This document shows positions 1-64,000 of a stretch of DNA of 64,000 bases, one piece after another. The notes below the pieces were generated by a model. That model was not told where the DNA came from, ran no database searches, and saw nothing but the letters and a program-made list of their open reading frames with translations. Location of the stretch: assembly GCF_001592305.1 (NCBI RefSeq), contig NZ_BCWR01000001.1, forward strand, positions 620,001-684,000. Direction: 5' to 3'. Origin of the DNA: Hydrogenophaga taeniospiralis CCUG 15921 (GTDB taxonomy: Bacteria; Pseudomonadota; Gammaproteobacteria; Burkholderiales; Burkholderiaceae_C). A program made the translations under genes and the position numbers. Every line of letters starts with the position of its first letter. Positions within the stretch are counted from its first letter, which is position 1.

Positions 1-546
1 CACGCCGCGCGAGACGGTCAGGGCGTAGGAGGTGGCGGTGAGGCTGCCGGCCAGCAGCAGCGGCCCCAGGGTCAGCACCGCCCAGTACACCAGCACGCGC
101 TGGGTCAGGGAACGCGCCTGGCGCACGCGCCAGATGTCGTTGAGCTTGCGGTCGATGGTGAGGATCAGGGCCAGCGCGGTCACCAGCAGCACCAGCGCGC
201 CGGCCCAGCCCATCTGTCCGGCCTTGCTGGCGAACTGGTTGAGGTAGCTCAGCACCTGCTTGGCGATGTTGTCGGGCACCAGGCTCTGGATCAGCCAGCG
301 CTGCAGCGTGGCCTGCAGCCGGTCGAACATGGGGAAGGCGCTGAAGATGGCCAGGGCCACGGTGAACAGCGGCACCAGCGAGATGGTGGTGGTGAAAGTC
401 AGGCTGCTGGCGGTCACGCCCAGACGGTCTTCGCGAAAGCGTTCGCGCAGCGTGAAAGCGGTGTTGCGCCAGGGGAATTTCAGCGTGTCGCGCCACAGTT
501 CGCGCAAGAGGGTTTCCATCGTCCGCAGACGCTCGATCAGGGTCAT
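1..546 (-). CDS. YihY/BrkB-family inner membrane protein (C-terminus cut off by window edge)
   Basis: The first 182 codons of a polytopic inner-membrane protein run off the left edge. I translated the minus strand from the ATG at 546. The protein opens with a short basic cytoplasmic segment (RLRTMETLLREL), continues with LTFTTTISLVPLFTVALAIF near residues 50-70, and has further hydrophobic stretches around GALVLLVTALALILTIDRKL and VLTLGPLLLAGSLTATSYAL. The conserved SLTFTTTISLVPL region and the IDRKLNDIWR element are typical of the YihY family, once misnamed ribonuclease BN. The biochemical role of the family is not settled. A second in-frame ATG lies at 519. It is divergent from the DUF2069 gene, and the two starts are less than 70 bases apart. 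Confidence 0.85.
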   Translation of the reverse strand, partial: MTLIERLRTMETLLRELWRDTLKFPWRNTAFTLRERFREDRLGVTASSLTFTTTISLVPLFTVALAIFSAFPMFDRLQATLQRWLIQSLVPDNIAKQVLSYLNQFASKAGQMGWAGALVLLVTALALILTIDRKLNDIWRVRQARSLTQRVLVYWAVLTLGPLLLAGSLTATSYALTVSRGV

Positions 547-614
547 CCCGGTATCATCCCAGATTGTCCATGGGGCGCACTTCCGGTGCCGGTGCCCCAC
601 CAACCGCCCCCTCC

Positions 615-1091
615 ATGCCCGCCGCCCTGCACACCCCTTCGTCGCCCGCCTCGCCCGGCGTCTCGTTCACCCGCTGGCTTGCCGTGGGCAGCCTGCTGGG
701 TCTGATCGTGCTGGGCCTGGCCTGGGAACTCTGGCTCGCACCGCTGCGCCCGGGCGGCTCCTGGCTGGTGCTCAAGGTGCTGCCGCTCACCCTGCCGCTG
801 GCCGGCTTGCTGAAGAACCGCATGTACACCTACCGCTGGCTCAGCCTGCTGGTGTGGGTCTATTTCACCGAAGGCGCGGTGCGCGCCACCAGCGACAGCG
901 GGCTGTCCGCCGCACTGGCCGGCATCGAGGTGCTGCTGTGCGTGGCGCTGTTCGTGGCCTGCGCGCTGCACGTGCGCATGCGTCTGCGCGCCGCGGGCAA
1001 GGAGGCGGTGGAAGCCGACAAGGCCCGCCACGCCGCCGCCACCGGTGCCGCGGCCGACCCGGTCCAACCCACGCCCCAGGTGCAGAAATGA
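615..1091 (+). CDS. DUF2069 domain small membrane protein
   Basis: A 158-residue protein with four predicted hydrophobic segments. The DUF2069 core is visible: WELWLAPLRPGG after the first helix, then LKVLPLTLPLAGLLKNRMYTYRW and a YFTEGAVR motif. No function is established for this family. I chose the ATG at 615 because it leaves the short N-terminal tail usual for the family. In-frame starts at 564 (TTG) and 570 (ATG) are also possible, and none of the three has a clear ribosome binding site. The stop codon overlaps the start of the next gene (ATGA at 1088-1091), so the two are probably translated together. Confidence 0.8.
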   Translation: MPAALHTPSSPASPGVSFTRWLAVGSLLGLIVLGLAWELWLAPLRPGGSWLVLKVLPLTLPLAGLLKNRMYTYRWLSLLVWVYFTEGAVRATSDSGLSAALAGIEVLLCVALFVACALHVRMRLRAAGKEAVEADKARHAAATGAAADPVQPTPQVQK

Positions 1092-2512
1092 TCACGCTGC
1101 TGAACGACCTGCGACAGATCGTGGGTGCACCCCATGTGCTCACGCACGAAGACCCTGCCACCGATCTGAGCGCCTGGGAACGGGACTGGCGCCAGCGTGC
1201 CCATGGCCGGGCCCTGGCCGTGGTGCGCCCGGGCAGCACGGCCGAGGTGGCCGCGGTGGTGAAAGCCTGCGCCGCCGCAGGCGCGTCCATCGTGCCGCAG
1301 GGCGGCAACACCGGCCTGGTGGTGGGCTCGGTGCCCGATGACAGCGGCACGCAGGTGGTGCTCAGCCTCACGCGGCTGAACGCGGTGCGCGACATCGACG
1401 GCGCCAACCTCACCATGACGGTGGAAGCCGGCTGCGTGTTGCAGACGCTGCAGGAAACGGCCGAGAAAGCCGGCTTCCTGTTCCCGCTCTCGCTCGCGGC
1501 CGAAGGCAGCTGCACCATCGGCGGCAACCTCGCCGCCAACGCCGGCGGCACCCAGGTGGTGCGCTATGGCAACGCGCGCGAACTCTGCCTGGGACTGGAA
1601 GTCGTCACCGCGCAGGGCGAGGTGTGGCACGGCCTGACCGGCCTGCGCAAGGACAACACCGGCTACGACCTGCGTGACCTGTTCATCGGCAGCGAAGGCA
1701 CGCTGGGCATCATCACGGCGGCCACCATGAAGCTCTACCCGCTGCCCGCGGCCACGCTCACGGCCTGGGCCGCCGTGCCCTCGCTGGAGACGGCGGTGGC
1801 CCTGCTCGGCCTGGCGCACCAGCACCTGGGCGCGGGCCTCACCGGCTTCGAGGTCATGGGCCAATTCGCGCTGAGCCTGGTGGCGAAACACTTTCCGCAG
1901 CAGCGCGTGCCGCTATGGGAAGACTCACCCTACTGCGTACTTCTTGAGAACAGCGACAGCGAGTCCGAAGCCCACGCGCGTGCGCAGTTCGAGCGCCTGC
2001 TGGAGACCGCGTTCGAGAACGGCGTAGTGAGCGACGCCGTGGTGGCCGAGAGCCTGCAGCAGGCGCACCAGCTCTGGCACATCCGCGAGAGCATTCCGCT
2101 GGCGCAGGCCGAAGAGGGCCTGAACATCAAACACGACATCAGCATCCCGGTGTCCAGCATCCCGGCTTTCTGCGCCGAGACCGACGCCCTGCTGGAGCGC
2201 GAAATCCCCGGCGTGCGCCTGGTGAACTTCGGCCACCTGGGCGACGGCAACCTGCACTACAACGTGCAGGCGCCGGCCGACGGCGACCCCAAGGCCTTCC
2301 TGCGCGAACAGGAAGCGCGCGTGAACACCTTGGTGTTCGACGCGGTGGCGCGGTTCGAGGGCTCGATCAGCGCCGAGCACGGCATCGGCAGTCTCAAGGT
2401 GGACAAGCTGCCGCACTACAAAGACCCGGTGGCGCTGGCGCTGATGCGCTCCATCAAACAGGCGCTGGATCCGCAGAACCTGCTGAACCCCGGGCGCGTG
2501 CTGACGCGCTGA
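1088..2512 (+). CDS. FAD-linked oxidase, D-2-hydroxyacid dehydrogenase type (GlcD-like)
   Basis: A 474-residue flavoenzyme of the vanillyl-alcohol oxidase fold that oxidises a 2-hydroxy acid. The N-terminal FAD-binding domain carries IVPQGGNTGLVVGSVP near residues 75-90 and CTIGGNLAANAGGTQVVRYG near 140-160. The C-terminal domain carries the metal-site signature FGHLGDGNLHYNV and the closing SAEHGIGSLKVDKL. Length and motifs fit D-lactate or D-2-hydroxyglutarate dehydrogenases, but the substrate cannot be read from the sequence. The ATG at 1088 overlaps the DUF2069 stop. Open frame continues upstream into codons of unrelated composition, but it covers the DUF2069 gene in another frame and is not part of this protein. 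Confidence 0.88.
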   Translation: MITLLNDLRQIVGAPHVLTHEDPATDLSAWERDWRQRAHGRALAVVRPGSTAEVAAVVKACAAAGASIVPQGGNTGLVVGSVPDDSGTQVVLSLTRLNAVRDIDGANLTMTVEAGCVLQTLQETAEKAGFLFPLSLAAEGSCTIGGNLAANAGGTQVVRYGNARELCLGLEVVTAQGEVWHGLTGLRKDNTGYDLRDLFIGSEGTLGIITAATMKLYPLPAATLTAWAAVPSLETAVALLGLAHQHLGAGLTGFEVMGQFALSLVAKHFPQQRVPLWEDSPYCVLLENSDSESEAHARAQFERLLETAFENGVVSDAVVAESLQQAHQLWHIRESIPLAQAEEGLNIKHDISIPVSSIPAFCAETDALLEREIPGVRLVNFGHLGDGNLHYNVQAPADGDPKAFLREQEARVNTLVFDAVARFEGSISAEHGIGSLKVDKLPHYKDPVALALMRSIKQALDPQNLLNPGRVLTR

Positions 2513-2559
2513 GCCGGGCTGGCATCGCCGGTCCCCTATAACCCTCCGAGATCCGCTGC

Positions 2560-3720
2560 TTGGCCCACCTGCTCCTGCTCGCCATCGTCTACGTGTCTTT
2601 CGTCAGCCTGGGGCTGCCCGACGCCGTCATGGGCGTCATCTGGCCCGCCATGCGGGAAGACCTGGGCCAACCCCTGGCCGCCGTGGGCGTGCTGACCATC
2701 ACCATGACGGTGTGCGCCGCCCTCAGCGCGGGTTTCGCCGGGCGCATCGTCGCGCGGGTGGGCACCGGCGTGGTGGTCGCGGCCAGTTGCCTGATGACCG
2801 CGCTGGCCCTGGTGGGGTTTTCGGTCGCACCCTCGTTTGCCTGGCTGGTGCTGCTGGGCATTCCGCTGGGCGCGGGTGGCGGTGCAGTCGATGCCAGCCT
2901 GAACCATTTTGTGGCCGCGCACTACTCGTCGCGCCACATGAACTGGCTGCACGGTTTCTGGGGCGTGGGCGCCACCACCGGCCCGGCCGTGATGGGCCTG
3001 GCCCTGGCCAGCCCGGGCGGCTGGACCCGTGGCGTGCTCACCCTCGGGCTGGCCCAGCTCACGCTGGCCGTGCTGCTCTGGTCCACGCTGTCTCTCTGGC
3101 GGCGCGAACGCAGCCACCCGACCGACGCCGCCGCGGTAGACGAGCCGCCCGTGGTGTTCAAGCCGGTTTCGCGCCGCGCTCTGTGGCTGGCCCCGCTGTG
3201 TTTCCTGTTCTACGTGGCAGCCGAGATGGGCACCGGCCTGTGGGCCGCCAGCATCCTGGTGAACAGCCGGGGCACCAGCCTGGCCCAGGCGGGCTTCTGG
3301 GTTTCCGTGTACTTCGGTTCCATCACTGCGGGGCGTTTCGGTGTGGGCCTGGTCTCGAACCGCCTGGGCAACCGGCGGCTGGTGGGCCTGGGGGTTGCGC
3401 TGGCCCTGGCCGGCGCAACACTGTTCGCCCTGCCCGGCCTGCCAGCGGCGCTGTCGCTGGCCGGCCTGGTGCTCATGGGCCTGGGCTGCGCGCCCGTGTT
3501 CCCCTCGCTGATGCACGAAGCCGCGCGCCGCTTTCCGGCGGACGTGGCGCGCACCGTGATCGGCCGGCAGATGATGGCCGCCTATGCGGGCGGCTCGGTC
3601 ATCCCGGCCGCGTTTGGCCTGCTGGCCACCTGGGTCGGGCTCGGCGCGGTGATGCCGGTGGTGGTGGTGCTGCTGATCGCCCTGCTGTGGGCGACCCGCT
3701 CGCTCGACCGGTTGACTTGA
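2560..3720 (+). CDS. MFS transporter
   Basis: A 386-residue major facilitator permease with about twelve hydrophobic segments and a central basic loop (SLWRRERSHP). The first segments read LLLLAIVYVSFVSLGLPDAVMG and the motif-A-like loop lies at GFAGRIVARVG. This resembles the FucP/YbjJ-like branch, where GxxDAxLN is conserved, seen here as GAVDASLNHF. The transported compound is unknown. The gene appears to start with TTG at 2560; no upstream in-frame ATG precedes the transmembrane part. It is 47 bases after the FAD oxidase and may share its transcript. It ends 20 bases from the convergent glutathione S-transferase gene. Confidence 0.8.
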   Translation: MAHLLLLAIVYVSFVSLGLPDAVMGVIWPAMREDLGQPLAAVGVLTITMTVCAALSAGFAGRIVARVGTGVVVAASCLMTALALVGFSVAPSFAWLVLLGIPLGAGGGAVDASLNHFVAAHYSSRHMNWLHGFWGVGATTGPAVMGLALASPGGWTRGVLTLGLAQLTLAVLLWSTLSLWRRERSHPTDAAAVDEPPVVFKPVSRRALWLAPLCFLFYVAAEMGTGLWAASILVNSRGTSLAQAGFWVSVYFGSITAGRFGVGLVSNRLGNRRLVGLGVALALAGATLFALPGLPAALSLAGLVLMGLGCAPVFPSLMHEAARRFPADVARTVIGRQMMAAYAGGSVIPAAFGLLATWVGLGAVMPVVVVLLIALLWATRSLDRLT

Positions 3721-3740
3721 GGGGCGGAGACGGCGCAACC

Positions 3741-4361
3741 TCAAGCGGGTTTGGTGCGTGCCTCGTTGATCCGGGCCGAACGCTGCCAGGCCGGCCGCGC
3801 CTGCATCCGCGCGGCATAGGCCTCGAACACCGGCCGCTTCTCGATGGTGCCGAACATCAGGCCCCAGACCAGGCTGGATCCCACGTACACATCGGCCGCG
3901 GTGAACTGCTCACCGCACACATACGGCCCTCTTGACAGCCCGAGTTCCAGCGTATTCATGGTGTCGGCGTAACTGCCGAAGCCCACCATCACGCTGCGGC
4001 CCTCGGGCACGGTCCAGCCGAGCGCGCGCGCCACCACGGCCTGCTCCAGCGGCCCGGCGGCGAAAAACATCCAGCGAAAGTAGTCGGCCCGGGCCGGTGA
4101 ACCGGGCGGCGGGATCAGGCCTTTTTCCGGGAACCGGTCGCCCAGGTAGGCGCAGATGGCTGCGGCCTCGGTCACCACCTTGTCGCCATGGCGCAGAGCC
4201 GGCACCTTGCCCATGGGGTTGATCGCCAGGTAGTCCGGCGCTTTCATGGTGGTGCCGTAGTCGAGCCAGATGGTCTCAAAGGGCTCATCCAGTTCTTCCA
4301 TCATCCAGTGGGCGATGCGGCCGCGAGACTGGGGGTTGGTGTAGAGCGTGAGTGAAGGCAT
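3741..4361 (-). CDS. Glutathione S-transferase family protein
   Basis: A 206-residue protein with the standard two-domain GST layout. The N-terminal thioredoxin-like half has TLYTNPQSRGR, where the Ser is the likely glutathione-activating residue, and the cis-Pro/glutathione-contact stretch NPMGKVPALRHGD followed by VVTEAAAICAYL. The C-terminal helical half has the GEQFTAADVYVGS N-cap and hydrophobic staple motif. It probably conjugates or reduces small electrophiles in the cytoplasm; the substrate is unknown. I chose the ATG at 4361 because AGGAGA lies about ten bases upstream and because the longer frame would add non-homologous residues. It is transcribed divergently from thyA. Confidence 0.88.
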   Translation of the reverse strand: MPSLTLYTNPQSRGRIAHWMMEELDEPFETIWLDYGTTMKAPDYLAINPMGKVPALRHGDKVVTEAAAICAYLGDRFPEKGLIPPPGSPARADYFRWMFFAAGPLEQAVVARALGWTVPEGRSVMVGFGSYADTMNTLELGLSRGPYVCGEQFTAADVYVGSSLVWGLMFGTIEKRPVFEAYAARMQARPAWQRSARINEARTKPA

Positions 4362-4498
4362 GGCAGGTCTCCTGTTGGCGGGGTGTAGCGAGGGCGCATC
4401 GTAGCCCGCAGACGCGTGGCGGTCCACCGTGGCGCAGGGGTGATCCAGAGCGGGCACAATCGTGGTTTCGCCTGCCCGTTGGCCTCTGAAACTGTCCC

Positions 4499-5344
4499 AT
4501 GACCGACCATAGCCCCCAGCGCCCCGTGCGCTCGCAATACGAAGATTTCATGCGCCACGTCTTTGAGAACGGCGTGGACAAGGGCGACCGAACCGGCACC
4601 GGCACCAAGAGCGTGTTCGGCCACCAGATGCGCTTCGACCTCAACGAAGGCTTCCCGCTGGTGACCACCAAGAAGGTGTTCCTCAAGGCCATCATCGTCG
4701 AGCTGCTGTGGTTCCTGCGCGGTGACAGCAACGTGAAATGGCTGCAGGAACGCGGCTGCACCATCTGGGACGAATGGGCGCGCGCAGACGGCGATCTGGG
4801 TCCGGTCTATGGCGTGCAGTGGCGCAGCTGGCCCACGCCCGACGGCGGCCATATCGACCAGATCGCCGACGTCATCCACACGCTCAAGACCAACCCCGAT
4901 TCGCGCCGCATCATCGTGAGCGCCTGGAACGTGGCCGAACTGGACAAGATGGCCCTCATGCCCTGCCACGCGTTTTTCCAGTTCTACGTGGCCCCCGCCA
5001 CCGAGCCGGGCGGCCGCGGCAAACTCAGCTGCCAGCTCTACCAGCGCAGCGCCGATATCTTCCTCGGCGTGCCCTTCAACATCGCCAGCTACGCCCTGCT
5101 CACCCACATGGTGGCGCAGCAGTGCGACCTGGACGTGGGCGACTTCATCTGGACCGGTGGCGACTGCCACATCTACAGCAACCACCACGAGCAGGTGGCA
5201 CTGCAACTGAGCCGCGCGCCCTTCGCCTATCCGACGCTGAACATCAAGCGCCGGCCGGCCTCGATCTTCGATTACGAATACGAGGACTTCGAGGTGGTCG
5301 GCTACGAGTGCCACCCGGCGATCAAGGCGCCCGTGGCAGTTTGA
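4499..5344 (+). CDS. thyA: Thymidylate synthase
   Basis: ThyA methylates dUMP to dTMP using methylene-tetrahydrofolate, producing dihydrofolate. The 281-residue protein has [20 protein letters not shown] near the N-terminus, [17 protein letters not shown], the catalytic-cysteine segment [14 protein letters not shown], and the nucleotide-binding stretch [19 protein letters not shown]. It is slightly longer than the 264-residue E. coli enzyme. The stop overlaps the likely TTG start of the EamA permease, and folA, which recycles the dihydrofolate product, follows that permease, so the three probably form one operon. Confidence 0.97.
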
Positions 5345-6231
5345 TCACCCGCCGCCAGCTCTGGGCGCTGCTGGCCCTCACGCTCATGTGGGGCGTCAAC
5401 TGGCCCATGATGAAGCTCTCGCTGCAGCAGCTCTCGCCGCTGTATTTCCGCGCCAGCACCATGCTGATCGGCGCGGCCTGGCTGTTCGTCTACGTGGCCG
5501 CCCGAGGCGAACGCATGCGCCCGACCGGGCGCGAGTGGGCCGCCATCGCCTGGCTCGGCCTGCCCAACGTGCTGGGCTGGCACACGCTGTCCATCTTCGG
5601 CGTGCAGGAACTGGCCTCGGGTCGCGCGGCCATCCTGGGCTTCACCATGCCGATCTTCACGGTGTTGATCGGCGCGGCCTTCTTCGGCGAACGCATCACG
5701 CCGCGCGTGCGTCTGGCGGTGGTCTGCGTGGCGCTGGCCATTGCCCTGCTGCTGTGGCACGAGCTGCAGCGCCTCTCGGGCCGACCCGCGGGCGTGGTCT
5801 GGATGCTGGGAGCGGCCGCGTCCTGGGCGCTGGGCACGCTGATGTTTCGCCGCGCCCATCTCACGCTCACGCCCATGGTGGTCACGGTCTGGATGCTGCT
5901 GCTAGGCAGTGGCGTGTTGTGGGCGTTGGCGCTCACGCTGGAGCCCCAGCCGCAGCCGGCCACGTTCACGCCCCTGATGTGGACCAGCCTGGCCTATGGC
6001 GCGCTCATCAACTACGGTCTGGCACAGCTGATCTGGTTCGGCATGGCGCGCGACCTGCCGCCGGCCACCAGCGCCATGAGCGTGATGGCGATTCCGCTGG
6101 TGGGTACGCTCAGTGCCACCGTCATCGTGGGCGAAGTGCCGCACTGGCAGGACTGGCTGGCCATGGTGTTCGTGATGCTGGCGATTGCCAGCGTGCTGTG
6201 GCCCGCGCGCAAAGTGGCGGCGGCACAATAG
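5341..6231 (+). CDS. EamA-family DMT permease
   Basis: A 296-residue inner-membrane protein with about ten hydrophobic segments, built as two EamA repeats (residues roughly 5-135 and 150-290). Visible landmarks are [22 protein letters not shown] at the start of repeat one, [26 protein letters not shown], and in repeat two [26 protein letters not shown]. The family exports metabolites or amino acids; no substrate can be assigned. I place the start at TTG 5341, which overlaps the thyA stop (TTGA), a typical coupling arrangement; an ATG at 5386 would delete part of the first helix. It sits between thyA and folA with only 4 bases before the folA start. Confidence 0.85.
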
Positions 6232-6235
6232 CGCC

Positions 6236-6739
6236 ATGCCCGCCCAACCCACCCGACTGCACCTCATCTTCGCCCGCGCCGCCAACGGCGTGATCGGCAA
6301 GGACAACGCCCTGCCCTGGCACCTGCCCGAAGACATGGCGCACTTCAAACGCACCACCCTGGGCTGCCCCGTCATCATGGGGCGCAAGACCTGGGACTCG
6401 CTGCCACCGAGGTTCCGCCCGCTGCCGGGGCGCCTGAACATCGTGGTCACCCGCGACGCGGCCTGGCATGCCGACGGCGCCACCCGCGCCGGCTCCCTGG
6501 CCGAAGCGCTGGCCGCCTGCCCGCCCGGTACAGACGCCTGGGTGATCGGCGGCGCGCAGATCTACGCCGCCGCACTGCCCCTGGCCGACACGGCCGTGGT
6601 CACCGAGATCGCGCGGGATTTCGAGGGCGACGCCTTCGCCCCAGTCTTCGGCCCCGAGTGGAAAGAGACCACGCGCGAGGCCCAGGTCTCGGCCAACGGT
6701 CTGCCGTTCGCCTTCGTCACCTACACCCGCCAGCCCTGA
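6236..6739 (+). CDS. folA: Dihydrofolate reductase
   Basis: FolA reduces dihydrofolate to tetrahydrofolate with NADPH and is the target of trimethoprim. The 167-residue protein opens with LHLIFARAANGVIGKDNALPWHLPED (a Met20-like loop and the catalytic acidic residue), followed by HFKRTTLGCPVIMGRKTWDSLP, the family signature. The NADPH-binding WVIGGAQIYAAALPLAD and the C-terminal FAFVTYTR are also present. The ATG at 6236 follows the permease stop by four bases, so it belongs to the thyA operon. Pairing with thyA makes biochemical sense because ThyA consumes the reduced folate that FolA regenerates. Confidence 0.96.
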   Translation: MPAQPTRLHLIFARAANGVIGKDNALPWHLPEDMAHFKRTTLGCPVIMGRKTWDSLPPRFRPLPGRLNIVVTRDAAWHADGATRAGSLAEALAACPPGTDAWVIGGAQIYAAALPLADTAVVTEIARDFEGDAFAPVFGPEWKETTREAQVSANGLPFAFVTYTRQP

Positions 6740-6756
6740 ACCCGGCCCAACACACC

Positions 6757-7521
6757 ATGCAGCTCGCCACCTGGAACATCAACTCGCTCACCGTGCGCCT
6801 GCCCCAGGTGCTGGACTGGCTCGCCGCGAACCCGGTGGACGTGCTGGCACTGCAGGAGCTCAAGCTCAGCGACGACAAGTTTCCCGCGCAGGCCTTTGCC
6901 GACATCGGCTACCAGGCACAGTGCTTCGGGCAGAAGACCTACAACGGCGTGGCGCTGCTGAGCAAGGCACCCGCCAGCGACGTCATCCGCAACATCCCGG
7001 GATTTGCGGACGAACAATCGCGCGTGCTGTGCGCCACCATCGACGGCGTGCGTGTGATCGGCGCCTACTTCCCCAACGGCCAGGAGCCCGGCAGCGAAAA
7101 GTTTGCTTACAAGATGCGCTGGCTTGATGCGTTGCGCGACTGGGTGCGCACCGAAATGGCCTCACACCCGCAACTGGTGCTGATGGGCGACTACAACATC
7201 ACCCTCGACGACGCCGATGTGTGGGACCCCGTGGGCCTGCGTGAAACCATCCACTGTACGACCGAAGAGCGCACCCATCTGCAGGCGCTCATCGGCCTGG
7301 GCCTGTGCGACGCGGTCCGCCTGTTTCCCCAGCCCGAGAAGAACTACAGCTGGTGGGACTACCGCGACCTCGCCTTCCGCCGCAACCGCGGCCTGCGCAT
7401 CGACCACATCCTGATCAGCGACGCGCTCAAAGCCCGCTCCACGGCCTGCGGGATCGACAAGGCCCCACGCAAGAACGAACGCCCCAGCGACCACGCGCCG
7501 GTGGTGCTGACGCTCGCGTAA
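6757..7521 (+). CDS. xthA: Exodeoxyribonuclease III, AP endonuclease
   Basis: A 254-residue member of the exonuclease-endonuclease-phosphatase fold that cuts DNA at abasic sites and degrades 3' ends in base excision repair. The active-site residues are visible: ATWNINSLTVR (Asn), LALQELKL (metal-binding Glu), GAYFPNGQ (Tyr), LMGDYNI (Asp/Asn pair) and the closing RPSDHAPVVL (Asp-His). It starts 17 bases after folA and probably shares the transcript. A copy of the dispersed GC-rich repeat follows, separating it from the convergent ntrC. Confidence 0.94.
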   Translation: MQLATWNINSLTVRLPQVLDWLAANPVDVLALQELKLSDDKFPAQAFADIGYQAQCFGQKTYNGVALLSKAPASDVIRNIPGFADEQSRVLCATIDGVRVIGAYFPNGQEPGSEKFAYKMRWLDALRDWVRTEMASHPQLVLMGDYNITLDDADVWDPVGLRETIHCTTEERTHLQALIGLGLCDAVRLFPQPEKNYSWWDYRDLAFRRNRGLRIDHILISDALKARSTACGIDKAPRKNERPSDHAPVVLTLA

Positions 7522-7544
7522 GCCACCTCCGGCGCGAAATGCCT

Positions 7545-7626
7545 CAACCCAGAATGCCGCGGAACTGGCTTCGCCAGGCCGCAGGCATTGCCCCCTTCCA
7601 GGGGGTGGCACGAAGCGCCGCGGGGG
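7545..7626 (-). repeat. Dispersed GC-rich intergenic repeat, copy A
   Basis: This stretch fills the gap between the convergent xthA and ntrC genes. On the minus strand it matches, in the same order, the copies near 33.5, 39.2 and 48.8 kb: a CCCCC..GCGGCGCTTCG start, a short C-rich/G-rich hairpin (CCCCCTGGAAGGGGG), then GGCGAAGCCAGTTCCGCGGC and a CTGGGTTG end. The alignment was made by eye. It may act as a bidirectional terminator, since it lies between two 3' ends. Confidence 0.65.
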
Positions 7627-9183
7627 TCATTCCAGGTTCAATTCCTGGATCTTGCGCGTGATGGTGTTGCGACCGATCCCCAGCTTCTGCGCCGCCTCGA
7701 TGCGGCGCCCCCGGGTGCTGGCCAGCGCGGTCTGGATCAACCGCGTTTCAAACCGGCGCGTGAGCACGTCCCACACATCGGTGCGCCCCTCGGCCAGCAA
7801 GGCCTGGGCCTCGACCTGCAGGCCCGCCTCCCACGCCTGAGGAACACCGATCACGGGCGGCACCGAAAGCGGCTCGCTCAACGGCGCGGACACCATCGGC
7901 TCGACATGCACCGGCTGCGCGAAGGACTGCGGCTGGGACGCGGACAAAGACTCTGGAATGGCGTGGATCGACGGCATGGCCTCCGGTGCCACAACGACTG
8001 GACTGGGCGTCGTTCCCGCCATCGCCAGCACCTCGGGGGGCAGGTCCTTGAGTTCGATCACCTGGGCCGGCGCCATGACGGTCAGCCAGTGGCACACGTT
8101 TTCCAGCTGGCGCACGTTGCCCGGAAAGTCGAACGCACCCAGCAGCCGCAGTGCCGCCTCGGAAATGCGTTTGGGCTCCACCCCCAGTTGCGTGGCGCTC
8201 TGCTGCAGGAAAAAGCGCGTGAGCATCGGCACGTCTTCACGCCGCTCGCGCAGCGCGGGCAGGCGCAGGCGGATCACGTTGAGCCGGTGGAACAGGTCTT
8301 CGCGGAACACGCCTTCCTTGACGCGCTGCTCCAGGTTCTGGTGGGTGGCAGCAATCACGCGCACGTTGGCTCGCACCGCGCTGTGGCCCCCCACGCGGTA
8401 GAAATGCCCGTCGGACAACACACGCAGCAGCCGCGTCTGCAGATCAAACGGCATGTCACCGATCTCGTCGAGGAACAGCGTGCCACCGTCGGCCTGCTCG
8501 AAGCGTCCGCGGCGCATGGTCTGTGCGCCGGTGAAGGCGCCGCGCTCATGGCCGAACAGTTCGGATTCCAGCAAGTCCTTGGGGATCGCGGCGGTGTTGA
8601 TGGCCACGAAGGGGCCCGCCGAACGCGGCGAATGTTTGTGCAGGGCGCGCGCCACCAGCTCCTTGCCCGAGCCCGACTCGCCGGTGATGAGCACCGTGAC
8701 CTGGCTCTGGCTCAGGCGCCCGATGGCACGGAACACGTCCTGCATGGCGGGCGCCTGCCCGAGCATTTCGGGGGCCGCGCTCATGCGCTCTTCGGACACC
8801 TCTTCGCGCTGGCTTTCCTCTACCGCGCGGCGGATCAGCTCGATGGCCTTGGGCAGGTCAAACGGCTTGGGCAGGTACTCGAAGGCGCCGCCCTGAAAGG
8901 CGGAGACCGCGCTGTCCAGATCGGAGAACGCGGTCATGATGATGACCGGCAGGCCAGGGAGCTTTTCCTTGACCTTCTCCAGCAGATCAAGCCCCGAGCC
9001 ACCGGGCATGCGGATGTCGCTCACCAGGATCTGCGGGCCTTCGCTTTCGGGGGTTTCCGCCAGCGCCTTGAGGACCTCCTGGGGATTCGTGAAGCTGCGG
9101 GTCGGCAGGTTCTCGCGCAGCAGCGCCTTCTCTAGCACGAAGCGGATCGATTGGTCGTCATCCACTATCCAGATCGGCTTCAT
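7627..9183 (-). CDS. glnG: Nitrogen regulation response regulator NtrC
   Basis: NtrC activates sigma-54 promoters when nitrogen is limiting, after phosphorylation by NtrB. The 518-residue protein has a receiver domain (residues about 1-120) with DDDQS and the phospho-acceptor in LVSDIRMPG, then a central AAA+ domain with Walker A GESGSGKEL, the sigma-54 contact loop GAFTGA, and Walker B GGTLFLDEIGD. A Fis-type helix-turn-helix closes the protein (RRIEAAQKLGIGRNTITRKI). The linker between AAA+ and HTH is unusually long and Pro/Ser/Val-rich, which explains a length above the usual 470 or so. It lies 44 bases downstream of ntrB. Its likely targets include the glnA upstream sites in this window. 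Confidence 0.95.
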   Translation of the reverse strand: MKPIWIVDDDQSIRFVLEKALLRENLPTRSFTNPQEVLKALAETPESEGPQILVSDIRMPGGSGLDLLEKVKEKLPGLPVIIMTAFSDLDSAVSAFQGGAFEYLPKPFDLPKAIELIRRAVEESQREEVSEERMSAAPEMLGQAPAMQDVFRAIGRLSQSQVTVLITGESGSGKELVARALHKHSPRSAGPFVAINTAAIPKDLLESELFGHERGAFTGAQTMRRGRFEQADGGTLFLDEIGDMPFDLQTRLLRVLSDGHFYRVGGHSAVRANVRVIAATHQNLEQRVKEGVFREDLFHRLNVIRLRLPALRERREDVPMLTRFFLQQSATQLGVEPKRISEAALRLLGAFDFPGNVRQLENVCHWLTVMAPAQVIELKDLPPEVLAMAGTTPSPVVVAPEAMPSIHAIPESLSASQPQSFAQPVHVEPMVSAPLSEPLSVPPVIGVPQAWEAGLQVEAQALLAEGRTDVWDVLTRRFETRLIQTALASTRGRRIEAAQKLGIGRNTITRKIQELNLE

Positions 9184-9227
9184 GTGTGTTGTGTCCCTTC
9201 GTCAGGCGAGGCGTTGTGGTATCGAAT

Positions 9228-10364
9228 TCATGGCAACGGAATCAGCAGTTTGAAATCCGTGTGACCCGGAACGCTCTCACACTCGATCAGACCATGGTGC
9301 TGCTGGACAAAGGTTTGCGCCAGCGTGAGGCCAAGGCCGGAGCCGCCATCACGCCCCGACACCAGCGGGAAAAAGATGCGGTCCTTGATCGAGTCTGGAA
9401 CGCCAGGCCCGTTGTCGATCACATGCAATTCCAGTGCCAGCCGATACCGCTGCTTGCCGAAGGTCACTTGCCGCCCCACCCGCGTGCGGAACGTGATCTG
9501 CGCATCACCCACCGCCATGCGCTCGCCCAGCGCCTGGGCCGCGTTGTGCGCGATGTTCAGCACCGCTTGGATCAGTTGCTCGCGGTCGCCCCGGAACTCG
9601 GGGATGGAGGTGTCGTAGTCGCGCACCACGCGCAGGCCCTTGGGAAACTCGGCCACGATCAGCGAACGCACGCGCTCGCACACCTCGTGGATGTTCACGT
9701 CGCCCACCACATGCGGGCGCCGGTGCGGCGCGAGCAGCCGGTCCACCAGCGACTGCAGCCGGTCTGCCTCGTGGATGATGACCTGCGTGTACTCGATCAG
9801 CTCCTTGGATTCCAACTCCATCTGCAGCAGCTGCGCCGCGCCACGGATGCCCCCCAGTGGGTTCTTGATCTCGTGCGCAAGGTTGCGGATCAGTTCCTTG
9901 TTGGCCTGCGCCTGGTCGATCAGGCGTTCTTCGCGCTCCTGCCGGGTCTGCTGTTCCAGCGGCAGCAGCTCGACGATGACCTCCCCGGGGGTTTCGGTCT
10001 GCGCCACCACCACGTGCACGGGCAATGGTTCGTGCGTCGCCCGCCTGAGCCAGGCGTCGTAGCGCAGCGCAGCGAACTCGTTGCCACGGGCGCCGCTCAA
10101 CGCACTCTGCAGCAAGGTGGGCTCGGTGAAGCAGTCCTGCAGCAAAGCGCCAGTGATGCTGCGCCGGGACATGCCCAACGCATCCTCCAGCGCCGCATTG
10201 GCGTAGAGGATGGCGCCGTCGGAGGCGACCACAGCCACCAGGGTGGCCAGCAGGTCCAGAGACTGGAATCGCAGCGGGGCGGCCGCAGGTCGCGCGACGG
10301 GCCTGACTGGCGCCGCGAGGGTGTCTGCGGCAAGGGATGGGGTGGGGGGGGCAGGCTTTTTCAA
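9228..10364 (-). CDS. glnL: Nitrogen regulation sensor histidine kinase NtrB
   Basis: A 378-residue cytoplasmic kinase/phosphatase that controls NtrC, normally under PII control. A PAS-like region lies at residues about 30-140, the dimerisation/phosphoacceptor H box at IRNLAHEIKNPLGGIRGAAQLL, and the ATPase domain has the N box LNIAHNAAQAL and G boxes VIDNGPGVP and GGSGLGLTLAQ. The apparent start is TTG at 10364, preceded closely by AGGTGG; codons 5-8 contain a run of eight C. The stop of the preceding secreted-protein gene is only five bases upstream, so the genes are cotranscribed. Confidence 0.93.
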   Translation of the reverse strand: MKKPAPPTPSLAADTLAAPVRPVARPAAAPLRFQSLDLLATLVAVVASDGAILYANAALEDALGMSRRSITGALLQDCFTEPTLLQSALSGARGNEFAALRYDAWLRRATHEPLPVHVVVAQTETPGEVIVELLPLEQQTRQEREERLIDQAQANKELIRNLAHEIKNPLGGIRGAAQLLQMELESKELIEYTQVIIHEADRLQSLVDRLLAPHRRPHVVGDVNIHEVCERVRSLIVAEFPKGLRVVRDYDTSIPEFRGDREQLIQAVLNIAHNAAQALGERMAVGDAQITFRTRVGRQVTFGKQRYRLALELHVIDNGPGVPDSIKDRIFFPLVSGRDGGSGLGLTLAQTFVQQHHGLIECESVPGHTDFKLLIPLP

Positions 10365-10369
10365 GCCAC

Positions 10370-10906
10370 CTATTTTGCGGCAGTTCCGGGGGTGCCCGAG
10401 GAACCATCCAACCGGCCCAATTCGCGGCGGATCCCCGCCACGTCGGCTTCGGCCCGGGCCACGGCCGCCTTGAGTTCGGCCACGCGGTCCAGATAGCGCT
10501 GGTAGTTGCGCGATTCAATGCCCTGCTTCTCGGGCTCGCCGTTGGCGTACTCCTTTTGGGCCTGCGCCAGACGCTCTTCGGCTTTGCGGAGCTCCGCCGC
10601 CAGAATGGCACGCGCGTCGCTGTCACGGGCACGTTGTTCCGGGGAATTGATTCGCTCGCCACCCCCACGCGCGGCGGATGGGGCAGCGGCGGGCCGGCTG
10701 GCCTGCGGGGTGATGCCCTGCACGATGGTGATGTTGCCGCCTTCCATCAGCTTGCAGCCGCGGTTTTTGGCCACCTGGGCATTGTTGGTGTACTCATTGC
10801 CGCAGCGGTAGATGCGTTCCTGAGCGTGTGCTTGGACCAAGCACAGACCAGCCGCACTGGCAATCAACCAACGAATGGCGAAGGGAGGCAAAGAAATCAA
10901 CAACAC
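10370..10906 (-). CDS. Small secreted protein between glnA and ntrB (DUF4124-like N-terminus)
   Basis: A 178-residue protein with a signal peptide (residues about 1-28, ending in VQAHAQ) and a coiled-coil-prone, Ala/Glu/Arg-rich second half (about 90-165). After cleavage the mature protein starts ERIYRCGNEYTNN, with two cysteines (YRCG and NRGCK) that could form one disulfide; this resembles the start of DUF4124 proteins, but I am not sure of family membership. The GTG start at 10906 has GGAG about seven bases upstream. It is sandwiched between glnA and ntrB and runs into ntrB with a five-base gap, so it is probably controlled with the nitrogen genes. No function can be given. Confidence 0.7.
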   Translation of the reverse strand: MLLISLPPFAIRWLIASAAGLCLVQAHAQERIYRCGNEYTNNAQVAKNRGCKLMEGGNITIVQGITPQASRPAAAPSAARGGGERINSPEQRARDSDARAILAAELRKAEERLAQAQKEYANGEPEKQGIESRNYQRYLDRVAELKAAVARAEADVAGIRRELGRLDGSSGTPGTAAK

Positions 10907-11009
10907 GTTTCTCCATGCGCCGGCGGCGCGTGTACATCACATTTCAGTATGACCGAAAACCGTCCAAAAAGTGCCTGCGTCCCAGCGCAGGGGTGGTGAA
11001 TTTGCCTCA

Positions 11010-11053
11010 CCCCAAACAAAAGGGACGGCATCTGCCGTCCCTTTTGTTTGGGG
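11010..11053 (-). terminator. Perfect 21-bp inverted repeat, probable glnA terminator
   Basis: Two exact 21-base arms (11010-11030 and 11033-11053), beginning CCCCAAACAAAAGGGACGG, face each other across two bases. Folded, this gives a very stable hairpin with a small loop. It lies 55 bases after the glnA stop and before the secreted-protein gene, with T-rich arm sequence but no long T tail. It would end or reduce transcription from glnA into ntrB-ntrC, and being symmetric it could act in both directions. Confidence 0.75.
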
Positions 11054-11108
11054 TCCACGGTGGCCGTGGACCCGGTGAAAGAACAACCCGGCCAGGCCGG
11101 GCCGGTCT

Positions 11109-12524
11109 TCACAGGCTGTAGTACATGTCGAATTCGACCGGGTGCGGCGCCATGCGGAAGCGCGTGACTTCGGCCATCTTCAGTTCGATGTAGGCATCGA
11201 GCATGGAGTCGGTGAACACACCGCCCTTGGTCAGGAAGCCGCGGTCCTTGTCCAGATAGTCCAGCGCCTGGTCGAGGCTGTGGCACACGGTGGGGACCAG
11301 TTTGTCTTCCTCCGGGGGCAGGTGGTACAGATCCTTGGTGGCGGCTTCGCCCGGATGGATCTTGTTCTCCACGCCGTCCAGACCCGCCATCATCAGCGCC
11401 GAGAAGCACAGGTAGGGGTTGGCCGAAGGATCGGGGAAGCGGGCTTCGATGCGACGGCCCTTGGGGTTGGCCACGTACGGGATGCGGATCGAGGCCGAGC
11501 GGTTGCGGGCCGAGTAGGCCAGCTTCACCGGGGCTTCGAAGCCGGGCACCAGACGCTTGTACGAGTTCGTGCCGGGGTTGGTGATGGCGTTCAGGGCACG
11601 GGCGTGCTTGATGATGCCGCCGATGTAGAACAGCGCGAAGTCGCTCAGGCCCGCATAGCCGTCACCGGCGAAGAGGTTCTTGCCGTCTTTCCAGATCGAC
11701 TGGTGCACGTGCATGCCCGAGCCGTTGTCGCCGGCGTAAGGCTTGGGCATGAAGGTCGCGGTCTTGCCGTAGGCGTTGGCCACGTTCTGCACCACGTACT
11801 TCAGGACCTGGGTCCAGTCGGCGCGCTCAACCAGCGTGCTGAACTTGGTACCGATTTCGTTCTGGCCAGCGCCCGCCACTTCGTGGTGGAACACCTCGAC
11901 CGGGATGCCCAGCGATTCGAGGATCAGGGACATCTCGGCGCGCATGTCTTGCGTGCTGTCGACCGGGGGCACGGGGAAGTAACCGCCCTTGACGGTGGGA
12001 CGGTGGCCGCGGTTGCCACCTTCGAGCTTGGCACCGCTGTTCCACGGGGCTTCGTACTCTTCGATCTCGTACATCACGCGGCCGGGTTCGTTGCTCCAAC
12101 GCACGCCGTCGAAGATGAAGAACTCGGGTTCCGGTCCGAAGAATGCGGTGTCGCCCAGGCCGGAGGCCTTGAGGTAGGCTTCGGCGCGCTTGGCGATCGA
12201 GCGCGGATCGCGGTCGTAGGCCTTGCCGTCACCGGGTTCGATCACGTCGCACTGCAGGAACAGGGTGGTCTCTTCGAAGAACGGGTCGATGTTGGCCGTG
12301 TTGGGGTCGGGCATGAGTTGCATGTCCGAGGCTTCAATGCCCTTCCAGCCAGCCACCGAAGAACCGTCGAACGCGTGGCCCGAAGTGAACTTGTCTTCGT
12401 CGAAGTGGGAAACAGGCACGGTCACGTGCTGCTCTTTGCCCCGGGTGTCGGTGAAGCGGAAGTCAACAAACTTGACTTCGTTGTCTTTCACCATTTGCAT
12501 CACGTCTGCGACGGTCTTGGCCAT
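11109..12524 (-). CDS. glnA: Glutamine synthetase type I
   Basis: GlnA joins ammonium and glutamate using ATP and is the main entry of ammonium under low nitrogen. The 471-residue protein matches the usual type I length. Metal- and substrate-binding segments are visible: [55 protein letters not shown], and [20 protein letters not shown]. The adenylylation tyrosine lies in [10 protein letters not shown], so activity is probably controlled by GlnE. The ATG at 12524 has AGGAGT eight bases upstream; a longer frame upstream overlaps the sigma-54 promoter and is not coding. Confidence 0.97.
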
Positions 12525-12575
12525 CAAATACTCCTGTAGCTGGGTGAGTGGAAATAAAAACGACGTACGAGTTAA

Positions 12576-12590
12576 GCAGTATTTGTGCCA
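12576..12590 (-). promoter_or_regulatory. Sigma-54 (-24/-12) promoter of glnA
   Basis: On the minus strand the sequence reads TGGCACAAATACTGC. The GG and GC pairs have the exact spacing required by RpoN. Transcription would start about twelve bases further on, roughly 40 bases before the glnA ATG. The adjacent ntrC product is the expected activator. Confidence 0.85.
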
Positions 12591-12622
12591 TTGCATGACG
12601 CTCGACACAGACCCGGAATGCC

Positions 12623-12646
12623 AATCCCGCTTGCTCGGGCGGGATT
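12623..12646 (-). terminator. Short hairpin between glnA promoter and upstream sites
   Basis: Eight-base arms (AATCCCGC and GCGGGATT) flank an eight-base loop. It lies downstream of the MoCF-domain gene and upstream of the glnA promoter, so it may end the incoming transcript. There is no T run, so this is a weak call. Confidence 0.35.
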
Positions 12647-12654
12647 ATCGCCGA

Positions 12655-12668
12655 GGCGGTGCACCGCC
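12655..12668. promoter_or_regulatory. 14-bp perfect palindrome in the glnA control region
   Basis: GGCGGTGCACCGCC is an exact palindrome lying between the sigma-54 promoter and the NtrC-type sites. Its GTGCAC core resembles NtrC half sites without the N7 spacing. It could be a regulator site or part of a local structure; the role is not known. Confidence 0.35.
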
Positions 12669-12743
12669 AAGACGCCACGCACCGGTTTAAAACAGGTGAC
12701 GCAAGTGTGGGTGGACAAAACAGCAACACCCCTCAGTCAAACC

Positions 12744-12758
12744 GCACCATCACAGTGC
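12744..12758. promoter_or_regulatory. NtrC-type upstream activator site 1 for glnA
   Basis: GCACCATCACAGTGC fits the GCAC-N7-GTGC core of enterobacterial NtrC sites. Its centre is about 185 bases upstream of the inferred sigma-54 start. Confidence 0.7.
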
Positions 12759-12771
12759 ACACCTTCAAATA

Positions 12772-12786
12772 GCACTCATATGGTGC
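12772..12786. promoter_or_regulatory. NtrC-type upstream activator site 2 for glnA
   Basis: GCACTCATATGGTGC fits GCAC-N7-GTGC. It is 28 bases, close to three helical turns, from site 1, which suits cooperative binding of two NtrC dimers. Confidence 0.7.
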
Positions 12787-12792
12787 ATTCAT

Positions 12793-13623
12793 TCATCGCA
12801 CCATTTCAGGGCCAAGCTCGGCGCCACAGGTCTTCAGGCCCGACAGCAGGTCGCCAAAAGCCGCCGCCACCGCCGCCGGCGCGCCCTTGACCCCCAGCTC
12901 GATGTGCCGACCGAACTCCGGATGGTCCACGCTGGGCAGACTGAACACCTTGACCGGATGCGTCTGCTCGATGCGTTCCATGAGCGGCGTGAGGGTGGCC
13001 TCCATCGTGCCCATGACCACCACCGACCGCTCCTGCCAAGTTCCAGGACGTTGCCAGTGGCGGTATTGCTGGTCCAGCACGGCTTCGATCATGGGCCAGG
13101 CCATCACGGGAAACCCGGGCACGAAATGCACCACGCCACCGCCAGGGCCGTCGCATGAAAAGCCCGGAATCCGGTTATAGGGGTTGTGGATGATCCGCGC
13201 ACCCACCGGAAACACACCCATGTTGTAGCGGTGCACGTTGTCGGCACGCTCGGGGTCAAAAACCTGCCCTTGCTCGGCGGCGATGTCGCGCATGCGCTGC
13301 TCGATCAGATCGCGCGCCTCGGGGTGCAAACGCAGCTCCACGCCCAGGGCGGCGGCGGCGCACTGGCGGGTGTGGTCATCGGGCGTGGCACCAATGCCGC
13401 CGCAGGAAAACACCACGTCGGCGCTGGCGAACGCGTCGCGCAGCGTGGCCGTGATGCGCTCCCGGTCGTCCCCCACGCAGTGGGCCCAGGTCAGCGACAG
13501 CCCGCGGGCGGCCAGCAGCTCGATGACTTTGGGCAGGTGCTTGTCAGCCCGTTTGCCGGAGAGGATTTCGTCTCCGATGATGATGAGCCCGAAAGAAGGT
13601 GGCATGGTGGTTTTTGATGGCAT
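12793..13623 (-). CDS. MoCF-domain protein (CinA N-terminal / molybdopterin-binding type)
   Basis: A 276-residue protein with a MoaB/Mog-like domain in the first 170 residues: LIIIGDEILSGKRADKHLP, then FSCGGIGATPDDHTRQ, the typical GGxGxxxDD turn. It lacks the C-terminal amide hydrolase domain of full-length CinA, so calling it CinA would be misleading. Stand-alone proteins of this type are usually annotated as competence/damage-inducible protein A or molybdopterin-binding protein, and their substrate is uncertain. The ATG at 13623 directly follows the stop of the EI24-type gene with no gap, so the two form an operon. An ATG six codons further in (MPPSFGLI) is also possible. Confidence 0.8.
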   Translation of the reverse strand: MPSKTTMPPSFGLIIIGDEILSGKRADKHLPKVIELLAARGLSLTWAHCVGDDRERITATLRDAFASADVVFSCGGIGATPDDHTRQCAAAALGVELRLHPEARDLIEQRMRDIAAEQGQVFDPERADNVHRYNMGVFPVGARIIHNPYNRIPGFSCDGPGGGVVHFVPGFPVMAWPMIEAVLDQQYRHWQRPGTWQERSVVVMGTMEATLTPLMERIEQTHPVKVFSLPSVDHPEFGRHIELGVKGAPAAVAAAFGDLLSGLKTCGAELGPEMVR

Positions 13624-14547
13624 TCAGAGATTCCCCATGGATCCGGGCGGCGGCAGACCCAGATCGTCCGGGGCACCCGCGTTGGGCAGATTCGGTGGCT
13701 TCGGCCCGACCACATCGGCGGTGTTCGCGTTGACCTCAAACGCCTCAACCGGGACCGTCGCCCGCAGCTGCTGCAGGGCGGTCAGCGCGAAATGGGCAAA
13801 CCAGAGCGACGCAAACGCAAACACCAGGGTGTAGATCCAGATCGCGACCGGCACCAGCAGCGGCGCCAACGCAATGACCATGGCCCCCGATGCCCACAAC
13901 AGGCTGGGCGCCGCTCCCAGATAGCCGCTAAGCACCCCCATGAGCAGGAGACTGCCCCGATGCTCATGCAGAATGCGCTTGCGCTCATCGACACTGGCAT
14001 GCTCGGCCAGCGCGTCAAAGGCAAAGACCCGGTAGGTCAGCCAACCCCAGATCAGCGGGGGCAGGATCAACACCATGGGAGGGACCAGCCACAGCGGCAT
14101 GGACACCACCAGCACCAGCACGGCGAGCACGGTGGACCCCAGCGACCACAGCACACTCGCCAGCAGCGAACCACCATGCTTGCGCTCCAGCGTGGCAAAG
14201 CGCCGCTGCCCCACCAGCGACACCATGGCCGGCGTCATGAGCACGGCCACCAGCAGCAGGCACGACAGCACGATGACCGGCGTGGCCAGCACCAGCACCA
14301 GCAGCGGCGCAAACACCGTGCGCAGCGACCCCATGCCCATGCGATCGAGCCAGCTGAGCAAGGCCTGCATCAGCTCGAAGGCTTCCAGCCAGGCGGCCAC
14401 GGAAGCCACCGCCCCCTCCCAGAAAAAGTAGCCCAGCCCGAACGACACCACCACCATCAGGATCAGGGGAAGGAACGAGAGCGCGATCACGCGCGGATGC
14501 ATGCAGTAGGCGACGGCGCGCCAAAACGAATCGAACAGCAACTTCAT
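13624..14547 (-). CDS. EI24-domain membrane protein (CysZ-like)
   Basis: A 307-residue inner-membrane protein with about six hydrophobic segments: an opening amphipathic stretch LLFDSFWRAVAYCMHP, then RVIALSFLPLILMVVVSFGL, LVLVLATPVIVLSCLLLVAV, VLAVLVLVVSMPLWLVPPMV and others, followed by a hydrophilic Pro/Asn-rich tail. The opening and overall plan fit the EI24/CysZ family, which includes a sulfate uptake protein, but substrate is not assignable. The ATG at 14547 is chosen from the hydrophobic profile; a GTG two codons upstream is the alternative. It runs directly into the MoCF-domain gene. Confidence 0.8.
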   Translation of the reverse strand: MKLLFDSFWRAVAYCMHPRVIALSFLPLILMVVVSFGLGYFFWEGAVASVAAWLEAFELMQALLSWLDRMGMGSLRTVFAPLLVLVLATPVIVLSCLLLVAVLMTPAMVSLVGQRRFATLERKHGGSLLASVLWSLGSTVLAVLVLVVSMPLWLVPPMVLILPPLIWGWLTYRVFAFDALAEHASVDERKRILHEHRGSLLLMGVLSGYLGAAPSLLWASGAMVIALAPLLVPVAIWIYTLVFAFASLWFAHFALTALQQLRATVPVEAFEVNANTADVVGPKPPNLPNAGAPDDLGLPPPGSMGNL

Positions 14548-15018
14548 GTGAACAAGAATACAGGGACTCCGCACACCCCCTGATCTCACGGGAATACCCA
14601 CCCGTGGACACAGCCCGCAGCGGGACCGACCCGCCACCCCCAGCGCGGCGGCCCCAGCGTTTCAGGCTTGGGGCGATGGATACCTCATTTGCGGGATAGG
14701 CGGCACCCCCGCTTCTGGGCACAATTCTCAGTTTCAGGCACAGCCCCCCCATGTCACGCCAACCCCGGAACCCGCGCTGCCAGCGGTCCCGAAACGCGGT
14801 GGTCCGGCGGCAATAGCAGCGTTGCGGCCGGGGCCCGAATTTCTCAGCGAGGGGCTTTTACACGCCCCAGGCGACCCGACGGGCGTGGTCAGCCCTCGAA
14901 GAGCCAAGCAAACCCCAAGGAAATCACGCAAACGGCCTCCCTCCTGCACCCTTGATTGGTTTCTTTTTGAACGATATACATACACTTTGATACAAACAAC
15001 CCGGACAATGCATTGCTC
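14548..15018. other. Intergenic region, no gene seen
   Basis: This 471-base stretch separates two divergent genes. I see no coding pattern on either strand and no tRNA or known RNA. A possible sigma-70 promoter for the plus-strand gene lies at its right end. The middle is GC-rich and unstructured by eye. Confidence 0.6.
14967..14994 (+). promoter_or_regulatory. Possible sigma-70 promoter
   Basis: TTGAAC and GATACA are 16 bases apart in a locally AT-rich patch, 25 bases before the ATG of the next gene. It is the only AT-rich, hexamer-like signal in this gap, but the match is moderate. Confidence 0.4.
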
Positions 15019-15750
15019 ATGAACTTCTGGCCCACCCCATGGCTGCTTGCAGCGCTGATCCCTGCACTTCTGGTGCTGGGCGCGCTGTTGCACCGGGCCT
15101 GGGAAGCCAGACGAACCCGGCGCCAACGGCGCATGCCCAAACATTGGCCCCTGAGCACACGGTCCATCGCCAACAGCGAAGAAGCACGCGTCTGGCACTG
15201 GCTGGCGCGGGCTTTCTACGATCACCACATCATGATCAAGCTACCGGTGACCCGCTTCACGCTGCCGCGTGACATGGAACAGGGCATGCATTGGTACCGA
15301 TTGCTCGGGGGGGTCTACTGCACGTTCACGGTCTGCAAAGCAGACGGCCGTGTGGTGGGATGCCTGGACGTGCCCGGGCGCCTGCCTTTGCCGCGCAGCA
15401 CCCGCCAACTCAAACATTCGCTGCTGACCCAATGCGGTCTGCCCTACTGGGTGGTTCGATCGAACGCCCTGCCAACCGTGGCAGAAATCCGGGCCGAGTT
15501 CCTGGGTGAATCGCCCACCGTTCAGTCCATGCGCGAGCGCGAACAGGAAGAGCGCGCCATCATCGCCGCGCAAACCAACCTGCGTTCGGCCATTTCGCGC
15601 CAGCGAAGCAACCGGCAAAGCGACTTCAGCCCACTGTCCACCTGGCCCAACAGCACGACCGGCCAGGCACCCAACAGCGTCCTGGGCTCCCAATGGCAGG
15701 AGAACTCGTTCCTGGTCCCTCTGGACAGCCGCAAGGGCGATCTGCTCTAA
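15019..15750 (+). CDS. Membrane-anchored protein of unknown function, DUF2726-like
   Basis: A 243-residue protein with one N-terminal membrane anchor (NFWPTPWLLAALIPALLVLGAL) followed by a basic stretch (RRTRRQRRMP) that keeps the rest in the cytoplasm. The central region (EARVWHWL, then YCTFTVCKADGRVVGCLDV, then RQLKHSLLTQCGLPYWVV) has the order of elements seen in DUF2726 proteins, which are related to restriction-like nucleases, but the catalytic residues are not convincing. The last 70 residues are Ser/Gln/Asn-rich and probably disordered. Start choices are ATG 15019 or TTG 15013. I do not recognise a function. Confidence 0.6.
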   Translation: MNFWPTPWLLAALIPALLVLGALLHRAWEARRTRRQRRMPKHWPLSTRSIANSEEARVWHWLARAFYDHHIMIKLPVTRFTLPRDMEQGMHWYRLLGGVYCTFTVCKADGRVVGCLDVPGRLPLPRSTRQLKHSLLTQCGLPYWVVRSNALPTVAEIRAEFLGESPTVQSMREREQEERAIIAAQTNLRSAISRQRSNRQSDFSPLSTWPNSTTGQAPNSVLGSQWQENSFLVPLDSRKGDLL

Positions 15751-15756
15751 GCCAGC

Positions 15757-16509
15757 TCAACCGACGGCGGGAGCGACGACCTTCTGTGTGAGGGCAAAGA
15801 CCTCAGCGTTCGTGAGCCAGCGCCACTGGCCTGGCAACAGATCGGCGGGCAGCATGAGTTGGCCCACGGAAGAGCGGTGCAAGCCCTCCACCCGGTTGCT
15901 CACCGCAGCCACCATGCGCTTGACCTGGTGGTACTTGCCGTCGGTCAACGTCAAACGCAGGTGGTGATCGGTCACGGCCTGGCAGGCCGCAGCCCGCACG
16001 GGCCTGGGATCGTCATCGAGCACCACACCTTCGAGCAAACGGGCAATCTGGCGTTCATCCAGTGGGTGCTTGACTTGCACCTCGTACACTTTTGGCACGT
16101 GGTGCCGTGGCGAAGTCATGCGGTGGATGAACTTGCCGTCGTCGGACAGCAGCAGCAAGCCCGTGGTGTCCTGGTCCAGCCGCCCCACCGCTTGCACACC
16201 CGCCGCCGCGCCGCCCCCCCGGCTGCGCAGTGGCCCCGGCAATAGGGTGTAGATACTCGGGTAGGTGCTGGGCTTTTGCGAGCACTCATACCCCGCCGGC
16301 TTGTGCAGCATGAGGTAGGCCAGCGCATGGTAGGCCCAGCGCTCGCCCTGCACCCAGAACTCCAGGCCGTTCTCCTCCCACTCATGGGTCGGGTCCGTGC
16401 AAACAGCCTGCTCTGGCCCAACCTGAACCAACCCTTGTTGTGCCAGCCCACAACAGACACGGCGTGTGCCAAAACCCTGGGAGAAAAGAATGTCCTGTAA
16501 CTGCATCAT
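15757..16509 (-). CDS. rsuA: 16S rRNA pseudouridine synthase, RsuA-like
   Basis: A 250-residue RsuA/RluB/E/F-family enzyme that isomerises one uridine in rRNA to pseudouridine. An S4-like RNA-binding segment lies at the N-terminus (LQDILFSQGFGTRRVCCGL), then YLMLHKPAGYECS, the catalytic-aspartate motif VGRLDQDTTGLLLLSDDG, and the C-terminal LTDGKYHQVKRMVAAVSNRV. The H-Q-V-K-R-M pattern is the RsuA-type signature. The exact target base, probably U516 of 16S rRNA, is inferred from family membership. ATG at 16509 is chosen because the S4 segment starts there; an upstream in-frame GTG at 16542 is possible. It is divergent from the DUF2062 gene. Confidence 0.85.
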   Translation of the reverse strand: MMQLQDILFSQGFGTRRVCCGLAQQGLVQVGPEQAVCTDPTHEWEENGLEFWVQGERWAYHALAYLMLHKPAGYECSQKPSTYPSIYTLLPGPLRSRGGGAAAGVQAVGRLDQDTTGLLLLSDDGKFIHRMTSPRHHVPKVYEVQVKHPLDERQIARLLEGVVLDDDPRPVRAAACQAVTDHHLRLTLTDGKYHQVKRMVAAVSNRVEGLHRSSVGQLMLPADLLPGQWRWLTNAEVFALTQKVVAPAVG

Positions 16510-16593
16510 GGTGGGTGGATTGTCACCGCTGTCAGATGGCACCTCTGCGCATCGGCCAGAATGGGGCTGCGAGTTGCATCAGGTGATCGATCG

Positions 16594-17196
16594 GTGAAAC
16601 ATACATTCAAGAAGTGGCTTCCCAAGCCGGAGACCGTGCGGGAGAACCGGTGGCTGCGATGGCTGGGCCCGGTGCTGCACCACCCCAGACTGTGGCATTT
16701 CAGCCGCAAGGGCATCGCCCTCGGGCTGGCGCTGGGGATCTTCTTCGGGTTGTTGATCCCTGTGGCCCAAATCCCGGTGTCGGCCACGGTAGCGGTTCTT
16801 TTGCGGGCCAATCTCCCCATGGCGGTGGCCAGCACCCTGGTGACCAACCCGGTCACGTTCGGGCCGGTGTACTACGGCGCCTACCGCCTGGGCAAACGGA
16901 TCCTCGGGGAACCCGCGCTCACCGAGGCACAAGCCGAGGCTCTGCTGAAAAGCGCCCACGCGGCGCCCGCTCAAGAACAAGGCTGGACCGACCGCATGGC
17001 GCACTGGGCAGGCAGACTCAAGACCGTGGGCAAGCCATTGGTGTTGGGGCTGTCCATCATCGCCACCGTCAGTGGCCTGGCCGTCTATTTCCTGACAAGT
17101 GCGTTGTGGATACTCAAAACCCGCTGGACACGTCGCAAGCGGCTGCGCGAGCGCACCACCCGTGATGCGGTCAATGCAGAGTCTTTGAGGGATTGA
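16594..17196 (+). CDS. DUF2062 membrane protein
   Basis: A 200-residue protein with the DUF2062 pattern: a basic start (KHTFKKWLPKPETVR), then KGIALGLALGIFFGLLIPVAQ, LRANLPMAVASTLVTNPVTFGPVYYGAYRLG, and a last membrane helix near residues 150-175. Members occur widely in proteobacteria and have no agreed function. I chose the GTG at 16594 because AGGTGA lies just upstream; an ATG eleven codons earlier is the other option. The C-terminal tail is rich in Arg/Lys. Confidence 0.75.
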   Translation: MKHTFKKWLPKPETVRENRWLRWLGPVLHHPRLWHFSRKGIALGLALGIFFGLLIPVAQIPVSATVAVLLRANLPMAVASTLVTNPVTFGPVYYGAYRLGKRILGEPALTEAQAEALLKSAHAAPAQEQGWTDRMAHWAGRLKTVGKPLVLGLSIIATVSGLAVYFLTSALWILKTRWTRRKRLRERTTRDAVNAESLRD

Positions 17197-17203
17197 AAAC
17201 AAA

Positions 17204-17231
17204 AACCCCGGGGCATCGGAGCCCCGGGGTT
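17204..17231 (-). terminator. Rho-independent terminator of ssrA
   Basis: Eleven-base arms (AACCCCGGGGC and GCCCCGGGGTT) flank a six-base loop, and on the minus strand the hairpin runs into TTTTTGTTTT. It starts nine bases after the tmRNA CCA end. In the plus direction there is no T tail. Confidence 0.9.
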
Positions 17232-17239
17232 AGGGTGTG

Positions 17240-17628
17240 TGGTGGAGCTGGGGGGATTTGAACCCCCGTCCGCAAGCCTTCTTCGCGCAGTTCTACATGT
17301 GTAGCCGTCTGATTTGAATCTCGCTTCCTGAATCGCGCAGCGGCACGCTACACAGGACGCCAGCAACCTTGAATCTTGTTGTGCGCCAAGTTACCCGACG
17401 CCCAACCAGCCTATTGAATTATCTTTGCAGCCTGGACTCTCGCGGCTTGCGCCGTTTGAACCCTTGCCCAGCCCATAGGCCTGCTGTTGCAAAGCTCACC
17501 GGCAATTAAGCGGCGAGTGCGAAACGTTCGTCGTTTGCAGTTAGTTTTTTTCTGCGGTTTTACGAGGTGACAGAACCTCGACATGCCCTGCTGCGTGTCC
17601 GAACCCACGTCGAAACCAGTGCAGCCCC
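17240..17628 (-). ncRNA. ssrA: Transfer-messenger RNA (tmRNA)
   Basis: This 389-base RNA rescues stalled ribosomes and tags the unfinished protein. The 5' GGGGCTG pairs with CAGCTCC ahead of the encoded ACCA end, and the T arm reads GGGGGTTCAAATCCCCC. The tag frame is at 17538-17506 and encodes ANDERFALAA followed by TAA. The tag ends in the usual small residues recognised by ClpXP. The gene starts only 14 bases beyond the gph stop codon, so its promoter must lie within the end of gph unless it is processed from a longer transcript. Confidence 0.97.
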
Positions 17629-17641
17629 TGAGTGACCAAGT

Positions 17642-18319
17642 TTAAGGCAGTTCCAGCAATTGCAAGACCTGCAGGGGCGAAAAAACCTCGGCGTCGGCAC
17701 CCCAGGTCGATGCGTCGGCCCCCAGTCCGAGGTAACCGTAGTGCGCAGCCACCGTGGGCATGCCGGCGGCCCGCCCGGCCTGGATGTCGCGCTGATCATC
17801 CCCCACGTAAAGGCACTGCGCCGGCAGCACCTCCAGGCGCCGGGCGGCCTCCAGCAGTGGCTCGGGATGGGGTTTGGCGTGAGGGGTCGTGTCACCGCTG
17901 ACGATGGTGCCCGCAGTGTCAAAAAGGCGCATGGCCCGGGTCAACGGCGTGGTGAAGCGGTGGGACTTGTTGGTCACCACCCCCCATAGCAGCCCGCCTT
18001 GCACCAGCGCCTCCAGCAGTTGATCCACTTCATGGAAGGGCCGGGTGCGCTCCGTCAGACAGGCTTCGTAGTGGGCAAAAAACTCCTGTTTGAGCGGTTC
18101 ATAGCCGGCATGATCCGGATCGATATCAAAAGCCACACGCAACATGCCCCGAGCCCCAGCGCCGGCCAGTGGTCGGTAGCGCTCCGGCGGCAGCGGGGCC
18201 AGACCACGCTCGGTGCGCATGGCGTCGGCCGCCGCACCCAGATCGGGTGCGCTGTCGATCAAAGTGCCATCCAGGTCAAACAACACGGCCCGAATACCGC
18301 GGAACACGCGACCGGTCAT
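17642..18319 (-). CDS. gph: HAD-family phosphatase, phosphoglycolate phosphatase type
   Basis: A 225-residue haloacid-dehalogenase phosphatase. Motif I is [14 protein letters not shown] near residue 15 with the nucleophilic Asp, motif II is the Thr in [10 protein letters not shown], the Lys lies in [10 protein letters not shown] and motif IV in [17 protein letters not shown]. The family sequence best fits Gph, which removes 2-phosphoglycolate formed in DNA repair; related substrates cannot be excluded. The ATG at 18319 overlaps the ubiG stop by four bases, so ubiG and gph are one operon. ssrA follows 14 bases later. Confidence 0.85.
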
Positions 18320-19023
18320 GGCTTTTGTGTCGCGATCAGGTAGTTCACGCTGGTGTCCTGACTCAGCCAGTAACGTTGGGTGAGCGGGTTGAACTCCATG
18401 CCACGCGTCTGCATCAATTCCAGCCCGGCGGCACGGCAATGGCTGGCCAACTCGCCGGGCCGGATCATTTTGGCGTACTCGTGCGTGCCCTTGGGCAGCA
18501 TCTGCAGCAGATACTCCGCACCGACGATGGCAAACAGGAACGACTTCGGGTTGCGGTTGATGGTGGAAAAAAACACCCATCCCCCGGGCTTGACCAGCTC
18601 CGAGCAAGCCCGCACCACGGAAGCCGGGTCCGGCACGTGCTCCAGCATTTCCATGCAAGTCACCACATCAAAGACGCCGGGCTGCTCCAGCGCTATAGCC
18701 TCTGCGCTGATTTCCCGGTAGCTCACGTTCTGCGTACCCACCTCCAGCGCGTGGAGCTGGGCCACTTTCAGCGCTTTGACGGCCAGATCAATGCCGGTGA
18801 CCTGCGCACCCTTGCGCGCCATGGAATCCGACAGGATTCCGCCGCCACACCCCACATCGAGCACCTTTTTTCCACTCAGGCCTGCCAGCCCATCGATCCA
18901 GCCCAGACGCAAGGGGTTGATCTGGTGCAGGGGCCTGAACTCACTCTCAGGATCCCACCAGCGATGGGCGAGGTCGGAGAATTTGGCCAGTTCGGCGGGA
19001 TCGGCATTGACAGTTGGATTCAT
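18316..19023 (-). CDS. ubiG: Ubiquinone biosynthesis O-methyltransferase
   Basis: UbiG carries out two O-methylations in ubiquinone synthesis using S-adenosylmethionine. The 235-residue protein has the recognisable opening [20 protein letters not shown], the SAM-binding motif [24 protein letters not shown] (motif post I), the [13 protein letters not shown] motif, and [23 protein letters not shown] in the C-terminal half. ATG at 19023 is favoured; a GTG five codons upstream is possible. The downstream gph overlaps by four bases. Confidence 0.95.
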
Positions 19024-19044
19024 GCCGCCAATTTTCACATGGCT

Positions 19045-20292
19045 TCAGGGTTGCAGACCGTGTTGATCGGCAAAACGCCGCCGCTCCGCCATGACTTCCC
19101 GCCGCGTGATGCATGCCTTGGGCGCGGTCGCGTTTCGAGCCTTCCAATGGTTCCGGTATGCAGGGTTCTGGTAAGGATCTGCCACGACGTAACCGGAGCG
19201 CCCCACACACGGTCCACTGGGTGGACAGTCTTTCCATGTCGCCCCAAAAACGATGCGCCCGTCGCGGGTCAGCCCGGGGAAAGCGCTGGCCAGCACCAGG
19301 GTGCGCAAATCCTCCACCTGAAACGCGCCGGTCTCGGGAGGCAAGCGCCGATCGAGAAAGTACACGCTGGAATTGGAGGTGTAGACCAACATCGCAGGTG
19401 CGCTGGTCGCGAACCCAAACACAGCCTTGCCAGGGGTGGCACGCAGGTCCCACCTCAAATCGCAGGGGTGCTCTTCATCCAAAGCCCCCGTGGCCAAGCC
19501 ATACACGCGCATGCTCGGTCGACCCTGTCGCGGATTGATCGGTATGGCCGAGAATTCCAGGCCATCGACCGAAATCATGGGTAAGGTGTACACATTGCCA
19601 TCGACGCTCTGCCTGTGAGCACAGATGAATTGCGCACCGGTGTCGTGCACGACATCAACCCGCCCACCGTGGTCCCGCAACCCCAGGGTTCGGACCTGCA
19701 GTGGGCCCGTCCCCTGCCCCGTGCGGTCCCCCTGCGGCCAACTCATGGACCGGATCCAGATCAACGACGGGTCTGGGACTTCTGCAGCCGGAAGCTCCGA
19801 GGCAGCGGCATAAAACCCCCGCATTCCCCCCGCAAACAGGGGCTGCGATTTTTTCTGCCGATGCAGAACATCAGACAACCGGTAGTGACTCCCGTTCACA
19901 TCCACCAGGAAACGCCAACTCCCCTGTACCGGAAACGCCTCGTTGCTCAAGGGTGTGCGGTAAGCCTGCAAAGCTCCCGATGGTTCGACCGGCAGCTCGA
20001 TCAAAGACACATGCCCGAGCAAACTGCCCGAGAAGGACCTCAGCACAAAGCGCCCGTCAGGGCTAATGCGTTCGTAAGATCCCAAGGCGGCCATGCCATT
20101 GCTGTCCTTCCCGACCACGGCTGGGTCGAGGGCGAGGTAGCTGACGGGATCGATGCACGCGTCAGGGTCGCGCGTGTCGGCTTGGCCGGTAACGGCTGCC
20201 AAACACAGCGCGCAGGCCAGCGCGATCAACCGCCCCACCTGACCCGCTGACAGGAAAGGCTGTCGATCACTTGAAGCACCCTTGAAGCTCAC
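19045..20292 (-). CDS. Secreted protein of unknown function
   Basis: A 415-residue protein with an N-terminal signal segment (residues about 20-40, LIALACALCLAAVTGQA) and no further membrane helices. The mature part has repeated short beta-rich units with Asp/Gly turns (SPDGRFVLRSF, VDGNVYTLPMISVDGLEF, TRDGRIVFGATW), suggesting a beta-propeller-like fold, and cysteines that could pair (DACID, HPCDL, DCPPSGPCVG). I do not recognise a family. Its start overlaps the stop of the adjacent lipoprotein gene by four bases, so they are translated together. Pair and function are unknown. Confidence 0.65.
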   Translation of the reverse strand: MSFKGASSDRQPFLSAGQVGRLIALACALCLAAVTGQADTRDPDACIDPVSYLALDPAVVGKDSNGMAALGSYERISPDGRFVLRSFSGSLLGHVSLIELPVEPSGALQAYRTPLSNEAFPVQGSWRFLVDVNGSHYRLSDVLHRQKKSQPLFAGGMRGFYAAASELPAAEVPDPSLIWIRSMSWPQGDRTGQGTGPLQVRTLGLRDHGGRVDVVHDTGAQFICAHRQSVDGNVYTLPMISVDGLEFSAIPINPRQGRPSMRVYGLATGALDEEHPCDLRWDLRATPGKAVFGFATSAPAMLVYTSNSSVYFLDRRLPPETGAFQVEDLRTLVLASAFPGLTRDGRIVFGATWKDCPPSGPCVGRSGYVVADPYQNPAYRNHWKARNATAPKACITRREVMAERRRFADQHGLQP

Positions 20293-20858
20293 CTGGGTTC
20301 CTCCCGGTTGAGCCGGGGCCCTGGCCTGGCGCTTTTCGACGTTTCATGCAACAAAGCGCGGCGCCGAAATTCCAGGGAGTCCCGCCACGCGGTATCGGGC
20401 ATGACGCCCAGGATGGGCCATGTATGCATGCTGAAGTCGAGAAATACCAGGCTGTAAGGCAGGTGATCAACCCGACTCCAGAGCGAATGACACTCGGCCG
20501 GCAGATCATGCAGCCGCTGGCGGTCGGTGCCATCAAGCCCGGACGCGACCAAGGCGTCATCCCACTCCGACGCCGGCACCCGCGGGTCTTTCAACGCAAG
20601 CACCTGGAAGTGGGACTCTTCTGCCACGGCCCTCATACGAGGCCACTCGTGAAGGCTATACACCATGCGCGGCGACAACAGCATCGCCACAGTAGCCTGC
20701 GTTGGCACCCCGGTAGGGCCCGCCAACAGACAGTGGCGCTCAAGCGCCGTCGCATCCCGCACCGGATACCCCTCGTGTGGGCTTTCAGCCGGTCTGGGTG
20801 CAGCTGTGCCACAGGCGACCAGTGCCAGGCACCACAGGCAAAACAACAACCGGTTCAT
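20289..20858 (-). CDS. Lipoprotein of unknown function
   Basis: A 189-residue protein with a clear type II signal: NRLLFCLWCLALVACGTAA, where LVAC is the lipobox and Cys the lipidated residue. The mature part has a short Pro-rich start and no known domain that I can recognise. I chose the ATG at 20858 because the longer frame to 20885 would run into the OmpA-family terminator hairpin. It is coupled by a four-base overlap to the following secreted-protein gene. Confidence 0.7.
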   Translation of the reverse strand: MNRLLFCLWCLALVACGTAAPRPAESPHEGYPVRDATALERHCLLAGPTGVPTQATVAMLLSPRMVYSLHEWPRMRAVAEESHFQVLALKDPRVPASEWDDALVASGLDGTDRQRLHDLPAECHSLWSRVDHLPYSLVFLDFSMHTWPILGVMPDTAWRDSLEFRRRALLHETSKSARPGPRLNREEPR

Positions 20859-20878
20859 GGATCGACGACCAGAAAAAA

Positions 20879-20904
20879 GCCCCATGTGCTTTCACACATG
20901 GGGC
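20879..20904 (-). terminator. Rho-independent terminator of the ompA-like gene
   Basis: Ten-base arms (GCCCCATGTG and CACATGGGGC) around a six-base loop are followed on the minus strand by six T (20873-20878). It lies 31 bases after the OmpA-like stop codon. Confidence 0.92.
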
Positions 20905-20934
20905 CTTGCGTCAAAAACGCAGCAAGCGCGGTAC

Positions 20935-21585
20935 TTAGTTGCCGGCGCGGGTGCCCACAACTTCCACTTCCACGCGACGGTTCTTGGCGCGACCTTCACG
21001 GGTGCCGTTGTCGGCCACCGGCTGGGACTCGCCCTTGCCTTCGGTGTAGATGCGATTGCTTTCGATGCCCTTGCTCACCAGATAAGCCTTGACAGCTTCG
21101 GCGCGGCGATTGGACAGCGACTGGTTGTATTTGTCAGAGCCAACGGAGTCGGTGTGACCCACGGCAATCACGACTTCCAGATTGATACCGGAAACCTTGC
21201 CAGCCAGATCATCCAGCTTCGCCTTGCCTTCGGGCTTGAGCACAGCTTTGTCGAAATCGAAGAATGCATCTGCTGCATACGTCACCTTGGTGGCCACGGG
21301 TGCGGGAGCAGGTGCGGGAGCTGGGGCCGGTGCAGGAGCGGCCACTGGAGCGGGAGCAGGTGCCGGGGCCGGCACGATGGCGCCATCGCAATCCTTGGCC
21401 GCCGTGGCAGGCGTCCAGCTGGAATTGCGCCAGCACAGAGTGCCGTCGCCATTCTTCCATTGAAGATTGCCATGGCCGCTGCGCCAGTTGTCGTTGGTTT
21501 CGGTGCCACTGGAGGGCGCAGCAAAAGCACTCGTCGCCAGAGCAGCGGATGCAATCAACATTGCCACTTTGTTCAGTTTATTCAT
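20935..21585 (-). CDS. OmpA-family peptidoglycan-binding protein without a beta-barrel
   Basis: A 216-residue envelope protein. A signal peptide (NKLNKVAMLIASAALATSAFA) is followed by a short region with two Cys (TLCW, KDCDG), an Ala-Pro repeat linker of about 30 residues, and a C-terminal OmpA domain: FFDFDKAVLKPEGKAKLDDL, VVIAVGHTDSVGSDKYNQSL, SNRRAEAVKAYLVSKGI and KNRRVEVEV. The Asp and Arg that bind diaminopimelate in this family are in the NRRAEAV region. It probably ties the outer membrane to the cell wall. The ATG at 21585 has AGAGGAA upstream. The gene is divergent from gyrA. Confidence 0.9.
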   Translation of the reverse strand: MNKLNKVAMLIASAALATSAFAAPSSGTETNDNWRSGHGNLQWKNGDGTLCWRNSSWTPATAAKDCDGAIVPAPAPAPAPVAAPAPAPAPAPAPAPVATKVTYAADAFFDFDKAVLKPEGKAKLDDLAGKVSGINLEVVIAVGHTDSVGSDKYNQSLSNRRAEAVKAYLVSKGIESNRIYTEGKGESQPVADNGTREGRAKNRRVEVEVVGTRAGN

Positions 21586-21846
21586 GGTTTTTCCTCTTGG
21601 TATTGCCCCAGACGGGCTGCTATTGACAATGACGCTTGAAGTGACCACCACTCAACACGTTGAATTTATTGTGCCACAAGCAACTATAGCCTTCTGTGCG
21701 CTGCCAGACCGTGTTGTAACCACATTCTGCTGACCCAACTCATTCGTTGCTGAAGCACAACAAACCTGCCAATTCAAGCCTGCGTCCCGCCACCACTAAA
21801 ATGAGCGGTTGCCTTTTGGCTCACACACGTACACCAGCACCCGTTC

Positions 21847-24485
<2,639 letters not shown>

Positions 24486-24489
<4 letters not shown>

Positions 24490-25592
24490 CGCGTCCCTAC
24501 AATTTTTCCGCCGGTCCGGCCGCCATGCCGGCCGAGGTGCTGCAACAGGCCGCCGCCGAGATGCTCGACTGGCAAGGCAGCGGCATGAGCGTGATGGAAA
24601 TGAGCCACCGCGGCAAGGAATTCAAGTCCATCATTGAGGCGGCCGAATCGGATCTGCGCGAACTGCTGGCCGTTCCGGCCCATTTCCGCATCCTGTTCAT
24701 GCAGGGCGGTGGCCTGGCCGAAAACGCCATCGTGCCGCTGAACCTCTCGCGTGGTGGGGCGGTGGACTTTGTGGTCACCGGCAGCTGGAGCCAGAAGTCG
24801 TTCAAGGAAGCCGGCAAGTACTGCGAGACCCGCCTGGCCGCCAGCAATGCGGCACAGGCACACACCGAATTGCCCGACCCCGCTTCGTGGCGGCTCAGCC
24901 GCGATGCCCAGTACGTGCATCTCTGCAGCAACGAAACCATCAACGGCATCGAAGTTCATCACCTGCCCGACCTCAAGGCGCTGGGCAGCGATGCGCCGCT
25001 GGTGATCGACTTTTCATCGCACGTCGCATCGCGGCCCGTTGACTGGTCGCGCGTCAGCCTGGCTTTTGGCGGCGCGCAGAAAAACCTGGGGCCAGCCGGT
25101 CTCACGCTGGTGGTGGTGCGCGAGGATCTGTTGGGGCACGCGCTGCCCATCTGCCCGAGTGCGTTCGACTACAAGACCGTGGCCGACAACGGATCCATGT
25201 ACAACACGCCCCCCACCTACGCCATCTACATGGCTGGCCTGACCTTCCAGTGGCTCAAGCGCCAGACCGAGGGTGAACTCTGCGGTGTGGCGGCCATGGA
25301 GCAGCGCAACCTGGCCAAGGCGGCCCTGCTCTACGATTTCATCGACCAGTCGCAGCTGTATGTCAACAAGGTGGCCGGGAACTGCCGCTCGCGCATGAAC
25401 GTGCCTTTTTTTCTGCGCGATGAGTCGCGCAACGAAGCCTTCCTGGCGGGCGCCAAGGCCGCAGGTCTGTTGCAGCTCAAGGGCCACAAATCGGTCGGCG
25501 GCATGCGGGCCAGCATCTACAACGCCCTGCCGCTGGCGGGCGTGCAGGCGCTGGTGACCTACATGCGCGACTTTGAAAAAACCCGGGCCTGA
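24486..25592 (+). CDS. serC: Phosphoserine aminotransferase
   Basis: SerC converts 3-phosphohydroxypyruvate and glutamate to phosphoserine, and also serves pyridoxal phosphate synthesis. The 368-residue protein starts [20 protein letters not shown], has [13 protein letters not shown], and carries the pyridoxal-phosphate lysine in [20 protein letters not shown]. The C-terminal [17 protein letters not shown] is the usual closing motif. It overlaps the gyrA stop and lies four bases before pheA, so gyrA-serC-pheA are likely cotranscribed. Confidence 0.97.
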
Positions 25593-25596
25593 CCCC

Positions 25597-26694
25597 ATGA
25601 CGCAACCCACACAGTCCGAGGCCCTCGGAGCCCTGCGCGTCCAGATCGATTCGCTCGACCAGCAGTTGCTGTCGCTGCTCAACCAGCGTGCAAGGGTGGC
25701 CGAGCAGGTGGGCGAGATCAAGCGCGCCGAAGGCTCGCCCTTCTTCCGTCCGGATCGCGTCGCCCAGGTCATCGAGAAAATCCAGGCAGCCAACCAGGGG
25801 CCGCTGCTCAACCAGCACGTGGCCTCCATCTGGCGCGAAATCATGTCGGCATGCCTGGCGCTGGAAGCGCCACAGCGGGTCGCTGTGCTCGGGCCGCAGG
25901 GAACGTTCTGCGAACAGGCGGCGATCGAGTTTTTCGGTGGCGCCGCCAACCTGATCTACTGTGCCAACTTCGACGAGGTGTTCCACGCCACAGCGGCGGG
26001 TACCGCCCAGTACGGTGTGGTGGGCATGGAAAATTCCACCGAAGGCGTGGTGGCCCGTTCGCTGGACCTGTTCCTGCGCTCGCCGGTACACGTCGTGGGC
26101 GAGGTCAGCCTGCTGGTGCGGCACAACCTGCTGCGTCAGGTGAACGACCTCAACGGTATCGAAGTCGTCATGGCGCACCCGCAGGCGCTCGCGCAATGCC
26201 AGAACTGGCTGAGCCAGCACCTGCCCAACGCCGAGCGCCGCGCCGTGGACAGCAACGCCGAAGGCGCCCGCCTGGCGGCCACCAACCCTGCCTGGGCCGG
26301 ACTGGCCAGCGAACGTGCCGCCGCGCAGTTCGGTCTGCACATCGTGGCCCATGCGATCCAGGACGAGGCCTACAACCGCACGCGTTTCGCCGTGATCTGC
26401 CTGCCCCAGACGCTGGCCATGCCACCCGCCACCGGCAAGGACTGCACCAGCCTCGTGGTGTCGGTGCCCAACCGGCCAGGCGCGGTGCACGACCTGCTGG
26501 TGCCGCTGAAGAACAACGGCGTGTCCATGACGCGCTTCGAGTCGCGCCCCGCCAAATCCGGGCAGTGGGAGTACTACTTCTACATCGACATCGCCGGCCA
26601 CCCCTCTCAGCCGCACGTGGCGGCTGCTCTCGAAGAGCTGAAGGGACTGTGCGCGTTCTACAAGGTGCTGGGTGCGTACCCGGTCAGCGAATAA
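25597..26694 (+). CDS. pheA: Bifunctional chorismate mutase / prephenate dehydratase
   Basis: PheA catalyses two steps to phenylalanine. The 365-residue protein has an AroQ-type chorismate mutase domain (residues about 10-95: LRVQIDSLDQQLLSLLNQRARVA), a prephenate dehydratase domain (about 100-280: VAVLGPQGTFCEQAA, GVVGMENSTEGVV, ASERAAAQFGL) and a C-terminal ACT domain (about 285-360: SLVVSVPNRPGAVHDLLVPL, FESRPAKSGQWEYYFYIDI) that senses phenylalanine. The ATG at 25597 starts four bases after the serC stop. hisC, often found after pheA in related genomes, is absent. Confidence 0.96.
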   Translation: MTQPTQSEALGALRVQIDSLDQQLLSLLNQRARVAEQVGEIKRAEGSPFFRPDRVAQVIEKIQAANQGPLLNQHVASIWREIMSACLALEAPQRVAVLGPQGTFCEQAAIEFFGGAANLIYCANFDEVFHATAAGTAQYGVVGMENSTEGVVARSLDLFLRSPVHVVGEVSLLVRHNLLRQVNDLNGIEVVMAHPQALAQCQNWLSQHLPNAERRAVDSNAEGARLAATNPAWAGLASERAAAQFGLHIVAHAIQDEAYNRTRFAVICLPQTLAMPPATGKDCTSLVVSVPNRPGAVHDLLVPLKNNGVSMTRFESRPAKSGQWEYYFYIDIAGHPSQPHVAAALEELKGLCAFYKVLGAYPVSE

Positions 26695-26755
26695 ATGAGC
26701 GCCCTCCTTCACACACCTTCTTTGCGCCCATTGGGGCTGCCCGCCGGGGGTCCCG

Positions 26756-27634
26756 ATGTTTGAACAATTGGGACTGATCGGTTGCGGCCTCATGGGTGGC
26801 TCGTTCGCACTGGCCCTCAAGAAAGCCGGACTGGTCAAGCGCGTCGTGGGCTACAGCAAGTCGCCATCCACCACCGAGCGGGCGCGCCAGATGGGCGTGA
26901 TCGACGTGGAGGCCCCTTCGGCCCTGCTGGCTGTCAGCGGCGCCGACCTGGTGTTGCTGGCGGTGCCGGTCTCAGCCACTGAAACGACCTTCAAGGCCAT
27001 CCGCCATCTGGTGGGACCGAACACGCTCATCATGGACGTGGGCTCGACCAAGCGCGAGGTGATCGACGCCGCGCGCCGCGTGCTGCGCGACCAGGTCGGT
27101 GTGTTCGTCCCCGCCCATCCGATCACAGGCAAGGAACTTGCCGGCGTGGAAAATGCCGATCCGGATCTGTACGCCGGACGCCAGGTCATTTTGACGCCCA
27201 TCGAACGCACGCAACCCGCCCAGCTGGACAAGGCTCACGCGGTCTGGACGGCGCTGGGTTGCCATGTCAAGCAGATGTCGCCCGAGGCCCATGACGCTGC
27301 CTATGCGGCCGTGAGTCACCTGCCGCACATGATCGCGTTTGCGCTGATGAACGCCGTCACCGGGCAGTCGCAGGGCGAGGAGTTCCTCTCGCTGGCTGGT
27401 CCGGGGTTTCGCGATTTCACCCGCATCGCGGCGAGTGATCCCAGCATCTGGCGCGACATCCTCATGTCCAACCGCGAAGAACTGCTCGCCCAGTCCAGGC
27501 ACTTCCAGCGGGCCCTGCATGCCTTTGAAACCGCGATCGCCGCGGACAACCCGGATGCGCTGGAGTCGCTGATCGACCGGGCCAGCACCTCGCGCGCCCA
27601 CTGGCGCATGAGCGCCATCAAACCCCGGAGCTGA
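26756..27634 (+). CDS. tyrA: Prephenate dehydrogenase
   Basis: TyrA oxidises prephenate to 4-hydroxyphenylpyruvate on the way to tyrosine. The 292-residue single-domain enzyme has the NAD-binding start [21 protein letters not shown], then [28 protein letters not shown], and the catalytic histidine in [18 protein letters not shown] second family motif is [20 protein letters not shown]. It has no chorismate mutase or ACT domain. It follows pheA by 61 bases that hold no gene, and precedes aroA-cmk by 46 bases. Confidence 0.95.
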
Positions 27635-27680
27635 TCCGCCGTTTCCGCTGGTGCTCGCGCACCGCAAGCCCCCTTCGTGC

Positions 27681-29729
27681 ATGTATTCCATTGACCATCT
27701 CGACATACCGCCATTAAAGAGCGCTGGCGGCAGTGTCCGCCTGCCGGGCTCCAAGAGCATCTCCAACCGGGTGCTGCTGCTGGCGGCTCTGAGCGTGGGC
27801 CACACCGACATCACCGACCTGCTCGACTCGGACGACACACGCGTGATGCTGGCAGCCCTGGCACAGCTGGGTTGCCGCATCGAACCCCAGGACGACGGGG
27901 CGCTAAGGGTGCACGGGCTGGGCGGCACGCTGCCCGTGAAGACCGCGCAGCTGTTCCTGGGCAACGCCGGCACCGCCATGCGCCCGCTCACCGCGGCCCT
28001 GGCGCTGCTGGCCAGTCAGCACGGTGGCGCGTTCGAGCTCAGCGGCATCGCCCGCATGCACGAGCGGCCGATCGGTGACCTGGTGGACGCCCTGCGCCAA
28101 CTGGGTTGCCCGGTGGACTGTCTCGGCCAGGAGGGCTATCCGCCTCTGTGCCTGGGCAACGGTCAGCCGCAGGCGCTGAATCTCGGCTCACCCATCCGCG
28201 TGCGCGGCGATGTGTCCAGCCAGTTCCTGACCGCGCTGCTGCTGGCCCTGCCTCTGGTGGCCCGGCAGGACATCCACATCGACGTGGTCGGTGAACTGAT
28301 TTCCCGCCCCTACATCGAAATCACCCTCAACCTGCTGGAGAGGTTCGGCGTCCAGGTCCAGCGCCATGGCTGGTCGCGCTTCACCATTCCGGCGGGCAGC
28401 CGCTACACCTCGCCCGGGCGCATTCCCGTCGAAGGCGACGCGTCTTCGGCCAGTTACTTCATCGCGTTGGGCGCGCTGGCGCCCGCGTCGCCCGGCAGGG
28501 ACGGCATCACCATCGAGGGCGTGGGCCTGGCTTCCATCCAGGGCGACATCCGCTTCGTGGAAGCCGCCCGACTGATGGGCGCGCAGATCACCGGCGAGGC
28601 CAACCGGCTGCACATCCGGCGCGGCCGATGGCCGCTCCAGGCCATCGAGCTGGACTGCAACCACATCCCGGACGCGGCGATGACGCTGGCCGTGATGGCG
28701 CTCTACGCCGACGGCACCACCACCCTGCGCAACATCGCCAGTTGGCGCGTGAAAGAGACTGATCGCATCGTCGCCATGGCCACCGAATGCCGCAAGCTCG
28801 GCGCCACCGTGGAAGAAGGCGCGGATTTCATCCGCATCACCCCGCCGGCCACCCCGGCGCACTGGCGGGCCGCATCCATCCACACCTACGACGACCACCG
28901 GGTCGCCATGTGTTTTTCGCTCGCGGCGTTCAACCCGGCAAGCCTGCCGGTGCGCATCGAAGACCCGAAATGTGTGGCCAAGACCTTCCCGGACTACTTC
29001 GAGGCCCTGTTCGACGTGTGCCAGGCCGACGCCGCCCGCATTCCCGTGATCTGCATTGATGGCCCCACCGCCTCAGGCAAGGGCACCCTGGCTGCCGAGG
29101 TCGCGCAACGACTGGGCTACCACCTGCTGGATTCCGGCGCCCTGTACCGGCTGGTGGGTCTTGCAGCTGGCAAGGCCGGCCTGTCCACCGCGGAAGACGA
29201 TCTGCGCCAGCCTGATCAGGCCCAGCGCCTGGGCACGCTGGCGGCGGGGCTGCAGGTGCGCTTTGACGGCCCGCGCATCTGGCTCGATAGCGTGGAGGTG
29301 AGCGACGCGCTGCGCAGCGAAGTGGCCGGCATGGCGGCCTCACGCGTGTCGGCCGTGCCCGAGGTGCGCGCCGCCCTGCTCACCCTGCAGCACGGTTTTC
29401 GACGCCTGCCCGGGCTGGTGGCCGACGGGCGCGACATGGGCACCGTGATCTTTCCGGACGCGCCGCTCAAGGTGTACCTCACCGCGAGCGCCGAGCAGCG
29501 CGCCCAACGGCGATATAAGCAGTTGATTTCAAAGGGAATTGCTGCTAACATCGACAGTCTTTTGGCGGACTTGGAAAAGCGCGACCACCGGGACTCGTCC
29601 CGGGCACACGCGCCACTCAAGCCAGCCGAAGATGCCTTGCAACTGGACAATTCCGGGCTGGACGTCGAGCAATCGGTGCAGCAGGTCTTGAACTGGTGGC
29701 AAGGCAAAACGGTGTTCTCGGGCAACTGA
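27681..29729 (+). CDS. aroA: Fused EPSP synthase / cytidylate kinase (AroA-Cmk)
   Basis: One 682-residue chain carries two enzymes. Residues 1 to about 440 are AroA, which makes 5-enolpyruvylshikimate 3-phosphate: [17 protein letters not shown] near residue 20, [19 protein letters not shown] (glyphosate-region motif), [19 protein letters not shown], and [15 protein letters not shown]. Residues about 450 to 680 are Cmk, which phosphorylates CMP: the P-loop [35 protein letters not shown], and [21 protein letters not shown]. No stop or restart occurs at the junction. The ATG at 27681 gives the standard AroA N-terminus. rpsA follows, as cmk does elsewhere. Confidence 0.96.
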
Positions 29730-29913
29730 GTCCACCACCTTGATGGCCCAGACGGCACGGCCGGGTGTTCACAACCCGCAGGCCCGATGGTTCTTTCACT
29801 TAACCCCGCGGTGTCACGCACCGCAACGTCAACGCCGCCCATCCGTCGATCTCCGTGCGAACCGCCTTCTGGTGGATCCGCGCCCGACTGTTTGAGCGGT
29901 TTTAGGAAATTCA

Positions 29914-31599
29914 ATGTCTGAATCTTTTGCCGCCCTGTTCGAAGAGTCCCTCAAACGCGCTGAAATGCGCTCGGGCGAAGTCATCACCGCTGAAGTCGTT
30001 CGCATCGAACACAGCCACGTGGTGGTCAACGCCGGACTGAAGTCGGAAGCCTACGTTCCGCTGGCCGAATTCAAGAACGACCAGGGCGAACTCGAAGTCC
30101 AGGTGGGCGACTTCGTGTCGGTCGCCATCGACTCCGTGGAAAACGGCTTCGGCGACACCCTGCTGTCGCGCGACAAGGCCAAGCGCCTGGCCTCGTGGAT
30201 GTCGCTGGAAAAAGCGCTCGAGTCCGGCGAATTCGTCACCGGCACGACCTCCAGCAAGGTCAAGGGCGGCCTCAAGGTCATGGTCAACGGCATCAGCGCT
30301 TTCCTGCCGGGCTCGCTGGTCGACAGCCGTCCGACCAAGGACCTGACCCCGTACGAAAACAAGACCCTGGAATTCAAGGTCATCAAGCTCGACCGCAAGC
30401 GCAACAACGTGGTGCTGAGCCGCCGCGCCGTGGTGGAAGCATCCATGGGCGAAGAGCGCGCCAAGCTGATGGAAACCCTGAAGGAAGGCGCCATCGTGCA
30501 CGGCGTGGTCAAGAACATCACCGAATACGGTGCGTTCGTGGACCTGGGCGGCATCGACGGCCTGCTGCACATCACCGACATGGCATGGCGCCGTGTGCGT
30601 CACCCGAGCGAAGTGGTGACGGCCGGCCAGGAAATCACCGCCAAGATCCTCAAGTTCGACACCGAGAAGCACCGCGTTTCCCTGGGTCTGAAGCAGATGG
30701 GCGACGACCCGTGGATGGGCGTTTCGCGCCGCTACCCGCAAAGCACCCGCATGTTCGGCAAGATCACCAACATCGCCGACTACGGTGCATTTGTTGAACT
30801 CGAACCGGGCATCGAAGGCCTGGTGCACGTCTCCGAAATGGACTGGACCAACAAGAACGTGGCCCCATCCAAGCTGGTGTCGCTGGGCGACGAAGTCGAA
30901 GTCATGGTGCTCGACATCGACGAAGACAAGCGCCGCATCTCCCTGGGCATGAAGCAGTGCCGCGCCAACCCCTGGCACGAGTTTGCCGAACAGACCAAGC
31001 GCGGCGACCGCGTCAAGGGTCCGATCAAGTCGATCACCGACTTCGGCGTGTTCGTGGGTCTGGCTGCCGGTATCGACGGCCTGGTGCACCTGTCCGACCT
31101 GTCCTGGAACGAAACCGGCGAAGCCGCCGTGCGCAACTTCAAGAAGGGCCAGGAAGTCGAAGCCATCGTGCTGGCCATCGACGTGGAGCGCGAGCGCATC
31201 TCCCTGGGCATCAAGCAGCTCGACGGTGACCCGTTCACCACCTTCGTGTCGGTGAACGACAAGGGTTCCATCGTGACCGGCAAGGTCAAGACCGTGGACG
31301 CCAAGGGTGCCGAGATCGATCTTGGCGAAGACGTGCTGGGTTACCTGCGCGCCAGCGAAATCAGCCGTGACCGCGTGGAAGATGCGCGCAACGTGCTGAA
31401 AGAAGGCGATGAAGTGAATGCCGTGGTGGTCAACATCGACCGCAAGACGCGCAACATCCAGTTGTCCATCAAGGCCAAGGATGCCGCTGACCAGCAAGAA
31501 GCCATGGCATCCCTGAGCCAGCAGTCTTCTCGCGAAAACGCCGGCACCACCAGCCTGGGCGCCCTGCTGCGCGCCAAGCTCGACAACAGCAACAACTGA
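29914..31599 (+). CDS. rpsA: 30S ribosomal protein S1
   Basis: S1 binds mRNA and helps load it on the 30S subunit. The 561-residue protein contains six S1/OB-fold repeats: two degenerate ones in the first 175 residues, then four regular ones, each with a [16 protein letters not shown]...GLLHITDM pattern (for example [56 protein letters not shown]). A good ribosome binding site (AGGAAA) lies eight bases before the ATG. The 184-base leader after cmk contains no gene; S1 usually represses its own mRNA there. Confidence 0.98.
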
Positions 31600-31674
31600 A
31601 CCGACTGAACCTGGGCGGGTGCGCGAGCATCCGCCCGGTGCAGCCCAACAGAACGACCGAGTTTTCCCCCAGAC

Positions 31675-31995
31675 ATGACCCGCAGCGACCTCGTTGAAGC
31701 CCTGGCTGGCCGTTTTGGCCAGCTCACCCACCGCGATGCCGAATTCGCCGTCAAGGCCATCCTCGACGCGATGGGCGATGCGCTGGTCAAGGGACACCGG
31801 ATCGAGATCCGTGGCTTTGGCAGCTTCTCCGTCAACCGCCGTTCTCCCCGCGTCGGGCGCAACCCGCGCTCGGGCGAGAGCGTGATGATTCCGGAAAAGC
31901 GCGTCCCCCATTTCAAGCCGGGCAAGGCCCTGCGTGAACAGGTGGATGCAAAGACCGCCGAGATCCTGGCCCGTGCGCCGGACAAGCCGGTCTGA
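31675..31995 (+). CDS. ihfB: Integration host factor beta subunit
   Basis: IhfB pairs with IhfA to form a DNA-bending protein. The 106-residue chain has the family signature [30 protein letters not shown], including the flexible arm and its Pro in GRNP, and ends with [12 protein letters not shown]. The opening [16 protein letters not shown] fits IHF-beta and not HU. It lies between rpsA and lapA as in other Burkholderiales. IHF commonly assists sigma-54 promoters such as that of glnA here. Confidence 0.96.
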
Positions 31996-32041
31996 GCCGG
32001 CGCCCTGCTCGCTACAATCGTCCCACCACAGAGGGGATGAT

Positions 32042-32350
32042 TTGAAATACCTGATGTGGCTGCTCAATGCAGCCATTTTTTTTGCTTTGTTCGCCTTCGC
32101 GCTGAACAACCAGGAGCCGGTGACCCTGCACCTGTTTTTCGGGGTGCAATGGCAGGCGCCGCTCGTGCTGGTGATCCTGGTCGCGTTGATTCTCGGGGTG
32201 TTCCTCGGGGTGGCCGTCATGCTGCCTTTGTGGCTGCGGGCCCGAAAGGCCCGGCACCCGCTCCCCGCCTCGTCGCCGCGGGCCGGCACAGCTTTTGACG
32301 CCGACTCCACGCTCATTCCCGACCCCCACGACCCCCGGCATGGACTTTGA
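32042..32350 (+). CDS. lapA: LapA domain (DUF1049) inner-membrane protein
   Basis: A 102-residue protein with two membrane helices, KYLMWLLNAAIFFALFAFAL and PLVLVILVALILGVFLGVAVM, joined by NNQEPVTLHLFFGVQWQ, the DUF1049 pattern. Its start is TTG at 32042, supported by GAGGGG about eight bases upstream. LapA works with LapB in control of lipopolysaccharide synthesis through LpxC degradation; this is family knowledge from E. coli. The coding region overlaps lapB by eleven bases. Confidence 0.88.
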   Translation: MKYLMWLLNAAIFFALFAFALNNQEPVTLHLFFGVQWQAPLVLVILVALILGVFLGVAVMLPLWLRARKARHPLPASSPRAGTAFDADSTLIPDPHDPRHGL

Positions 32351-33485
32351 TCTCACCTGGCTGCTTTGGGGCCTGCCGCTGGCATTCGCGCTCGGATGGG
32401 GCGCGTCCCGTCTCGACCTGCGTCAATGGCGCATGGAAAGCCGGCAAGCCCCAAAGGCCTATTTCCGCGGCCTGAACTACCTGCTCAATGAACAGCAGGA
32501 CCAGGCCATCGACGCCTTCATCGAAGCGGTGCAGGGCGACCCCGACACTGCCGAACTGCACTTCGCGCTGGGCAATCTGTTTCGCCGCCGGGGCGACTAC
32601 GACCGCGCGGTGCGGGTGCACGAGCACCTGCTGGCCCGCGCCGACCTCAGCCGCAAGGACCGCGATCGCGCCCAGCATGCGTTGGCGCTCGACTTTCTGA
32701 AGGCGGGTCTGCTCGACCGGGCCGAAGCGGCCTTGCACAAACTCGAAGGGTCGGCGTTTGAAGGCGAAGCGCTGCTGGCCCTGCTCGCCATCTACGAGCG
32801 CTCGCGCGACTGGCCGCAGGCCAAACGCATCGCGCAGCGCCTGGACGAGGCCGAACAAGGCAGCTTCACCACCCGGCTGGCCCACTACCTCTGCGAAGAA
32901 GCCGAGCAGGCTCAACGCGATGGCGACACCGCACGGGCCTTGCAGCTGCTGGGCGAAGCCGTGGCCCACGCACCCCAGCTCGCACGTGGCTGGATGGCAC
33001 TCTCCAGCCTGAAGGCCCAGGGCGGGCACGCCGCGGCCGCCTTCGACGCATTGCGCATGCTGTGTCAGCACGCACCACAGGCCCTGCCGCTGGCGGCCCA
33101 CGCGCTGGCCGAGCTGGCGGTACAGACGGGCCGACAGGCCGAGGCGCTGACCCTGCTGCAGTCGTTCGACAGCCGCGCGCCTTCCATCGACGTGACCGAA
33201 GCCATGGCCAGCCTGAGCACCGGCCCCGAGGAGGCGCGCTCGCGCTACCTCGGCCACCTGGGCCGCGAAGCCTCGCTGGTAATGGCCACGCAGTGGCTGG
33301 CCGGGGAGAAACTGTCCGATGACGTGGCCCAGACCCGCGTACAGGCGGCGCTGGAACAGGCGAGTGCGCCGCTCAAGCGCTACCGCTGCGCGGCCTGCGG
33401 CTTCGAGGCACGCCAGCATTTCTGGCAGTGCCCGGGCTGCCAGGCCTGGGACAGCTACCCGGCCAGGCGCGTAGAGGAGTTGTAA
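32340..33485 (+). CDS. lapB: Lipopolysaccharide assembly protein LapB
   Basis: A 381-residue inner-membrane protein with one N-terminal anchor (WLLWGLPLAFALGWGASRLDL), then tandem TPR helices (residues about 40-330, with the recognisable FRGLNYLLNEQQDQAIDAFI and LGNLFRRRGDYDRAVRVHE) and a C-terminal rubredoxin-like zinc ribbon (YRCAACGFE...FWQCPGCQAW). LapB guides the FtsH protease to LpxC. The ATG at 32340 overlaps the end of lapA. A copy of the GC-rich repeat follows. Confidence 0.93.
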   Translation: MDFDLTWLLWGLPLAFALGWGASRLDLRQWRMESRQAPKAYFRGLNYLLNEQQDQAIDAFIEAVQGDPDTAELHFALGNLFRRRGDYDRAVRVHEHLLARADLSRKDRDRAQHALALDFLKAGLLDRAEAALHKLEGSAFEGEALLALLAIYERSRDWPQAKRIAQRLDEAEQGSFTTRLAHYLCEEAEQAQRDGDTARALQLLGEAVAHAPQLARGWMALSSLKAQGGHAAAAFDALRMLCQHAPQALPLAAHALAELAVQTGRQAEALTLLQSFDSRAPSIDVTEAMASLSTGPEEARSRYLGHLGREASLVMATQWLAGEKLSDDVAQTRVQAALEQASAPLKRYRCAACGFEARQHFWQCPGCQAWDSYPARRVEEL

Positions 33486-33498
33486 CCCCGGGCTTTTG

Positions 33499-33587
33499 AC
33501 CCACCCCCGCCGTGCTGCGCGCGCCCCCCTCAAGGGGGCAACGCTGGCGGCGCGGCGAAGCCGGTTCAGCGGCGTTCTGGGTTGGGC
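33499..33587 (+). repeat. Dispersed GC-rich intergenic repeat, copy B
   Basis: It lies between the convergent lapB and racemase-like genes. It has a CCCCCC-TCAA-GGGGG hairpin, then GGCGAAGCCGGTTCAGCGGCG and a TCTGGGTTGGG end, in the same order as copies A, C and D. Comparison was by eye. A terminator-like role is plausible. Confidence 0.65.
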
Positions 33588-33604
33588 TTCCCTTTTTCGG
33601 CGTG

Positions 33605-34294
33605 TCAGTTCTTGGCGCGTGGCTCACGCCAGATTTCCAGCAGCCAGGTTTCCAGGTCGTGCACCGGTCTTCCGGTGGCTTGGGCCACTGCTGCCCTGTA
33701 CGGTGGCATGTTGGTGCACTCCAGCACCAGCTGCTGCACCTCGGGATGCCTCGCCACCAGGCGCATCGCCGCCTCCACCACATCGTCCGACGCCTGCCGC
33801 AGGTCCAGCTGGGTATCGTCGGCCAGGATACGCGACTGCAGCTCACAACCCGGTCGAAGGCCTTGCACGGGGGTACCCGCCGGTACGCCCGCCCGCTGCA
33901 GCAACCCGGCCTGCAACGAGGCGGCGTCGAAGGTCACGATGCCGGGTGACGACAGTCGGGCGCATTGCAGCAGGCTGGAGGTGATCACAGGCACGTCTAC
34001 CGCAGCCTGCAACTCGGCCTGCCAGCCAGCGAGAAAGCCGCAGCTGGTGGTGATGAGCCGCGCCCCCTGACGGGCCAGCGAGCGGGCAGCCTCCACAAAG
34101 GGACCGAGCAGCGCCGGGTCCTGCGCCTGCACCACGCGCCGGGCCGAAGCCCCCGCCACGGTGACGAAGCGCGCCGGGATGCCGGCACGCGCCCAGGTGG
34201 CCGGGCTGCCGATGTCGCCCGGCGGGCGCGGGAAGCGGGTGTCCAGCAGGATCACGCCCAGGCATTCCGGGGCGACGGGATTCGAGTCCTTCAT
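33605..34294 (-). CDS. Aspartate/glutamate racemase family protein
   Basis: A 229-residue Asp/Glu racemase-superfamily protein. The two catalytic cysteines expected in the fold are visible: ARLITTSCGFLAGWQ near residue 87 and VLECTNMPPYRAAVAQ near residue 200. The family includes racemases of Asp, Glu and hydantoins, and maleate isomerase, so the substrate cannot be fixed from sequence alone. The ATG at 34294 is 47 bases from the divergent D-amino-acid dehydrogenase-like gene. This arrangement suggests a link between racemisation and D-amino-acid oxidation. A longer frame to 34354 adds unrelated residues and was not used. Confidence 0.78.
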   Translation of the reverse strand: MKDSNPVAPECLGVILLDTRFPRPPGDIGSPATWARAGIPARFVTVAGASARRVVQAQDPALLGPFVEAARSLARQGARLITTSCGFLAGWQAELQAAVDVPVITSSLLQCARLSSPGIVTFDAASLQAGLLQRAGVPAGTPVQGLRPGCELQSRILADDTQLDLRQASDDVVEAAMRLVARHPEVQQLVLECTNMPPYRAAVAQATGRPVHDLETWLLEIWREPRAKN

Positions 34295-34341
34295 GGCGAT
34301 AAGCTGCGGGTTGACAACACCAACGATGGGAACATGGAAGC

Positions 34342-35610
34342 ATGACGCAGGCAAGGCTTGGACAACAGGTGGTGGTGCTGGGCGCCGGCATGGTGGGCAT
34401 CGCTTGCGCGCTCTCGTTGCGCCAGCGCGGCATGCAGGTCACCGTGATCGACCCGCTGGGGCCGGGCGCAGCGACTTCGCACGGCAACGCAGGCGTGCTG
34501 GCGCGCAGCTCGCTCATGCCGTTCAACCACCCCCGGCTGTGGTCGCAGTTGCCGGGCCTGCTGCGCGGGCGCAGCCCGGGCTTTCGCTACGACCCGCTGG
34601 CGATGCTGGGCCAATGGCGCTGGGGCCTGTCGTTCCTGTCCCATGCGCGCGAGCAGGTCTTCCGCGAAACCACGACCGCGCTGGACGCGCTGATCCGGCA
34701 CTCGGGGGAGCTGCATCGCCGGTGGATGGACGCGGCGGGCATCGCCCACCGCCGCCGCGACGAGGGCTGGCTGTTTCTCTACCGCAGCGAGGCGGGGTTC
34801 GAGGCGGGCGCTTTCGGGCGCGAGACCCTGGCCCGTTTCGGCGTGGCCACGGCCACGCTGGCGCCGCACGAACTGCACGACCTCGAGCCGCACCTGCGGC
34901 CCATCTTCCGCAAGGCCCTGTGGGTGAAAGACGCGAGTTCGGTGGACAGCCCGGGCGAGGTCGTGCGCGCCTACGCACGCTGGCTGCTGGCACTGGGCGG
35001 ACGGCTGGAAACCACCGCCGCCACACACCTGCAACGGAACGATGGTGGCTGGTCCGTGGGCACGGCCGACGGGCGAAGCTCGCGGGCCGACCAGGTGGTG
35101 GTGGCGCTGGGCCCGTGGTCGCGCGATTTCCTTCGGCAGCAGTTCGGATTGAAGCTGCCCATGGGCTTCGAGCGCGGCTACCACCGGCACTTCACGCCAA
35201 CCCCAGGCGCGACGCTGAACCGCCCGGTCTACGACACGGCGGCAGGCTATGTGTTGGCGCCCATGGCACAAGGCTTGCGCCTGACGTCCGGCGTGGAGCT
35301 CAACGCGCAACATGCGCCACCGAGGCCAGCGCAACTGGACGCCGCCGAGCGGGCCGCGCGCGAAGCGCTGCCCCTGGGCGAGCGCACCACGGAGCCCGAC
35401 TGGCTGGGCAGCCGCCCCACCCTGCCCGACAGCCGCCCGATGGTGGGCGCGTGCCCAGGACAACCCGGTGTCTGGTTGGCGCTGGGTCACCAGCACATCG
35501 GGTTCTCGACCGGACCGGGCACCGGTGAACTGCTGTCCCAACTCATGCTGGGCGAGCCCACCACCCTCGACCCGATTCCTTTCAGGCCGCAGCGTTTCTT
35601 GCGAGCCTGA
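34342..35610 (+). CDS. FAD-dependent D-amino-acid dehydrogenase (DadA-like)
   Basis: A 422-residue flavoprotein of the DAO family. The FAD-binding site is at the N-terminus (VVVLGAGMVGIACALSLRQRG, then VIDPLGPGAATSHGNAGVLA), and the C-terminal GHQHIGFSTGPGTGELLSQLM closes the FAD fold as in DadA. Such enzymes oxidise D-amino acids to keto acids and pass electrons to the respiratory chain. The substrate is unknown. It is divergent from the racemase-like gene and ends nine bases from the convergent TRAP permease gene. Similar DadA-like genes occur next to hydroxyproline and D-amino-acid racemase genes. Confidence 0.82.
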   Translation: MTQARLGQQVVVLGAGMVGIACALSLRQRGMQVTVIDPLGPGAATSHGNAGVLARSSLMPFNHPRLWSQLPGLLRGRSPGFRYDPLAMLGQWRWGLSFLSHAREQVFRETTTALDALIRHSGELHRRWMDAAGIAHRRRDEGWLFLYRSEAGFEAGAFGRETLARFGVATATLAPHELHDLEPHLRPIFRKALWVKDASSVDSPGEVVRAYARWLLALGGRLETTAATHLQRNDGGWSVGTADGRSSRADQVVVALGPWSRDFLRQQFGLKLPMGFERGYHRHFTPTPGATLNRPVYDTAAGYVLAPMAQGLRLTSGVELNAQHAPPRPAQLDAAERAAREALPLGERTTEPDWLGSRPTLPDSRPMVGACPGQPGVWLALGHQHIGFSTGPGTGELLSQLMLGEPTTLDPIPFRPQRFLRA

Positions 35611-35619
35611 TGCGCCAGC

Positions 35620-36915
35620 TCACATCTTCCCGGGCAGCCACATCACGATCTGCGGAAACCACCAGAGCAGGCACACGGCGAGCACCATGAGCAGGAAGTA
35701 AGGCAGACAGACCATGGCGATCCAGTTGATCTCGCGCTTGGTCATGCCCTGCAGCACGAACAGGTTGAAGCCCACCGGCGGCGTGATCTGCGCCATCTCC
35801 ACCACGATGACGACGAAGATGCCGAACCAGATCAGGTCTATGCCGGCGGTCTGCACCGTCGGGATCAACACGCCCATGGTCAGCACGATCATGGAAATGC
35901 CGTCGAGGAAGCAGCCCAGCAGGATGAAGAACAGCGCCAGCGCGATCAGCAACAGCCCCGGCGACAGGCCCAGCGAACCCACCCACTCGGCGAGGTGGCG
36001 CGGCAGCCCGATGTAGCCCATGGACAGCGTGAGGAACGCCGCCCCGGCGAGGATCAGCGCGATCATGCAGTACAGCCGCGTCGCACCGAGCAGCGCGGCC
36101 TTGAAGTTCTGCCAGGAGAGCGTCTTCTGGTAAGCCGACAGCATCAGCGAACCGGCCACGCCGATGGCGGCCGCCTCGGTGGCGGTGGCCACCCCGAGGT
36201 AGATCGAGCCAATCACACCGCCGATCAGCACCACCACCGGAATCAGTTCGCTGGAAGCGCGCAGCTTGTCGGTGAAACTCATGCCGGCATCGGCCTGCGG
36301 GATCTTGTCGGGGTTGAGCAGCGCCCACACCATCAGGTAGCCGCTGAACAGCCCGGCGAGCATCAGGCCCGGGATCATGCCCGCGACGAACAGCTTGGCG
36401 ATCGACACCTCGGCGGCCACGCCATAGACGATCATCACGATGGAGGGCGGGATCAGCAGCCCCAGGGTGCTCGCGCCGCCCAGTGAACCGATGACCCGCT
36501 CCGGCGGATACCCGCGCTCGGTCAGCTCGGGAATCGTCATCTTGCCGATGGTGGCGCAGGTGGCCGCCGACGAGCCCGACACCGCCGCAAAGATGGTGCT
36601 GCCCAGAATATTGGTGTGCAGCAGCCGGCCCGGCAGCACGTTGACCCAGGGCGCCAAGCCCTTGAACATGCTTTCCGACAATTTGGTGCGGAACAGGATC
36701 TCGCCCATCCAGACGAACAGCGGCAGCGCGGTCAGCGTCCAGCTGCTGGCCGAGCCCCAGATGGTGACGGCCATCGCGTCGCCTGCGCTGCGCGAGGAAA
36801 ACAGCTCCATGCCGATCCAGGCCACGCCCGCCAGCGTGAGACCGATCCAGACGCCGCTGCCCAGCAACGCAAACAAGGCCACGATCAACAAACCGGTGAC
36901 CGCCATTTCATTCAT
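35620..36915 (-). CDS. dctM: TRAP transporter large permease subunit, set 1
   Basis: A 431-residue permease with about a dozen hydrophobic segments, the ion-coupled subunit of a TRAP uptake system. It starts NEMAVTGLLIVALFALLGSG, has FAAVSGSSAATCATIGKMT, GGASTLGLLIPPSIVMIVYG, and VATATEAAAIGVAGSL, all hallmarks of DctM. The ATG at 36915 has GGAGACC upstream and overlaps the small permease by eight bases. It is closely related to the second set at 46747-48045, with the same motif spacing, so these are paralogues. The solute may be a carboxylic acid. Confidence 0.93.
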   Translation of the reverse strand: MNEMAVTGLLIVALFALLGSGVWIGLTLAGVAWIGMELFSSRSAGDAMAVTIWGSASSWTLTALPLFVWMGEILFRTKLSESMFKGLAPWVNVLPGRLLHTNILGSTIFAAVSGSSAATCATIGKMTIPELTERGYPPERVIGSLGGASTLGLLIPPSIVMIVYGVAAEVSIAKLFVAGMIPGLMLAGLFSGYLMVWALLNPDKIPQADAGMSFTDKLRASSELIPVVVLIGGVIGSIYLGVATATEAAAIGVAGSLMLSAYQKTLSWQNFKAALLGATRLYCMIALILAGAAFLTLSMGYIGLPRHLAEWVGSLGLSPGLLLIALALFFILLGCFLDGISMIVLTMGVLIPTVQTAGIDLIWFGIFVVIVVEMAQITPPVGFNLFVLQGMTKREINWIAMVCLPYFLLMVLAVCLLWWFPQIVMWLPGKM

Positions 36916-37414
36916 GGTGGGTCTCCGATCCGTCGAAGCGTTGACGCTGGCCACGGGCCTCCAGCACCCATTCGTCCACAAAGGCAATGAACAGCACCAG
37001 CGTGCCCAGCGCCATCGCCAGCTGGGGAATCCACAGCGGCGTGGCGTCGTTGCCGGTGGAGATGTCGTTGAACTCGAGCGACTGCCAGACCAGGCGCACA
37101 GCGAACCAGGCAAACAGGCCCGAGAGCAACACGGCCACGCTCAGCGACCACAGCTCCAGGCCCCGGCGGGCACGGCCTTTGAGCTTGCCCAGCACCAGCG
37201 TGACGCGGATGTGCTCGTTGCGCTTGAGCGTGTGCGCCAGCGCCAGGAAGCCGGCGGCGGCCATCGCGTAGCCGGCGTAGGCGTCCGTGCCCGGCACGTG
37301 GAACTGGAACTGCCGCCCCAGCACCGACAGCAGCACCATGACCAGCACGCCGATCATGAACACCGCCGCGAGCCAGGCGCAGCCGTCGTACAGGGCATTC
37401 AGCGTGCGTCGCAT
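36908..37414 (-). CDS. dctQ: TRAP transporter small permease subunit, set 1
   Basis: A 168-residue protein with four membrane helices, the DctQ subunit that bridges the binding protein and the large permease. It starts RRTLNALYDGCAWLAAVFM, has VLGRQFQFHVPGTDAYAGY and FLALAHTLKRNEHIRVTLVL, the usual DctQ pattern with the GxDAYAGY turn. ATG at 37414 is chosen; a GTG at 37432 overlaps the preceding stop codon (GTGA). It overlaps dctM by eight bases. Confidence 0.9.
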   Translation of the reverse strand: MRRTLNALYDGCAWLAAVFMIGVLVMVLLSVLGRQFQFHVPGTDAYAGYAMAAAGFLALAHTLKRNEHIRVTLVLGKLKGRARRGLELWSLSVAVLLSGLFAWFAVRLVWQSLEFNDISTGNDATPLWIPQLAMALGTLVLFIAFVDEWVLEARGQRQRFDGSETHHE

Positions 37415-37428
37415 GGTGCTGGCCGGCC

Positions 37429-38403
37429 TCACTTGCGGAACGCGTCGACCATGGCCTGCCCTTCAGGGCCGGCTTTGGCAAGCCACTCCTTGAGCAAGGT
37501 GTCGCCCACCTTCTGCATGTCGGCCTTCAGCTGTGCAGAGGCGGGCAGGATCTGCATGCCGCCAGCCTTGAGCTTGTCCAGGCTTTCGCCGTTCGCCTTC
37601 TTGCTCGCTTCCCAGCCGCGGGTCTCGGCGTCCGCCGCGGCCTTCCGCACCGCGTCCTGCGTCGGCTTGTCCAGCGCGTCGAAGGCCTTCTTGTTGACCA
37701 GCAGCGCGTTCTTGGGCAACCAGGCCTGGGTGTCGTACCAGTACTTCACGTGTTCGTACAGCTTGGCGTCGGCGCCGGTGGAGCCGCTGGACATCATGCT
37801 TTCGGTCACGCCGGTGGCGAAGGCCTGGCTGACCTCGGCCGCCTGCACCGTCACCGGTTGCGCACCCACGAGTTCGGCGATGCGCGCGGTGGCCGGGCTG
37901 TAGGCGCGCCACTTCATGCCCTTGAGATCGGCGGCGCTGTTCAGCGGCTTCTTGCTGTACACGCCCTGCGGCGGCCATGGAACCGCGTACAGGACCATCA
38001 TGCCCTGCTCGGCCAGCTTCTTCTCCAGCACGGGACGCTGCACCTTCCACAGCTTGGCCGCCGCTTCGTAGCTGTCGGCCAGGAACGGCAGGCCGTCGGC
38101 GCCGAACAACTGCCACTCGTTCTGGTAGTTCACCAGCAGGATCTCGCCAGCCTGCGCCTGACCGCCCTGCACCGCGCGCTTGATCTCGGGTGCCTTGAAC
38201 AGCGATGCGTTGGCGTGCACCGTCATCTTGAGCTTGCCGCCGCTGGCCTTGTCCACGTCGGCCGCGAACTGGCTGATGTTGACCGTGTGGAAGTTGGTGG
38301 CCGGGTACGCGGTGGCCAGATCCCACTGGGTCTGGGCGAAGGCAGACGTCGACAGCGCGAGCGCGGCAGCGACCATCGAGAGTTGGAATGCGCGACGTTT
38401 CAT
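37429..38403 (-). CDS. dctP: TRAP transporter substrate-binding protein, set 1
   Basis: A 324-residue periplasmic binding protein that captures solute for the set 1 permease. The signal peptide is KRRAFQLSMVAAALALSTSAFA. The mature part has TQWDLATAYPATNFHTVN, then GDxLPFLADSYEAAAKLW-type DctP elements, and the ligand-contact arginine region WRAYSPATARIAELVGAQP. The three DctP proteins in this window align along their whole length and are paralogues. GGAGCT precedes the ATG at 38403. It is divergent from the winged-helix regulator. Confidence 0.93.
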   Translation of the reverse strand: MKRRAFQLSMVAAALALSTSAFAQTQWDLATAYPATNFHTVNISQFAADVDKASGGKLKMTVHANASLFKAPEIKRAVQGGQAQAGEILLVNYQNEWQLFGADGLPFLADSYEAAAKLWKVQRPVLEKKLAEQGMMVLYAVPWPPQGVYSKKPLNSAADLKGMKWRAYSPATARIAELVGAQPVTVQAAEVSQAFATGVTESMMSSGSTGADAKLYEHVKYWYDTQAWLPKNALLVNKKAFDALDKPTQDAVRKAAADAETRGWEASKKANGESLDKLKAGGMQILPASAQLKADMQKVGDTLLKEWLAKAGPEGQAMVDAFRK

Positions 38404-38514
38404 GGGAGCTCCGGTGGGTGAGGTGGAACGGATCGCAGGCAGCTGCTGCGGGAAAGGGTGCATGAACTGTAGGCGTCGAGCCGGCGGATTGTGATCCGTG
38501 ATTTCCCTTATCGT

Positions 38515-38527
38515 CAACAAATTGTTG
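38515..38527. promoter_or_regulatory. Palindromic operator candidate between dctP and the winged-helix regulator
   Basis: CAACAAATTGTTG has five-base arms around AAT. On the minus strand a TTGACG hexamer begins inside it, 18 bases from CACAAT; on the plus strand TTGGCA begins just at its right end, 16 bases from TCTAAA. A regulator bound here could control both genes. Confidence 0.5.
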
Positions 38528-38578
38528 GCAAATTATCGGCAAAAAATCTAAACTCAGCGCCACCGCAGGAGAGCATGC

Positions 38579-39127
38579 ATGGCCAAGATTCCCAAAGCAA
38601 CAACCGCGCCCGTCGCGAAGACGCCCCAATCACCCATCGTGTCGTCGGCACACCTGGTGTCGCCCCAGAGCGCGGAGATGAGCGAGTTCGAATTCGGGCT
38701 GATCGTGGCGAGCAACGCCTTCCACCGCTGGGTGGTGCACTGCATGTCGGCCGCGGGGTTGAAAGACCTGATGCCGCTGGACGTGCTGGTCTTGCACCAC
38801 GTCTCGCACCGCGCGCGGGACAAGCGCCTGTCGGACATCTGCTTCATCATGAACATCGAGGACACCCACCTGGTGAACTATTCGCTCAAGAAGCTGGTGA
38901 GCCTGGGCGTGGTGGCGTCCAGCAAGTCGGGCAAGGAAGTGACCTACGCCGCCACCGAGGCGGGCAGCGCCAGCGTGCAGCGCTACCGCGAGATCCGCGA
39001 GCAGTGCCTGATCCAGGCCATGCACGTCGACGACGGGCTCAACAAGGACATCGGCGAGCTCGCGCGCCTGCTGCGCGTGCTCTCGGGCATGTACGACCAG
39101 GCGGCGCGGTCCGCGGCTTCATTGTGA
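38579..39127 (+). CDS. Winged-helix transcriptional regulator, MarR-like
   Basis: A 182-residue DNA-binding protein. After a Pro/Ala-rich N-terminal tail, residues about 45-140 form a winged helix: LDVLVLHHVSHRARDKRLSDICFIM, then LVNYSLKKLVSLGVVASSKSGKEVTYAATEAG, which is the recognition helix and wing of MarR/PadR-like proteins. The last part is helical and probably dimerises. It is divergent from dctP of TRAP set 1, and AGGAGA precedes the ATG. It likely controls that transporter; the ligand is unknown. pxpB-C-A follow on the same strand after a repeat. Confidence 0.82.
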   Translation: MAKIPKATTAPVAKTPQSPIVSSAHLVSPQSAEMSEFEFGLIVASNAFHRWVVHCMSAAGLKDLMPLDVLVLHHVSHRARDKRLSDICFIMNIEDTHLVNYSLKKLVSLGVVASSKSGKEVTYAATEAGSASVQRYREIREQCLIQAMHVDDGLNKDIGELARLLRVLSGMYDQAARSAASL

Positions 39128-39138
39128 AACACTGTGAA

Positions 39139-39228
39139 GCCCCCCTGCGCCGCTTCGCGGCTTCCCCCCGGAGGGGGGACGCAGCTGGTGGCCCGGCGGA
39201 GCCGGTTCCACGGCTGCCCTGGGTCGGG
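39139..39228 (+). repeat. Dispersed GC-rich intergenic repeat, copy C
   Basis: It lies just after the winged-helix gene and shows the same order of blocks as copies A, B and D: CCCCC..GCGCCGCTTCG, a CCCCCC-GGA-GGGGGG hairpin, GGCGGAGCCGGTTCCACGGC and a CCTGGGTCGGG end. It lies between two genes on the same strand and may reduce read-through into pxpB. Confidence 0.65.
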
Positions 39229-39290
39229 CACGCGCTCCGGCAATGCCATTGGACTCCCCCTTCGCAGCTTCCCTGCCCGGGCCTTGCTCC

Positions 39291-39324
39291 CTCGCCCCTC
39301 TGGGGAGAGGGCTGGGGTGAGGGG
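39291..39324. repeat. REP-like palindromic element
   Basis: CTCGCCCCTCTGGGGAGAGGGC is followed by TGGGGTGAGGGG. This C/T-rich to G/A-rich element is a familiar intergenic sequence in many proteobacteria; here it is seen once. It sits 41 bases before pxpB. Confidence 0.5.
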
Positions 39325-39365
39325 CTGCCGCCGAGCCCGGGCCTCCTTCGCGCACACCTCCACCC

Positions 39366-40121
39366 ATGAGTCCTGACATGCCCCCCCGCCTGCTCGCTCT
39401 CGGCGACAGCGCCTGGACGCTGGAGTTCGGCAGCACCATCGACCCGGCCATCAACGCCCGCGTGATGGGCCTGGCCGAACGGGTGGGGCAGGCGCGTGCA
39501 TCGGAGCCGCTGATGGCATCTGTCACCGATGTGGTGCCCACCTTCCGCTCGCTCACGGTGCATTACGACCCCCTGGCCACCGACGCTGCGGCGCTGGGTG
39601 AGCGCCTGCGGGTGCTGGCCCAGGCCGGGGGGCAGGACATGCGGCCAGGCCGTCTCTGGCACCTGCCGGTGTGTTTCGACGCCGACTTCGCGCCCGATCT
39701 TCCCCGGCTCGCCGAAACCAAGGGCCTGAGCCCTGACGAGGTGATCCAGCGCCTGCTCGCCGCCACCTTCCATGTCTACATGCTCGGCTTCCAGCCCGGC
39801 TTTCCGTACATGGGCGGCGTGCCGCCCGAGCTGCACATGCCGCGCCTGCCGGCGCCGCGCCAGAAGGTGCCGGCGCAATCGCTGGCCGTGACCGGCGAGA
39901 TGTGTTCGGTCTACCCCTGGGAAAGCCCCGGCGGCTGGAACCTGATCGGGCGCACGCCCGTGGTGTTGTTCGATCTGCGGCATGCCGACCAACCGGCCCT
40001 GCTCGCGGCGGGCGACGACGTGCGCTGGTACGCGGTGGACCGCACCACGCACGACGCACTCGCCGCCAGCATCGCCCAGGGCCTGCCGCGTGAAACCTTT
40101 CTGAAGGCGCCTGGCGCATGA
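39366..40121 (+). CDS. pxpB: 5-oxoprolinase subunit PxpB
   Basis: PxpB forms, with PxpA and PxpC, an ATP-dependent 5-oxoprolinase that opens 5-oxoproline to L-glutamate; it corresponds to KipI/AHS1 proteins. The 251-residue chain opens RLLALGDSAWTLEFGSTIDP, and has the cyclophilin-like core FHVYMLGFQPGFPYMGGVPPEL and EMCSVYPWESPGGWNLIGRTP near residues 135-205. The stop overlaps the pxpC ATG by four bases. The ATG at 39366 was chosen because the family alignment begins there. Confidence 0.93.
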   Translation: MSPDMPPRLLALGDSAWTLEFGSTIDPAINARVMGLAERVGQARASEPLMASVTDVVPTFRSLTVHYDPLATDAAALGERLRVLAQAGGQDMRPGRLWHLPVCFDADFAPDLPRLAETKGLSPDEVIQRLLAATFHVYMLGFQPGFPYMGGVPPELHMPRLPAPRQKVPAQSLAVTGEMCSVYPWESPGGWNLIGRTPVVLFDLRHADQPALLAAGDDVRWYAVDRTTHDALAASIAQGLPRETFLKAPGA

Positions 40122-41155
40122 ACGGCCTGATCGAGATCGTGCAACCGGGCATCGGCACCACCGTGCAGGACCGGGGCCGCGCGGGCCACCGGCACCACGG
40201 CATGCCGCTCTCCGGCTGGCTCGACGGCCCGCTGGCCCGGGCCGCCAACGCCCTGCTCGGCAACCCGCTCGACGAGGCCGTGCTGGAGCTGCGCGGCATG
40301 GGCACCGTGCTGCGCGTGGCGGCCGGGCCGGTGCGCGTGGCACTGGCGGGCCGCATCGCCGCCACCTGCCAACGCGGCGATGGCGGCCGCAGCCCCCTGC
40401 CCGCCTGGCACAGCGCCACGCTGCGCGAGGGCGATCAGCTGCAGCTCGGCCCGGCCGAGAGCGGCTGCGCCTACCTGGCCGTGGCCGGCGGACTGCTGGT
40501 GGAACCCCAGCTCGGCAGCCGCTCCAGCTACTGGCGCGCCGGGCTGGCCGGTGTGCTGGGCCGCGCCTTCCGCCCGGGCGACACGCTGCCCTGCGGCACT
40601 TGGCATCTCACCGACCCGAGGGAGTGGCGTTGCCGCTCGCCGTGGACCGCCAGCGACGGCTCGGTGCGCGTGCTGCTCGGCCCGCAGCAGGACCATTTCA
40701 CGCCCGACGCCATCGCGCAGTTCCTGAACCAGGACTGGGAGGCCACCGCCGCGCAGGACCGCATGGGCCTGCGATTTCAGGGCCTTGCCCTGGCCCATAT
40801 CAACCCCGAAGCGGCGGACATCGTGTCCGACGGCGTGACACCCGGCGCGATCCAGGTGCCCGCGAACGGACAACCCATCGTGCTGCTCGCCGACGGCCAG
40901 ACCGTGGGCGGCTACCCCAAGATCGCCACCGTGATCAGCGCCGACCTGCCCCGGCTCGCCCACCTGCGGCCGGGCACGCGCGTGCGCTTCGAAGCCGTGA
41001 GCCAAGCAGCGGCGCACCGCGCCCTGCAGGACGAACGCGAGCGCTGGCAACGCTGGCTCGCCTCGCGCGAGATCTACCTGCCGCCCGGCACGGTGGACGA
41101 AACCGCGCTCTACGCCTCCAATCTGGTCGACGGCATGCTGCGCGCCGACCCCTGA
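40118..41155 (+). CDS. pxpC: 5-oxoprolinase subunit PxpC
   Basis: PxpC is the KipA/AHS2-type subunit, sometimes annotated as biotin-dependent carboxyltransferase. The 345-residue chain starts IEIVQPGIGTTVQDRGRAGHRHHG, then GRSSYWRAGLAGVLGRAF, LLGPQQDHFTPDAI, and VSDGVTPGAIQVPANGQPIVLLADGQT near residue 240-265. These segments are the conserved core of the family. It overlaps pxpB by four bases and lies 53 bases before pxpA, so the three form one operon. Confidence 0.94.
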   Translation: MNGLIEIVQPGIGTTVQDRGRAGHRHHGMPLSGWLDGPLARAANALLGNPLDEAVLELRGMGTVLRVAAGPVRVALAGRIAATCQRGDGGRSPLPAWHSATLREGDQLQLGPAESGCAYLAVAGGLLVEPQLGSRSSYWRAGLAGVLGRAFRPGDTLPCGTWHLTDPREWRCRSPWTASDGSVRVLLGPQQDHFTPDAIAQFLNQDWEATAAQDRMGLRFQGLALAHINPEAADIVSDGVTPGAIQVPANGQPIVLLADGQTVGGYPKIATVISADLPRLAHLRPGTRVRFEAVSQAAAHRALQDERERWQRWLASREIYLPPGTVDETALYASNLVDGMLRADP

Positions 41156-41208
41156 GCGGGTAGGAGTCTCTTGCCCATGTCCGCTCACCCCCTGACCCGG
41201 AGCACCTC

Positions 41209-41982
41209 ATGAACCCAACCACCATCAACCTCAACGCCGACCTCGGCGAAAGCTTCGGCGCCTGGCGCATGGGCGACGACGCGGCGCTGCTGCAGGTGAT
41301 TGGCAGCGCCAACATCGCCTGCGGTTTTCACGCGGGCGACCCGGTCGTGATGCGCGAGACCGTGCGCCTCGCGCTGGCCAACGGCGTGAGCCTGGGCGCG
41401 CACCCGGCCTTCCCGGACCTGCAGGGTTTCGGCCGCCGCGCGATGCAACTGTCGGCCCAGGAACTGGAAGCCACCATCCTCTACCAGGTGGGCGCGCTGC
41501 AGGCCATGGCCGCAGCCGAAGGGGGCCGGGTGACACACGTCAAGCCCCACGGCGCGCTCAACAACATCGCCTGTGCCGACGCCGAAGTGGCTGCCACGGT
41601 GGCGCGCGCTGTGCGGGCGCTGGACCGCGATCTCATCCTGCTCGCGCCTGCCCTCTCGGCGCTGGAAGCGGCCGGCGAGGCGGCCGGCCTGCGCGTGGGC
41701 CGTGAGGTGTTTGCCGACCGGACCTATCAGCAAGACGGTCAACTCACGCCGCGCTCGCAGCCCGGCGCCGTGCTGCACGACGCCCAGGCCTGCGTGCAGC
41801 ACGTGCTGCGCATGCTCGACGCGCAAGGCATCGTCACCGCCGACGGCCAGCGCCTGCCCACCCCCATTCACAGCATCTGCGTGCACGGCGACGGGCCCGA
41901 CGCCGTGGCCTCGGCGCAGCAGATCCACAAGGCGCTCGAAGCCGCCGGCTACCGGCTGGCGCCGCTGACCGCGCTCTGCTGA
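41209..41982 (+). CDS. pxpA: 5-oxoprolinase subunit PxpA (LamB/YcsF family)
   Basis: PxpA is the third subunit of the 5-oxoprolinase. The 257-residue protein has the LamB/YcsF opening INLNADLGESFGAWRMGDDAALLQ, then NIACGFHAGDPVVMRETVRLA, SLGAHPAFPDLQGFGRRAM and HVKPHGALNNIAC, with the conserved His/Asp/Lys residues of the active region. The C-terminal PIHSICVHGDGPDAVA closes it. GGAGCACC precedes the ATG. The end faces oplAH, which encodes a second, single-chain 5-oxoprolinase. Confidence 0.95.
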   Translation: MNPTTINLNADLGESFGAWRMGDDAALLQVIGSANIACGFHAGDPVVMRETVRLALANGVSLGAHPAFPDLQGFGRRAMQLSAQELEATILYQVGALQAMAAAEGGRVTHVKPHGALNNIACADAEVAATVARAVRALDRDLILLAPALSALEAAGEAAGLRVGREVFADRTYQQDGQLTPRSQPGAVLHDAQACVQHVLRMLDAQGIVTADGQRLPTPIHSICVHGDGPDAVASAQQIHKALEAAGYRLAPLTALC

Positions 41983-42082
41983 ATCCTCCGCATGCACACC
42001 TCGCTACCGCCTGGGCGTCGCCGCCCGGCGGGCTGCGGGGTGGTTGTTCAGGGGGCCGAGCCCCGCGCGCCAGCTGCGCCCG

Positions 42083-45000
42083 CTATGGCTGCCCGAAGCC
42101 CCCACCGCCGGGCGTGTGGATCTCGAAGGTGTCGCCCGGCAGCATCTCAACCTGGCCGATGTGACCGATGCTCTCCTGTGATCCGTCCGCCCGCAGCACG
42201 CGGTTGATGCCCGGCGCCCCGTTCTCACCACCCTCCATGCCGAACGCGGGGAAGGTCCGCCCGTTGGACAGGATGCTCGCCGTCATGGGCTCGAGGAACA
42301 TCACGCGGCGCACGCCACCGTCACCCCCGCGCCAGCGCCCACCGCCACCGGAGCCTTTGCGGATCGCATAGCCCAGCAGGCGCACGGGGAAGCGGAATTC
42401 CAGCACCTCGGGGTCGGTCAGACGCGAGTTGGTCATGTGGGTCTGCACCACACCCGTGCCGTTGAACCCGCCCACCAGGGCGCCCTGCGCATCGAACACA
42501 CCGCCGGCGCCGCTGCCCCCCGAAATCGTTTCGTAGTACTGGTGCGTGGTATTGCCGAAGGTGAAGTTGTTCATGGTCGGCTGCGAGCCGGCCATGACGC
42601 CCAGCGCGCCGAACAGCGCGTTGGTGATGCAGGTCGAGGTCTCCACATTGCCGGCCACCACCGAAGCCGGCGGGTTCGGGTTGAGCATGGAGCCCGGCGG
42701 AATGACAACCCGGATCGGCTTGAGGCAACCCGCGTTGAGCGGGATGTCGTCGTCCACCAGCGTGCGGAACACGTAGAGCACGGCGGCCATGCACACCGCC
42801 GTCGGTGCGTTGAAGTTGTTGCTCTGTTGTGGCGAGGTACCGGTGAAGTCCACCTCCGCGCTGCGTTCTTCCGCATGGACGCGCACCGCCACCTGGATCT
42901 GCGCGCCGTTGTCCAGCTTCAGCGTGAACTGGCCGTCTTTCAGGCGCGTGGCAATCCTGGCGATGGCACGCCGAACCGACTCTTCGGCGTTGTCCTGCAC
43001 ATGGCCCATGTAGGCCTGCACCACGTCCAGGCCGAACTGCTCGACCATCTTGCGCAGTTCCTGCACCCCCTTCTCATTCGCCGCGATCTGGGCCTTGAGG
43101 TCGGCCATGTTCTGCTGCGGGTTGCGGCTGGGGAATTCCCCACTTTGCAGCAGCGCGATCATCTCCGCCTCGCGCAGCACGCCGCGGTCCACCAGCTTCA
43201 CGTTGTTGATCTGCACGCCCTCTTCCTCGATGCGCGTGGAGAAAGGCGGCATGGAGCCGGGCGTGGTGCCGCCGATATCGGCGTGGTGGCCCCGGCTGCC
43301 CACGTAGAACAACGGTGTGTCCTGCGCCGTGCCGCCCAGGTACACCGGGGTGATGACGGTCACATCGGGCAGGTGCGTGCCACCGTGGTACGGATCGTTG
43401 AGCGCATACACGTCACCGGGCTGCATCGTCCCGGCGTTTTCACGGATCACGGTCTTGATGCTCTCGCCCATGCTGCCCAGGTGCACGGGCATGTGGGGCG
43501 CGTTGGCGATCAGGTGGCCCTCGGCGTCGAACAGGGCGCAGCTAAAGTCGAGCCGTTCCTTGATGTTGACCGAGTAGGCCGTGTTCTGCAGCTGCAGACC
43601 CATCTGCTCGGCGATGTTCATGAACAGATTGTTGAACACCTCCAGCAGCACCGGGTCGGCCGTCGTCCCCACCGCGTAGGTCACGGCCCGGGCCTCGCGG
43701 CGGTCCAGCACCAGGTGGTCCAGCGCGGTCAGCGCCGCTTCCCAACCCGGCTCCACCACCGTGGTGGCGTTCTTCTCGGCAATGATGGCCGGGCCGGGAA
43801 TCACGTCGCCCGGGCGCAGGTCTTCGCGCACCACCAGCGCGGCGTCCAGCCACTGGCCGCCGGAGAACATCCGCACCGTTTCGCGCCGGGGCACCTCGCG
43901 CAGCGCGTGCGTGGGATGGCGGCGCTCCACCGGCGCATCGCCCGCGACCACCGCCTCCACCGACACGGCCTCCACCACCAGCCCCTTGCCCTGCATGAGG
44001 AAAGCGAAGCGCTGGCGGTAGGCGGCCTCGAAGCCAGCCCGGATCTGATGGAGATCCCCGAACGGCACCACGAGCGCCGCGTCGCTGCCCTCGTAGCGCA
44101 CATGCACACGGTGGTGCAGCGCCACCGCGCCAGCATTCACCTGCTGCCGCTCCAGTTCGGCCTGGGCCGCCTGGCCCAAGGCCTCCAGCTGTTCCGCGAT
44201 CAGCGGCAAGGACGCCATGACCAGCGGCAGTTCAATGGCCTGCTCGCGGATCACGTTCTGATCGGCCAGCCCCATGCCGTAGGCACTGAGCACGCCCGCC
44301 AGGGGGTGCACGAACACGCGCGTCATGCCCAATGCGTCCGCGACCAGACAGGCGTGCTGACCGCCCGCGCCGCCAAAGCACTGCAGGGTGTAGCGCGTCA
44401 CGTCGTAGCCGCGCGCCACCGAGATCTTCTTGATGGCGTTGGCCATCTGCTGCACCGCGATCTGGATGAAGCCCTCGGCCACGCTCTCGGCGCTGCGGCC
44501 GGTCTGCTGCGCCAGCTCACCGAATTTCGCCTGCACGGCCTCCAGACTCAAGGCTTCGTTCGCGTGCGGGCCGAACACTTTGGGGAAATGCAGCGGCTGG
44601 ATCTTGCCCAGCATCACGTTCGCATCGGTCACGGCCAAGGGTCCACCGCGCCGGTAGCTGGCGGGGCCCGGGTTGGCGCCCGCGCTCTCGGGGCCGACCC
44701 GAAAGCGCGAACCGTCGAACGCCAGGATGGAGCCACCGCCCGCGGCCACGGTGTGGATGCTCATCATCGGCGCACGCATGCGCACACCCGCTACCTGCGT
44801 TTCAAACTCCCGCTCAAAGGCGCCGGCGTAGTGCGACACATCGGTCGATGTGCCGCCCATGTCGAAGCCGATCACCTTGTCGTGGCCGGCGATGGCCGCC
44901 GTGCGCGCCATGCCCACGATGCCCCCCGCGGGGCCGGAAAGGATCGCGTCCTTGCCCTGGAACACATGGGCGTCGGTCAGGCCACCGGAAGACTGCATGA

Positions 45001-45730
45001 AGAACAGTTTCACGCCGGGCATCTCGCCCGCCACCTGGTCCACATAGCGCCGCAGGATGGGCGAGAGGTAGGCGTCCACCACGGTCGTGTCGCCCCGGCT
45101 CACAAACTTCATCATCGGGCTGGTCTGGTGCGAGGTGCTCACCTGCGTGAAGCCCAGCTCGCGCGCGATGCGCGCCGCCGCCTGTTCGTGAGCGGTGTAG
45201 CGGTAGCCATGCATGAAGACGATGGCCACGCTGCGCAGACCGGCGTCGAACGCGGCCCAGAGGCGCTCGCGCAGGTGGGCTTCGTCGAGCGGCAGCACCA
45301 CGTCGCCGTGGGCACCCACGCGCTCCTGTGCCTCGATCACGCGCTCGTACAACAGCTCGGGCAACACGATGTGGCGGTCGAACAGGCGCGGCCGGTTCTG
45401 GTAGGCGATACGCAGCGCGTCGCGAAAGCCGGCGGTGGTCACCAGCAGCGTGGGTTCGCCCTTGCGCTCCAGCAGCGCGTTGGTCGCCACCGTGGTGCCC
45501 ATCTTCACGCACTCGACCTGTTCGGGCGTGATGGGCTCGCCGGCTTTCAGGCCCAGCAGGTGGCGAATGCCCGCCACCGCCGCGTCCCGGTATTGCTCGG
45601 GGTTTTCGCTCAGCAGCTTGTGCGTCACCAGCGATCCGTCGGGGCGCCGGGCCACGATGTCGGTGAAGGTGCCGCCCCGGTCAATCCAGAACTGCCAGCG
45701 GCTGCCGTAAGGGGAAGAATGGTCTTTCAT
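42083..45730 (-). CDS. ATP-dependent 5-oxoprolinase, single chain (HyuA-HyuB fusion)
   Basis: A 1215-residue protein like eukaryotic OPLAH. The HyuA half (residues 1 to about 690) starts [19 protein letters not shown], the ATP-phosphate motif, and has [28 protein letters not shown] and [18 protein letters not shown]. The HyuB half begins near residue 690 with [19 protein letters not shown] and has [19 protein letters not shown] and [20 protein letters not shown]. The natural fusion of HyuA and HyuB is usual for 5-oxoprolinase and rare for hydantoinases. ATG at 45730 is the frame start. It lies 12 bases downstream of the orphan dctP, the last gene of the TRAP run. Confidence 0.9.
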
Positions 45731-45742
45731 GGTCTATCGACT

Positions 45743-46705
45743 CTAGCGTTGGAAATAGTAGGGGACGAACAGCTGGTTGGCCTCATGGCCAACGTCTCGA
45801 ATCCATTCGCGGGAAAACTTCTCGCCCATGCGTTTGAGCGCGGCCTCGAACTCCGGCGGTGCGCGCTCCACCTTCATGCCACGGGCCTGGAGTTCGCGCA
45901 GCGAGCTCTTTGAAGCCGCTTCGCTCGCGGCCCAGCCCCGCGCCTCGGCATCCGCCGACGCCTGGAGCACCGACTGCTGCTGCAAAGGGCTGAGCGCATC
46001 AAAGGCACGGCGGTTGACGAAAACGATGTTCTTCGGAAACCAGGCGTTGATCTCGTGGAAATACCCGATATGGCGCCAGGCCTCATTCTCGACCCCCGTC
46101 ACGGCCGAGGTGATCATGTTGTCAATGCGGCCACTGCCCAGGGCCTGGTTCACCTCCACCATCGGCACGTCGACCGGGATAGCCCCCAGCAGCCCGGCGA
46201 TGCGCACCGTGGTCGCGTTGTAGGTGCGCATGCGGGTGCCTTTGAAGTCGGACGCCGAGGCCACCGGCTTGCGGGTGTACAGCCCTTGCGGGGGCCAGGG
46301 CACGGCGTACAGCGCTTTCAGGCCTCGTTGCGCAAAATGGCGCTCGATCAGCGGGCGCTGGAGCACCCACAGGCGCTTCGCATCGGCATAGCTGCCCACC
46401 ACGAAGGGGATCGCGTCGGCGCCCGCGATCGGAAATGCCTTGGCCATGCCGGTCATGATGGACTCGCCCGCCTGTATCCGGCCGTCCTGCACCGCTTGCG
46501 GGATGTCCGCCAGCTTGACCAGTGCATTGTTCGGATGCACCGCCACCTTGAGTGCGCCGCCCGTGAGCCGCTCCACGTCACTGGCGAACCGCACGATGTT
46601 GGTCGTGTGGAAAGAGTTCTCGCCATAACCCGTGGCCAGGGTCCAGCGGGTCTGGGCGTGCACAGCCGATGCCGCGAGCCACGCGGCGATCCAGAGCAGC
46701 TTCAT
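45743..46705 (-). CDS. dctP: TRAP transporter substrate-binding protein, second copy in set 2
   Basis: A 320-residue periplasmic binding protein with signal peptide KLLWIAAWLAASAVHA. It aligns fully with the other two DctP proteins here: RWTLATGYGENSFHTTNIV, YAVPWPPQGLYTRKPVASA, and the arginine/tyrosine binding region MRTYNATTVRIAGLLGAIP. It is more divergent than the other two. It lies 41 bases after dctM of set 2 and 12 bases before the 5-oxoprolinase gene. Its own DctQ/M genes are absent, so it may supply a second specificity to the set 2 permease. GGAGACC precedes the ATG. Confidence 0.88.
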   Translation of the reverse strand: MKLLWIAAWLAASAVHAQTRWTLATGYGENSFHTTNIVRFASDVERLTGGALKVAVHPNNALVKLADIPQAVQDGRIQAGESIMTGMAKAFPIAGADAIPFVVGSYADAKRLWVLQRPLIERHFAQRGLKALYAVPWPPQGLYTRKPVASASDFKGTRMRTYNATTVRIAGLLGAIPVDVPMVEVNQALGSGRIDNMITSAVTGVENEAWRHIGYFHEINAWFPKNIVFVNRRAFDALSPLQQQSVLQASADAEARGWAASEAASKSSLRELQARGMKVERAPPEFEAALKRMGEKFSREWIRDVGHEANQLFVPYYFQR

Positions 46706-46746
46706 GGGGGTCTCCTGGTGAACGGGGATGACCGGTGGCGTGGCGC

Positions 46747-48045
46747 TCAAGCCTGCATCTGGCGAGGCAGCCACAGCACCACGTCGGGCACGAAGTAGGT
46801 GAGCATCACCGCGGCCATCATCAGCACGAACAACGGCCACGCGGTGCGGGCGATCCAGGTCACGTCGCGCTTGGTCAGGCCCTGCAGCACGAACAGGTTG
46901 AAGCCCACGGGCGGTGTGATCTGCGCCATCTCCACCACCAGCACGATGAAGACGCCGAACCAGATCAGGTCGAAGCCCGCGGCCTCGACCGTGGGCAACA
47001 GCACCGCGATGGTCAGCACCACCATGGAGATGCCGTCGAGAAAGCAGCCCAGCACGATGAAGAACACGACAAGCAGCAGCATCAGCGCAAACGGCGACAG
47101 CTGCAGCGCGCCGATGAACTCGGCCAGGTGGCGCGGCAGGCCGATGAAGCCCATGGCCAGCGTGAGGAAGGCCGCGCCCGCAAGGATCAGGCCGATCATG
47201 CAGTAGACTCGGCAGGCCGCCGTCAGCCCGTCCTTGAAGCGCGCCCAGTCCAGCGAACCCTCCATTTTCGCGAGCAGCAACGCACCGCCCACGCCCAGCG
47301 CGGCCGCCTCGGTGGCGGTGGCGATGCCGCTGTAGATGCCGCCCAGCACCAATGCGATCAGCGACACCACGGGGATCAAGTGGCGCGAGGCGTGGATCTT
47401 CTGCCCAAAGCTCATGGCCGCGTCAGCCGCCGGCACCTGGTCCTTGTGGAGCAGTGCCCAGACGACGATGTAGCCCATGAACAGCGCCGCCAGCAGCAGG
47501 CCCGGGATCACGCCGGCCAGGAACAGCTTGGCGATCGACACGTTGGCCGCCACGCCGTAGACGATCATGATGATGGACGGCGGAATCAGCAGGCCCAGCG
47601 TGCCAGCGCCGGCCAGCGTGCCGACGGCGATGTCGTCGGGGTAACCGCGCTTCTGCAGCTCGGGCAAGGTGATCTTGCCGATGGTGGCGCAGGTGGCCGC
47701 ACTGGAGCCCGAGATCGCGGCGAAGATGGTGCAGCCCACCACGTTGGTGTGCAGCAGCCGGCCCGGCAGGCGGTCCAGCCAGGGCGCCAGGCCCTTGAAC
47801 ATGTCGTCCGAGAGCTTGCTGCGAAACAGGATCTCGCCCATCCACAGGAACAGCGGCAGCGCGGTCAGCGTCCAGCTGGAGGTCGAGCCCCAGATGGTCA
47901 GCACCATGCTGTCGCCCACCGGGCGCGAGGTGAACAGCTCCATGCCGACCAGCGCCACCGCGAGCAGCGACAGACCGATCCACAGGCCAGAGCCCAGCAC
48001 CGCGAACAGCAGCACGATCAGGGCCAATGCAATAACGACGTCCAT
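46747..48045 (-). CDS. dctM: TRAP transporter large permease subunit, set 2
   Basis: A 432-residue DctM permease. It opens DVVIALALIVLLFAVLGSGLW and has FAAISGSSAATCATIGKIT, GTLAGAGTLGLLIPPSIIM, IATATEAAALGVGGAL and GFNLFVLQGLTKRDVTW. The whole protein is a close paralogue of set 1 DctM. ATG at 48045 has upstream AAGAGACAC. The gene lies 18 bases after dctQ and 41 bases before the extra dctP. Confidence 0.93.
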   Translation of the reverse strand: MDVVIALALIVLLFAVLGSGLWIGLSLLAVALVGMELFTSRPVGDSMVLTIWGSTSSWTLTALPLFLWMGEILFRSKLSDDMFKGLAPWLDRLPGRLLHTNVVGCTIFAAISGSSAATCATIGKITLPELQKRGYPDDIAVGTLAGAGTLGLLIPPSIIMIVYGVAANVSIAKLFLAGVIPGLLLAALFMGYIVVWALLHKDQVPAADAAMSFGQKIHASRHLIPVVSLIALVLGGIYSGIATATEAAALGVGGALLLAKMEGSLDWARFKDGLTAACRVYCMIGLILAGAAFLTLAMGFIGLPRHLAEFIGALQLSPFALMLLLVVFFIVLGCFLDGISMVVLTIAVLLPTVEAAGFDLIWFGVFIVLVVEMAQITPPVGFNLFVLQGLTKRDVTWIARTAWPLFVLMMAAVMLTYFVPDVVLWLPRQMQA

Positions 48046-48063
48046 GGGGTTGTGTCTCTTGTT

Positions 48064-48573
48064 CTATTCAACGTGAGCGGCTTCGCTCGAAGCCGCGATA
48101 AAGCTGCCGCCGCGCCAGCGCTCGACCAGCGCATGGGCAAACGACAACGCAAACCCGATGCAGCCCAGCGCCATGCCGATCTGCGGCATCCACAGCGGGG
48201 AGGCGTCGGCGGCGGGCGATACGTCGTGCGAGACGTAGGACACCCAGACCAGGCGCACGGCGTACCACGCGATGAACACCGTCAGGCCGGTGGCCGCGAC
48301 CAGGCTCCACCATTCGAGCGCGCTGCGGAAACGAGGCGGCACCCGGTCGAGCAGCAACGTCACGCGGATGTGGTCGCCATGTTTGAGCGTGCCCGGCAGC
48401 GCCAGGAACAGGGCCGCGGCGATCGCGTAACCGGCGTAGGCGTCGAGCCCGGGGACATCCCAGTGCACTTCGCGGGCCACCACGCCCAGCAGCACGGCGC
48501 CAAAGGCCGCCACCATGGCCAGACCCGACAGGGCCATCAGCAGCTTGTAAAAAAGAAAGACGAGTCTGGACAC
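48064..48573 (-). CDS. dctQ: TRAP transporter small permease subunit, set 2
   Basis: A 169-residue DctQ with four membrane helices. It starts SRLVFLFYKLLMALSGLAMV, has VAREVHWDVPGLDAYAGYAIA and FLALPGTLKHGDHIRVTLLL, the same pattern as set 1. I place the start at GTG 48573 because AGGAGC lies nine bases upstream; a much longer open frame to 48720 is non-coding in character. It follows dctP of set 2 by 244 bases holding a hairpin and repeat copy D. Confidence 0.88.
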   Translation of the reverse strand: MSRLVFLFYKLLMALSGLAMVAAFGAVLLGVVAREVHWDVPGLDAYAGYAIAAALFLALPGTLKHGDHIRVTLLLDRVPPRFRSALEWWSLVAATGLTVFIAWYAVRLVWVSYVSHDVSPAADASPLWMPQIGMALGCIGFALSFAHALVERWRGGSFIAASSEAAHVE

Positions 48574-48614
48574 CGCACGCTCCTGGTTCGGCTGCACAAC
48601 CACAAGGGAAAGGA

Positions 48615-48657
48615 CGCGGTGGGGAGGAAGCCCGGATGCCCGGAGCACCCCACCGCG
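48615..48657 (-). terminator. Long-loop inverted repeat between dctP and dctQ of set 2
   Basis: Ten-base arms CGCGGTGGGG and CCCCACCGCG flank 23 bases, which themselves contain CCCGG twice. It lies 42 bases before the dctQ start. There is no T tail. It could act as an attenuator or mRNA stabiliser after dctP. Confidence 0.45.
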
Positions 48658-48716
48658 CGGGAGAAATTTCAGGGAACCTTGCTGCCGGAGCAGCACCCGC
48701 GACGCATGAAGCGATG

Positions 48717-48812
48717 CCACCCCAGGACACCGAGGAACCGGCTTAGCCGGGCCTCAGGTGTCGCCCCCTTTGAGGGGATGGGGGGGGTGACGCGAAGCGC
48801 CGCGGGGGTGTT
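48717..48812 (-). repeat. Dispersed GC-rich intergenic repeat, copy D
   Basis: On the minus strand it shows the block order of copies A-C: CACCCCCGCGGCGCTTCGCG, a C-rich/G-rich hairpin (CCCCTCAAAGGGGG), GGCCCGGCTAAGCCGGTTCC, then GTCCTGGGGTGG. It directly follows the dctP stop codon and lies within the TRAP operon, before the ten-base-arm hairpin. Confidence 0.65.
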
Positions 48813-48817
48813 CCGTT

Positions 48818-49783
48818 TCAGCGGCCGCGGTAGGCCTGGATGATGGCCTGGCCTTCGGCGCCCGCGGTCTTGAGCCAATCGGCGGTCATGGTCTCGCCGA
48901 TGGCGGCGAGTTCCTTCTTCACGCTCTCGGAGGGCGCGGCGATGGTCATGCCCTTGCTGCCGAGTTCCTTGATGAACTCGCCATCGAGCCGCTCGCTGGT
49001 GCTCCAGCCGCGTTGCTCGGCAGCGGCCGCGGCCTTGAGCACGGCGTCCTGCGTGGGTTTGTCCAGCGCATCGAAGGCCTTCTGGCTCACCACGGTGGCG
49101 TTGCGCGGTAGCCAGGCGCTGACCGGGTAGAAATACTTCACCTGCTCATGCAGCTTGCTCTCGACCCCGCTGGCGCTGGAGGTCAGGAAGTTCTGCACGC
49201 CGCCGGTGGCCAGCGCCTGCGGCAGCTCGGCCAGCTGGATCGTCACCGGCTGCGCCTTGAGCAACTGCGCAATGCGCGTGGTGGCCGGGTTGTAGGCGCG
49301 CATCTTGGTGCCCGCCAGATCGGCTGGCTGGTTGACCGGCTTGATGGAATACAGCGACTGGCCCGGCCAGGGCACCGAGAACAGCAGCTTCATGCCCTGC
49401 GAGGCCAGCAGCTTTTCCTGCACCGGCCTGGCGGCTTCGTACAGGCGCTTGGCCGCGGGGTAGCTGGTGGCGAGAAAGGGGATGGAGTCCGCGCCGAACA
49501 GCGGGTTCTCGTTGGCCGCACCCGAGAGGATGAACTCGGCCACCGGTACCTGGCCGCTCTGCACCGCGCGCTTGATCTCGTTGGCCTTGTAGAGCGAGCC
49601 GCCCGGGTGTAGCGTGATCTTGAGCTTGCCGCCGGTGAGCTGGCCCACCTCGTTGGCGAACTGTTGCACGTTCTGGGTCTGGAAGCTGTTGGCCCCATAA
49701 CCGGTGGGCAGGTCCCACTGGGTCTGGGCCGAGGCGCCGGCCGCGAAGGCGGTGGCGCAGAGGCAGAACACGAATTTTTTCAT
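48818..49783 (-). CDS. dctP: TRAP transporter substrate-binding protein, set 2
   Basis: A 321-residue periplasmic binding protein. Signal peptide: KKFVFCLCATAFAAGASA. Mature features are TQWDLPTGYGANSFQTQNVQ, ADSIPFLATSYPAAKRLYEA, LFSVPWPGQSLYSIKPVNQ and the ligand region MRAYNPATTRIAQLLKAQP. It is closer to the set 1 DctP than to the extra copy. AGGAGCC precedes the ATG. It follows the DUF1445 gene by 14 bases and is therefore in one operon with it. Confidence 0.92.
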   Translation of the reverse strand: MKKFVFCLCATAFAAGASAQTQWDLPTGYGANSFQTQNVQQFANEVGQLTGGKLKITLHPGGSLYKANEIKRAVQSGQVPVAEFILSGAANENPLFGADSIPFLATSYPAAKRLYEAARPVQEKLLASQGMKLLFSVPWPGQSLYSIKPVNQPADLAGTKMRAYNPATTRIAQLLKAQPVTIQLAELPQALATGGVQNFLTSSASGVESKLHEQVKYFYPVSAWLPRNATVVSQKAFDALDKPTQDAVLKAAAAAEQRGWSTSERLDGEFIKELGSKGMTIAAPSESVKKELAAIGETMTADWLKTAGAEGQAIIQAYRGR

Positions 49784-49797
49784 GGAAGGCTCCTGGT

Positions 49798-50622
49798 TCA
49801 GAAACTGGCTAGCTGGCTGTTGAGAAGATCGGTGATCAGCATCGCGCCGGGGGCGTGGGTGATGCAGAACGCGGGGCGGGCCTGCTGGATCGCGGCCTGC
49901 GGCGTGACACCGCAGGCCCAGAACACCGGCAGTTCATCGGGCATCACGTCCACCGCGTCGCCGTAGTCCGGCTTGGACAGGTCGGTGATGCCGATCAGTG
50001 ATGGATCGCCGATGTGAACCGGCGCGCCATGCACATTGGGGAAACGCGAGGTGACCTGCACCGCGCGGATCACGGCCGAGGCACGCATCGGCCGCATCGT
50101 CACCACCAGCGGGCCGCTGAACGGCCCCGCCGCTTCGGTGGGCACATTGGTGCGGAACATCGCCACGTTGCGGCCCTGCTCCACGTGGCGCAACGGCAGG
50201 CCGGCTTCCATCAGGGCCTGCTCGAAACTGAAGGAACAGCCGATGACGAAGCTCACCAGGTCGTCGCGCCACAGCGCGGTGATGTCCGAAGGCTCGTCCA
50301 CCAGCTCGCCGTCGCGCCAGACGCGGTAGCGCGGCACGTCGGTGCGGATGTCGATGCCGGCGCCCAGCCGCGGCAACAGGGGCTGGCCCGGCTCGGAGAC
50401 CGCCAGCAGCGGACAGGGCTTGGGGTTGCGCTGGCAGTAGCGCAGGAAGTCGTCCGCCTGCGCCTGCGGCAGGATGACCAGGTTGCCCTGCACATGGTCG
50501 TCGGCCAGGCCGCTGGTGTGCCCGGTCCACAGGCCCTGCCGTATCAGGCGGCGCACATGGCCGGCGTCCTGCATGCCCTCGCGGCCGAACACACGCCGCA
50601 TCTCGTCCGAAGCTGATTCCAC
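49798..50622 (-). CDS. DUF1445 protein, D-glutamate cyclase family (putative hydro-lyase)
   Basis: A 274-residue cytoplasmic protein of the family annotated as putative hydro-lyase or DUF1445. Landmarks are [30 protein letters not shown] near the start, [20 protein letters not shown] near residue 125, [12 protein letters not shown] and the C-terminal [12 protein letters not shown] with [13 protein letters not shown]. The human relative DGLUCY converts D-glutamate to 5-oxo-D-proline; the same reaction here is inference, but the operon ends in a 5-oxoprolinase. The GTG at 50622 has AGGAG six bases upstream. It is the first gene of the TRAP run and lies after a LysR gene on the same strand. Confidence 0.85.
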
Positions 50623-50713
50623 CTTGTCTCCTGTTTCCGGAACATGTCACTGGAGTGACGATGGGCGGATTGTGGAGCGCGATCGGCAGCGCTTCAAACG
50701 AGAAATTTTCTGC

Positions 50714-51682
50714 TTACGTCATCGATTTTTTCGATGCTTTGGATGAGTGCGACGGCGGCGGTAGGCCCGCCGCTGGTGCACCGGCGGCCCGTTTCCGGGA
50801 GCCGTTCTGCGCGTCGACAAAGGCCAGCGCGGACTTCACCACGGTCTCCACGGCTTGCGTGCTGGGGTCGGTGCGGTAGCTCGCGTGGATGGGCAGAGGT
50901 TGCAGCGCGCTGGCGCAGGCGAGCTGGCGCAGGTTGGGGAAGGTCTGCATGCGCTGCACCGCGTGGCGCGGCAGCGTGGCCACGCCGAACCCGCCCTGCA
51001 CCAGTTGCGCCATGGCCGAGATGGACGAGATGGTGTGCACCCGCCGCGGCTCGATGCCCTCCTGGCGGAACAGGTCCAGCAGGGCCACGTGCGGCAGCGA
51101 GCCGCGCTGGAAGGTGAGGATCTCCAGCTCACCCAGTTCGGCCAGGGTGTAGCGGCGCTTGCGGTGCAGCTGGGCGTTGCCCATGAACACCATATCCATG
51201 GCGGGCAACGCGCGGCTGCGCACGCCGTCGGCCGAAGCCGGCAAGGCGGCGAACACCAGGTCCTGGGTGCCACGCTGCACCTGCTCGACCAGGATGGGCG
51301 TGGTCTCCACCGTGAGCTCCAGCGCCAGCCCCGGGTGGTCGGCGCGCAGCTTTTCGATCCAGGGAATCAGCCAGGAATGCAGCACCGACTCGATGGCACC
51401 GATGCGCATGGACACCGCCAGTGCGGCGCCCGACCCCATCTCGGCCTTGGCTTCGCGCTGCAATTCCAGCAGGCGCTGGGCGTAGGTGAAGAAGCGCGCC
51501 CCGGCCGCCGTCAGGCGGAACTGCTTGTCGCGCCGGTCCAGCAGCAACACGCCCAGCTCTTCCTCCAGCGCCGCGATGCGGCTGGACATGGCCGACTGGG
51601 TGAGGAACAGTTTTTCGGCCGCGCGCGTCACGCTCTTGAGCGACGCCACCCAGTAAAAGGCTTCGACAAAACGCAGATTCAT
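50714..51682 (-). CDS. LysR-family transcriptional regulator
   Basis: A 322-residue LysR regulator. The N-terminal helix-turn-helix is NLRFVEAFYWVASLKSVTRAAEKLFLTQSAMSSRIAALEEELG, kept from residue 1 to 45. The effector-binding domain (about 90-290) contains MRIGAIESVLHSWLIPWIEKL. The C-terminal tail is Ala/Pro/Ser/Lys-rich and probably disordered. The ATG at 51682 has AAGGAAT upstream; two upstream in-frame ATGs are less likely. The gene reads towards the DUF1445-TRAP-5-oxoprolinase operon and is likely its regulator. Confidence 0.88.
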   Translation of the reverse strand: MNLRFVEAFYWVASLKSVTRAAEKLFLTQSAMSSRIAALEEELGVLLLDRRDKQFRLTAAGARFFTYAQRLLELQREAKAEMGSGAALAVSMRIGAIESVLHSWLIPWIEKLRADHPGLALELTVETTPILVEQVQRGTQDLVFAALPASADGVRSRALPAMDMVFMGNAQLHRKRRYTLAELGELEILTFQRGSLPHVALLDLFRQEGIEPRRVHTISSISAMAQLVQGGFGVATLPRHAVQRMQTFPNLRQLACASALQPLPIHASYRTDPSTQAVETVVKSALAFVDAQNGSRKRAAGAPAAGLPPPSHSSKASKKSMT

Positions 51683-51836
51683 GGGCATTCCTTGCAAAGT
51701 GGGCCGCCCGGGCGGCATCCATCGGGCATTGTCGGGGGTTCCACCGGCGGCCGCCCGCAGACCGCCCACCAGCCACCGCTAAGATACGGAGCCCGTCCGC
51801 GCCAGGTGGCCGGGGTTTGTTTTTCCAAGGAAGCCT

Positions 51837-52844
51837 GTGTTCAAGAATGTGACGATCTACCGCATCGCGCCCGGCTGGGCGCCTGCGCTGGAGACCATGG
51901 AGGCCGCGCTGGACGCGGCACGTTTCGTGCCCTGCGGAGCCACGCAGGACAAGTCGGTGGGCTGGGTGGAGCCGCGCGGCGAGGCCCACGGCCCGCTGGT
52001 GGAGTCGGTGGCCGGCCAGCGCATGCTCAAGCTGATGATCGAGACCAAGGCCGTGCCCGGCTCGGTCGTGCGCGAGAAGGCGGACGAAGAGGCCGAGCAC
52101 ATCGAGGCCACCACCGGCCGCAAACCCGGCAAAAAGCAGATGAAGGAACTGCGCGAAGACGCGCTACTCTCGCTTCTGCCGCAGGCCTTTCCGCGCCGCA
52201 CGGCCGCCTGGGTCTGGATCGATCTGACCAACGGCTGGCTGGTGACCGACGCCAGCAGCCAGGGCAAGATCGACGAATTGGTGACCGCGCTGGTCAACGC
52301 CTTCAACGATCTGAACGTGACCCTGTTGCAGACCCAGGTGACGCCGCAGACCGCGATGACGCAATGGCTCTCGGCCCCGGTGTCCGATGAGGACGAAGGC
52401 GGCGCGCCCGGCGGTTTCGCGGTCGAACGCGAGTGCGAACTCAAATCGGGCGACGAAGAAAAGTCGGTCGTGAAGTTCACCCGCCACAACCTCGCCACCG
52501 ACGAGGTGCGCAAACACATCACCGAAGGCAAGCTGCCCACCCGCCTGGCCATGAGCTGGGAAGGCCGCGTCGGCTTCGTGCTCACCGAATCCATGCAGCT
52601 CAAGAAGCTCGCGTTTCTCGAAGGCGTGTTCGACGACCGCGCCGACGACGGCGAGAGCGGCTTCGACACCGACGTGGCGCTGACCACCGGCGAGCTGAGC
52701 AAACTGATCCCCGAACTGATAGAGGCGCTGGGCGGCGAAATGGCGTTTGGCGCGGCCGCGCCCGATGCGCCGGCGGCGGCACCGGCAAAGCCCAAACAGG
52801 AAGCCGTCACCGCGGTTGGCGAAGACGACGACCCACCGTTTTGA
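51837..52844 (+). CDS. rdgC: Recombination-associated protein RdgC
   Basis: RdgC is a ring-shaped DNA-binding protein that restrains RecA. The 335-residue protein starts FKNVTIYRIAPGWAP, then FVPCGATQDKSVGWVEPRGE, LKLMIETKAVPGSVVREKAD and ATTGRKPGKKQMKELREDA, all conserved in the family, and TRLAMSWEGRVGFVLTESMQL in the C-terminal part. It is somewhat longer than the E. coli protein because of an Ala/Pro-rich tail. The start is GTG at 51837 with AAGGAAG upstream. It is divergent from the LysR gene. Confidence 0.93.
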   Translation: MFKNVTIYRIAPGWAPALETMEAALDAARFVPCGATQDKSVGWVEPRGEAHGPLVESVAGQRMLKLMIETKAVPGSVVREKADEEAEHIEATTGRKPGKKQMKELREDALLSLLPQAFPRRTAAWVWIDLTNGWLVTDASSQGKIDELVTALVNAFNDLNVTLLQTQVTPQTAMTQWLSAPVSDEDEGGAPGGFAVERECELKSGDEEKSVVKFTRHNLATDEVRKHITEGKLPTRLAMSWEGRVGFVLTESMQLKKLAFLEGVFDDRADDGESGFDTDVALTTGELSKLIPELIEALGGEMAFGAAAPDAPAAAPAKPKQEAVTAVGEDDDPPF

Positions 52845-52858
52845 TTCCCCACTGAGCC

Positions 52859-53251
52859 ATGCTGCAAGTGATCGCCATCAGCCTCGGGGCCAGCATTGGC
52901 GCGCTCTCGCGCTGGCAGCTCAGCCTCTGGCTCAACCAGGGCCACGCGCTGCTGCCCTGGGGCACGCTCACGGCGAACTGGGCCGGCGCCTGGCTGGTGG
53001 GCGTGGCCGTGGTGTTCTTCCAGAGCCAGACCCAGCTCGACCCGGCCTGGCGCCTGGCCATCATCACCGGTTTCCTGGGCGCGCTCACCACCTTCTCCAC
53101 CTTCTCGGTGGAGGTGGTGAGCATGCTGCAGCACGGCCGCTGGCTGCTGGCCACCGGCAACGCGGGCCTGCACCTGCTGGGCTCGCTGCTGCTCACCGGG
53201 GTGGGCATGAAGATGGCGGCTTACTTGTTGACCTCCACAAAGACTCTTTGA
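52859..53251 (+). CDS. crcB: Fluoride ion channel CrcB/FluC
   Basis: A 130-residue membrane protein with four helices that exports fluoride. Motifs are SLGASIGALSRWQLSLWLNQ, GTLTANWAGAWLVGVAVVF and ITGFLGALTTFSTFSVEVV, the last being the GFLGxxTTFSTF signature. The gene follows rdgC by 14 bases, so there is no room for a fluoride riboswitch. It is likely in the rdgC transcript. Confidence 0.95.
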   Translation: MLQVIAISLGASIGALSRWQLSLWLNQGHALLPWGTLTANWAGAWLVGVAVVFFQSQTQLDPAWRLAIITGFLGALTTFSTFSVEVVSMLQHGRWLLATGNAGLHLLGSLLLTGVGMKMAAYLLTSTKTL

Positions 53252-53263
53252 TCGTCTCTGACC

Positions 53264-53923
53264 ATGGTCTGTGATAAGTTGATCTACTACCAACCGCCAA
53301 AGTCAGTCGCGTTCGGGCACACCCCCAAAACGAGAGACATCGTCAAGGCCTGGCAGGAAACCTTGTTCTTCCTGAACCAGCACACCGAGTTCTCACCGTA
53401 CCCGTCAAGCCTTGAGATACAGGTAATGCGCGATCCACGTTGGACCGACCCTGAATTTACAGAGCTTTGTGTGCGTGAAGCTCGACTTCTATTCGGAGAA
53501 CCAGAACTTAGAGACCCAAAGGACTCTTTCACTTGGCGCCCCCCTATCTTCCGACTCGAAGAAGCCATCTCCTTCGCGCTGAGAGACAGTCACCGACCCC
53601 GTCAAGAAATGGGACCGACACGGGTGCACTTTTTCTACACATTCAACTGGAAGCGTGACTCACGAGATTCCCTGAAGGAACGCTCAAGCAGTATGTGCAG
53701 GCTTGGGGTGTCCCTGGGTGGCCGGCGACTTTTCTTAGGGACAAGTTTTTTCTTTCCGTTTTCAGAGCCAACAGGGGAGTTCGCTGAGTTCATAGCCGAT
53801 ATTCAGCGAGACCTTCCCTTTGACCTGAAAGAGCCCTACTTCATGACGGCCATACCGACAAAGTCAGGCCACTCTTACAAGTACAGAAAACTGGCACCCG
53901 GTTGGATGCGAATTCCCAACTGA
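53264..53923 (+). CDS. Unknown protein with lower GC than its neighbours
   Basis: A 219-residue protein with no signal peptide and no clear domain. The composition is rich in Phe, Arg, Pro and Asp (FTWRPPIFRLEEAISFALRD, then HFFYTFNWKRDSRDSL) with no membrane helix. The GC content, counted on three 60-base lines, is near 50-55 percent, well below the flanking genes. The ATG at 53264 lies 12 bases after crcB. I do not recognise a family. Horizontal acquisition is inferred from base composition only. Confidence 0.6.
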   Translation: MVCDKLIYYQPPKSVAFGHTPKTRDIVKAWQETLFFLNQHTEFSPYPSSLEIQVMRDPRWTDPEFTELCVREARLLFGEPELRDPKDSFTWRPPIFRLEEAISFALRDSHRPRQEMGPTRVHFFYTFNWKRDSRDSLKERSSSMCRLGVSLGGRRLFLGTSFFFPFSEPTGEFAEFIADIQRDLPFDLKEPYFMTAIPTKSGHSYKYRKLAPGWMRIPN

Positions 53924-54013
53924 CCCACCCGGCGCTGGGTGCGGCATCGCACAGACGCTGCCGGAGCCTATGCCCAGACTGGGTCTTGCAGCACCTGCTG
54001 CCGGGGACAGACC

Positions 54014-55084
54014 ATGATCCAGATTCGCAAGGGGCAGGCGCCCGCCCCCTTGGCACGGGCGCAATTCGCCGAGCGCTTCCGGGCCTCCTTCATGGACCCG
54101 GCCTTCCGCGCGGAAGACGCGTCCATCGACCGGCTCGAAGCCATCGCCTGGGCCGCCTTCAGCGAAGGCCGCAAGGCGCCGTTCACCCACAAGGCCGGCG
54201 AAGGCTACGCTGACCCGGACTACGAACTGTCCGACGAATGGGTGGCCACCAAGGAACGGTTGCAGGCGGCCCAATCGCGCTGGGCCGACCCGGCAACACC
54301 GTCGCGTGTGCTGCTGGTCTGCGGCTCGGCGCGCAACGACGGCACCTGCCCGGGTGAGATTTCCAAGAGTTTCCGGCTGATGGAAACGGCCCGCGAGGTG
54401 CTGGAGCCGCTGGGTCTGCAGACCGATGTGCTGGACCTGAGCCTGCTCGCCTCCGACTACGGGCTGAAGATCCACCCCTGCAAGGGCTGCCTGTCCACCG
54501 CCATGCCCCTGTGCCACTGGCCCTGCAGCTGCTACCCCAACCACGCACTGAACCAGACCAACGACTGGATGGCCGAGATCTACGAGCGCTGGACCGCGGC
54601 CCACGCCGTGCTGATCGTCACCCCGGTCTACTGGTACCAGAGCCCGAGCCCGCTCAAGCTGATGATGGACCGTATGGTGTGCGCCGATGGCGGCAACCCC
54701 GACCCCACCGCCACGGGCGGCAAAGACCCCACCAAGGCCAAGGCGCTGGAGATGAAGGGCTGGAGCTACCCGCAGCACCTGGCCGGCCGCGCCTATGGGG
54801 TACTGGTGCACGGCGACGTGGCCGGCATCGAAGGCACACGGCGTTCGCTGTGCGACTGGCTGGACTGGATGGGCTTTCTCGATGCGGGTGCGCAGGCCCG
54901 GCTGGACCGCTACATCGGCTACTACCAGCCCTACGCCAACAGCCATGAAGCCCTGGACCGCGACGAGGGCCTGCAGGAAGAGGCCCGCAACGTGGCACGG
55001 GCCGTGGCCCAGGCCGTGGCCGAGCTGCGTGCCGGCCGACTGCAGGCGGCACGGCCCACGCTGAAACGGCCCCGCCCCAAATAG
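54014..55084 (+). CDS. Flavodoxin-fold NAD(P)H reductase with N-terminal extension
   Basis: A 356-residue protein. Residues about 95-260 are an NADPH-dependent FMN reductase/flavodoxin fold: VLLVCGSARNDGTCPGEISKSF (FMN phosphate loop), VLIVTPVYWYQSPSPLKLMMDRM and AYGVLVHGDVAGIEGTRRSL. Before it there is a 90-residue helical extension (FAERFRASFMDPAFRAEDAS). Between the elements is a cysteine cluster (PCKGC, PLCHWPCSC) that might bind metal or form disulfides. The C-terminal part is Arg-rich. Substrate is unknown. GGGGACAG precedes the ATG. Confidence 0.78.
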   Translation: MIQIRKGQAPAPLARAQFAERFRASFMDPAFRAEDASIDRLEAIAWAAFSEGRKAPFTHKAGEGYADPDYELSDEWVATKERLQAAQSRWADPATPSRVLLVCGSARNDGTCPGEISKSFRLMETAREVLEPLGLQTDVLDLSLLASDYGLKIHPCKGCLSTAMPLCHWPCSCYPNHALNQTNDWMAEIYERWTAAHAVLIVTPVYWYQSPSPLKLMMDRMVCADGGNPDPTATGGKDPTKAKALEMKGWSYPQHLAGRAYGVLVHGDVAGIEGTRRSLCDWLDWMGFLDAGAQARLDRYIGYYQPYANSHEALDRDEGLQEEARNVARAVAQAVAELRAGRLQAARPTLKRPRPK

Positions 55085-55128
55085 CGCAGCGGGCCCCAGG
55101 CGCGGCCCGCTCTTTTCAGGAGACCACC

Positions 55129-55662
55129 ATGGACAAGCACCACTACGTCTCCGGCTTCTTCTCCCTCCGCGACGACGCACTGGCCGCGCGTGACGCGCTC
55201 GTTGAACGAGGGCTGCCGCGCGACCAGTTGCAGATCTACGAATCCGACTCGCCGCCGCCAGAACCGGCACCCACCGACGACAGCAACGCGGTGCTCAAGG
55301 ACGTGGTCGTCCAGGGGGCCATCGGCACCGCCGTGGGCACTGGCCTGGGCGCACTGGCGCAGGTGGCGCTCGTGGCCGCCAACGTCAGCCTGTTCATCGC
55401 CAGCCCCCTGATCGCGCCCCTGGTGATGATGGGCTGGGGCGCGAGCCTTGGCGCGGTGTTGGGCACCGCGATGGGTGCCGTGTCCAGCGACAGCTCCGCA
55501 GCAGAGAAGAAGGAGGGCTGGCTGTCCCACCTGGTCACCGATGCGATCGCCAACGGGCAGTTCGTCCTGGTGGCCGAGACGCGGACCGCGCAGGAGACCG
55601 CCACCGCACGCAAGGTGATCAAGGCATCGGTGGGCGGCTACAAAGACGACATCGCGGCCTGA
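55129..55662 (+). CDS. Glycine-rich membrane-associated protein of unknown function
   Basis: A 177-residue protein. The first 45 residues (HYVSGFFSLRDDALAARDAL, then LQIYESDSP) resemble a stress-protein-like alpha/beta unit, and residues about 55-125 are hydrophobic and Gly/Ala-rich (GAIGTAVGTGLGALAQVALV, APLVMMGWGASLGAVLGTAM), likely one or two membrane-embedded hairpins. The C-terminal part (QFVLVAETRTAQETATARKVI) looks soluble. AGGAGA precedes the ATG. It follows the reductase by 44 bases. No family name is offered with confidence. Confidence 0.65.
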   Translation: MDKHHYVSGFFSLRDDALAARDALVERGLPRDQLQIYESDSPPPEPAPTDDSNAVLKDVVVQGAIGTAVGTGLGALAQVALVAANVSLFIASPLIAPLVMMGWGASLGAVLGTAMGAVSSDSSAAEKKEGWLSHLVTDAIANGQFVLVAETRTAQETATARKVIKASVGGYKDDIAA

Positions 55663-55771
55663 CGGGCCCCGCACCGGCGGCCACCGCCGCAAGCGCCGCC
55701 ACGCGCCCTGCGCTGAAACGCGCGGCCAGATCGCCTGCGCCACGCGCGGGCGAGCCCTGGACAAGAACCTC

Positions 55772-55785
55772 TTGATCCAGGTCAA
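55772..55785. promoter_or_regulatory. FNR/Dnr-type box upstream of the nos cluster
   Basis: TTGATCCAGGTCAA matches TTGAT-N4-ATCAA with one mismatch. It lies 53 bases before the ATG of the small gene coupled to nosZ, a suitable distance for a class II activator near -41. The local DNA after it is AT-rich (TAAATATTCATTTCAATTG). Oxygen or nitric oxide control of nos is expected from known denitrifiers. Confidence 0.8.
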
Positions 55786-55837
55786 ACGTCACTAAATATT
55801 CATTTCAATTGAATCATATCGGACTTATAGTCCGCGC

Positions 55838-56215
55838 ATGCCCACATTTCCACAGCCCACACGAGTCCGACAACGCTGGGTCCTGTGGTGCCTGCTGTTC
55901 TGCTGGTGCATCGTCTTTGCGTCGCCGCTGCTGGCCCAGCAGAGCATGACCGCGGTCTGCGGCAGCGGTGGCCTCAAATGGGTCAACGCCGACGAGAGCC
56001 CGGACAGCCTGCCCGCCCCGACGCTGGACTGCGCCCTGTGCCTGCCCGCCGCCCTGCCCGCACCCGACGCTGAATCCGTCTTCACCGAACGGCCGCGCCA
56101 TCACACCCTGGTGGTCCGTGACGACAGCAACGTGTCTCCTGCCCCTGCGGCCATGCCACCCCCCGCGCGTGGCCCACCCCTTTTCCAAAACCAAACCCAA
56201 GAGGTTCACACATGA
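55838..56215 (+). CDS. Small secreted Cys-containing protein coupled to nosZ (DUF2946-like)
   Basis: A 125-residue protein with a signal segment (RWVLWCLLFCWCIVFASPLLA) and a short mature part: MTAVCGSGGLKWVNADES, then LDCALCLPAALPAP. The VCGSGGLKWV and C-x2-C pattern resembles DUF2946 proteins, which are suspected of copper or membrane-related roles; the family call is tentative. Its TGA overlaps the nosZ ATG by four bases, so translation is coupled. It is the first gene after the FNR-type box. A copper role in Nos assembly is inference. Confidence 0.65.
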   Translation: MPTFPQPTRVRQRWVLWCLLFCWCIVFASPLLAQQSMTAVCGSGGLKWVNADESPDSLPAPTLDCALCLPAALPAPDAESVFTERPRHHTLVVRDDSNVSPAPAAMPPPARGPPLFQNQTQEVHT

Positions 56216-58143
56216 AAGACGACAGCACCTTGTCTGCCAACGACACCACCGTATGGGGACGCCGGCGTTTCCTCAACACCGCCGCGTTGGCGGGGTTGAC
56301 GCTGGGCGCCGCAGCCTGCACCGACAAAGAGTCGGGTGCGGCCAACGCCCCCGCCGCCGCACCGGCCGCGGCTCCCGATGCCGCGCACGCCAGCGGCAAC
56401 AGCACGCACCTCAAGCCGGGTGAGCTCGACACCTACTACGGTCTGTGGAGCGGTGGCCACACCGGCGACATGCGTGTGCTCGGCATGCCCTCGGGCCGCG
56501 AACTGCTTCGCATCCCCTGCTTCGTGCCCGATGCCCTGGTGGGCTGGGGCCACACCAACGAGTCCAAGGCGGTCATGGGCACCAAGCCCAATGGCGCGCT
56601 GCGCTACACCGTGGGTGACACCCACCACACACATGCTTCGTACAAAGACGGCAACTACGACGGCCGCTACGCCTGGATCAACGACAAGATCAACAGCCGC
56701 ATCGCACGCATCCGCCTGGACTACTTCATCTGCGACAAGATCACGCAGTTGCCCAACGTGCAGGGCTTCCACGGCATCTTCCCCGACAAACGCGACCCGG
56801 TGGACCCCGCCATCAACTACACCACGCGCGTGTTCTGCGGCGGCGAATTCGGCATTCCACTGCCCAACGCCGGCCTCGAGGACGCGGGCAAGTACCGTTC
56901 CCTGTTCAGCTGCGTCGACGCCGAAACCATGGAAGTTCGCTGGCAGGTGCTGATCGACGGCAACTGCGACCTGGTGGCCACGTCCTACGACGGCAAGCTG
57001 GCCGCGTCGAACCAGTACAACACCGAGATGGGCGCGAAGTACGAGGACATGATGTCCGCCGAGCGCGATGCCTGCATCTTCTTCAACATCGCCCGCATCG
57101 AAGAGGCGGTCAAGGCCGGCAAGTTCAAGACCTTCGGCAGCTCCAAGGTGCCCGTGGTGGACGGCACGCACGAAGCCAACCAGGACCCGACGGCCGCGCT
57201 GACCGCCTACGTGTCGGTGCCCAAAAACCCGCACGGCGTCAACGCCAGCCCGGACCAGAAGTACTTCATCTGCGCCGGCAAGCTCTCGCCCACCGCCACG
57301 GTGATCGAGCTGTCCAAGGTGCTGGAATGGTTCGACGGCAAGGTCGAGAAGCTGGACGACGCCATCGTGGCCGAGGTCGAGATCGGTCTGGGCCCGCTGC
57401 ACACCGCCTTTGACGGCCGTGGCAACGCCTACACCACGCTGTTCCTGGACAGCCAGGTCGTGAAATGGAACGTGGACGCCGCGATCAAGTTCCACGCCGG
57501 CGACAAGGCCGCCAAGTACGTGGTCGACCGCCTGGACGTGCAGTACCAGCCGGGCCACATCAACGGCTCGCAGTCGGAGACCATAGCCGCCGACGGCAAG
57601 TACCTGGCCGTGGGCTGCAAGTTCTCGAAAGACCGCTTCCTGCCGGTGGGCCCGCTGCACGCCGAGAACGAGCAGATCATCGACATGTCGGGCGAGAAGA
57701 TGGTGCTGCTGGCCGACCACCCGGTGCGCGGCGAACCGCACGACTTCATCATCTTCAAGCGCGACCTCGTCAAGCCCAAGCAGGTCTACAACCTCGACGA
57801 CTTCCCGAACGCCGTCAAGGACCCGAAGGACTCGGGCGTGGTGCGCAACGGCAAGAAGGTGACCGTGAAGATGACGTCGCAGGCTCCGGCCTTCTCGTTG
57901 CGCGAGTTCAAGGTGAAGGCGGGTGACGAGGTCACGCTGATCCTGACCAACCTGGACAAGATCGAAGACCTGACGCACGGCTTCGCGATCCCGAACCACG
58001 ACGTCAACTTCATCGTCAACCCCGGCGAAACCGCCTCGGTCACCTTCACGGCGGGCGAGCCCGGCGTGTACTGGTGCTACTGCACGCACTTCTGCCACGC
58101 CCTGCACCTGGAGATGCGCACCCGCATGATCGTGGAGGCATGA
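56212..58143 (+). CDS. nosZ: Nitrous oxide reductase
   Basis: NosZ reduces N2O to N2 in the periplasm, the last step of denitrification. The 643-residue precursor has a twin-arginine signal (GRRRFLNTAALAGLTLG), which places it in clade I. The seven-bladed propeller with the tetranuclear CuZ centre occupies residues about 90-540, with histidines in GHTGDMRV, DTHHTHASY and EPHDF among others. The C-terminal cupredoxin domain has the CuA ligands in YWCYCTHFCHALHLEM. It overlaps the small upstream gene by four bases. nosR follows after a 163-base gap with a hairpin. Confidence 0.97.
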   Translation: MKDDSTLSANDTTVWGRRRFLNTAALAGLTLGAAACTDKESGAANAPAAAPAAAPDAAHASGNSTHLKPGELDTYYGLWSGGHTGDMRVLGMPSGRELLRIPCFVPDALVGWGHTNESKAVMGTKPNGALRYTVGDTHHTHASYKDGNYDGRYAWINDKINSRIARIRLDYFICDKITQLPNVQGFHGIFPDKRDPVDPAINYTTRVFCGGEFGIPLPNAGLEDAGKYRSLFSCVDAETMEVRWQVLIDGNCDLVATSYDGKLAASNQYNTEMGAKYEDMMSAERDACIFFNIARIEEAVKAGKFKTFGSSKVPVVDGTHEANQDPTAALTAYVSVPKNPHGVNASPDQKYFICAGKLSPTATVIELSKVLEWFDGKVEKLDDAIVAEVEIGLGPLHTAFDGRGNAYTTLFLDSQVVKWNVDAAIKFHAGDKAAKYVVDRLDVQYQPGHINGSQSETIAADGKYLAVGCKFSKDRFLPVGPLHAENEQIIDMSGEKMVLLADHPVRGEPHDFIIFKRDLVKPKQVYNLDDFPNAVKDPKDSGVVRNGKKVTVKMTSQAPAFSLREFKVKAGDEVTLILTNLDKIEDLTHGFAIPNHDVNFIVNPGETASVTFTAGEPGVYWCYCTHFCHALHLEMRTRMIVEA

Positions 58144-58217
58144 GCGACGCGCCGGGCCGCCCCAAGCAAGCTCGCACCGAAGTGCGCAGCACGAAGGTAG
58201 GCCCATAAGCCTTCAAA

Positions 58218-58235
58218 ACCTCCCCCCGGGGAGGT
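58218..58235. terminator. Palindromic hairpin in the nosZ-nosR gap
   Basis: Exact eight-base arms ACCTCCCC and GGGGAGGT are separated by two bases. It lies 75 bases after the nosZ stop with no T run. It may reduce read-through so that nosZ mRNA is more abundant than the rest. Confidence 0.5.
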
Positions 58236-58306
58236 CCTGCTTTGCCAGGTCCGATGCCCGCGCCGTGTGGCGCTGGCGTCGGACCCCGCCCCCCTGGATC
58301 CCAACG

Positions 58307-60925
58307 ATGTCGATTGCACGCCTTTTCTCGGCCGCGCTGACCGCCGCCGCTGTGTTGCTGAGCCCACTCGGCAACGAAGCCCAGGCACAGGCCTACGAGG
58401 CCCATCTGCCCGCCGACCTGGCCACCAACCCCGAGCTGTGCGCCCTCGTGTCCTGCGCGGACGTGTTCCCGGGCGCCCAAAGTTTTTCCCAGCGCATGGG
58501 CCAGCCACCGTATGTGGAGGCCTATGGCGACGCCGACCCGCAACAGCCGGGCAAGAAGACCCTGCTGGGCTACGTGATGCTCTCGACCGACATCACCGAC
58601 ACGCCGGCCTATTCCGGCAAGCCGGTGGTCACGCTCATCGGCATGGACGTGCGCGGCCGCTACGTCGGCGTGAAGGTGCTCAAGCACTCCGAGCCCATCC
58701 TGCTGCTGGGCATTCCCGAGTCCACGCTGGTCAACTTCAACAACCAGTACCTCGGCAAGTCGGTCACCGACCAGATCGAGGTCGGTCCTTCGCGCCCGGA
58801 CGAAAACATCCTGGGCCTGGACGCCATCTCCGGCGCCACCGTCACGGTGATCGCGCAGAACCAGGTGATGCAACTCTCGGGCGCGGCCGTGGCCCGCCAG
58901 GTCGGCATCATCGAACCCACCCGCCGCGACCTCGCCCGTTTCGTGACCAGCGGCCGCCCCTACCGCTGGGACGAGCTGGTGAAGATGGGCGCGGTGCAGC
59001 GCCTGCGCGTGATGCCCGAGCAGCTGGGCCTGGAGCGCAGCGCCGAGCCCTTCATCGAGCTGTGGTTCGGTGACCTCAACCACCCCGATGTGGGCCAGAG
59101 CCTGCTCGGAAAATCGGGCTTCGCCACGCTGCGCTCGCGCCTGAAAGACAGCGAACAGGCGCTGTTCGTGGTGCGCAGTGCCGGCATCGAATCCTTCAAG
59201 GGCTCGGGCTTCGTGCGCGGCGGCATCTACGACCGCATCCAGGTCAAGCAGGGCGCCGATGCCTTCACCTTCCGGGACCTGGACTCGTTCAACCTCTATG
59301 GGCTGGAAGCCGAGGGGGCGCCGCGCTACTCCGAGTCGGCGATCTTCGTGATCCGCTCCGAGAGCTTCTCGGCGGCCTACCCCTGGAAGCTGGCCTTCCT
59401 GGGCAACCGCGTGGACCGCGCCACCGGGCACCGCAGCTTCGCGGTCTTCGAGACGAAGTACTGGCTGCCCGCCGAGATGCTGCAAGGCGGCCGCCCGGTG
59501 GTCACCGAGCCCGATGCGCCCTGGGTGCGCATCTGGAAGTCGCGCGCCATCGAGATCGCCCTCTTTTGCGCCCTGCTGCTGGGGGTGGCCGTGGTCTATG
59601 GCCTGCGCGACCAGCTCACGCGGCGCTCGACCCACAAGAACAAATGGCCGGTCAACGCCTTCAAATACTCGGCCTGGGCCATCAGCATCGGCTTCGTCGG
59701 CTTCGGCCTCATGGCGCAGCCCTCCATCACCCAGGTGCTGACCTGGTTCCACGCCCTGCTGTTCCAGTGGACCTGGTCGCTGTTCCTGTCGGACCCGTTC
59801 ATTTTCGTCTTCTGGGTCTTCATCATCATCACCGTGTTCGTGTTCGGGCGCGGGCTGTTCTGCGGCTGGATGTGCCCCTTCGGCTCGTTCTCCGAGGCGC
59901 TCTACAAGGTGGGGCGCGTGATCGGCCTCAAACGCTTCCAGACCAAGCTGCCGCAGGTCTGGCACGACCGGCTCAAGTGGCTGAAGTACGCCATCTTCTT
60001 CGGCCTGTTGGTGGTGTCCATGTTCTCCATGGGCCTGGCCGAGGTGCTGGCCGAGGTGGAGCCGTTCAAGACCACCTTCCTGGTCGGCCTCACGAACCGC
60101 AGCTGGCCCTACGGGCTGTTCGTGGTGGTGATCCTGGGTGCGTCGTTGTTCATCGAGCGCCCCTACTGCAAGTACATCTGCCCGCTGGGTGCCTCGCTGG
60201 CCATGCCCAGCACCTTCCGCTGGTTCGGCCTGCAGCGCAAGCAGGACTGCAACAGCTGCAAGGCCTGCGCCGTGGGTTGCGGCGCGCAGGCGATCGACGC
60301 CGATGGCCGCATCGACCACCGCGAGTGCCTGCACTGCCTGGACTGCATGGTGCTCTACACCGACCAGAAGGGCTGCCCGCCGCTGGCCAAAGAGCGCAAG
60401 CGCCGCGAACGCGACGGCCTGCTCATCACGCCGATCGGGCGCAACGGCTATTTCATCCCCATCGAACCGGTCTCGCCCGTCAGCGCCCGGGCCGCGCAGG
60501 GCCCCGATCCGCGCATGCCCACCGCACCGGCCCAGCCCTGGCCCGGCGGCCGCGCCCCAGGCCTCAAAGGTCTGTGGCAGGAGGTGCAGCACCACCTGTG
60601 GCCCTGGAGCCGCGACGGCTGGAAGAACCAGCGCGCCCTGCAGTTCGCCGGGCTCTCGCTGGCCCTGGCCGCGAGCGTGGCCTGGCTGCTGGCGGCCGAC
60701 GGGCGGCTGTCGGCCAGCGCCATCATCGGCTGGTGGTTCGGCTGGAGCGTCTACGAGGTGCTGATCCGCATGGCGGGCAAGCGCTACGTGAAGGACGGCC
60801 CGTGGTGGCAGGTGCGCTACCGCGTGGCGAACTGGATGGACATGCTCAGCTACGTCGGCTTCAAGAACCTGCTGATCGGCGCGACGCTGTTCCTCGCGCT
60901 CAAGACCCTGGGGCACCTGGCGTGA
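58307..60925 (+). CDS. nosR: NosR, membrane flavo/iron-sulfur protein for N2O reduction
   Basis: NosR is needed for nosZ expression and electron supply. The 872-residue protein has a signal-like first helix (ARLFSAALTAAAVLLSPLG), a periplasmic FMN-binding domain with the flavin threonine in DAISGATVTV near residue 185, then five or six membrane helices from residue about 420. Two CxxxCP motifs (CGWMCPFG and CKYICPLG) and two 4Fe-4S motifs (CNSCKACAVGC and CLHCLDC) follow in the C-terminal half. The ATG at 58307 is chosen; earlier in-frame starts are possible. The nosD GTG overlaps the stop (GTGA). Confidence 0.96.
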   Translation: MSIARLFSAALTAAAVLLSPLGNEAQAQAYEAHLPADLATNPELCALVSCADVFPGAQSFSQRMGQPPYVEAYGDADPQQPGKKTLLGYVMLSTDITDTPAYSGKPVVTLIGMDVRGRYVGVKVLKHSEPILLLGIPESTLVNFNNQYLGKSVTDQIEVGPSRPDENILGLDAISGATVTVIAQNQVMQLSGAAVARQVGIIEPTRRDLARFVTSGRPYRWDELVKMGAVQRLRVMPEQLGLERSAEPFIELWFGDLNHPDVGQSLLGKSGFATLRSRLKDSEQALFVVRSAGIESFKGSGFVRGGIYDRIQVKQGADAFTFRDLDSFNLYGLEAEGAPRYSESAIFVIRSESFSAAYPWKLAFLGNRVDRATGHRSFAVFETKYWLPAEMLQGGRPVVTEPDAPWVRIWKSRAIEIALFCALLLGVAVVYGLRDQLTRRSTHKNKWPVNAFKYSAWAISIGFVGFGLMAQPSITQVLTWFHALLFQWTWSLFLSDPFIFVFWVFIIITVFVFGRGLFCGWMCPFGSFSEALYKVGRVIGLKRFQTKLPQVWHDRLKWLKYAIFFGLLVVSMFSMGLAEVLAEVEPFKTTFLVGLTNRSWPYGLFVVVILGASLFIERPYCKYICPLGASLAMPSTFRWFGLQRKQDCNSCKACAVGCGAQAIDADGRIDHRECLHCLDCMVLYTDQKGCPPLAKERKRRERDGLLITPIGRNGYFIPIEPVSPVSARAAQGPDPRMPTAPAQPWPGGRAPGLKGLWQEVQHHLWPWSRDGWKNQRALQFAGLSLALAASVAWLLAADGRLSASAIIGWWFGWSVYEVLIRMAGKRYVKDGPWWQVRYRVANWMDMLSYVGFKNLLIGATLFLALKTLGHLA

Positions 60926-62205
60926 AGACCCACAGCTCCTGGCGCCAACGGCTGGCCTGCGTGTGGCTGCTGGGCCTGGCCCTGCCCGCGTGGTCCGCCG
61001 TGTGGCGTGTGGAGCCGGGCGGCGACATCCAGGCCGCCGTGGCGCAGGCCGCGGCCGGCGACGTGGTGGAAGTGGCGCGCGGCTTCTACAGCGTGAACCT
61101 GCGCATCGACAAGCCCCTGACCCTGCGCGGCATCAACCGCCCCACCCTCAGCGGCGGCCAGCGCGGCGACACCATCCGCGTCGCCTCGCCCGATGTGCTG
61201 ATCGAAGGCCTGATCGTGCGCGACTCGGGCACCAGCCTGAAGAGCCAGCACGCGGGCATCTACGTGCAGCCCGGCTCGCACCGCGCCGTGGTGCAGCGCT
61301 GCGACCTGACCTACAACCTCTTCGGCCTGTGGATCGAAAAGGCCAACGGGGTGCGCATCGAACACAACCGCATCACCGGCCTGCGCGACCTCAACTCCTC
61401 GCAGCGCGGCAACGGCATCCAGCTCTACAACACGCAGGGCGCGCGCATCACCGGCAACGACATCAGCTTCGTGCGAGACGCGCTCTACGTCGACGTGTCC
61501 CACAACGCCGAGTTCCGCGGCAACCGGCTGCACCACAGCCGCTACGGCTCGCACTACATGAATTCGTACCACAACCTGTGGGAAGACAACGACAGCTACT
61601 ACAACCGCGGCGGCCTGGCCCTGATGGAGGTGCGCGACCAGGTGGTGCGCGGCAACCGCACCTGGGGCAATTCCGACCACGGCATCATGCTGCGCACCCT
61701 GCAGGACTCGGTGATCGAAGACAACGTGGTGGCCGGCAACGACCGCGGCTTCTTCATCTACGACGTCGAGTACGTGACCCTGCGCAACAACCTGGTGGTG
61801 GACAACCACGTGGGTGTGCACCTGTCCGCCGGGTCCACGCGCAACCAGGTGGTGGGCAACGACTTCATCGCCAACCGGGAGCAGGTGCGCTACGTGGGCG
61901 CGCGCGACGAACCCTGGGGCCAGCCCACGCCCGGCCAGGGCAATTACTGGAGCAACTACCTGGGCTGGGACCGCGACGGCAACGGCATCGGCGACCTGTC
62001 CTACGAAGCCAACGACCTGGTGGACCGCCTGCAGTGGCGCCACCCTTCCATTCAACTCTTGCTGGGCAGCCCCGCCGTGCAGGCACTGCGCGTGCTGGGG
62101 CACCAGTTCCCGGTGCTGCGCGTGCCCAGCGTGATCGATCCCCATCCGGCCATGGCGCCGAAACACCCCCACTGGAGCACATGGCGTGACAAGTATTTCC
62201 GCTGA
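60922..62205 (+). CDS. nosD: NosD, periplasmic copper-site assembly protein
   Basis: NosD is a periplasmic right-handed beta-helix protein needed to build the CuZ centre. The 427-residue precursor has a signal peptide (ACVWLLGLALPAWSA), then tandem beta-helix rungs with NRI/NNxxxxN pattern: RIEHNRITGLRDLNSSQRGNG, SVIEDNVVAGNDRGFFIYDV, and TLRNNLVVDNHVGVHLSAGS. The C-terminal QGNYWSNYLGWDRDGNGIGD is conserved. The GTG at 60922 overlaps the nosR stop, and the end overlaps nosF by 20 bases. Confidence 0.95.
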   Translation: MKTHSSWRQRLACVWLLGLALPAWSAVWRVEPGGDIQAAVAQAAAGDVVEVARGFYSVNLRIDKPLTLRGINRPTLSGGQRGDTIRVASPDVLIEGLIVRDSGTSLKSQHAGIYVQPGSHRAVVQRCDLTYNLFGLWIEKANGVRIEHNRITGLRDLNSSQRGNGIQLYNTQGARITGNDISFVRDALYVDVSHNAEFRGNRLHHSRYGSHYMNSYHNLWEDNDSYYNRGGLALMEVRDQVVRGNRTWGNSDHGIMLRTLQDSVIEDNVVAGNDRGFFIYDVEYVTLRNNLVVDNHVGVHLSAGSTRNQVVGNDFIANREQVRYVGARDEPWGQPTPGQGNYWSNYLGWDRDGNGIGDLSYEANDLVDRLQWRHPSIQLLLGSPAVQALRVLGHQFPVLRVPSVIDPHPAMAPKHPHWSTWRDKYFR

Positions 62206-63130
62206 AGCCCTGCACCTGGAGGGCGTCACCAAACCCTACGGCAGCCGGCGTGCACCGCTGCTGGCGCTGGACAACGTGAGCCTGCGGGTGCCGCGCGGCC
62301 AACTCTTCGGCCTGATCGGCCACAACGGCGCCGGCAAGAGCACGCTGTTCAAGCTCGTGCTCGGCCTTATCACCCCCAGCCAGGGCCGCATCCAGGTCAA
62401 CGGCTGCACGGTGAACGGCCCCGACTTCCGCACCACGCGGCGCGCCCTGGGCTACCTGCCCGAGAACCTGGTGCTGTACGACAACCTCACCGGGCTGGAG
62501 ACGCTGCGCTTTTTCGCACGCCTCAAGGGCGCGCCGCAGACGCAGTGCGCCGCCCTGCTCGACCGCGTCGGCCTGACGCGGGCGGGTGGGCGCGCGGTGC
62601 GCGAGTACTCCAAGGGCATGCGGCAACGGCTGGGTTTTGCCCAGGCCCTGCTGGGCGACCCCCAGCTGCTGCTGCTCGACGAACCCACCACCGGCCTGGA
62701 CCCGTCGGCGATCCGCGATTTCTACGACCAGCTCGACCTGCTGCGCTCGCAGGGCGTGACCCTGGTCATCAGCTCGCACATCCTGGCCGAACTGCAACAG
62801 CGCGTCGATGCCCTGGCCATGCTGAGCAACGGCCGCGTGTGCGCGCAGGGCACGGTGCAGGCGCTGCGCGAGCGCTCGCGCATGCCCCTGGTGTTCCAGC
62901 TGCGCGCCGCGCCGACCTGGCTGCAGACCCTGGCCACCGAGCTGCCTGGGCAACTCGCCGGCGCCGACGTCGTGCTGCAGCAGCGCGAACCCGGCCTCTT
63001 GGAACTGCGCTGCCCCCGCGAACACAAGATGCGGGTGCTGGCCTGGCTGGCCAACGCGGAGCTGAGCGACCTGCAGATCCACGAACCCTCGCTGGAGGAC
63101 GTGTACTTCGGCCTGAGGGAGGCACCATGA
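62186..63130 (+). CDS. nosF: NosF, ABC transporter ATPase for Nos maturation
   Basis: NosF hydrolyses ATP to drive the NosDFY complex. The 314-residue protein has Walker A GLIGHNGAGKSTLFKL, the ABC signature YSKGMRQRLGFAQALLG, Walker B LLLLDEPTTGLDP, and the switch His in SSHILAEL. The GTG start at 62186 lies within the end of nosD, with GGAG upstream. The stop overlaps the nosY start (ATGA). Confidence 0.95.
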   Translation: MTSISAEALHLEGVTKPYGSRRAPLLALDNVSLRVPRGQLFGLIGHNGAGKSTLFKLVLGLITPSQGRIQVNGCTVNGPDFRTTRRALGYLPENLVLYDNLTGLETLRFFARLKGAPQTQCAALLDRVGLTRAGGRAVREYSKGMRQRLGFAQALLGDPQLLLLDEPTTGLDPSAIRDFYDQLDLLRSQGVTLVISSHILAELQQRVDALAMLSNGRVCAQGTVQALRERSRMPLVFQLRAAPTWLQTLATELPGQLAGADVVLQQREPGLLELRCPREHKMRVLAWLANAELSDLQIHEPSLEDVYFGLREAP

Positions 63131-63954
63131 ACGTTTCATTGCAATGGCGCCAGGTGCAGGCGGTGGCCGCCAAGGAATTCCGCGACCGGCTGCGCAACCG
63201 CTGGGTGCTGGCAGTGGCCGTGGTTTTCACGGTGTTCTCGCTGCTCATCACCTACTTCGGCTCGGCCGCGCAAGGCCAGATCGGCCCGCGCTCGATCGAG
63301 CTCACCATCGCCAGCCTGGTCAGTCTGGTGATCTACCTGATCCCGCTGATCGCGCTGCTGCTCGGCTTCGACGCCATCGTCGGCGAGCGCGAGCGCGGCT
63401 CGCTCGACCTGCTGCTGGCCCTGCCCATCACGCGGCTGGAACTGCTGCTGGGCAAGTACCTCGGGCTCGCGGGTGCGCTGACGCTGTCCACCGTGTCAGG
63501 CTTTGCGCTGGTGGCCCTGCTGCTGTACCAGCGCTTCAGCTGGGCCGGCCTGTACCACTACGCCGGCTTCGTGCTCAGCTCGGTGCTGCTGGGCCTGGCC
63601 TTCCTGAGCTTGGCGGTGCTGCTGTCGGTGCTGGCCCGCGACCGCACCCGTGCCTCGGGCCTGGCCATCGCGCTGTGGTTCGCGCTGGTGCTGGTGTTCG
63701 ACCTGCTGCTGCTGGGCCTGCTGGTGGCCACCGGCGGCCAGTTCGGCGGCCAGGCCTTCGCCTACCTGCTGCTGCTGAACCCGGCCGACATCTTCCGCAT
63801 CCTCAACGTGTTTTCGCTCGACGACGTGCAGCGCCTGTACGGCCTGGCCAGCATCTTGCCCCCGGCGCTGAGCCAGGTGGGCTGGCTCGGCAGCGCCATG
63901 CTGGCCTGGATCGTCGCGCCTCTTGCCCTGGCTTCCTGGAGATTCCGACCATGA
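63127..63954 (+). CDS. nosY: NosY, ABC transporter permease for Nos maturation
   Basis: NosY is the membrane part of the NosDFY complex. The 275-residue protein starts QAVAAKEFRDRLRNRWVLAVAV, has about six hydrophobic segments and the GERERGSLDLLLALPITRLELLLGKY loop, typical of ABC-2 type permeases. The Y-L-L-L-L-NPADIFRILN segment is a NosY feature. Its TGA overlaps the nosL ATG. All genes from nosR to nosL overlap, so they form one operon. Confidence 0.94.
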   Translation: MNVSLQWRQVQAVAAKEFRDRLRNRWVLAVAVVFTVFSLLITYFGSAAQGQIGPRSIELTIASLVSLVIYLIPLIALLLGFDAIVGERERGSLDLLLALPITRLELLLGKYLGLAGALTLSTVSGFALVALLLYQRFSWAGLYHYAGFVLSSVLLGLAFLSLAVLLSVLARDRTRASGLAIALWFALVLVFDLLLLGLLVATGGQFGGQAFAYLLLLNPADIFRILNVFSLDDVQRLYGLASILPPALSQVGWLGSAMLAWIVAPLALASWRFRP

Positions 63955-64000
63955 ACACTTCTTCCAACGTCACCCTGAACCGCCGCCGCCTGCTGTGCGG
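63951..64000 (+). CDS. nosL: NosL, copper chaperone lipoprotein (first codons only)
   Basis: Only 16 codons remain before the window ends: NTSSNVTLNRRRLLC. The start overlaps the nosY stop (ATGA), and the position after nosY is the usual place of nosL, whose product brings copper to NosZ. The identity rests on gene order; the sequence itself shows only a basic start that fits a signal peptide. Confidence 0.7.
   Translation, partial: MNTSSNVTLNRRRLLC

Follow-up and report, generated by a model that had tools for sequence, protein, structure and literature searches.

Two side-by-side modules, probably for 5-oxoproline scavenging, in Hydrogenophaga taeniospiralis, with a candidate 5-oxoproline racemase

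In the available text of the Bordetella pertussis reports, DctP6 and DctP7 are pyroglutamate-binding TRAP receptors whose genes lie near a eukaryotic-type 5-oxoprolinase (PMC13274462, PMC5812351, PMC3454389). Both were solved with 5-oxoproline (pyroglutamate), DctP7 having a KD of 0.3 µM (PMC13274462), and bound pyroglutamic acid is likewise reported in PMC5812351. Use of 5-oxoproline by the Bordetella relatives could not be demonstrated (PMC13274462), and their membrane parts are apparently mutated (PMC5812351). The window analyzed here (64,000 nucleotides of Hydrogenophaga taeniospiralis CCUG 15921) has the binding-protein subfamily and the pairing of TRAP with eukaryotic-type 5-oxoprolinase in common with B. 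pertussis. Compared with the receptors and nearby 5-oxoprolinase described in these texts, it adds PxpABC, a racemase-like protein (RAC), a DadA-like dehydrogenase (DAD), a DUF1445 protein, two regulators, and a division into two modules. Corynebacterium glutamicum pxpTABC/PxpR, as far as PMC13274462 describes it, resembles the window in its dedicated 5-oxoproline uptake, PxpABC and adjacent regulator, but its carrier belongs to the APC superfamily and its regulator to the GntR family; the window has TRAPs, winged-helix and LysR regulators, and D-side genes. A profile search of Bacillus subtilis gave matches to both PF07286 and PF03746. In its ycsF-ycsI-kipIA region, a DUF1445 protein (YcsI) presumably stands beside PxpABC as in the window, and we know of no TRAP, RAC, DAD or single-chain 5-oxoprolinase (OPLAH) there. 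Mammalian DGLUCY shares the DUF1445 domain with the window protein, which is DUF1445 alone, but according to the accessible part of PMC5339696 it also carries DUF4392, a domain with racemase-like similarity.

A sequence-only reading had placed a set of D-glutamate and 5-oxoproline genes at 33605–51682. Open reading frame translations and profile searches confirmed every gene named, including two TRAP sets, made complete by DctQ1 and DctQ2, with three DctP proteins in all.

33605–34354, minus strand: RAC, Asp/Glu/hydantoin-racemase-like, PRK07475 family, candidate 5-oxoproline racemase; module B
34342–35610, plus strand: DAD, DadA-like FAD-dependent D-amino acid dehydrogenase (PF01266, 1.1e-57); module B
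35620–36915, minus strand: DctM1, TRAP large permease (PF06808, 8.4e-81); module B
36908–37432, minus strand: DctQ1, TRAP small permease (PF04290, 9.6e-21); module B
37429–38403, minus strand: DctP1, predicted pyroglutamate-subfamily binding protein, nearest 2PFZ (DctP6; 7.3e-123); module B
38488–38547, no strand: conserved block separating dctP1 from the WH gene, candidate operator
38579–39127, plus strand: WH, winged-helix (HTH_27) regulator (PF13463, 3.7e-18); module B
39366–40121, plus strand: PxpB, 5-oxoprolinase subunit (TIGR00370, 155.5 bits against a cut-off of 145.55); module B
40118–41155, plus strand: PxpC, 5-oxoprolinase subunit (PF02626, 1e-76); module B
41209–41982, plus strand: PxpA (LamB/YcsF), 5-oxoprolinase subunit (NF003814, 360 bits against 226); module B
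42083–45730, minus strand: OPLAH, single-chain HyuA+HyuB protein of 5-oxoprolinase type, 1215 aa (PF05378, PF01968, PF19278, PF02538); module A
45743–46705, minus strand: DctP2, predicted pyroglutamate-subfamily binding protein (2PFY, 3.3e-70); module A
46747–48045, minus strand: DctM2, TRAP large permease (PF06808, 1.7e-82); module A
48064–48720, minus strand: DctQ2, TRAP small permease (PF04290, 4.6e-18); module A
48818–49783, minus strand: DctP3, predicted pyroglutamate-subfamily binding protein (2PFZ, 3.1e-98); module A
49798–50622, minus strand: DUF1445 protein, annotated either as D-glutamate cyclase or as putative hydro-lyase (PF07286, 3.7e-69; NF003969, 428 bits); module A
50714–51682, minus strand: LysR-type regulator (PF00126, PF03466; the listed frame reaches 51769); module A

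The DctM1 start and the likely ATG starts of RAC (~34294), DctP1 (~38403), DctP2 (~46705) and LysR (~51682) were taken from translations. DAD was kept as DadA-like and not as DadA proper, since NF001933 gave 141.9 bits against a cut-off of 383.

The locus is best described as two modules that mostly lie apart in relatives, not as one joint pathway; on balance, we consider it a 5-oxoproline scavenging locus with both modules side by side. The families and the module structure are evident from sequence and context, as is the coupling of RAC and DUF1445 to 5-oxoprolinase. Each module has its own regulator, TRAP and 5-oxoprolinase (WH and PxpABC in B, LysR and OPLAH in A), and in the window the two stand in tandem next to lapB. 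Among the fetched same-genus loci, the order OPLAH-TRAP-DUF1445-LysR-TRAP was found beside lapB in 11 cases, and RAC-DAD-TRAP-WH-PxpBCA in 10 plus one locus cut by a contig end. Recurrence of these blocks elsewhere among the genomes shows that the grouping is not due to chance. The full combination had been called unusual; RAC occurs in 13 of 67 same-genus genomes and DUF1445 in 26, and of the five with both, adjacency was seen only in the window genome. The two genes occupy separate places in G325, G343 and G347, and G339, where both sit on 6-kb contigs, is not assessable. RAC was absent from all 23 fetched same-genus DUF1445 stretches (L005, L048–L069). Fisher tests, which take no account of kinship or genome incompleteness, show RAC and DUF1445 to be independent in the genus (5/13 vs. 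21/54, p = 1) and RAC to go with PxpA (12/13 vs. 9/54, p = 5e-7).

Both kinds of 5-oxoprolinase are present. PxpB, PxpC and PxpA adjoin each other on the plus strand at 39366–41982, PxpA being the only PF03746 match in the genome. PxpB and PxpA each exceed at least one curated NCBI cut-off; PxpA lies above two subfamily models and below three equivalog models, and PxpC lies above the cut-off of TIGR00724 and below that of NF045499 (212.8 vs. 500). OPLAH carries HyuA as well as HyuB domains on a single chain, whose length fits the ~1200–1300 aa of eukaryotic-type 5-oxoprolinases. The two types largely exclude each other: of the 67 genomes, 5 have both, 16 PxpA alone, 40 OPLAH alone, and 6 neither (Fisher p = 7e-7, kinship and incomplete genomes ignored).

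The best solved relatives of DctP1–3 in a sequence search were 2PFZ, 2PFY and 6WGM, all titled pyroglutamate binders (E = 1e-62 to 7e-123), whereas the next-best solved DctP gave 3e-22 to 1e-28. Judged by sequence for all three and by fold for DctP2 only (AlphaFold pLDDT 89.9; Foldseek best three 2PFY, 2PFZ and 6WGM), these proteins belong to the pyroglutamate-binding subfamily. Since both kinds of 5-oxoprolinase are also present, 5-oxoproline is the best-supported cargo, not D-glutamate. We hold the 5-oxoproline reading of the TRAPs and 5-oxoprolinases to be likely. The proposals of TRAP uptake of 5-oxoproline and of a shared theme leading from it to L-glutamate are supported, and import of D-glutamate by the same TRAPs finds no support.

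The 274-aa DUF1445 protein (PRK05463 family; solved relatives 3DB9 and 2PIF) is the only PF07286 match in the genome, and PF07286 is its sole Pfam match. It was not filed as a D-glutamate cyclase, as the DUF4392 domain of the characterized mammalian enzyme is absent. Its earlier assignment to the cyclase family agrees with its domain; the label derives from the mammalian two-domain protein in the accessible part of PMC5339696. The locus draws attention to how little support the accessible literature lends to the D-glutamate cyclase name of stand-alone DUF1445 proteins; action in the cyclase direction is, in our estimate, somewhat less than an even chance. DUF1445 and Pxp genes share one cluster in L011, L013, L014, L066, L067 and L155, which bears out their proposed co-occurrence, and a 5-oxoprolinase is found at only 6 of the 14 DUF1445 loci fetched in the order.

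We infer every substrate and reaction of the following scheme. In each module, a TRAP with pyroglutamate-type binding proteins would import 5-oxoproline, and an ATP-dependent 5-oxoprolinase (PxpABC in B, OPLAH in A) would open it to L-glutamate, under the presumed control of WH in module B and LysR in module A. On the D side, DUF1445, if its label is right, would convert D-glutamate to 5-oxo-D-proline; RAC would epimerize 5-oxoproline to the L form; and the DadA-like dehydrogenase would remove free D-amino acids. The resulting salvage would run from D-glutamate over 5-oxo-D-proline and 5-oxo-L-proline to L-glutamate. In the available texts, 5-oxoproline arises spontaneously from glutamate and glutamine (PMC13274462), and its D form is made by D-glutamate cyclase (PMC5339696). 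The system is mostly of a known kind, RAC being its new and testable part.

RAC matches PF01177 (E = 2.5e-9) and NF005679 (237.8 bits, cut-off 231), a family itself named hypothetical. It has two conserved Cys motifs, TTSCGFL and LECTNMPPY, and a predicted racemase fold with one Cys per half. Fold and motifs are shared with the Asp/Glu/hydantoin racemase superfamily (arylmalonate decarboxylase, hydantoin racemase, allantoin racemase, fungal OpaE 9QBX), but identity is at most 20% in the superfamily rows listed by Foldseek, and a PDB sequence search returned no match at E 0.001. RAC is therefore distant from any enzyme of established function among those compared. Across genera, 28 of 80 RAC loci contain a 5-oxoprolinase, 35 a pyroglutamate-type DctP, and 37 either of them. 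In L148, L149, L155, L157 and L182, RAC relatives of 47–58% identity accompany DUF1445 plus a 5-oxoprolinase or TRAP; in L008, L082 and L083, all of one genus, DUF1445 is accompanied by a more distant relative (33–38%, scoring under the cut-off of NF005679). At least four named genera (Rhodoferax, Rubrivivax, Rhizobacter, Aquincola) have a RAC-like gene immediately upstream of a 5-oxoprolinase, the compact form being a winged-helix–RAC–OPLAH operon divergent from a pyroglutamate TRAP.

Known 5-oxoprolinases are L-specific, which leaves bacterial use of D-5-oxoproline unaccounted for. The sequence-only reading had the TRAPs import D-glutamate, DUF1445 cyclize it, and either 5-oxoprolinase yield L-glutamate; its lactam would have the wrong hand for these enzymes, so that model lacks an epimerization step. 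That cyclization yields the D lactam is stated in the accessible part of PMC5339696. Pfam names DUF1445 a D-glutamate cyclase, and DUF1445 clusters with 5-oxoprolinases of both kinds, but the subfamily of the DctPs and the separation of the modules in relatives also speak against this single route, which we regard as quite unlikely. OPLAH and the TRAPs might instead serve another lactam or a hydantoin, leaving 5-oxoproline to PxpABC alone: substrates vary among Hyu families, and the nearest named NCBIfam relatives of OPLAH are caprolactamase subunits, far under cut-off. The mutual avoidance of PxpA and OPLAH argues against this, as do L066 and L067, where PxpBCA occupies the place of OPLAH in an otherwise similar module A. 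Such swapping suggests that unrelated 5-oxoprolinases substitute for one another beside the same transporter, supporting a 5-oxoproline function of the single-chain Hyu protein. We regard the other-lactam explanation as unlikely.

For RAC, a 5-oxoproline racemase would close the stereochemical gap that a D-glutamate cyclase would leave. We put this forward tentatively, and with similar reserve the idea that RAC, DUF1445 and 5-oxoprolinase together complete a lactam salvage from D- to L-glutamate. An equal rival takes RAC for an ordinary amino-acid racemase: free glutamate or aspartate would be the substrate of both RAC and DAD, with DAD turning the D form into the 2-oxo acid. Module B would then scavenge D/L-glutamate and 5-oxoproline with no 5-oxoproline racemase; this too has a real but minority chance. 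The fold includes Asp and Glu racemases, and 43 of the 80 RAC loci have neither 5-oxoprolinase nor pyroglutamate-type DctP, 20 of them having a close DAD alone. Together with the family-3 amino-acid ABC transporter genes among RAC and DAD in L120 and L135, these DAD-only loci fit a free amino acid as substrate. The Hydrogenophaga RACs are placed near DAD-only clades in the RAC tree, and 10 of 16 RAC loci in the sample L070–L085 are without a pyroglutamate-type TRAP, a 5-oxoprolinase appearing only at the edge of L078. The available text of PMC6131576 reports that dadA is induced when D-glutamate is the only carbon source. On the other hand, in 17 of the 80 loci RAC and OPLAH share a strand, with RAC 9–155 nt upstream, and DAD was not seen in the fetched stretch of the 12 loci that make up the OPLAH+TRAP+WH class, where making D- from L-glutamate would have no evident catabolic use. 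A search of the open-licence literature found no paper on 5-oxoproline racemase activity; the RAC-like gene directly upstream of 5-oxoprolinase offers a one-protein assay for the D-form gap.

The conserved block at 38488–38547 is a candidate operator. It contains the inverted repeat CAACAAATTGTTG at 38515–38527, a pattern matched once in the window against 0.01 expected. In an 11-row alignment of the window and 10 module B loci, the repeat is perfect in four rows (window, L100, L101, L102), and its right arm has C in the other seven.

The sequence-only reading had proposed a D-glutamate/5-oxoproline island at 33605–51682. The gene set that it named was found there, with the families assigned by Pfam and NCBIfam; three of the products recur throughout the analysis:

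Asp/Glu/hydantoin-racemase-like protein (RAC): PF01177; NF005679 above its cut-off
5-oxoprolinase-type protein (OPLAH): 1215 residues, HyuA and HyuB in one chain
DUF1445 protein: PF07286 and NF003969

The protein families of the island are ordinary. PF07286 and PF03746 (PxpA) each have one match in the whole genome, and the repeats within 33480–51870 are mostly paralogous TRAP genes. What sets the region apart is its layout, in which two modules stand in tandem beside lapB. Module B consists of RAC, a DadA-like FAD enzyme (DAD), DctMQP with the binding protein DctP1, a winged-helix regulator (WH) and PxpBCA. Module A consists of OPLAH, DctP2, DctM2–DctQ2, DctP3, the DUF1445 protein and a LysR regulator.

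To follow the modules in relatives, we fetched loci from other genomes. A search of 120 genomes from the order found DUF1445 in 14, which supplied 14 loci (L003–L016; two from G055, none from the window); a search of 60 genus genomes found it in 23 and supplied 22 loci (L048–L069) besides L005 and the window. RAC was present in 13 of 67 genus genomes and yielded 11 loci (L100–L110), a set that does not include the G329 fragment. Module A flanked lapB in 11 loci (L005, L049, L051, L052, L055, L056, L057, L059, L060, L061, L062), in the order OPLAH, sometimes DctP2, DctM, DctQ, DctP3, DUF1445, LysR, and then a second DctPQM. Module B flanked lapB in 10 (L100–L108, L110), and L109 ends at a contig edge. 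A module-A-like set lay elsewhere, with no lapB in view, in L063, L064, L066, L067, and L068; the stretches of L048, L050, L053, L054, L058, L065, and L069 are cut. RAC and DUF1445 co-occurred in five genus genomes and were adjacent among these only in the window genome. They lay at separate places in G325, G343, and G347, and each on 6-kb contigs in G339, where position cannot be judged. The single joint pathway suggested earlier was thus not borne out: the architecture is a tandem of two modules that mostly occur separately.

The idea of a horizontally acquired island was dropped as such, since one module fills the lapB site in 21 genus loci (11 with A, 10 with B), as counted among the fetched loci with DUF1445 or RAC. 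Compared with L051, the closest module-A relative, the window was 94.0% identical at 24596–33584 and 95.1% at 48818–51682, against 87.5% at 45756–48666 and 85.3% at 42486–45700; the counterpart of module B in L051 was limited to TRAP pieces. This uneven identity, together with a module B that lacks a full counterpart there, makes recombination at the lapB site likely. The variable site may extend from lapB to a flavodoxin-like FMN reductase gene (53939–55084 in the window), because this gene also bounds the far side of a module A locus (L005) and of several module B loci (L100, L101, L111–L114). In L106, L107, L108, and L110, no such gene was seen within roughly 2 kb of PxpA. Between LysR and the reductase, the window encodes a 219-aa protein (53264–53923) with no Pfam or NCBIfam match.

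The block between dctP1 and WH was conserved in an alignment of the window and 10 module-B loci. In the window, it contains the inverted repeat CAACAAATTGTTG at 38515–38527, the single exact occurrence of CAACAANTTGTTG in the window (0.01 expected). Four of the 11 rows keep the repeat perfect, and the remaining 7 carry a C in its right arm. Among the 190 loci fetched, 14 contain the longer string TCAACAAATYGTTGGCAAA, all of them module B loci, with some genomes represented twice; 21 contain the pattern CAACNNNNCGTTGG. An operator common to OPLAH operons was not supported, as this pattern reached a single WH–RAC–OPLAH locus, L161, at an unrelated position.

Two types of 5-oxoprolinase appear to take each other's place. 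Among 67 genus genomes, 21 carried PxpA and 45 OPLAH (counted at E of at most 1e-200), with both in 5 and neither in 6. This avoidance gave a Fisher p of 7e-7, uncorrected for kinship and incomplete genomes. PxpBCA occupies the place that OPLAH has in other module A loci in L066 and L067. It directly follows DUF1445 in L011 and L014, and in L013 PxpBC follows DUF1445 as far as the contig reaches; these last three loci represent three genomes from a single genus of another family. A 5-oxoprolinase was found in 24 of the 26 DUF1445 genomes of the genus. The remaining two, G333 and G349, have contig breaks in or ahead of the 5-oxoprolinase place (L050 stops within OPLAH, L054 within DctP2). The tie is looser in the wider order, where 6 of 14 DUF1445 loci had a 5-oxoprolinase (L004, L005, L008, L011, L013, L014) and 8 had none (L003, L006, L007, L009, L010, L012, L015, and L016, with L006 being a 6-kb contig).

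All three TRAP binding proteins grouped with the solved structures 2PFZ, 2PFY, and 6WGM, whose entry titles describe binding of pyroglutamic acid or specificity for pyroglutamate. The phmmer E values against these were 7e-123 to 3e-76 for DctP1, 3e-70 to 1e-62 for DctP2, and 3e-98 to 2e-72 for DctP3, versus 3e-22 to 1e-28 for the next solved relative. DctP2, which had the weakest scores, was chosen for modelling (mean pLDDT 89.9), and the same three structures were its top Foldseek hits. According to the accessible part of one report, two Bordetella receptors were solved with 5-oxoproline (KD = 0.3 µM for DctP7), their genes lie close to a eukaryotic-type 5-oxoprolinase gene, and 5-oxoproline use by the organism could not be demonstrated (PMC13274462). 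The membrane parts of these transporters seem mutated, as far as the accessible part of another states (PMC5812351). The grouping and the Bordetella receptor data point to 5-oxoproline as the best-supported cargo; the proposed import of D-glutamate found no support, and the substrate was reassigned to 5-oxoproline.

The cyclase label of DUF1445 was probably taken over by Pfam from a mouse D-glutamate cyclase. The mouse protein has two domains, DUF1445 and DUF4392, whereas the window protein is DUF1445 alone. In the accessible text, its authors assign the racemase-like similarity to DUF4392; in their analysis, conservation of DUF1445 was confined to vertebrates and that of DUF4392 extended to invertebrates (PMC5339696). 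A stand-alone DUF4392 protein is described as a probable Mn-dependent phosphatase, with the fusion noted, in the accessible part of PMC5132392. Across 20 aligned DUF1445 sequences, window included, 43 positions were invariant. Our literature search on DUF1445/UPF0317/PF07286, judged by titles and abstract starts, returned no study of a bacterial DUF1445 enzyme. By its context, DUF1445 belongs with 5-oxoproline; by its label, it would be a candidate cyclase.

The RAC alignment matched at least 592 stretches of genome contigs, of which the best 80 were kept. Among these 80, a 5-oxoprolinase occurred in 28, a pyroglutamate-type DctP in 35, either in 37, and neither in 43; as a rough arithmetical yardstick, a given single gene would lie within a 20-kb stretch of a 5-Mb genome in about 0.4% of cases. 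In 17 of them, OPLAH followed RAC on the same strand at a distance of 9–155 nt, most commonly as WH–RAC–OPLAH divergent from DctMQP (Rhodoferax, Rubrivivax, Rhizobacter, Aquincola, and other Burkholderiales). An earlier, partly overlapping order sample (L070–L085) had TRAP genes in 6 of 16 RAC loci and OPLAH in one, at the edge of L078. Five loci (L148, L149, L155, L157, L182) combine a RAC 47–58% identical to that of the window with DUF1445 and a 5-oxoprolinase or TRAP. Three loci of one genus (L008, L082, L083) pair DUF1445 with a more distant RAC relative (33–38% identity). A route from D-glutamate to L-glutamate via the lactam would need this gene set. In L008, which belongs to another family, a phage-integrase-family gene (3620–4540) directly adjoins this relative. 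Within the genus, RAC and DUF1445 occurred independently (p = 1).

A quick tree was built from 80 RACs (the window and 79 loci); on it, the 5-oxoprolinase context required 7 changes versus 24.4 in shuffles, with starred branches forcing 2 of the 7. The context is thus clustered, yet it appears in several branches, Hydrogenophaga, Sphaerotilaceae, and Rhodoferax-type among them. Against the tie, a close DAD alone was present in 20 of the 80 loci, and the Hydrogenophaga RACs sit near this DAD-only group. RAC therefore follows the 5-oxoproline theme only in part. Family 3 binding proteins serve polar amino acids; one lies with a permease and an ATPase between DAD and RAC in L120, and one lies upstream of DAD in L135, where a permease separates DAD and RAC. 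In Variovorax and Achromobacter, loci like L120 and L127 carry RAC and DAD relatives with no 5-oxoprolinase within the fetched stretch; the ABC transporter in L127 differs from the family-3 one in L120. In L075, L080, and L085, a TANGO2-family gene adjoins RAC; each of these loci also holds a pyroglutamate-type TRAP and a DadA-like gene of weak similarity.

The RAC model (mean pLDDT 92.9) matched arylmalonate decarboxylase, putative aspartate racemases, hydantoin racemase, allantoin racemase, and fungal OpaE in Foldseek, at 11–20% identity among the superfamily rows listed. As these names place free amino acids and cyclic amides within the range of the fold, both 5-oxoproline and glutamate are reasonable candidate substrates. 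Where RAC shares an operon with OPLAH without DAD, we prefer 5-oxoproline, because turning the product L-glutamate into D-glutamate would have no evident end and flipping 5-oxo-D-proline would supply OPLAH. Known 5-oxoprolinases are L-specific. People excrete mainly 5-oxo-D-proline, in line with such specificity, as stated in the accessible part of PMC5339696. Our literature searches found no paper on a pyroglutamate, 5-oxoproline, or pyroglutamic acid racemase, and nothing joining 5-oxoproline, D-glutamate, catabolism, and racemase in bacteria. Within the locus, it is RAC, as a candidate 5-oxoproline racemase, that merits a bench test.

The window RAC carries both Cys motifs (TTSCGFL and LECTNMPPY). 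In L073, L077, and L084, the first Cys is replaced by Gly and the second motif differs, so these relatives perhaps catalyse a different reaction. They are PRK07475-family members, with TRAP and 5-oxoprolinase absent from the fetched stretch (under 5 kb for L084). The RAC of Hydrogenophaga pseudoflava CZa25-1 (L110, L119) matches in two frames, which may reflect an interrupted gene or an assembly error.
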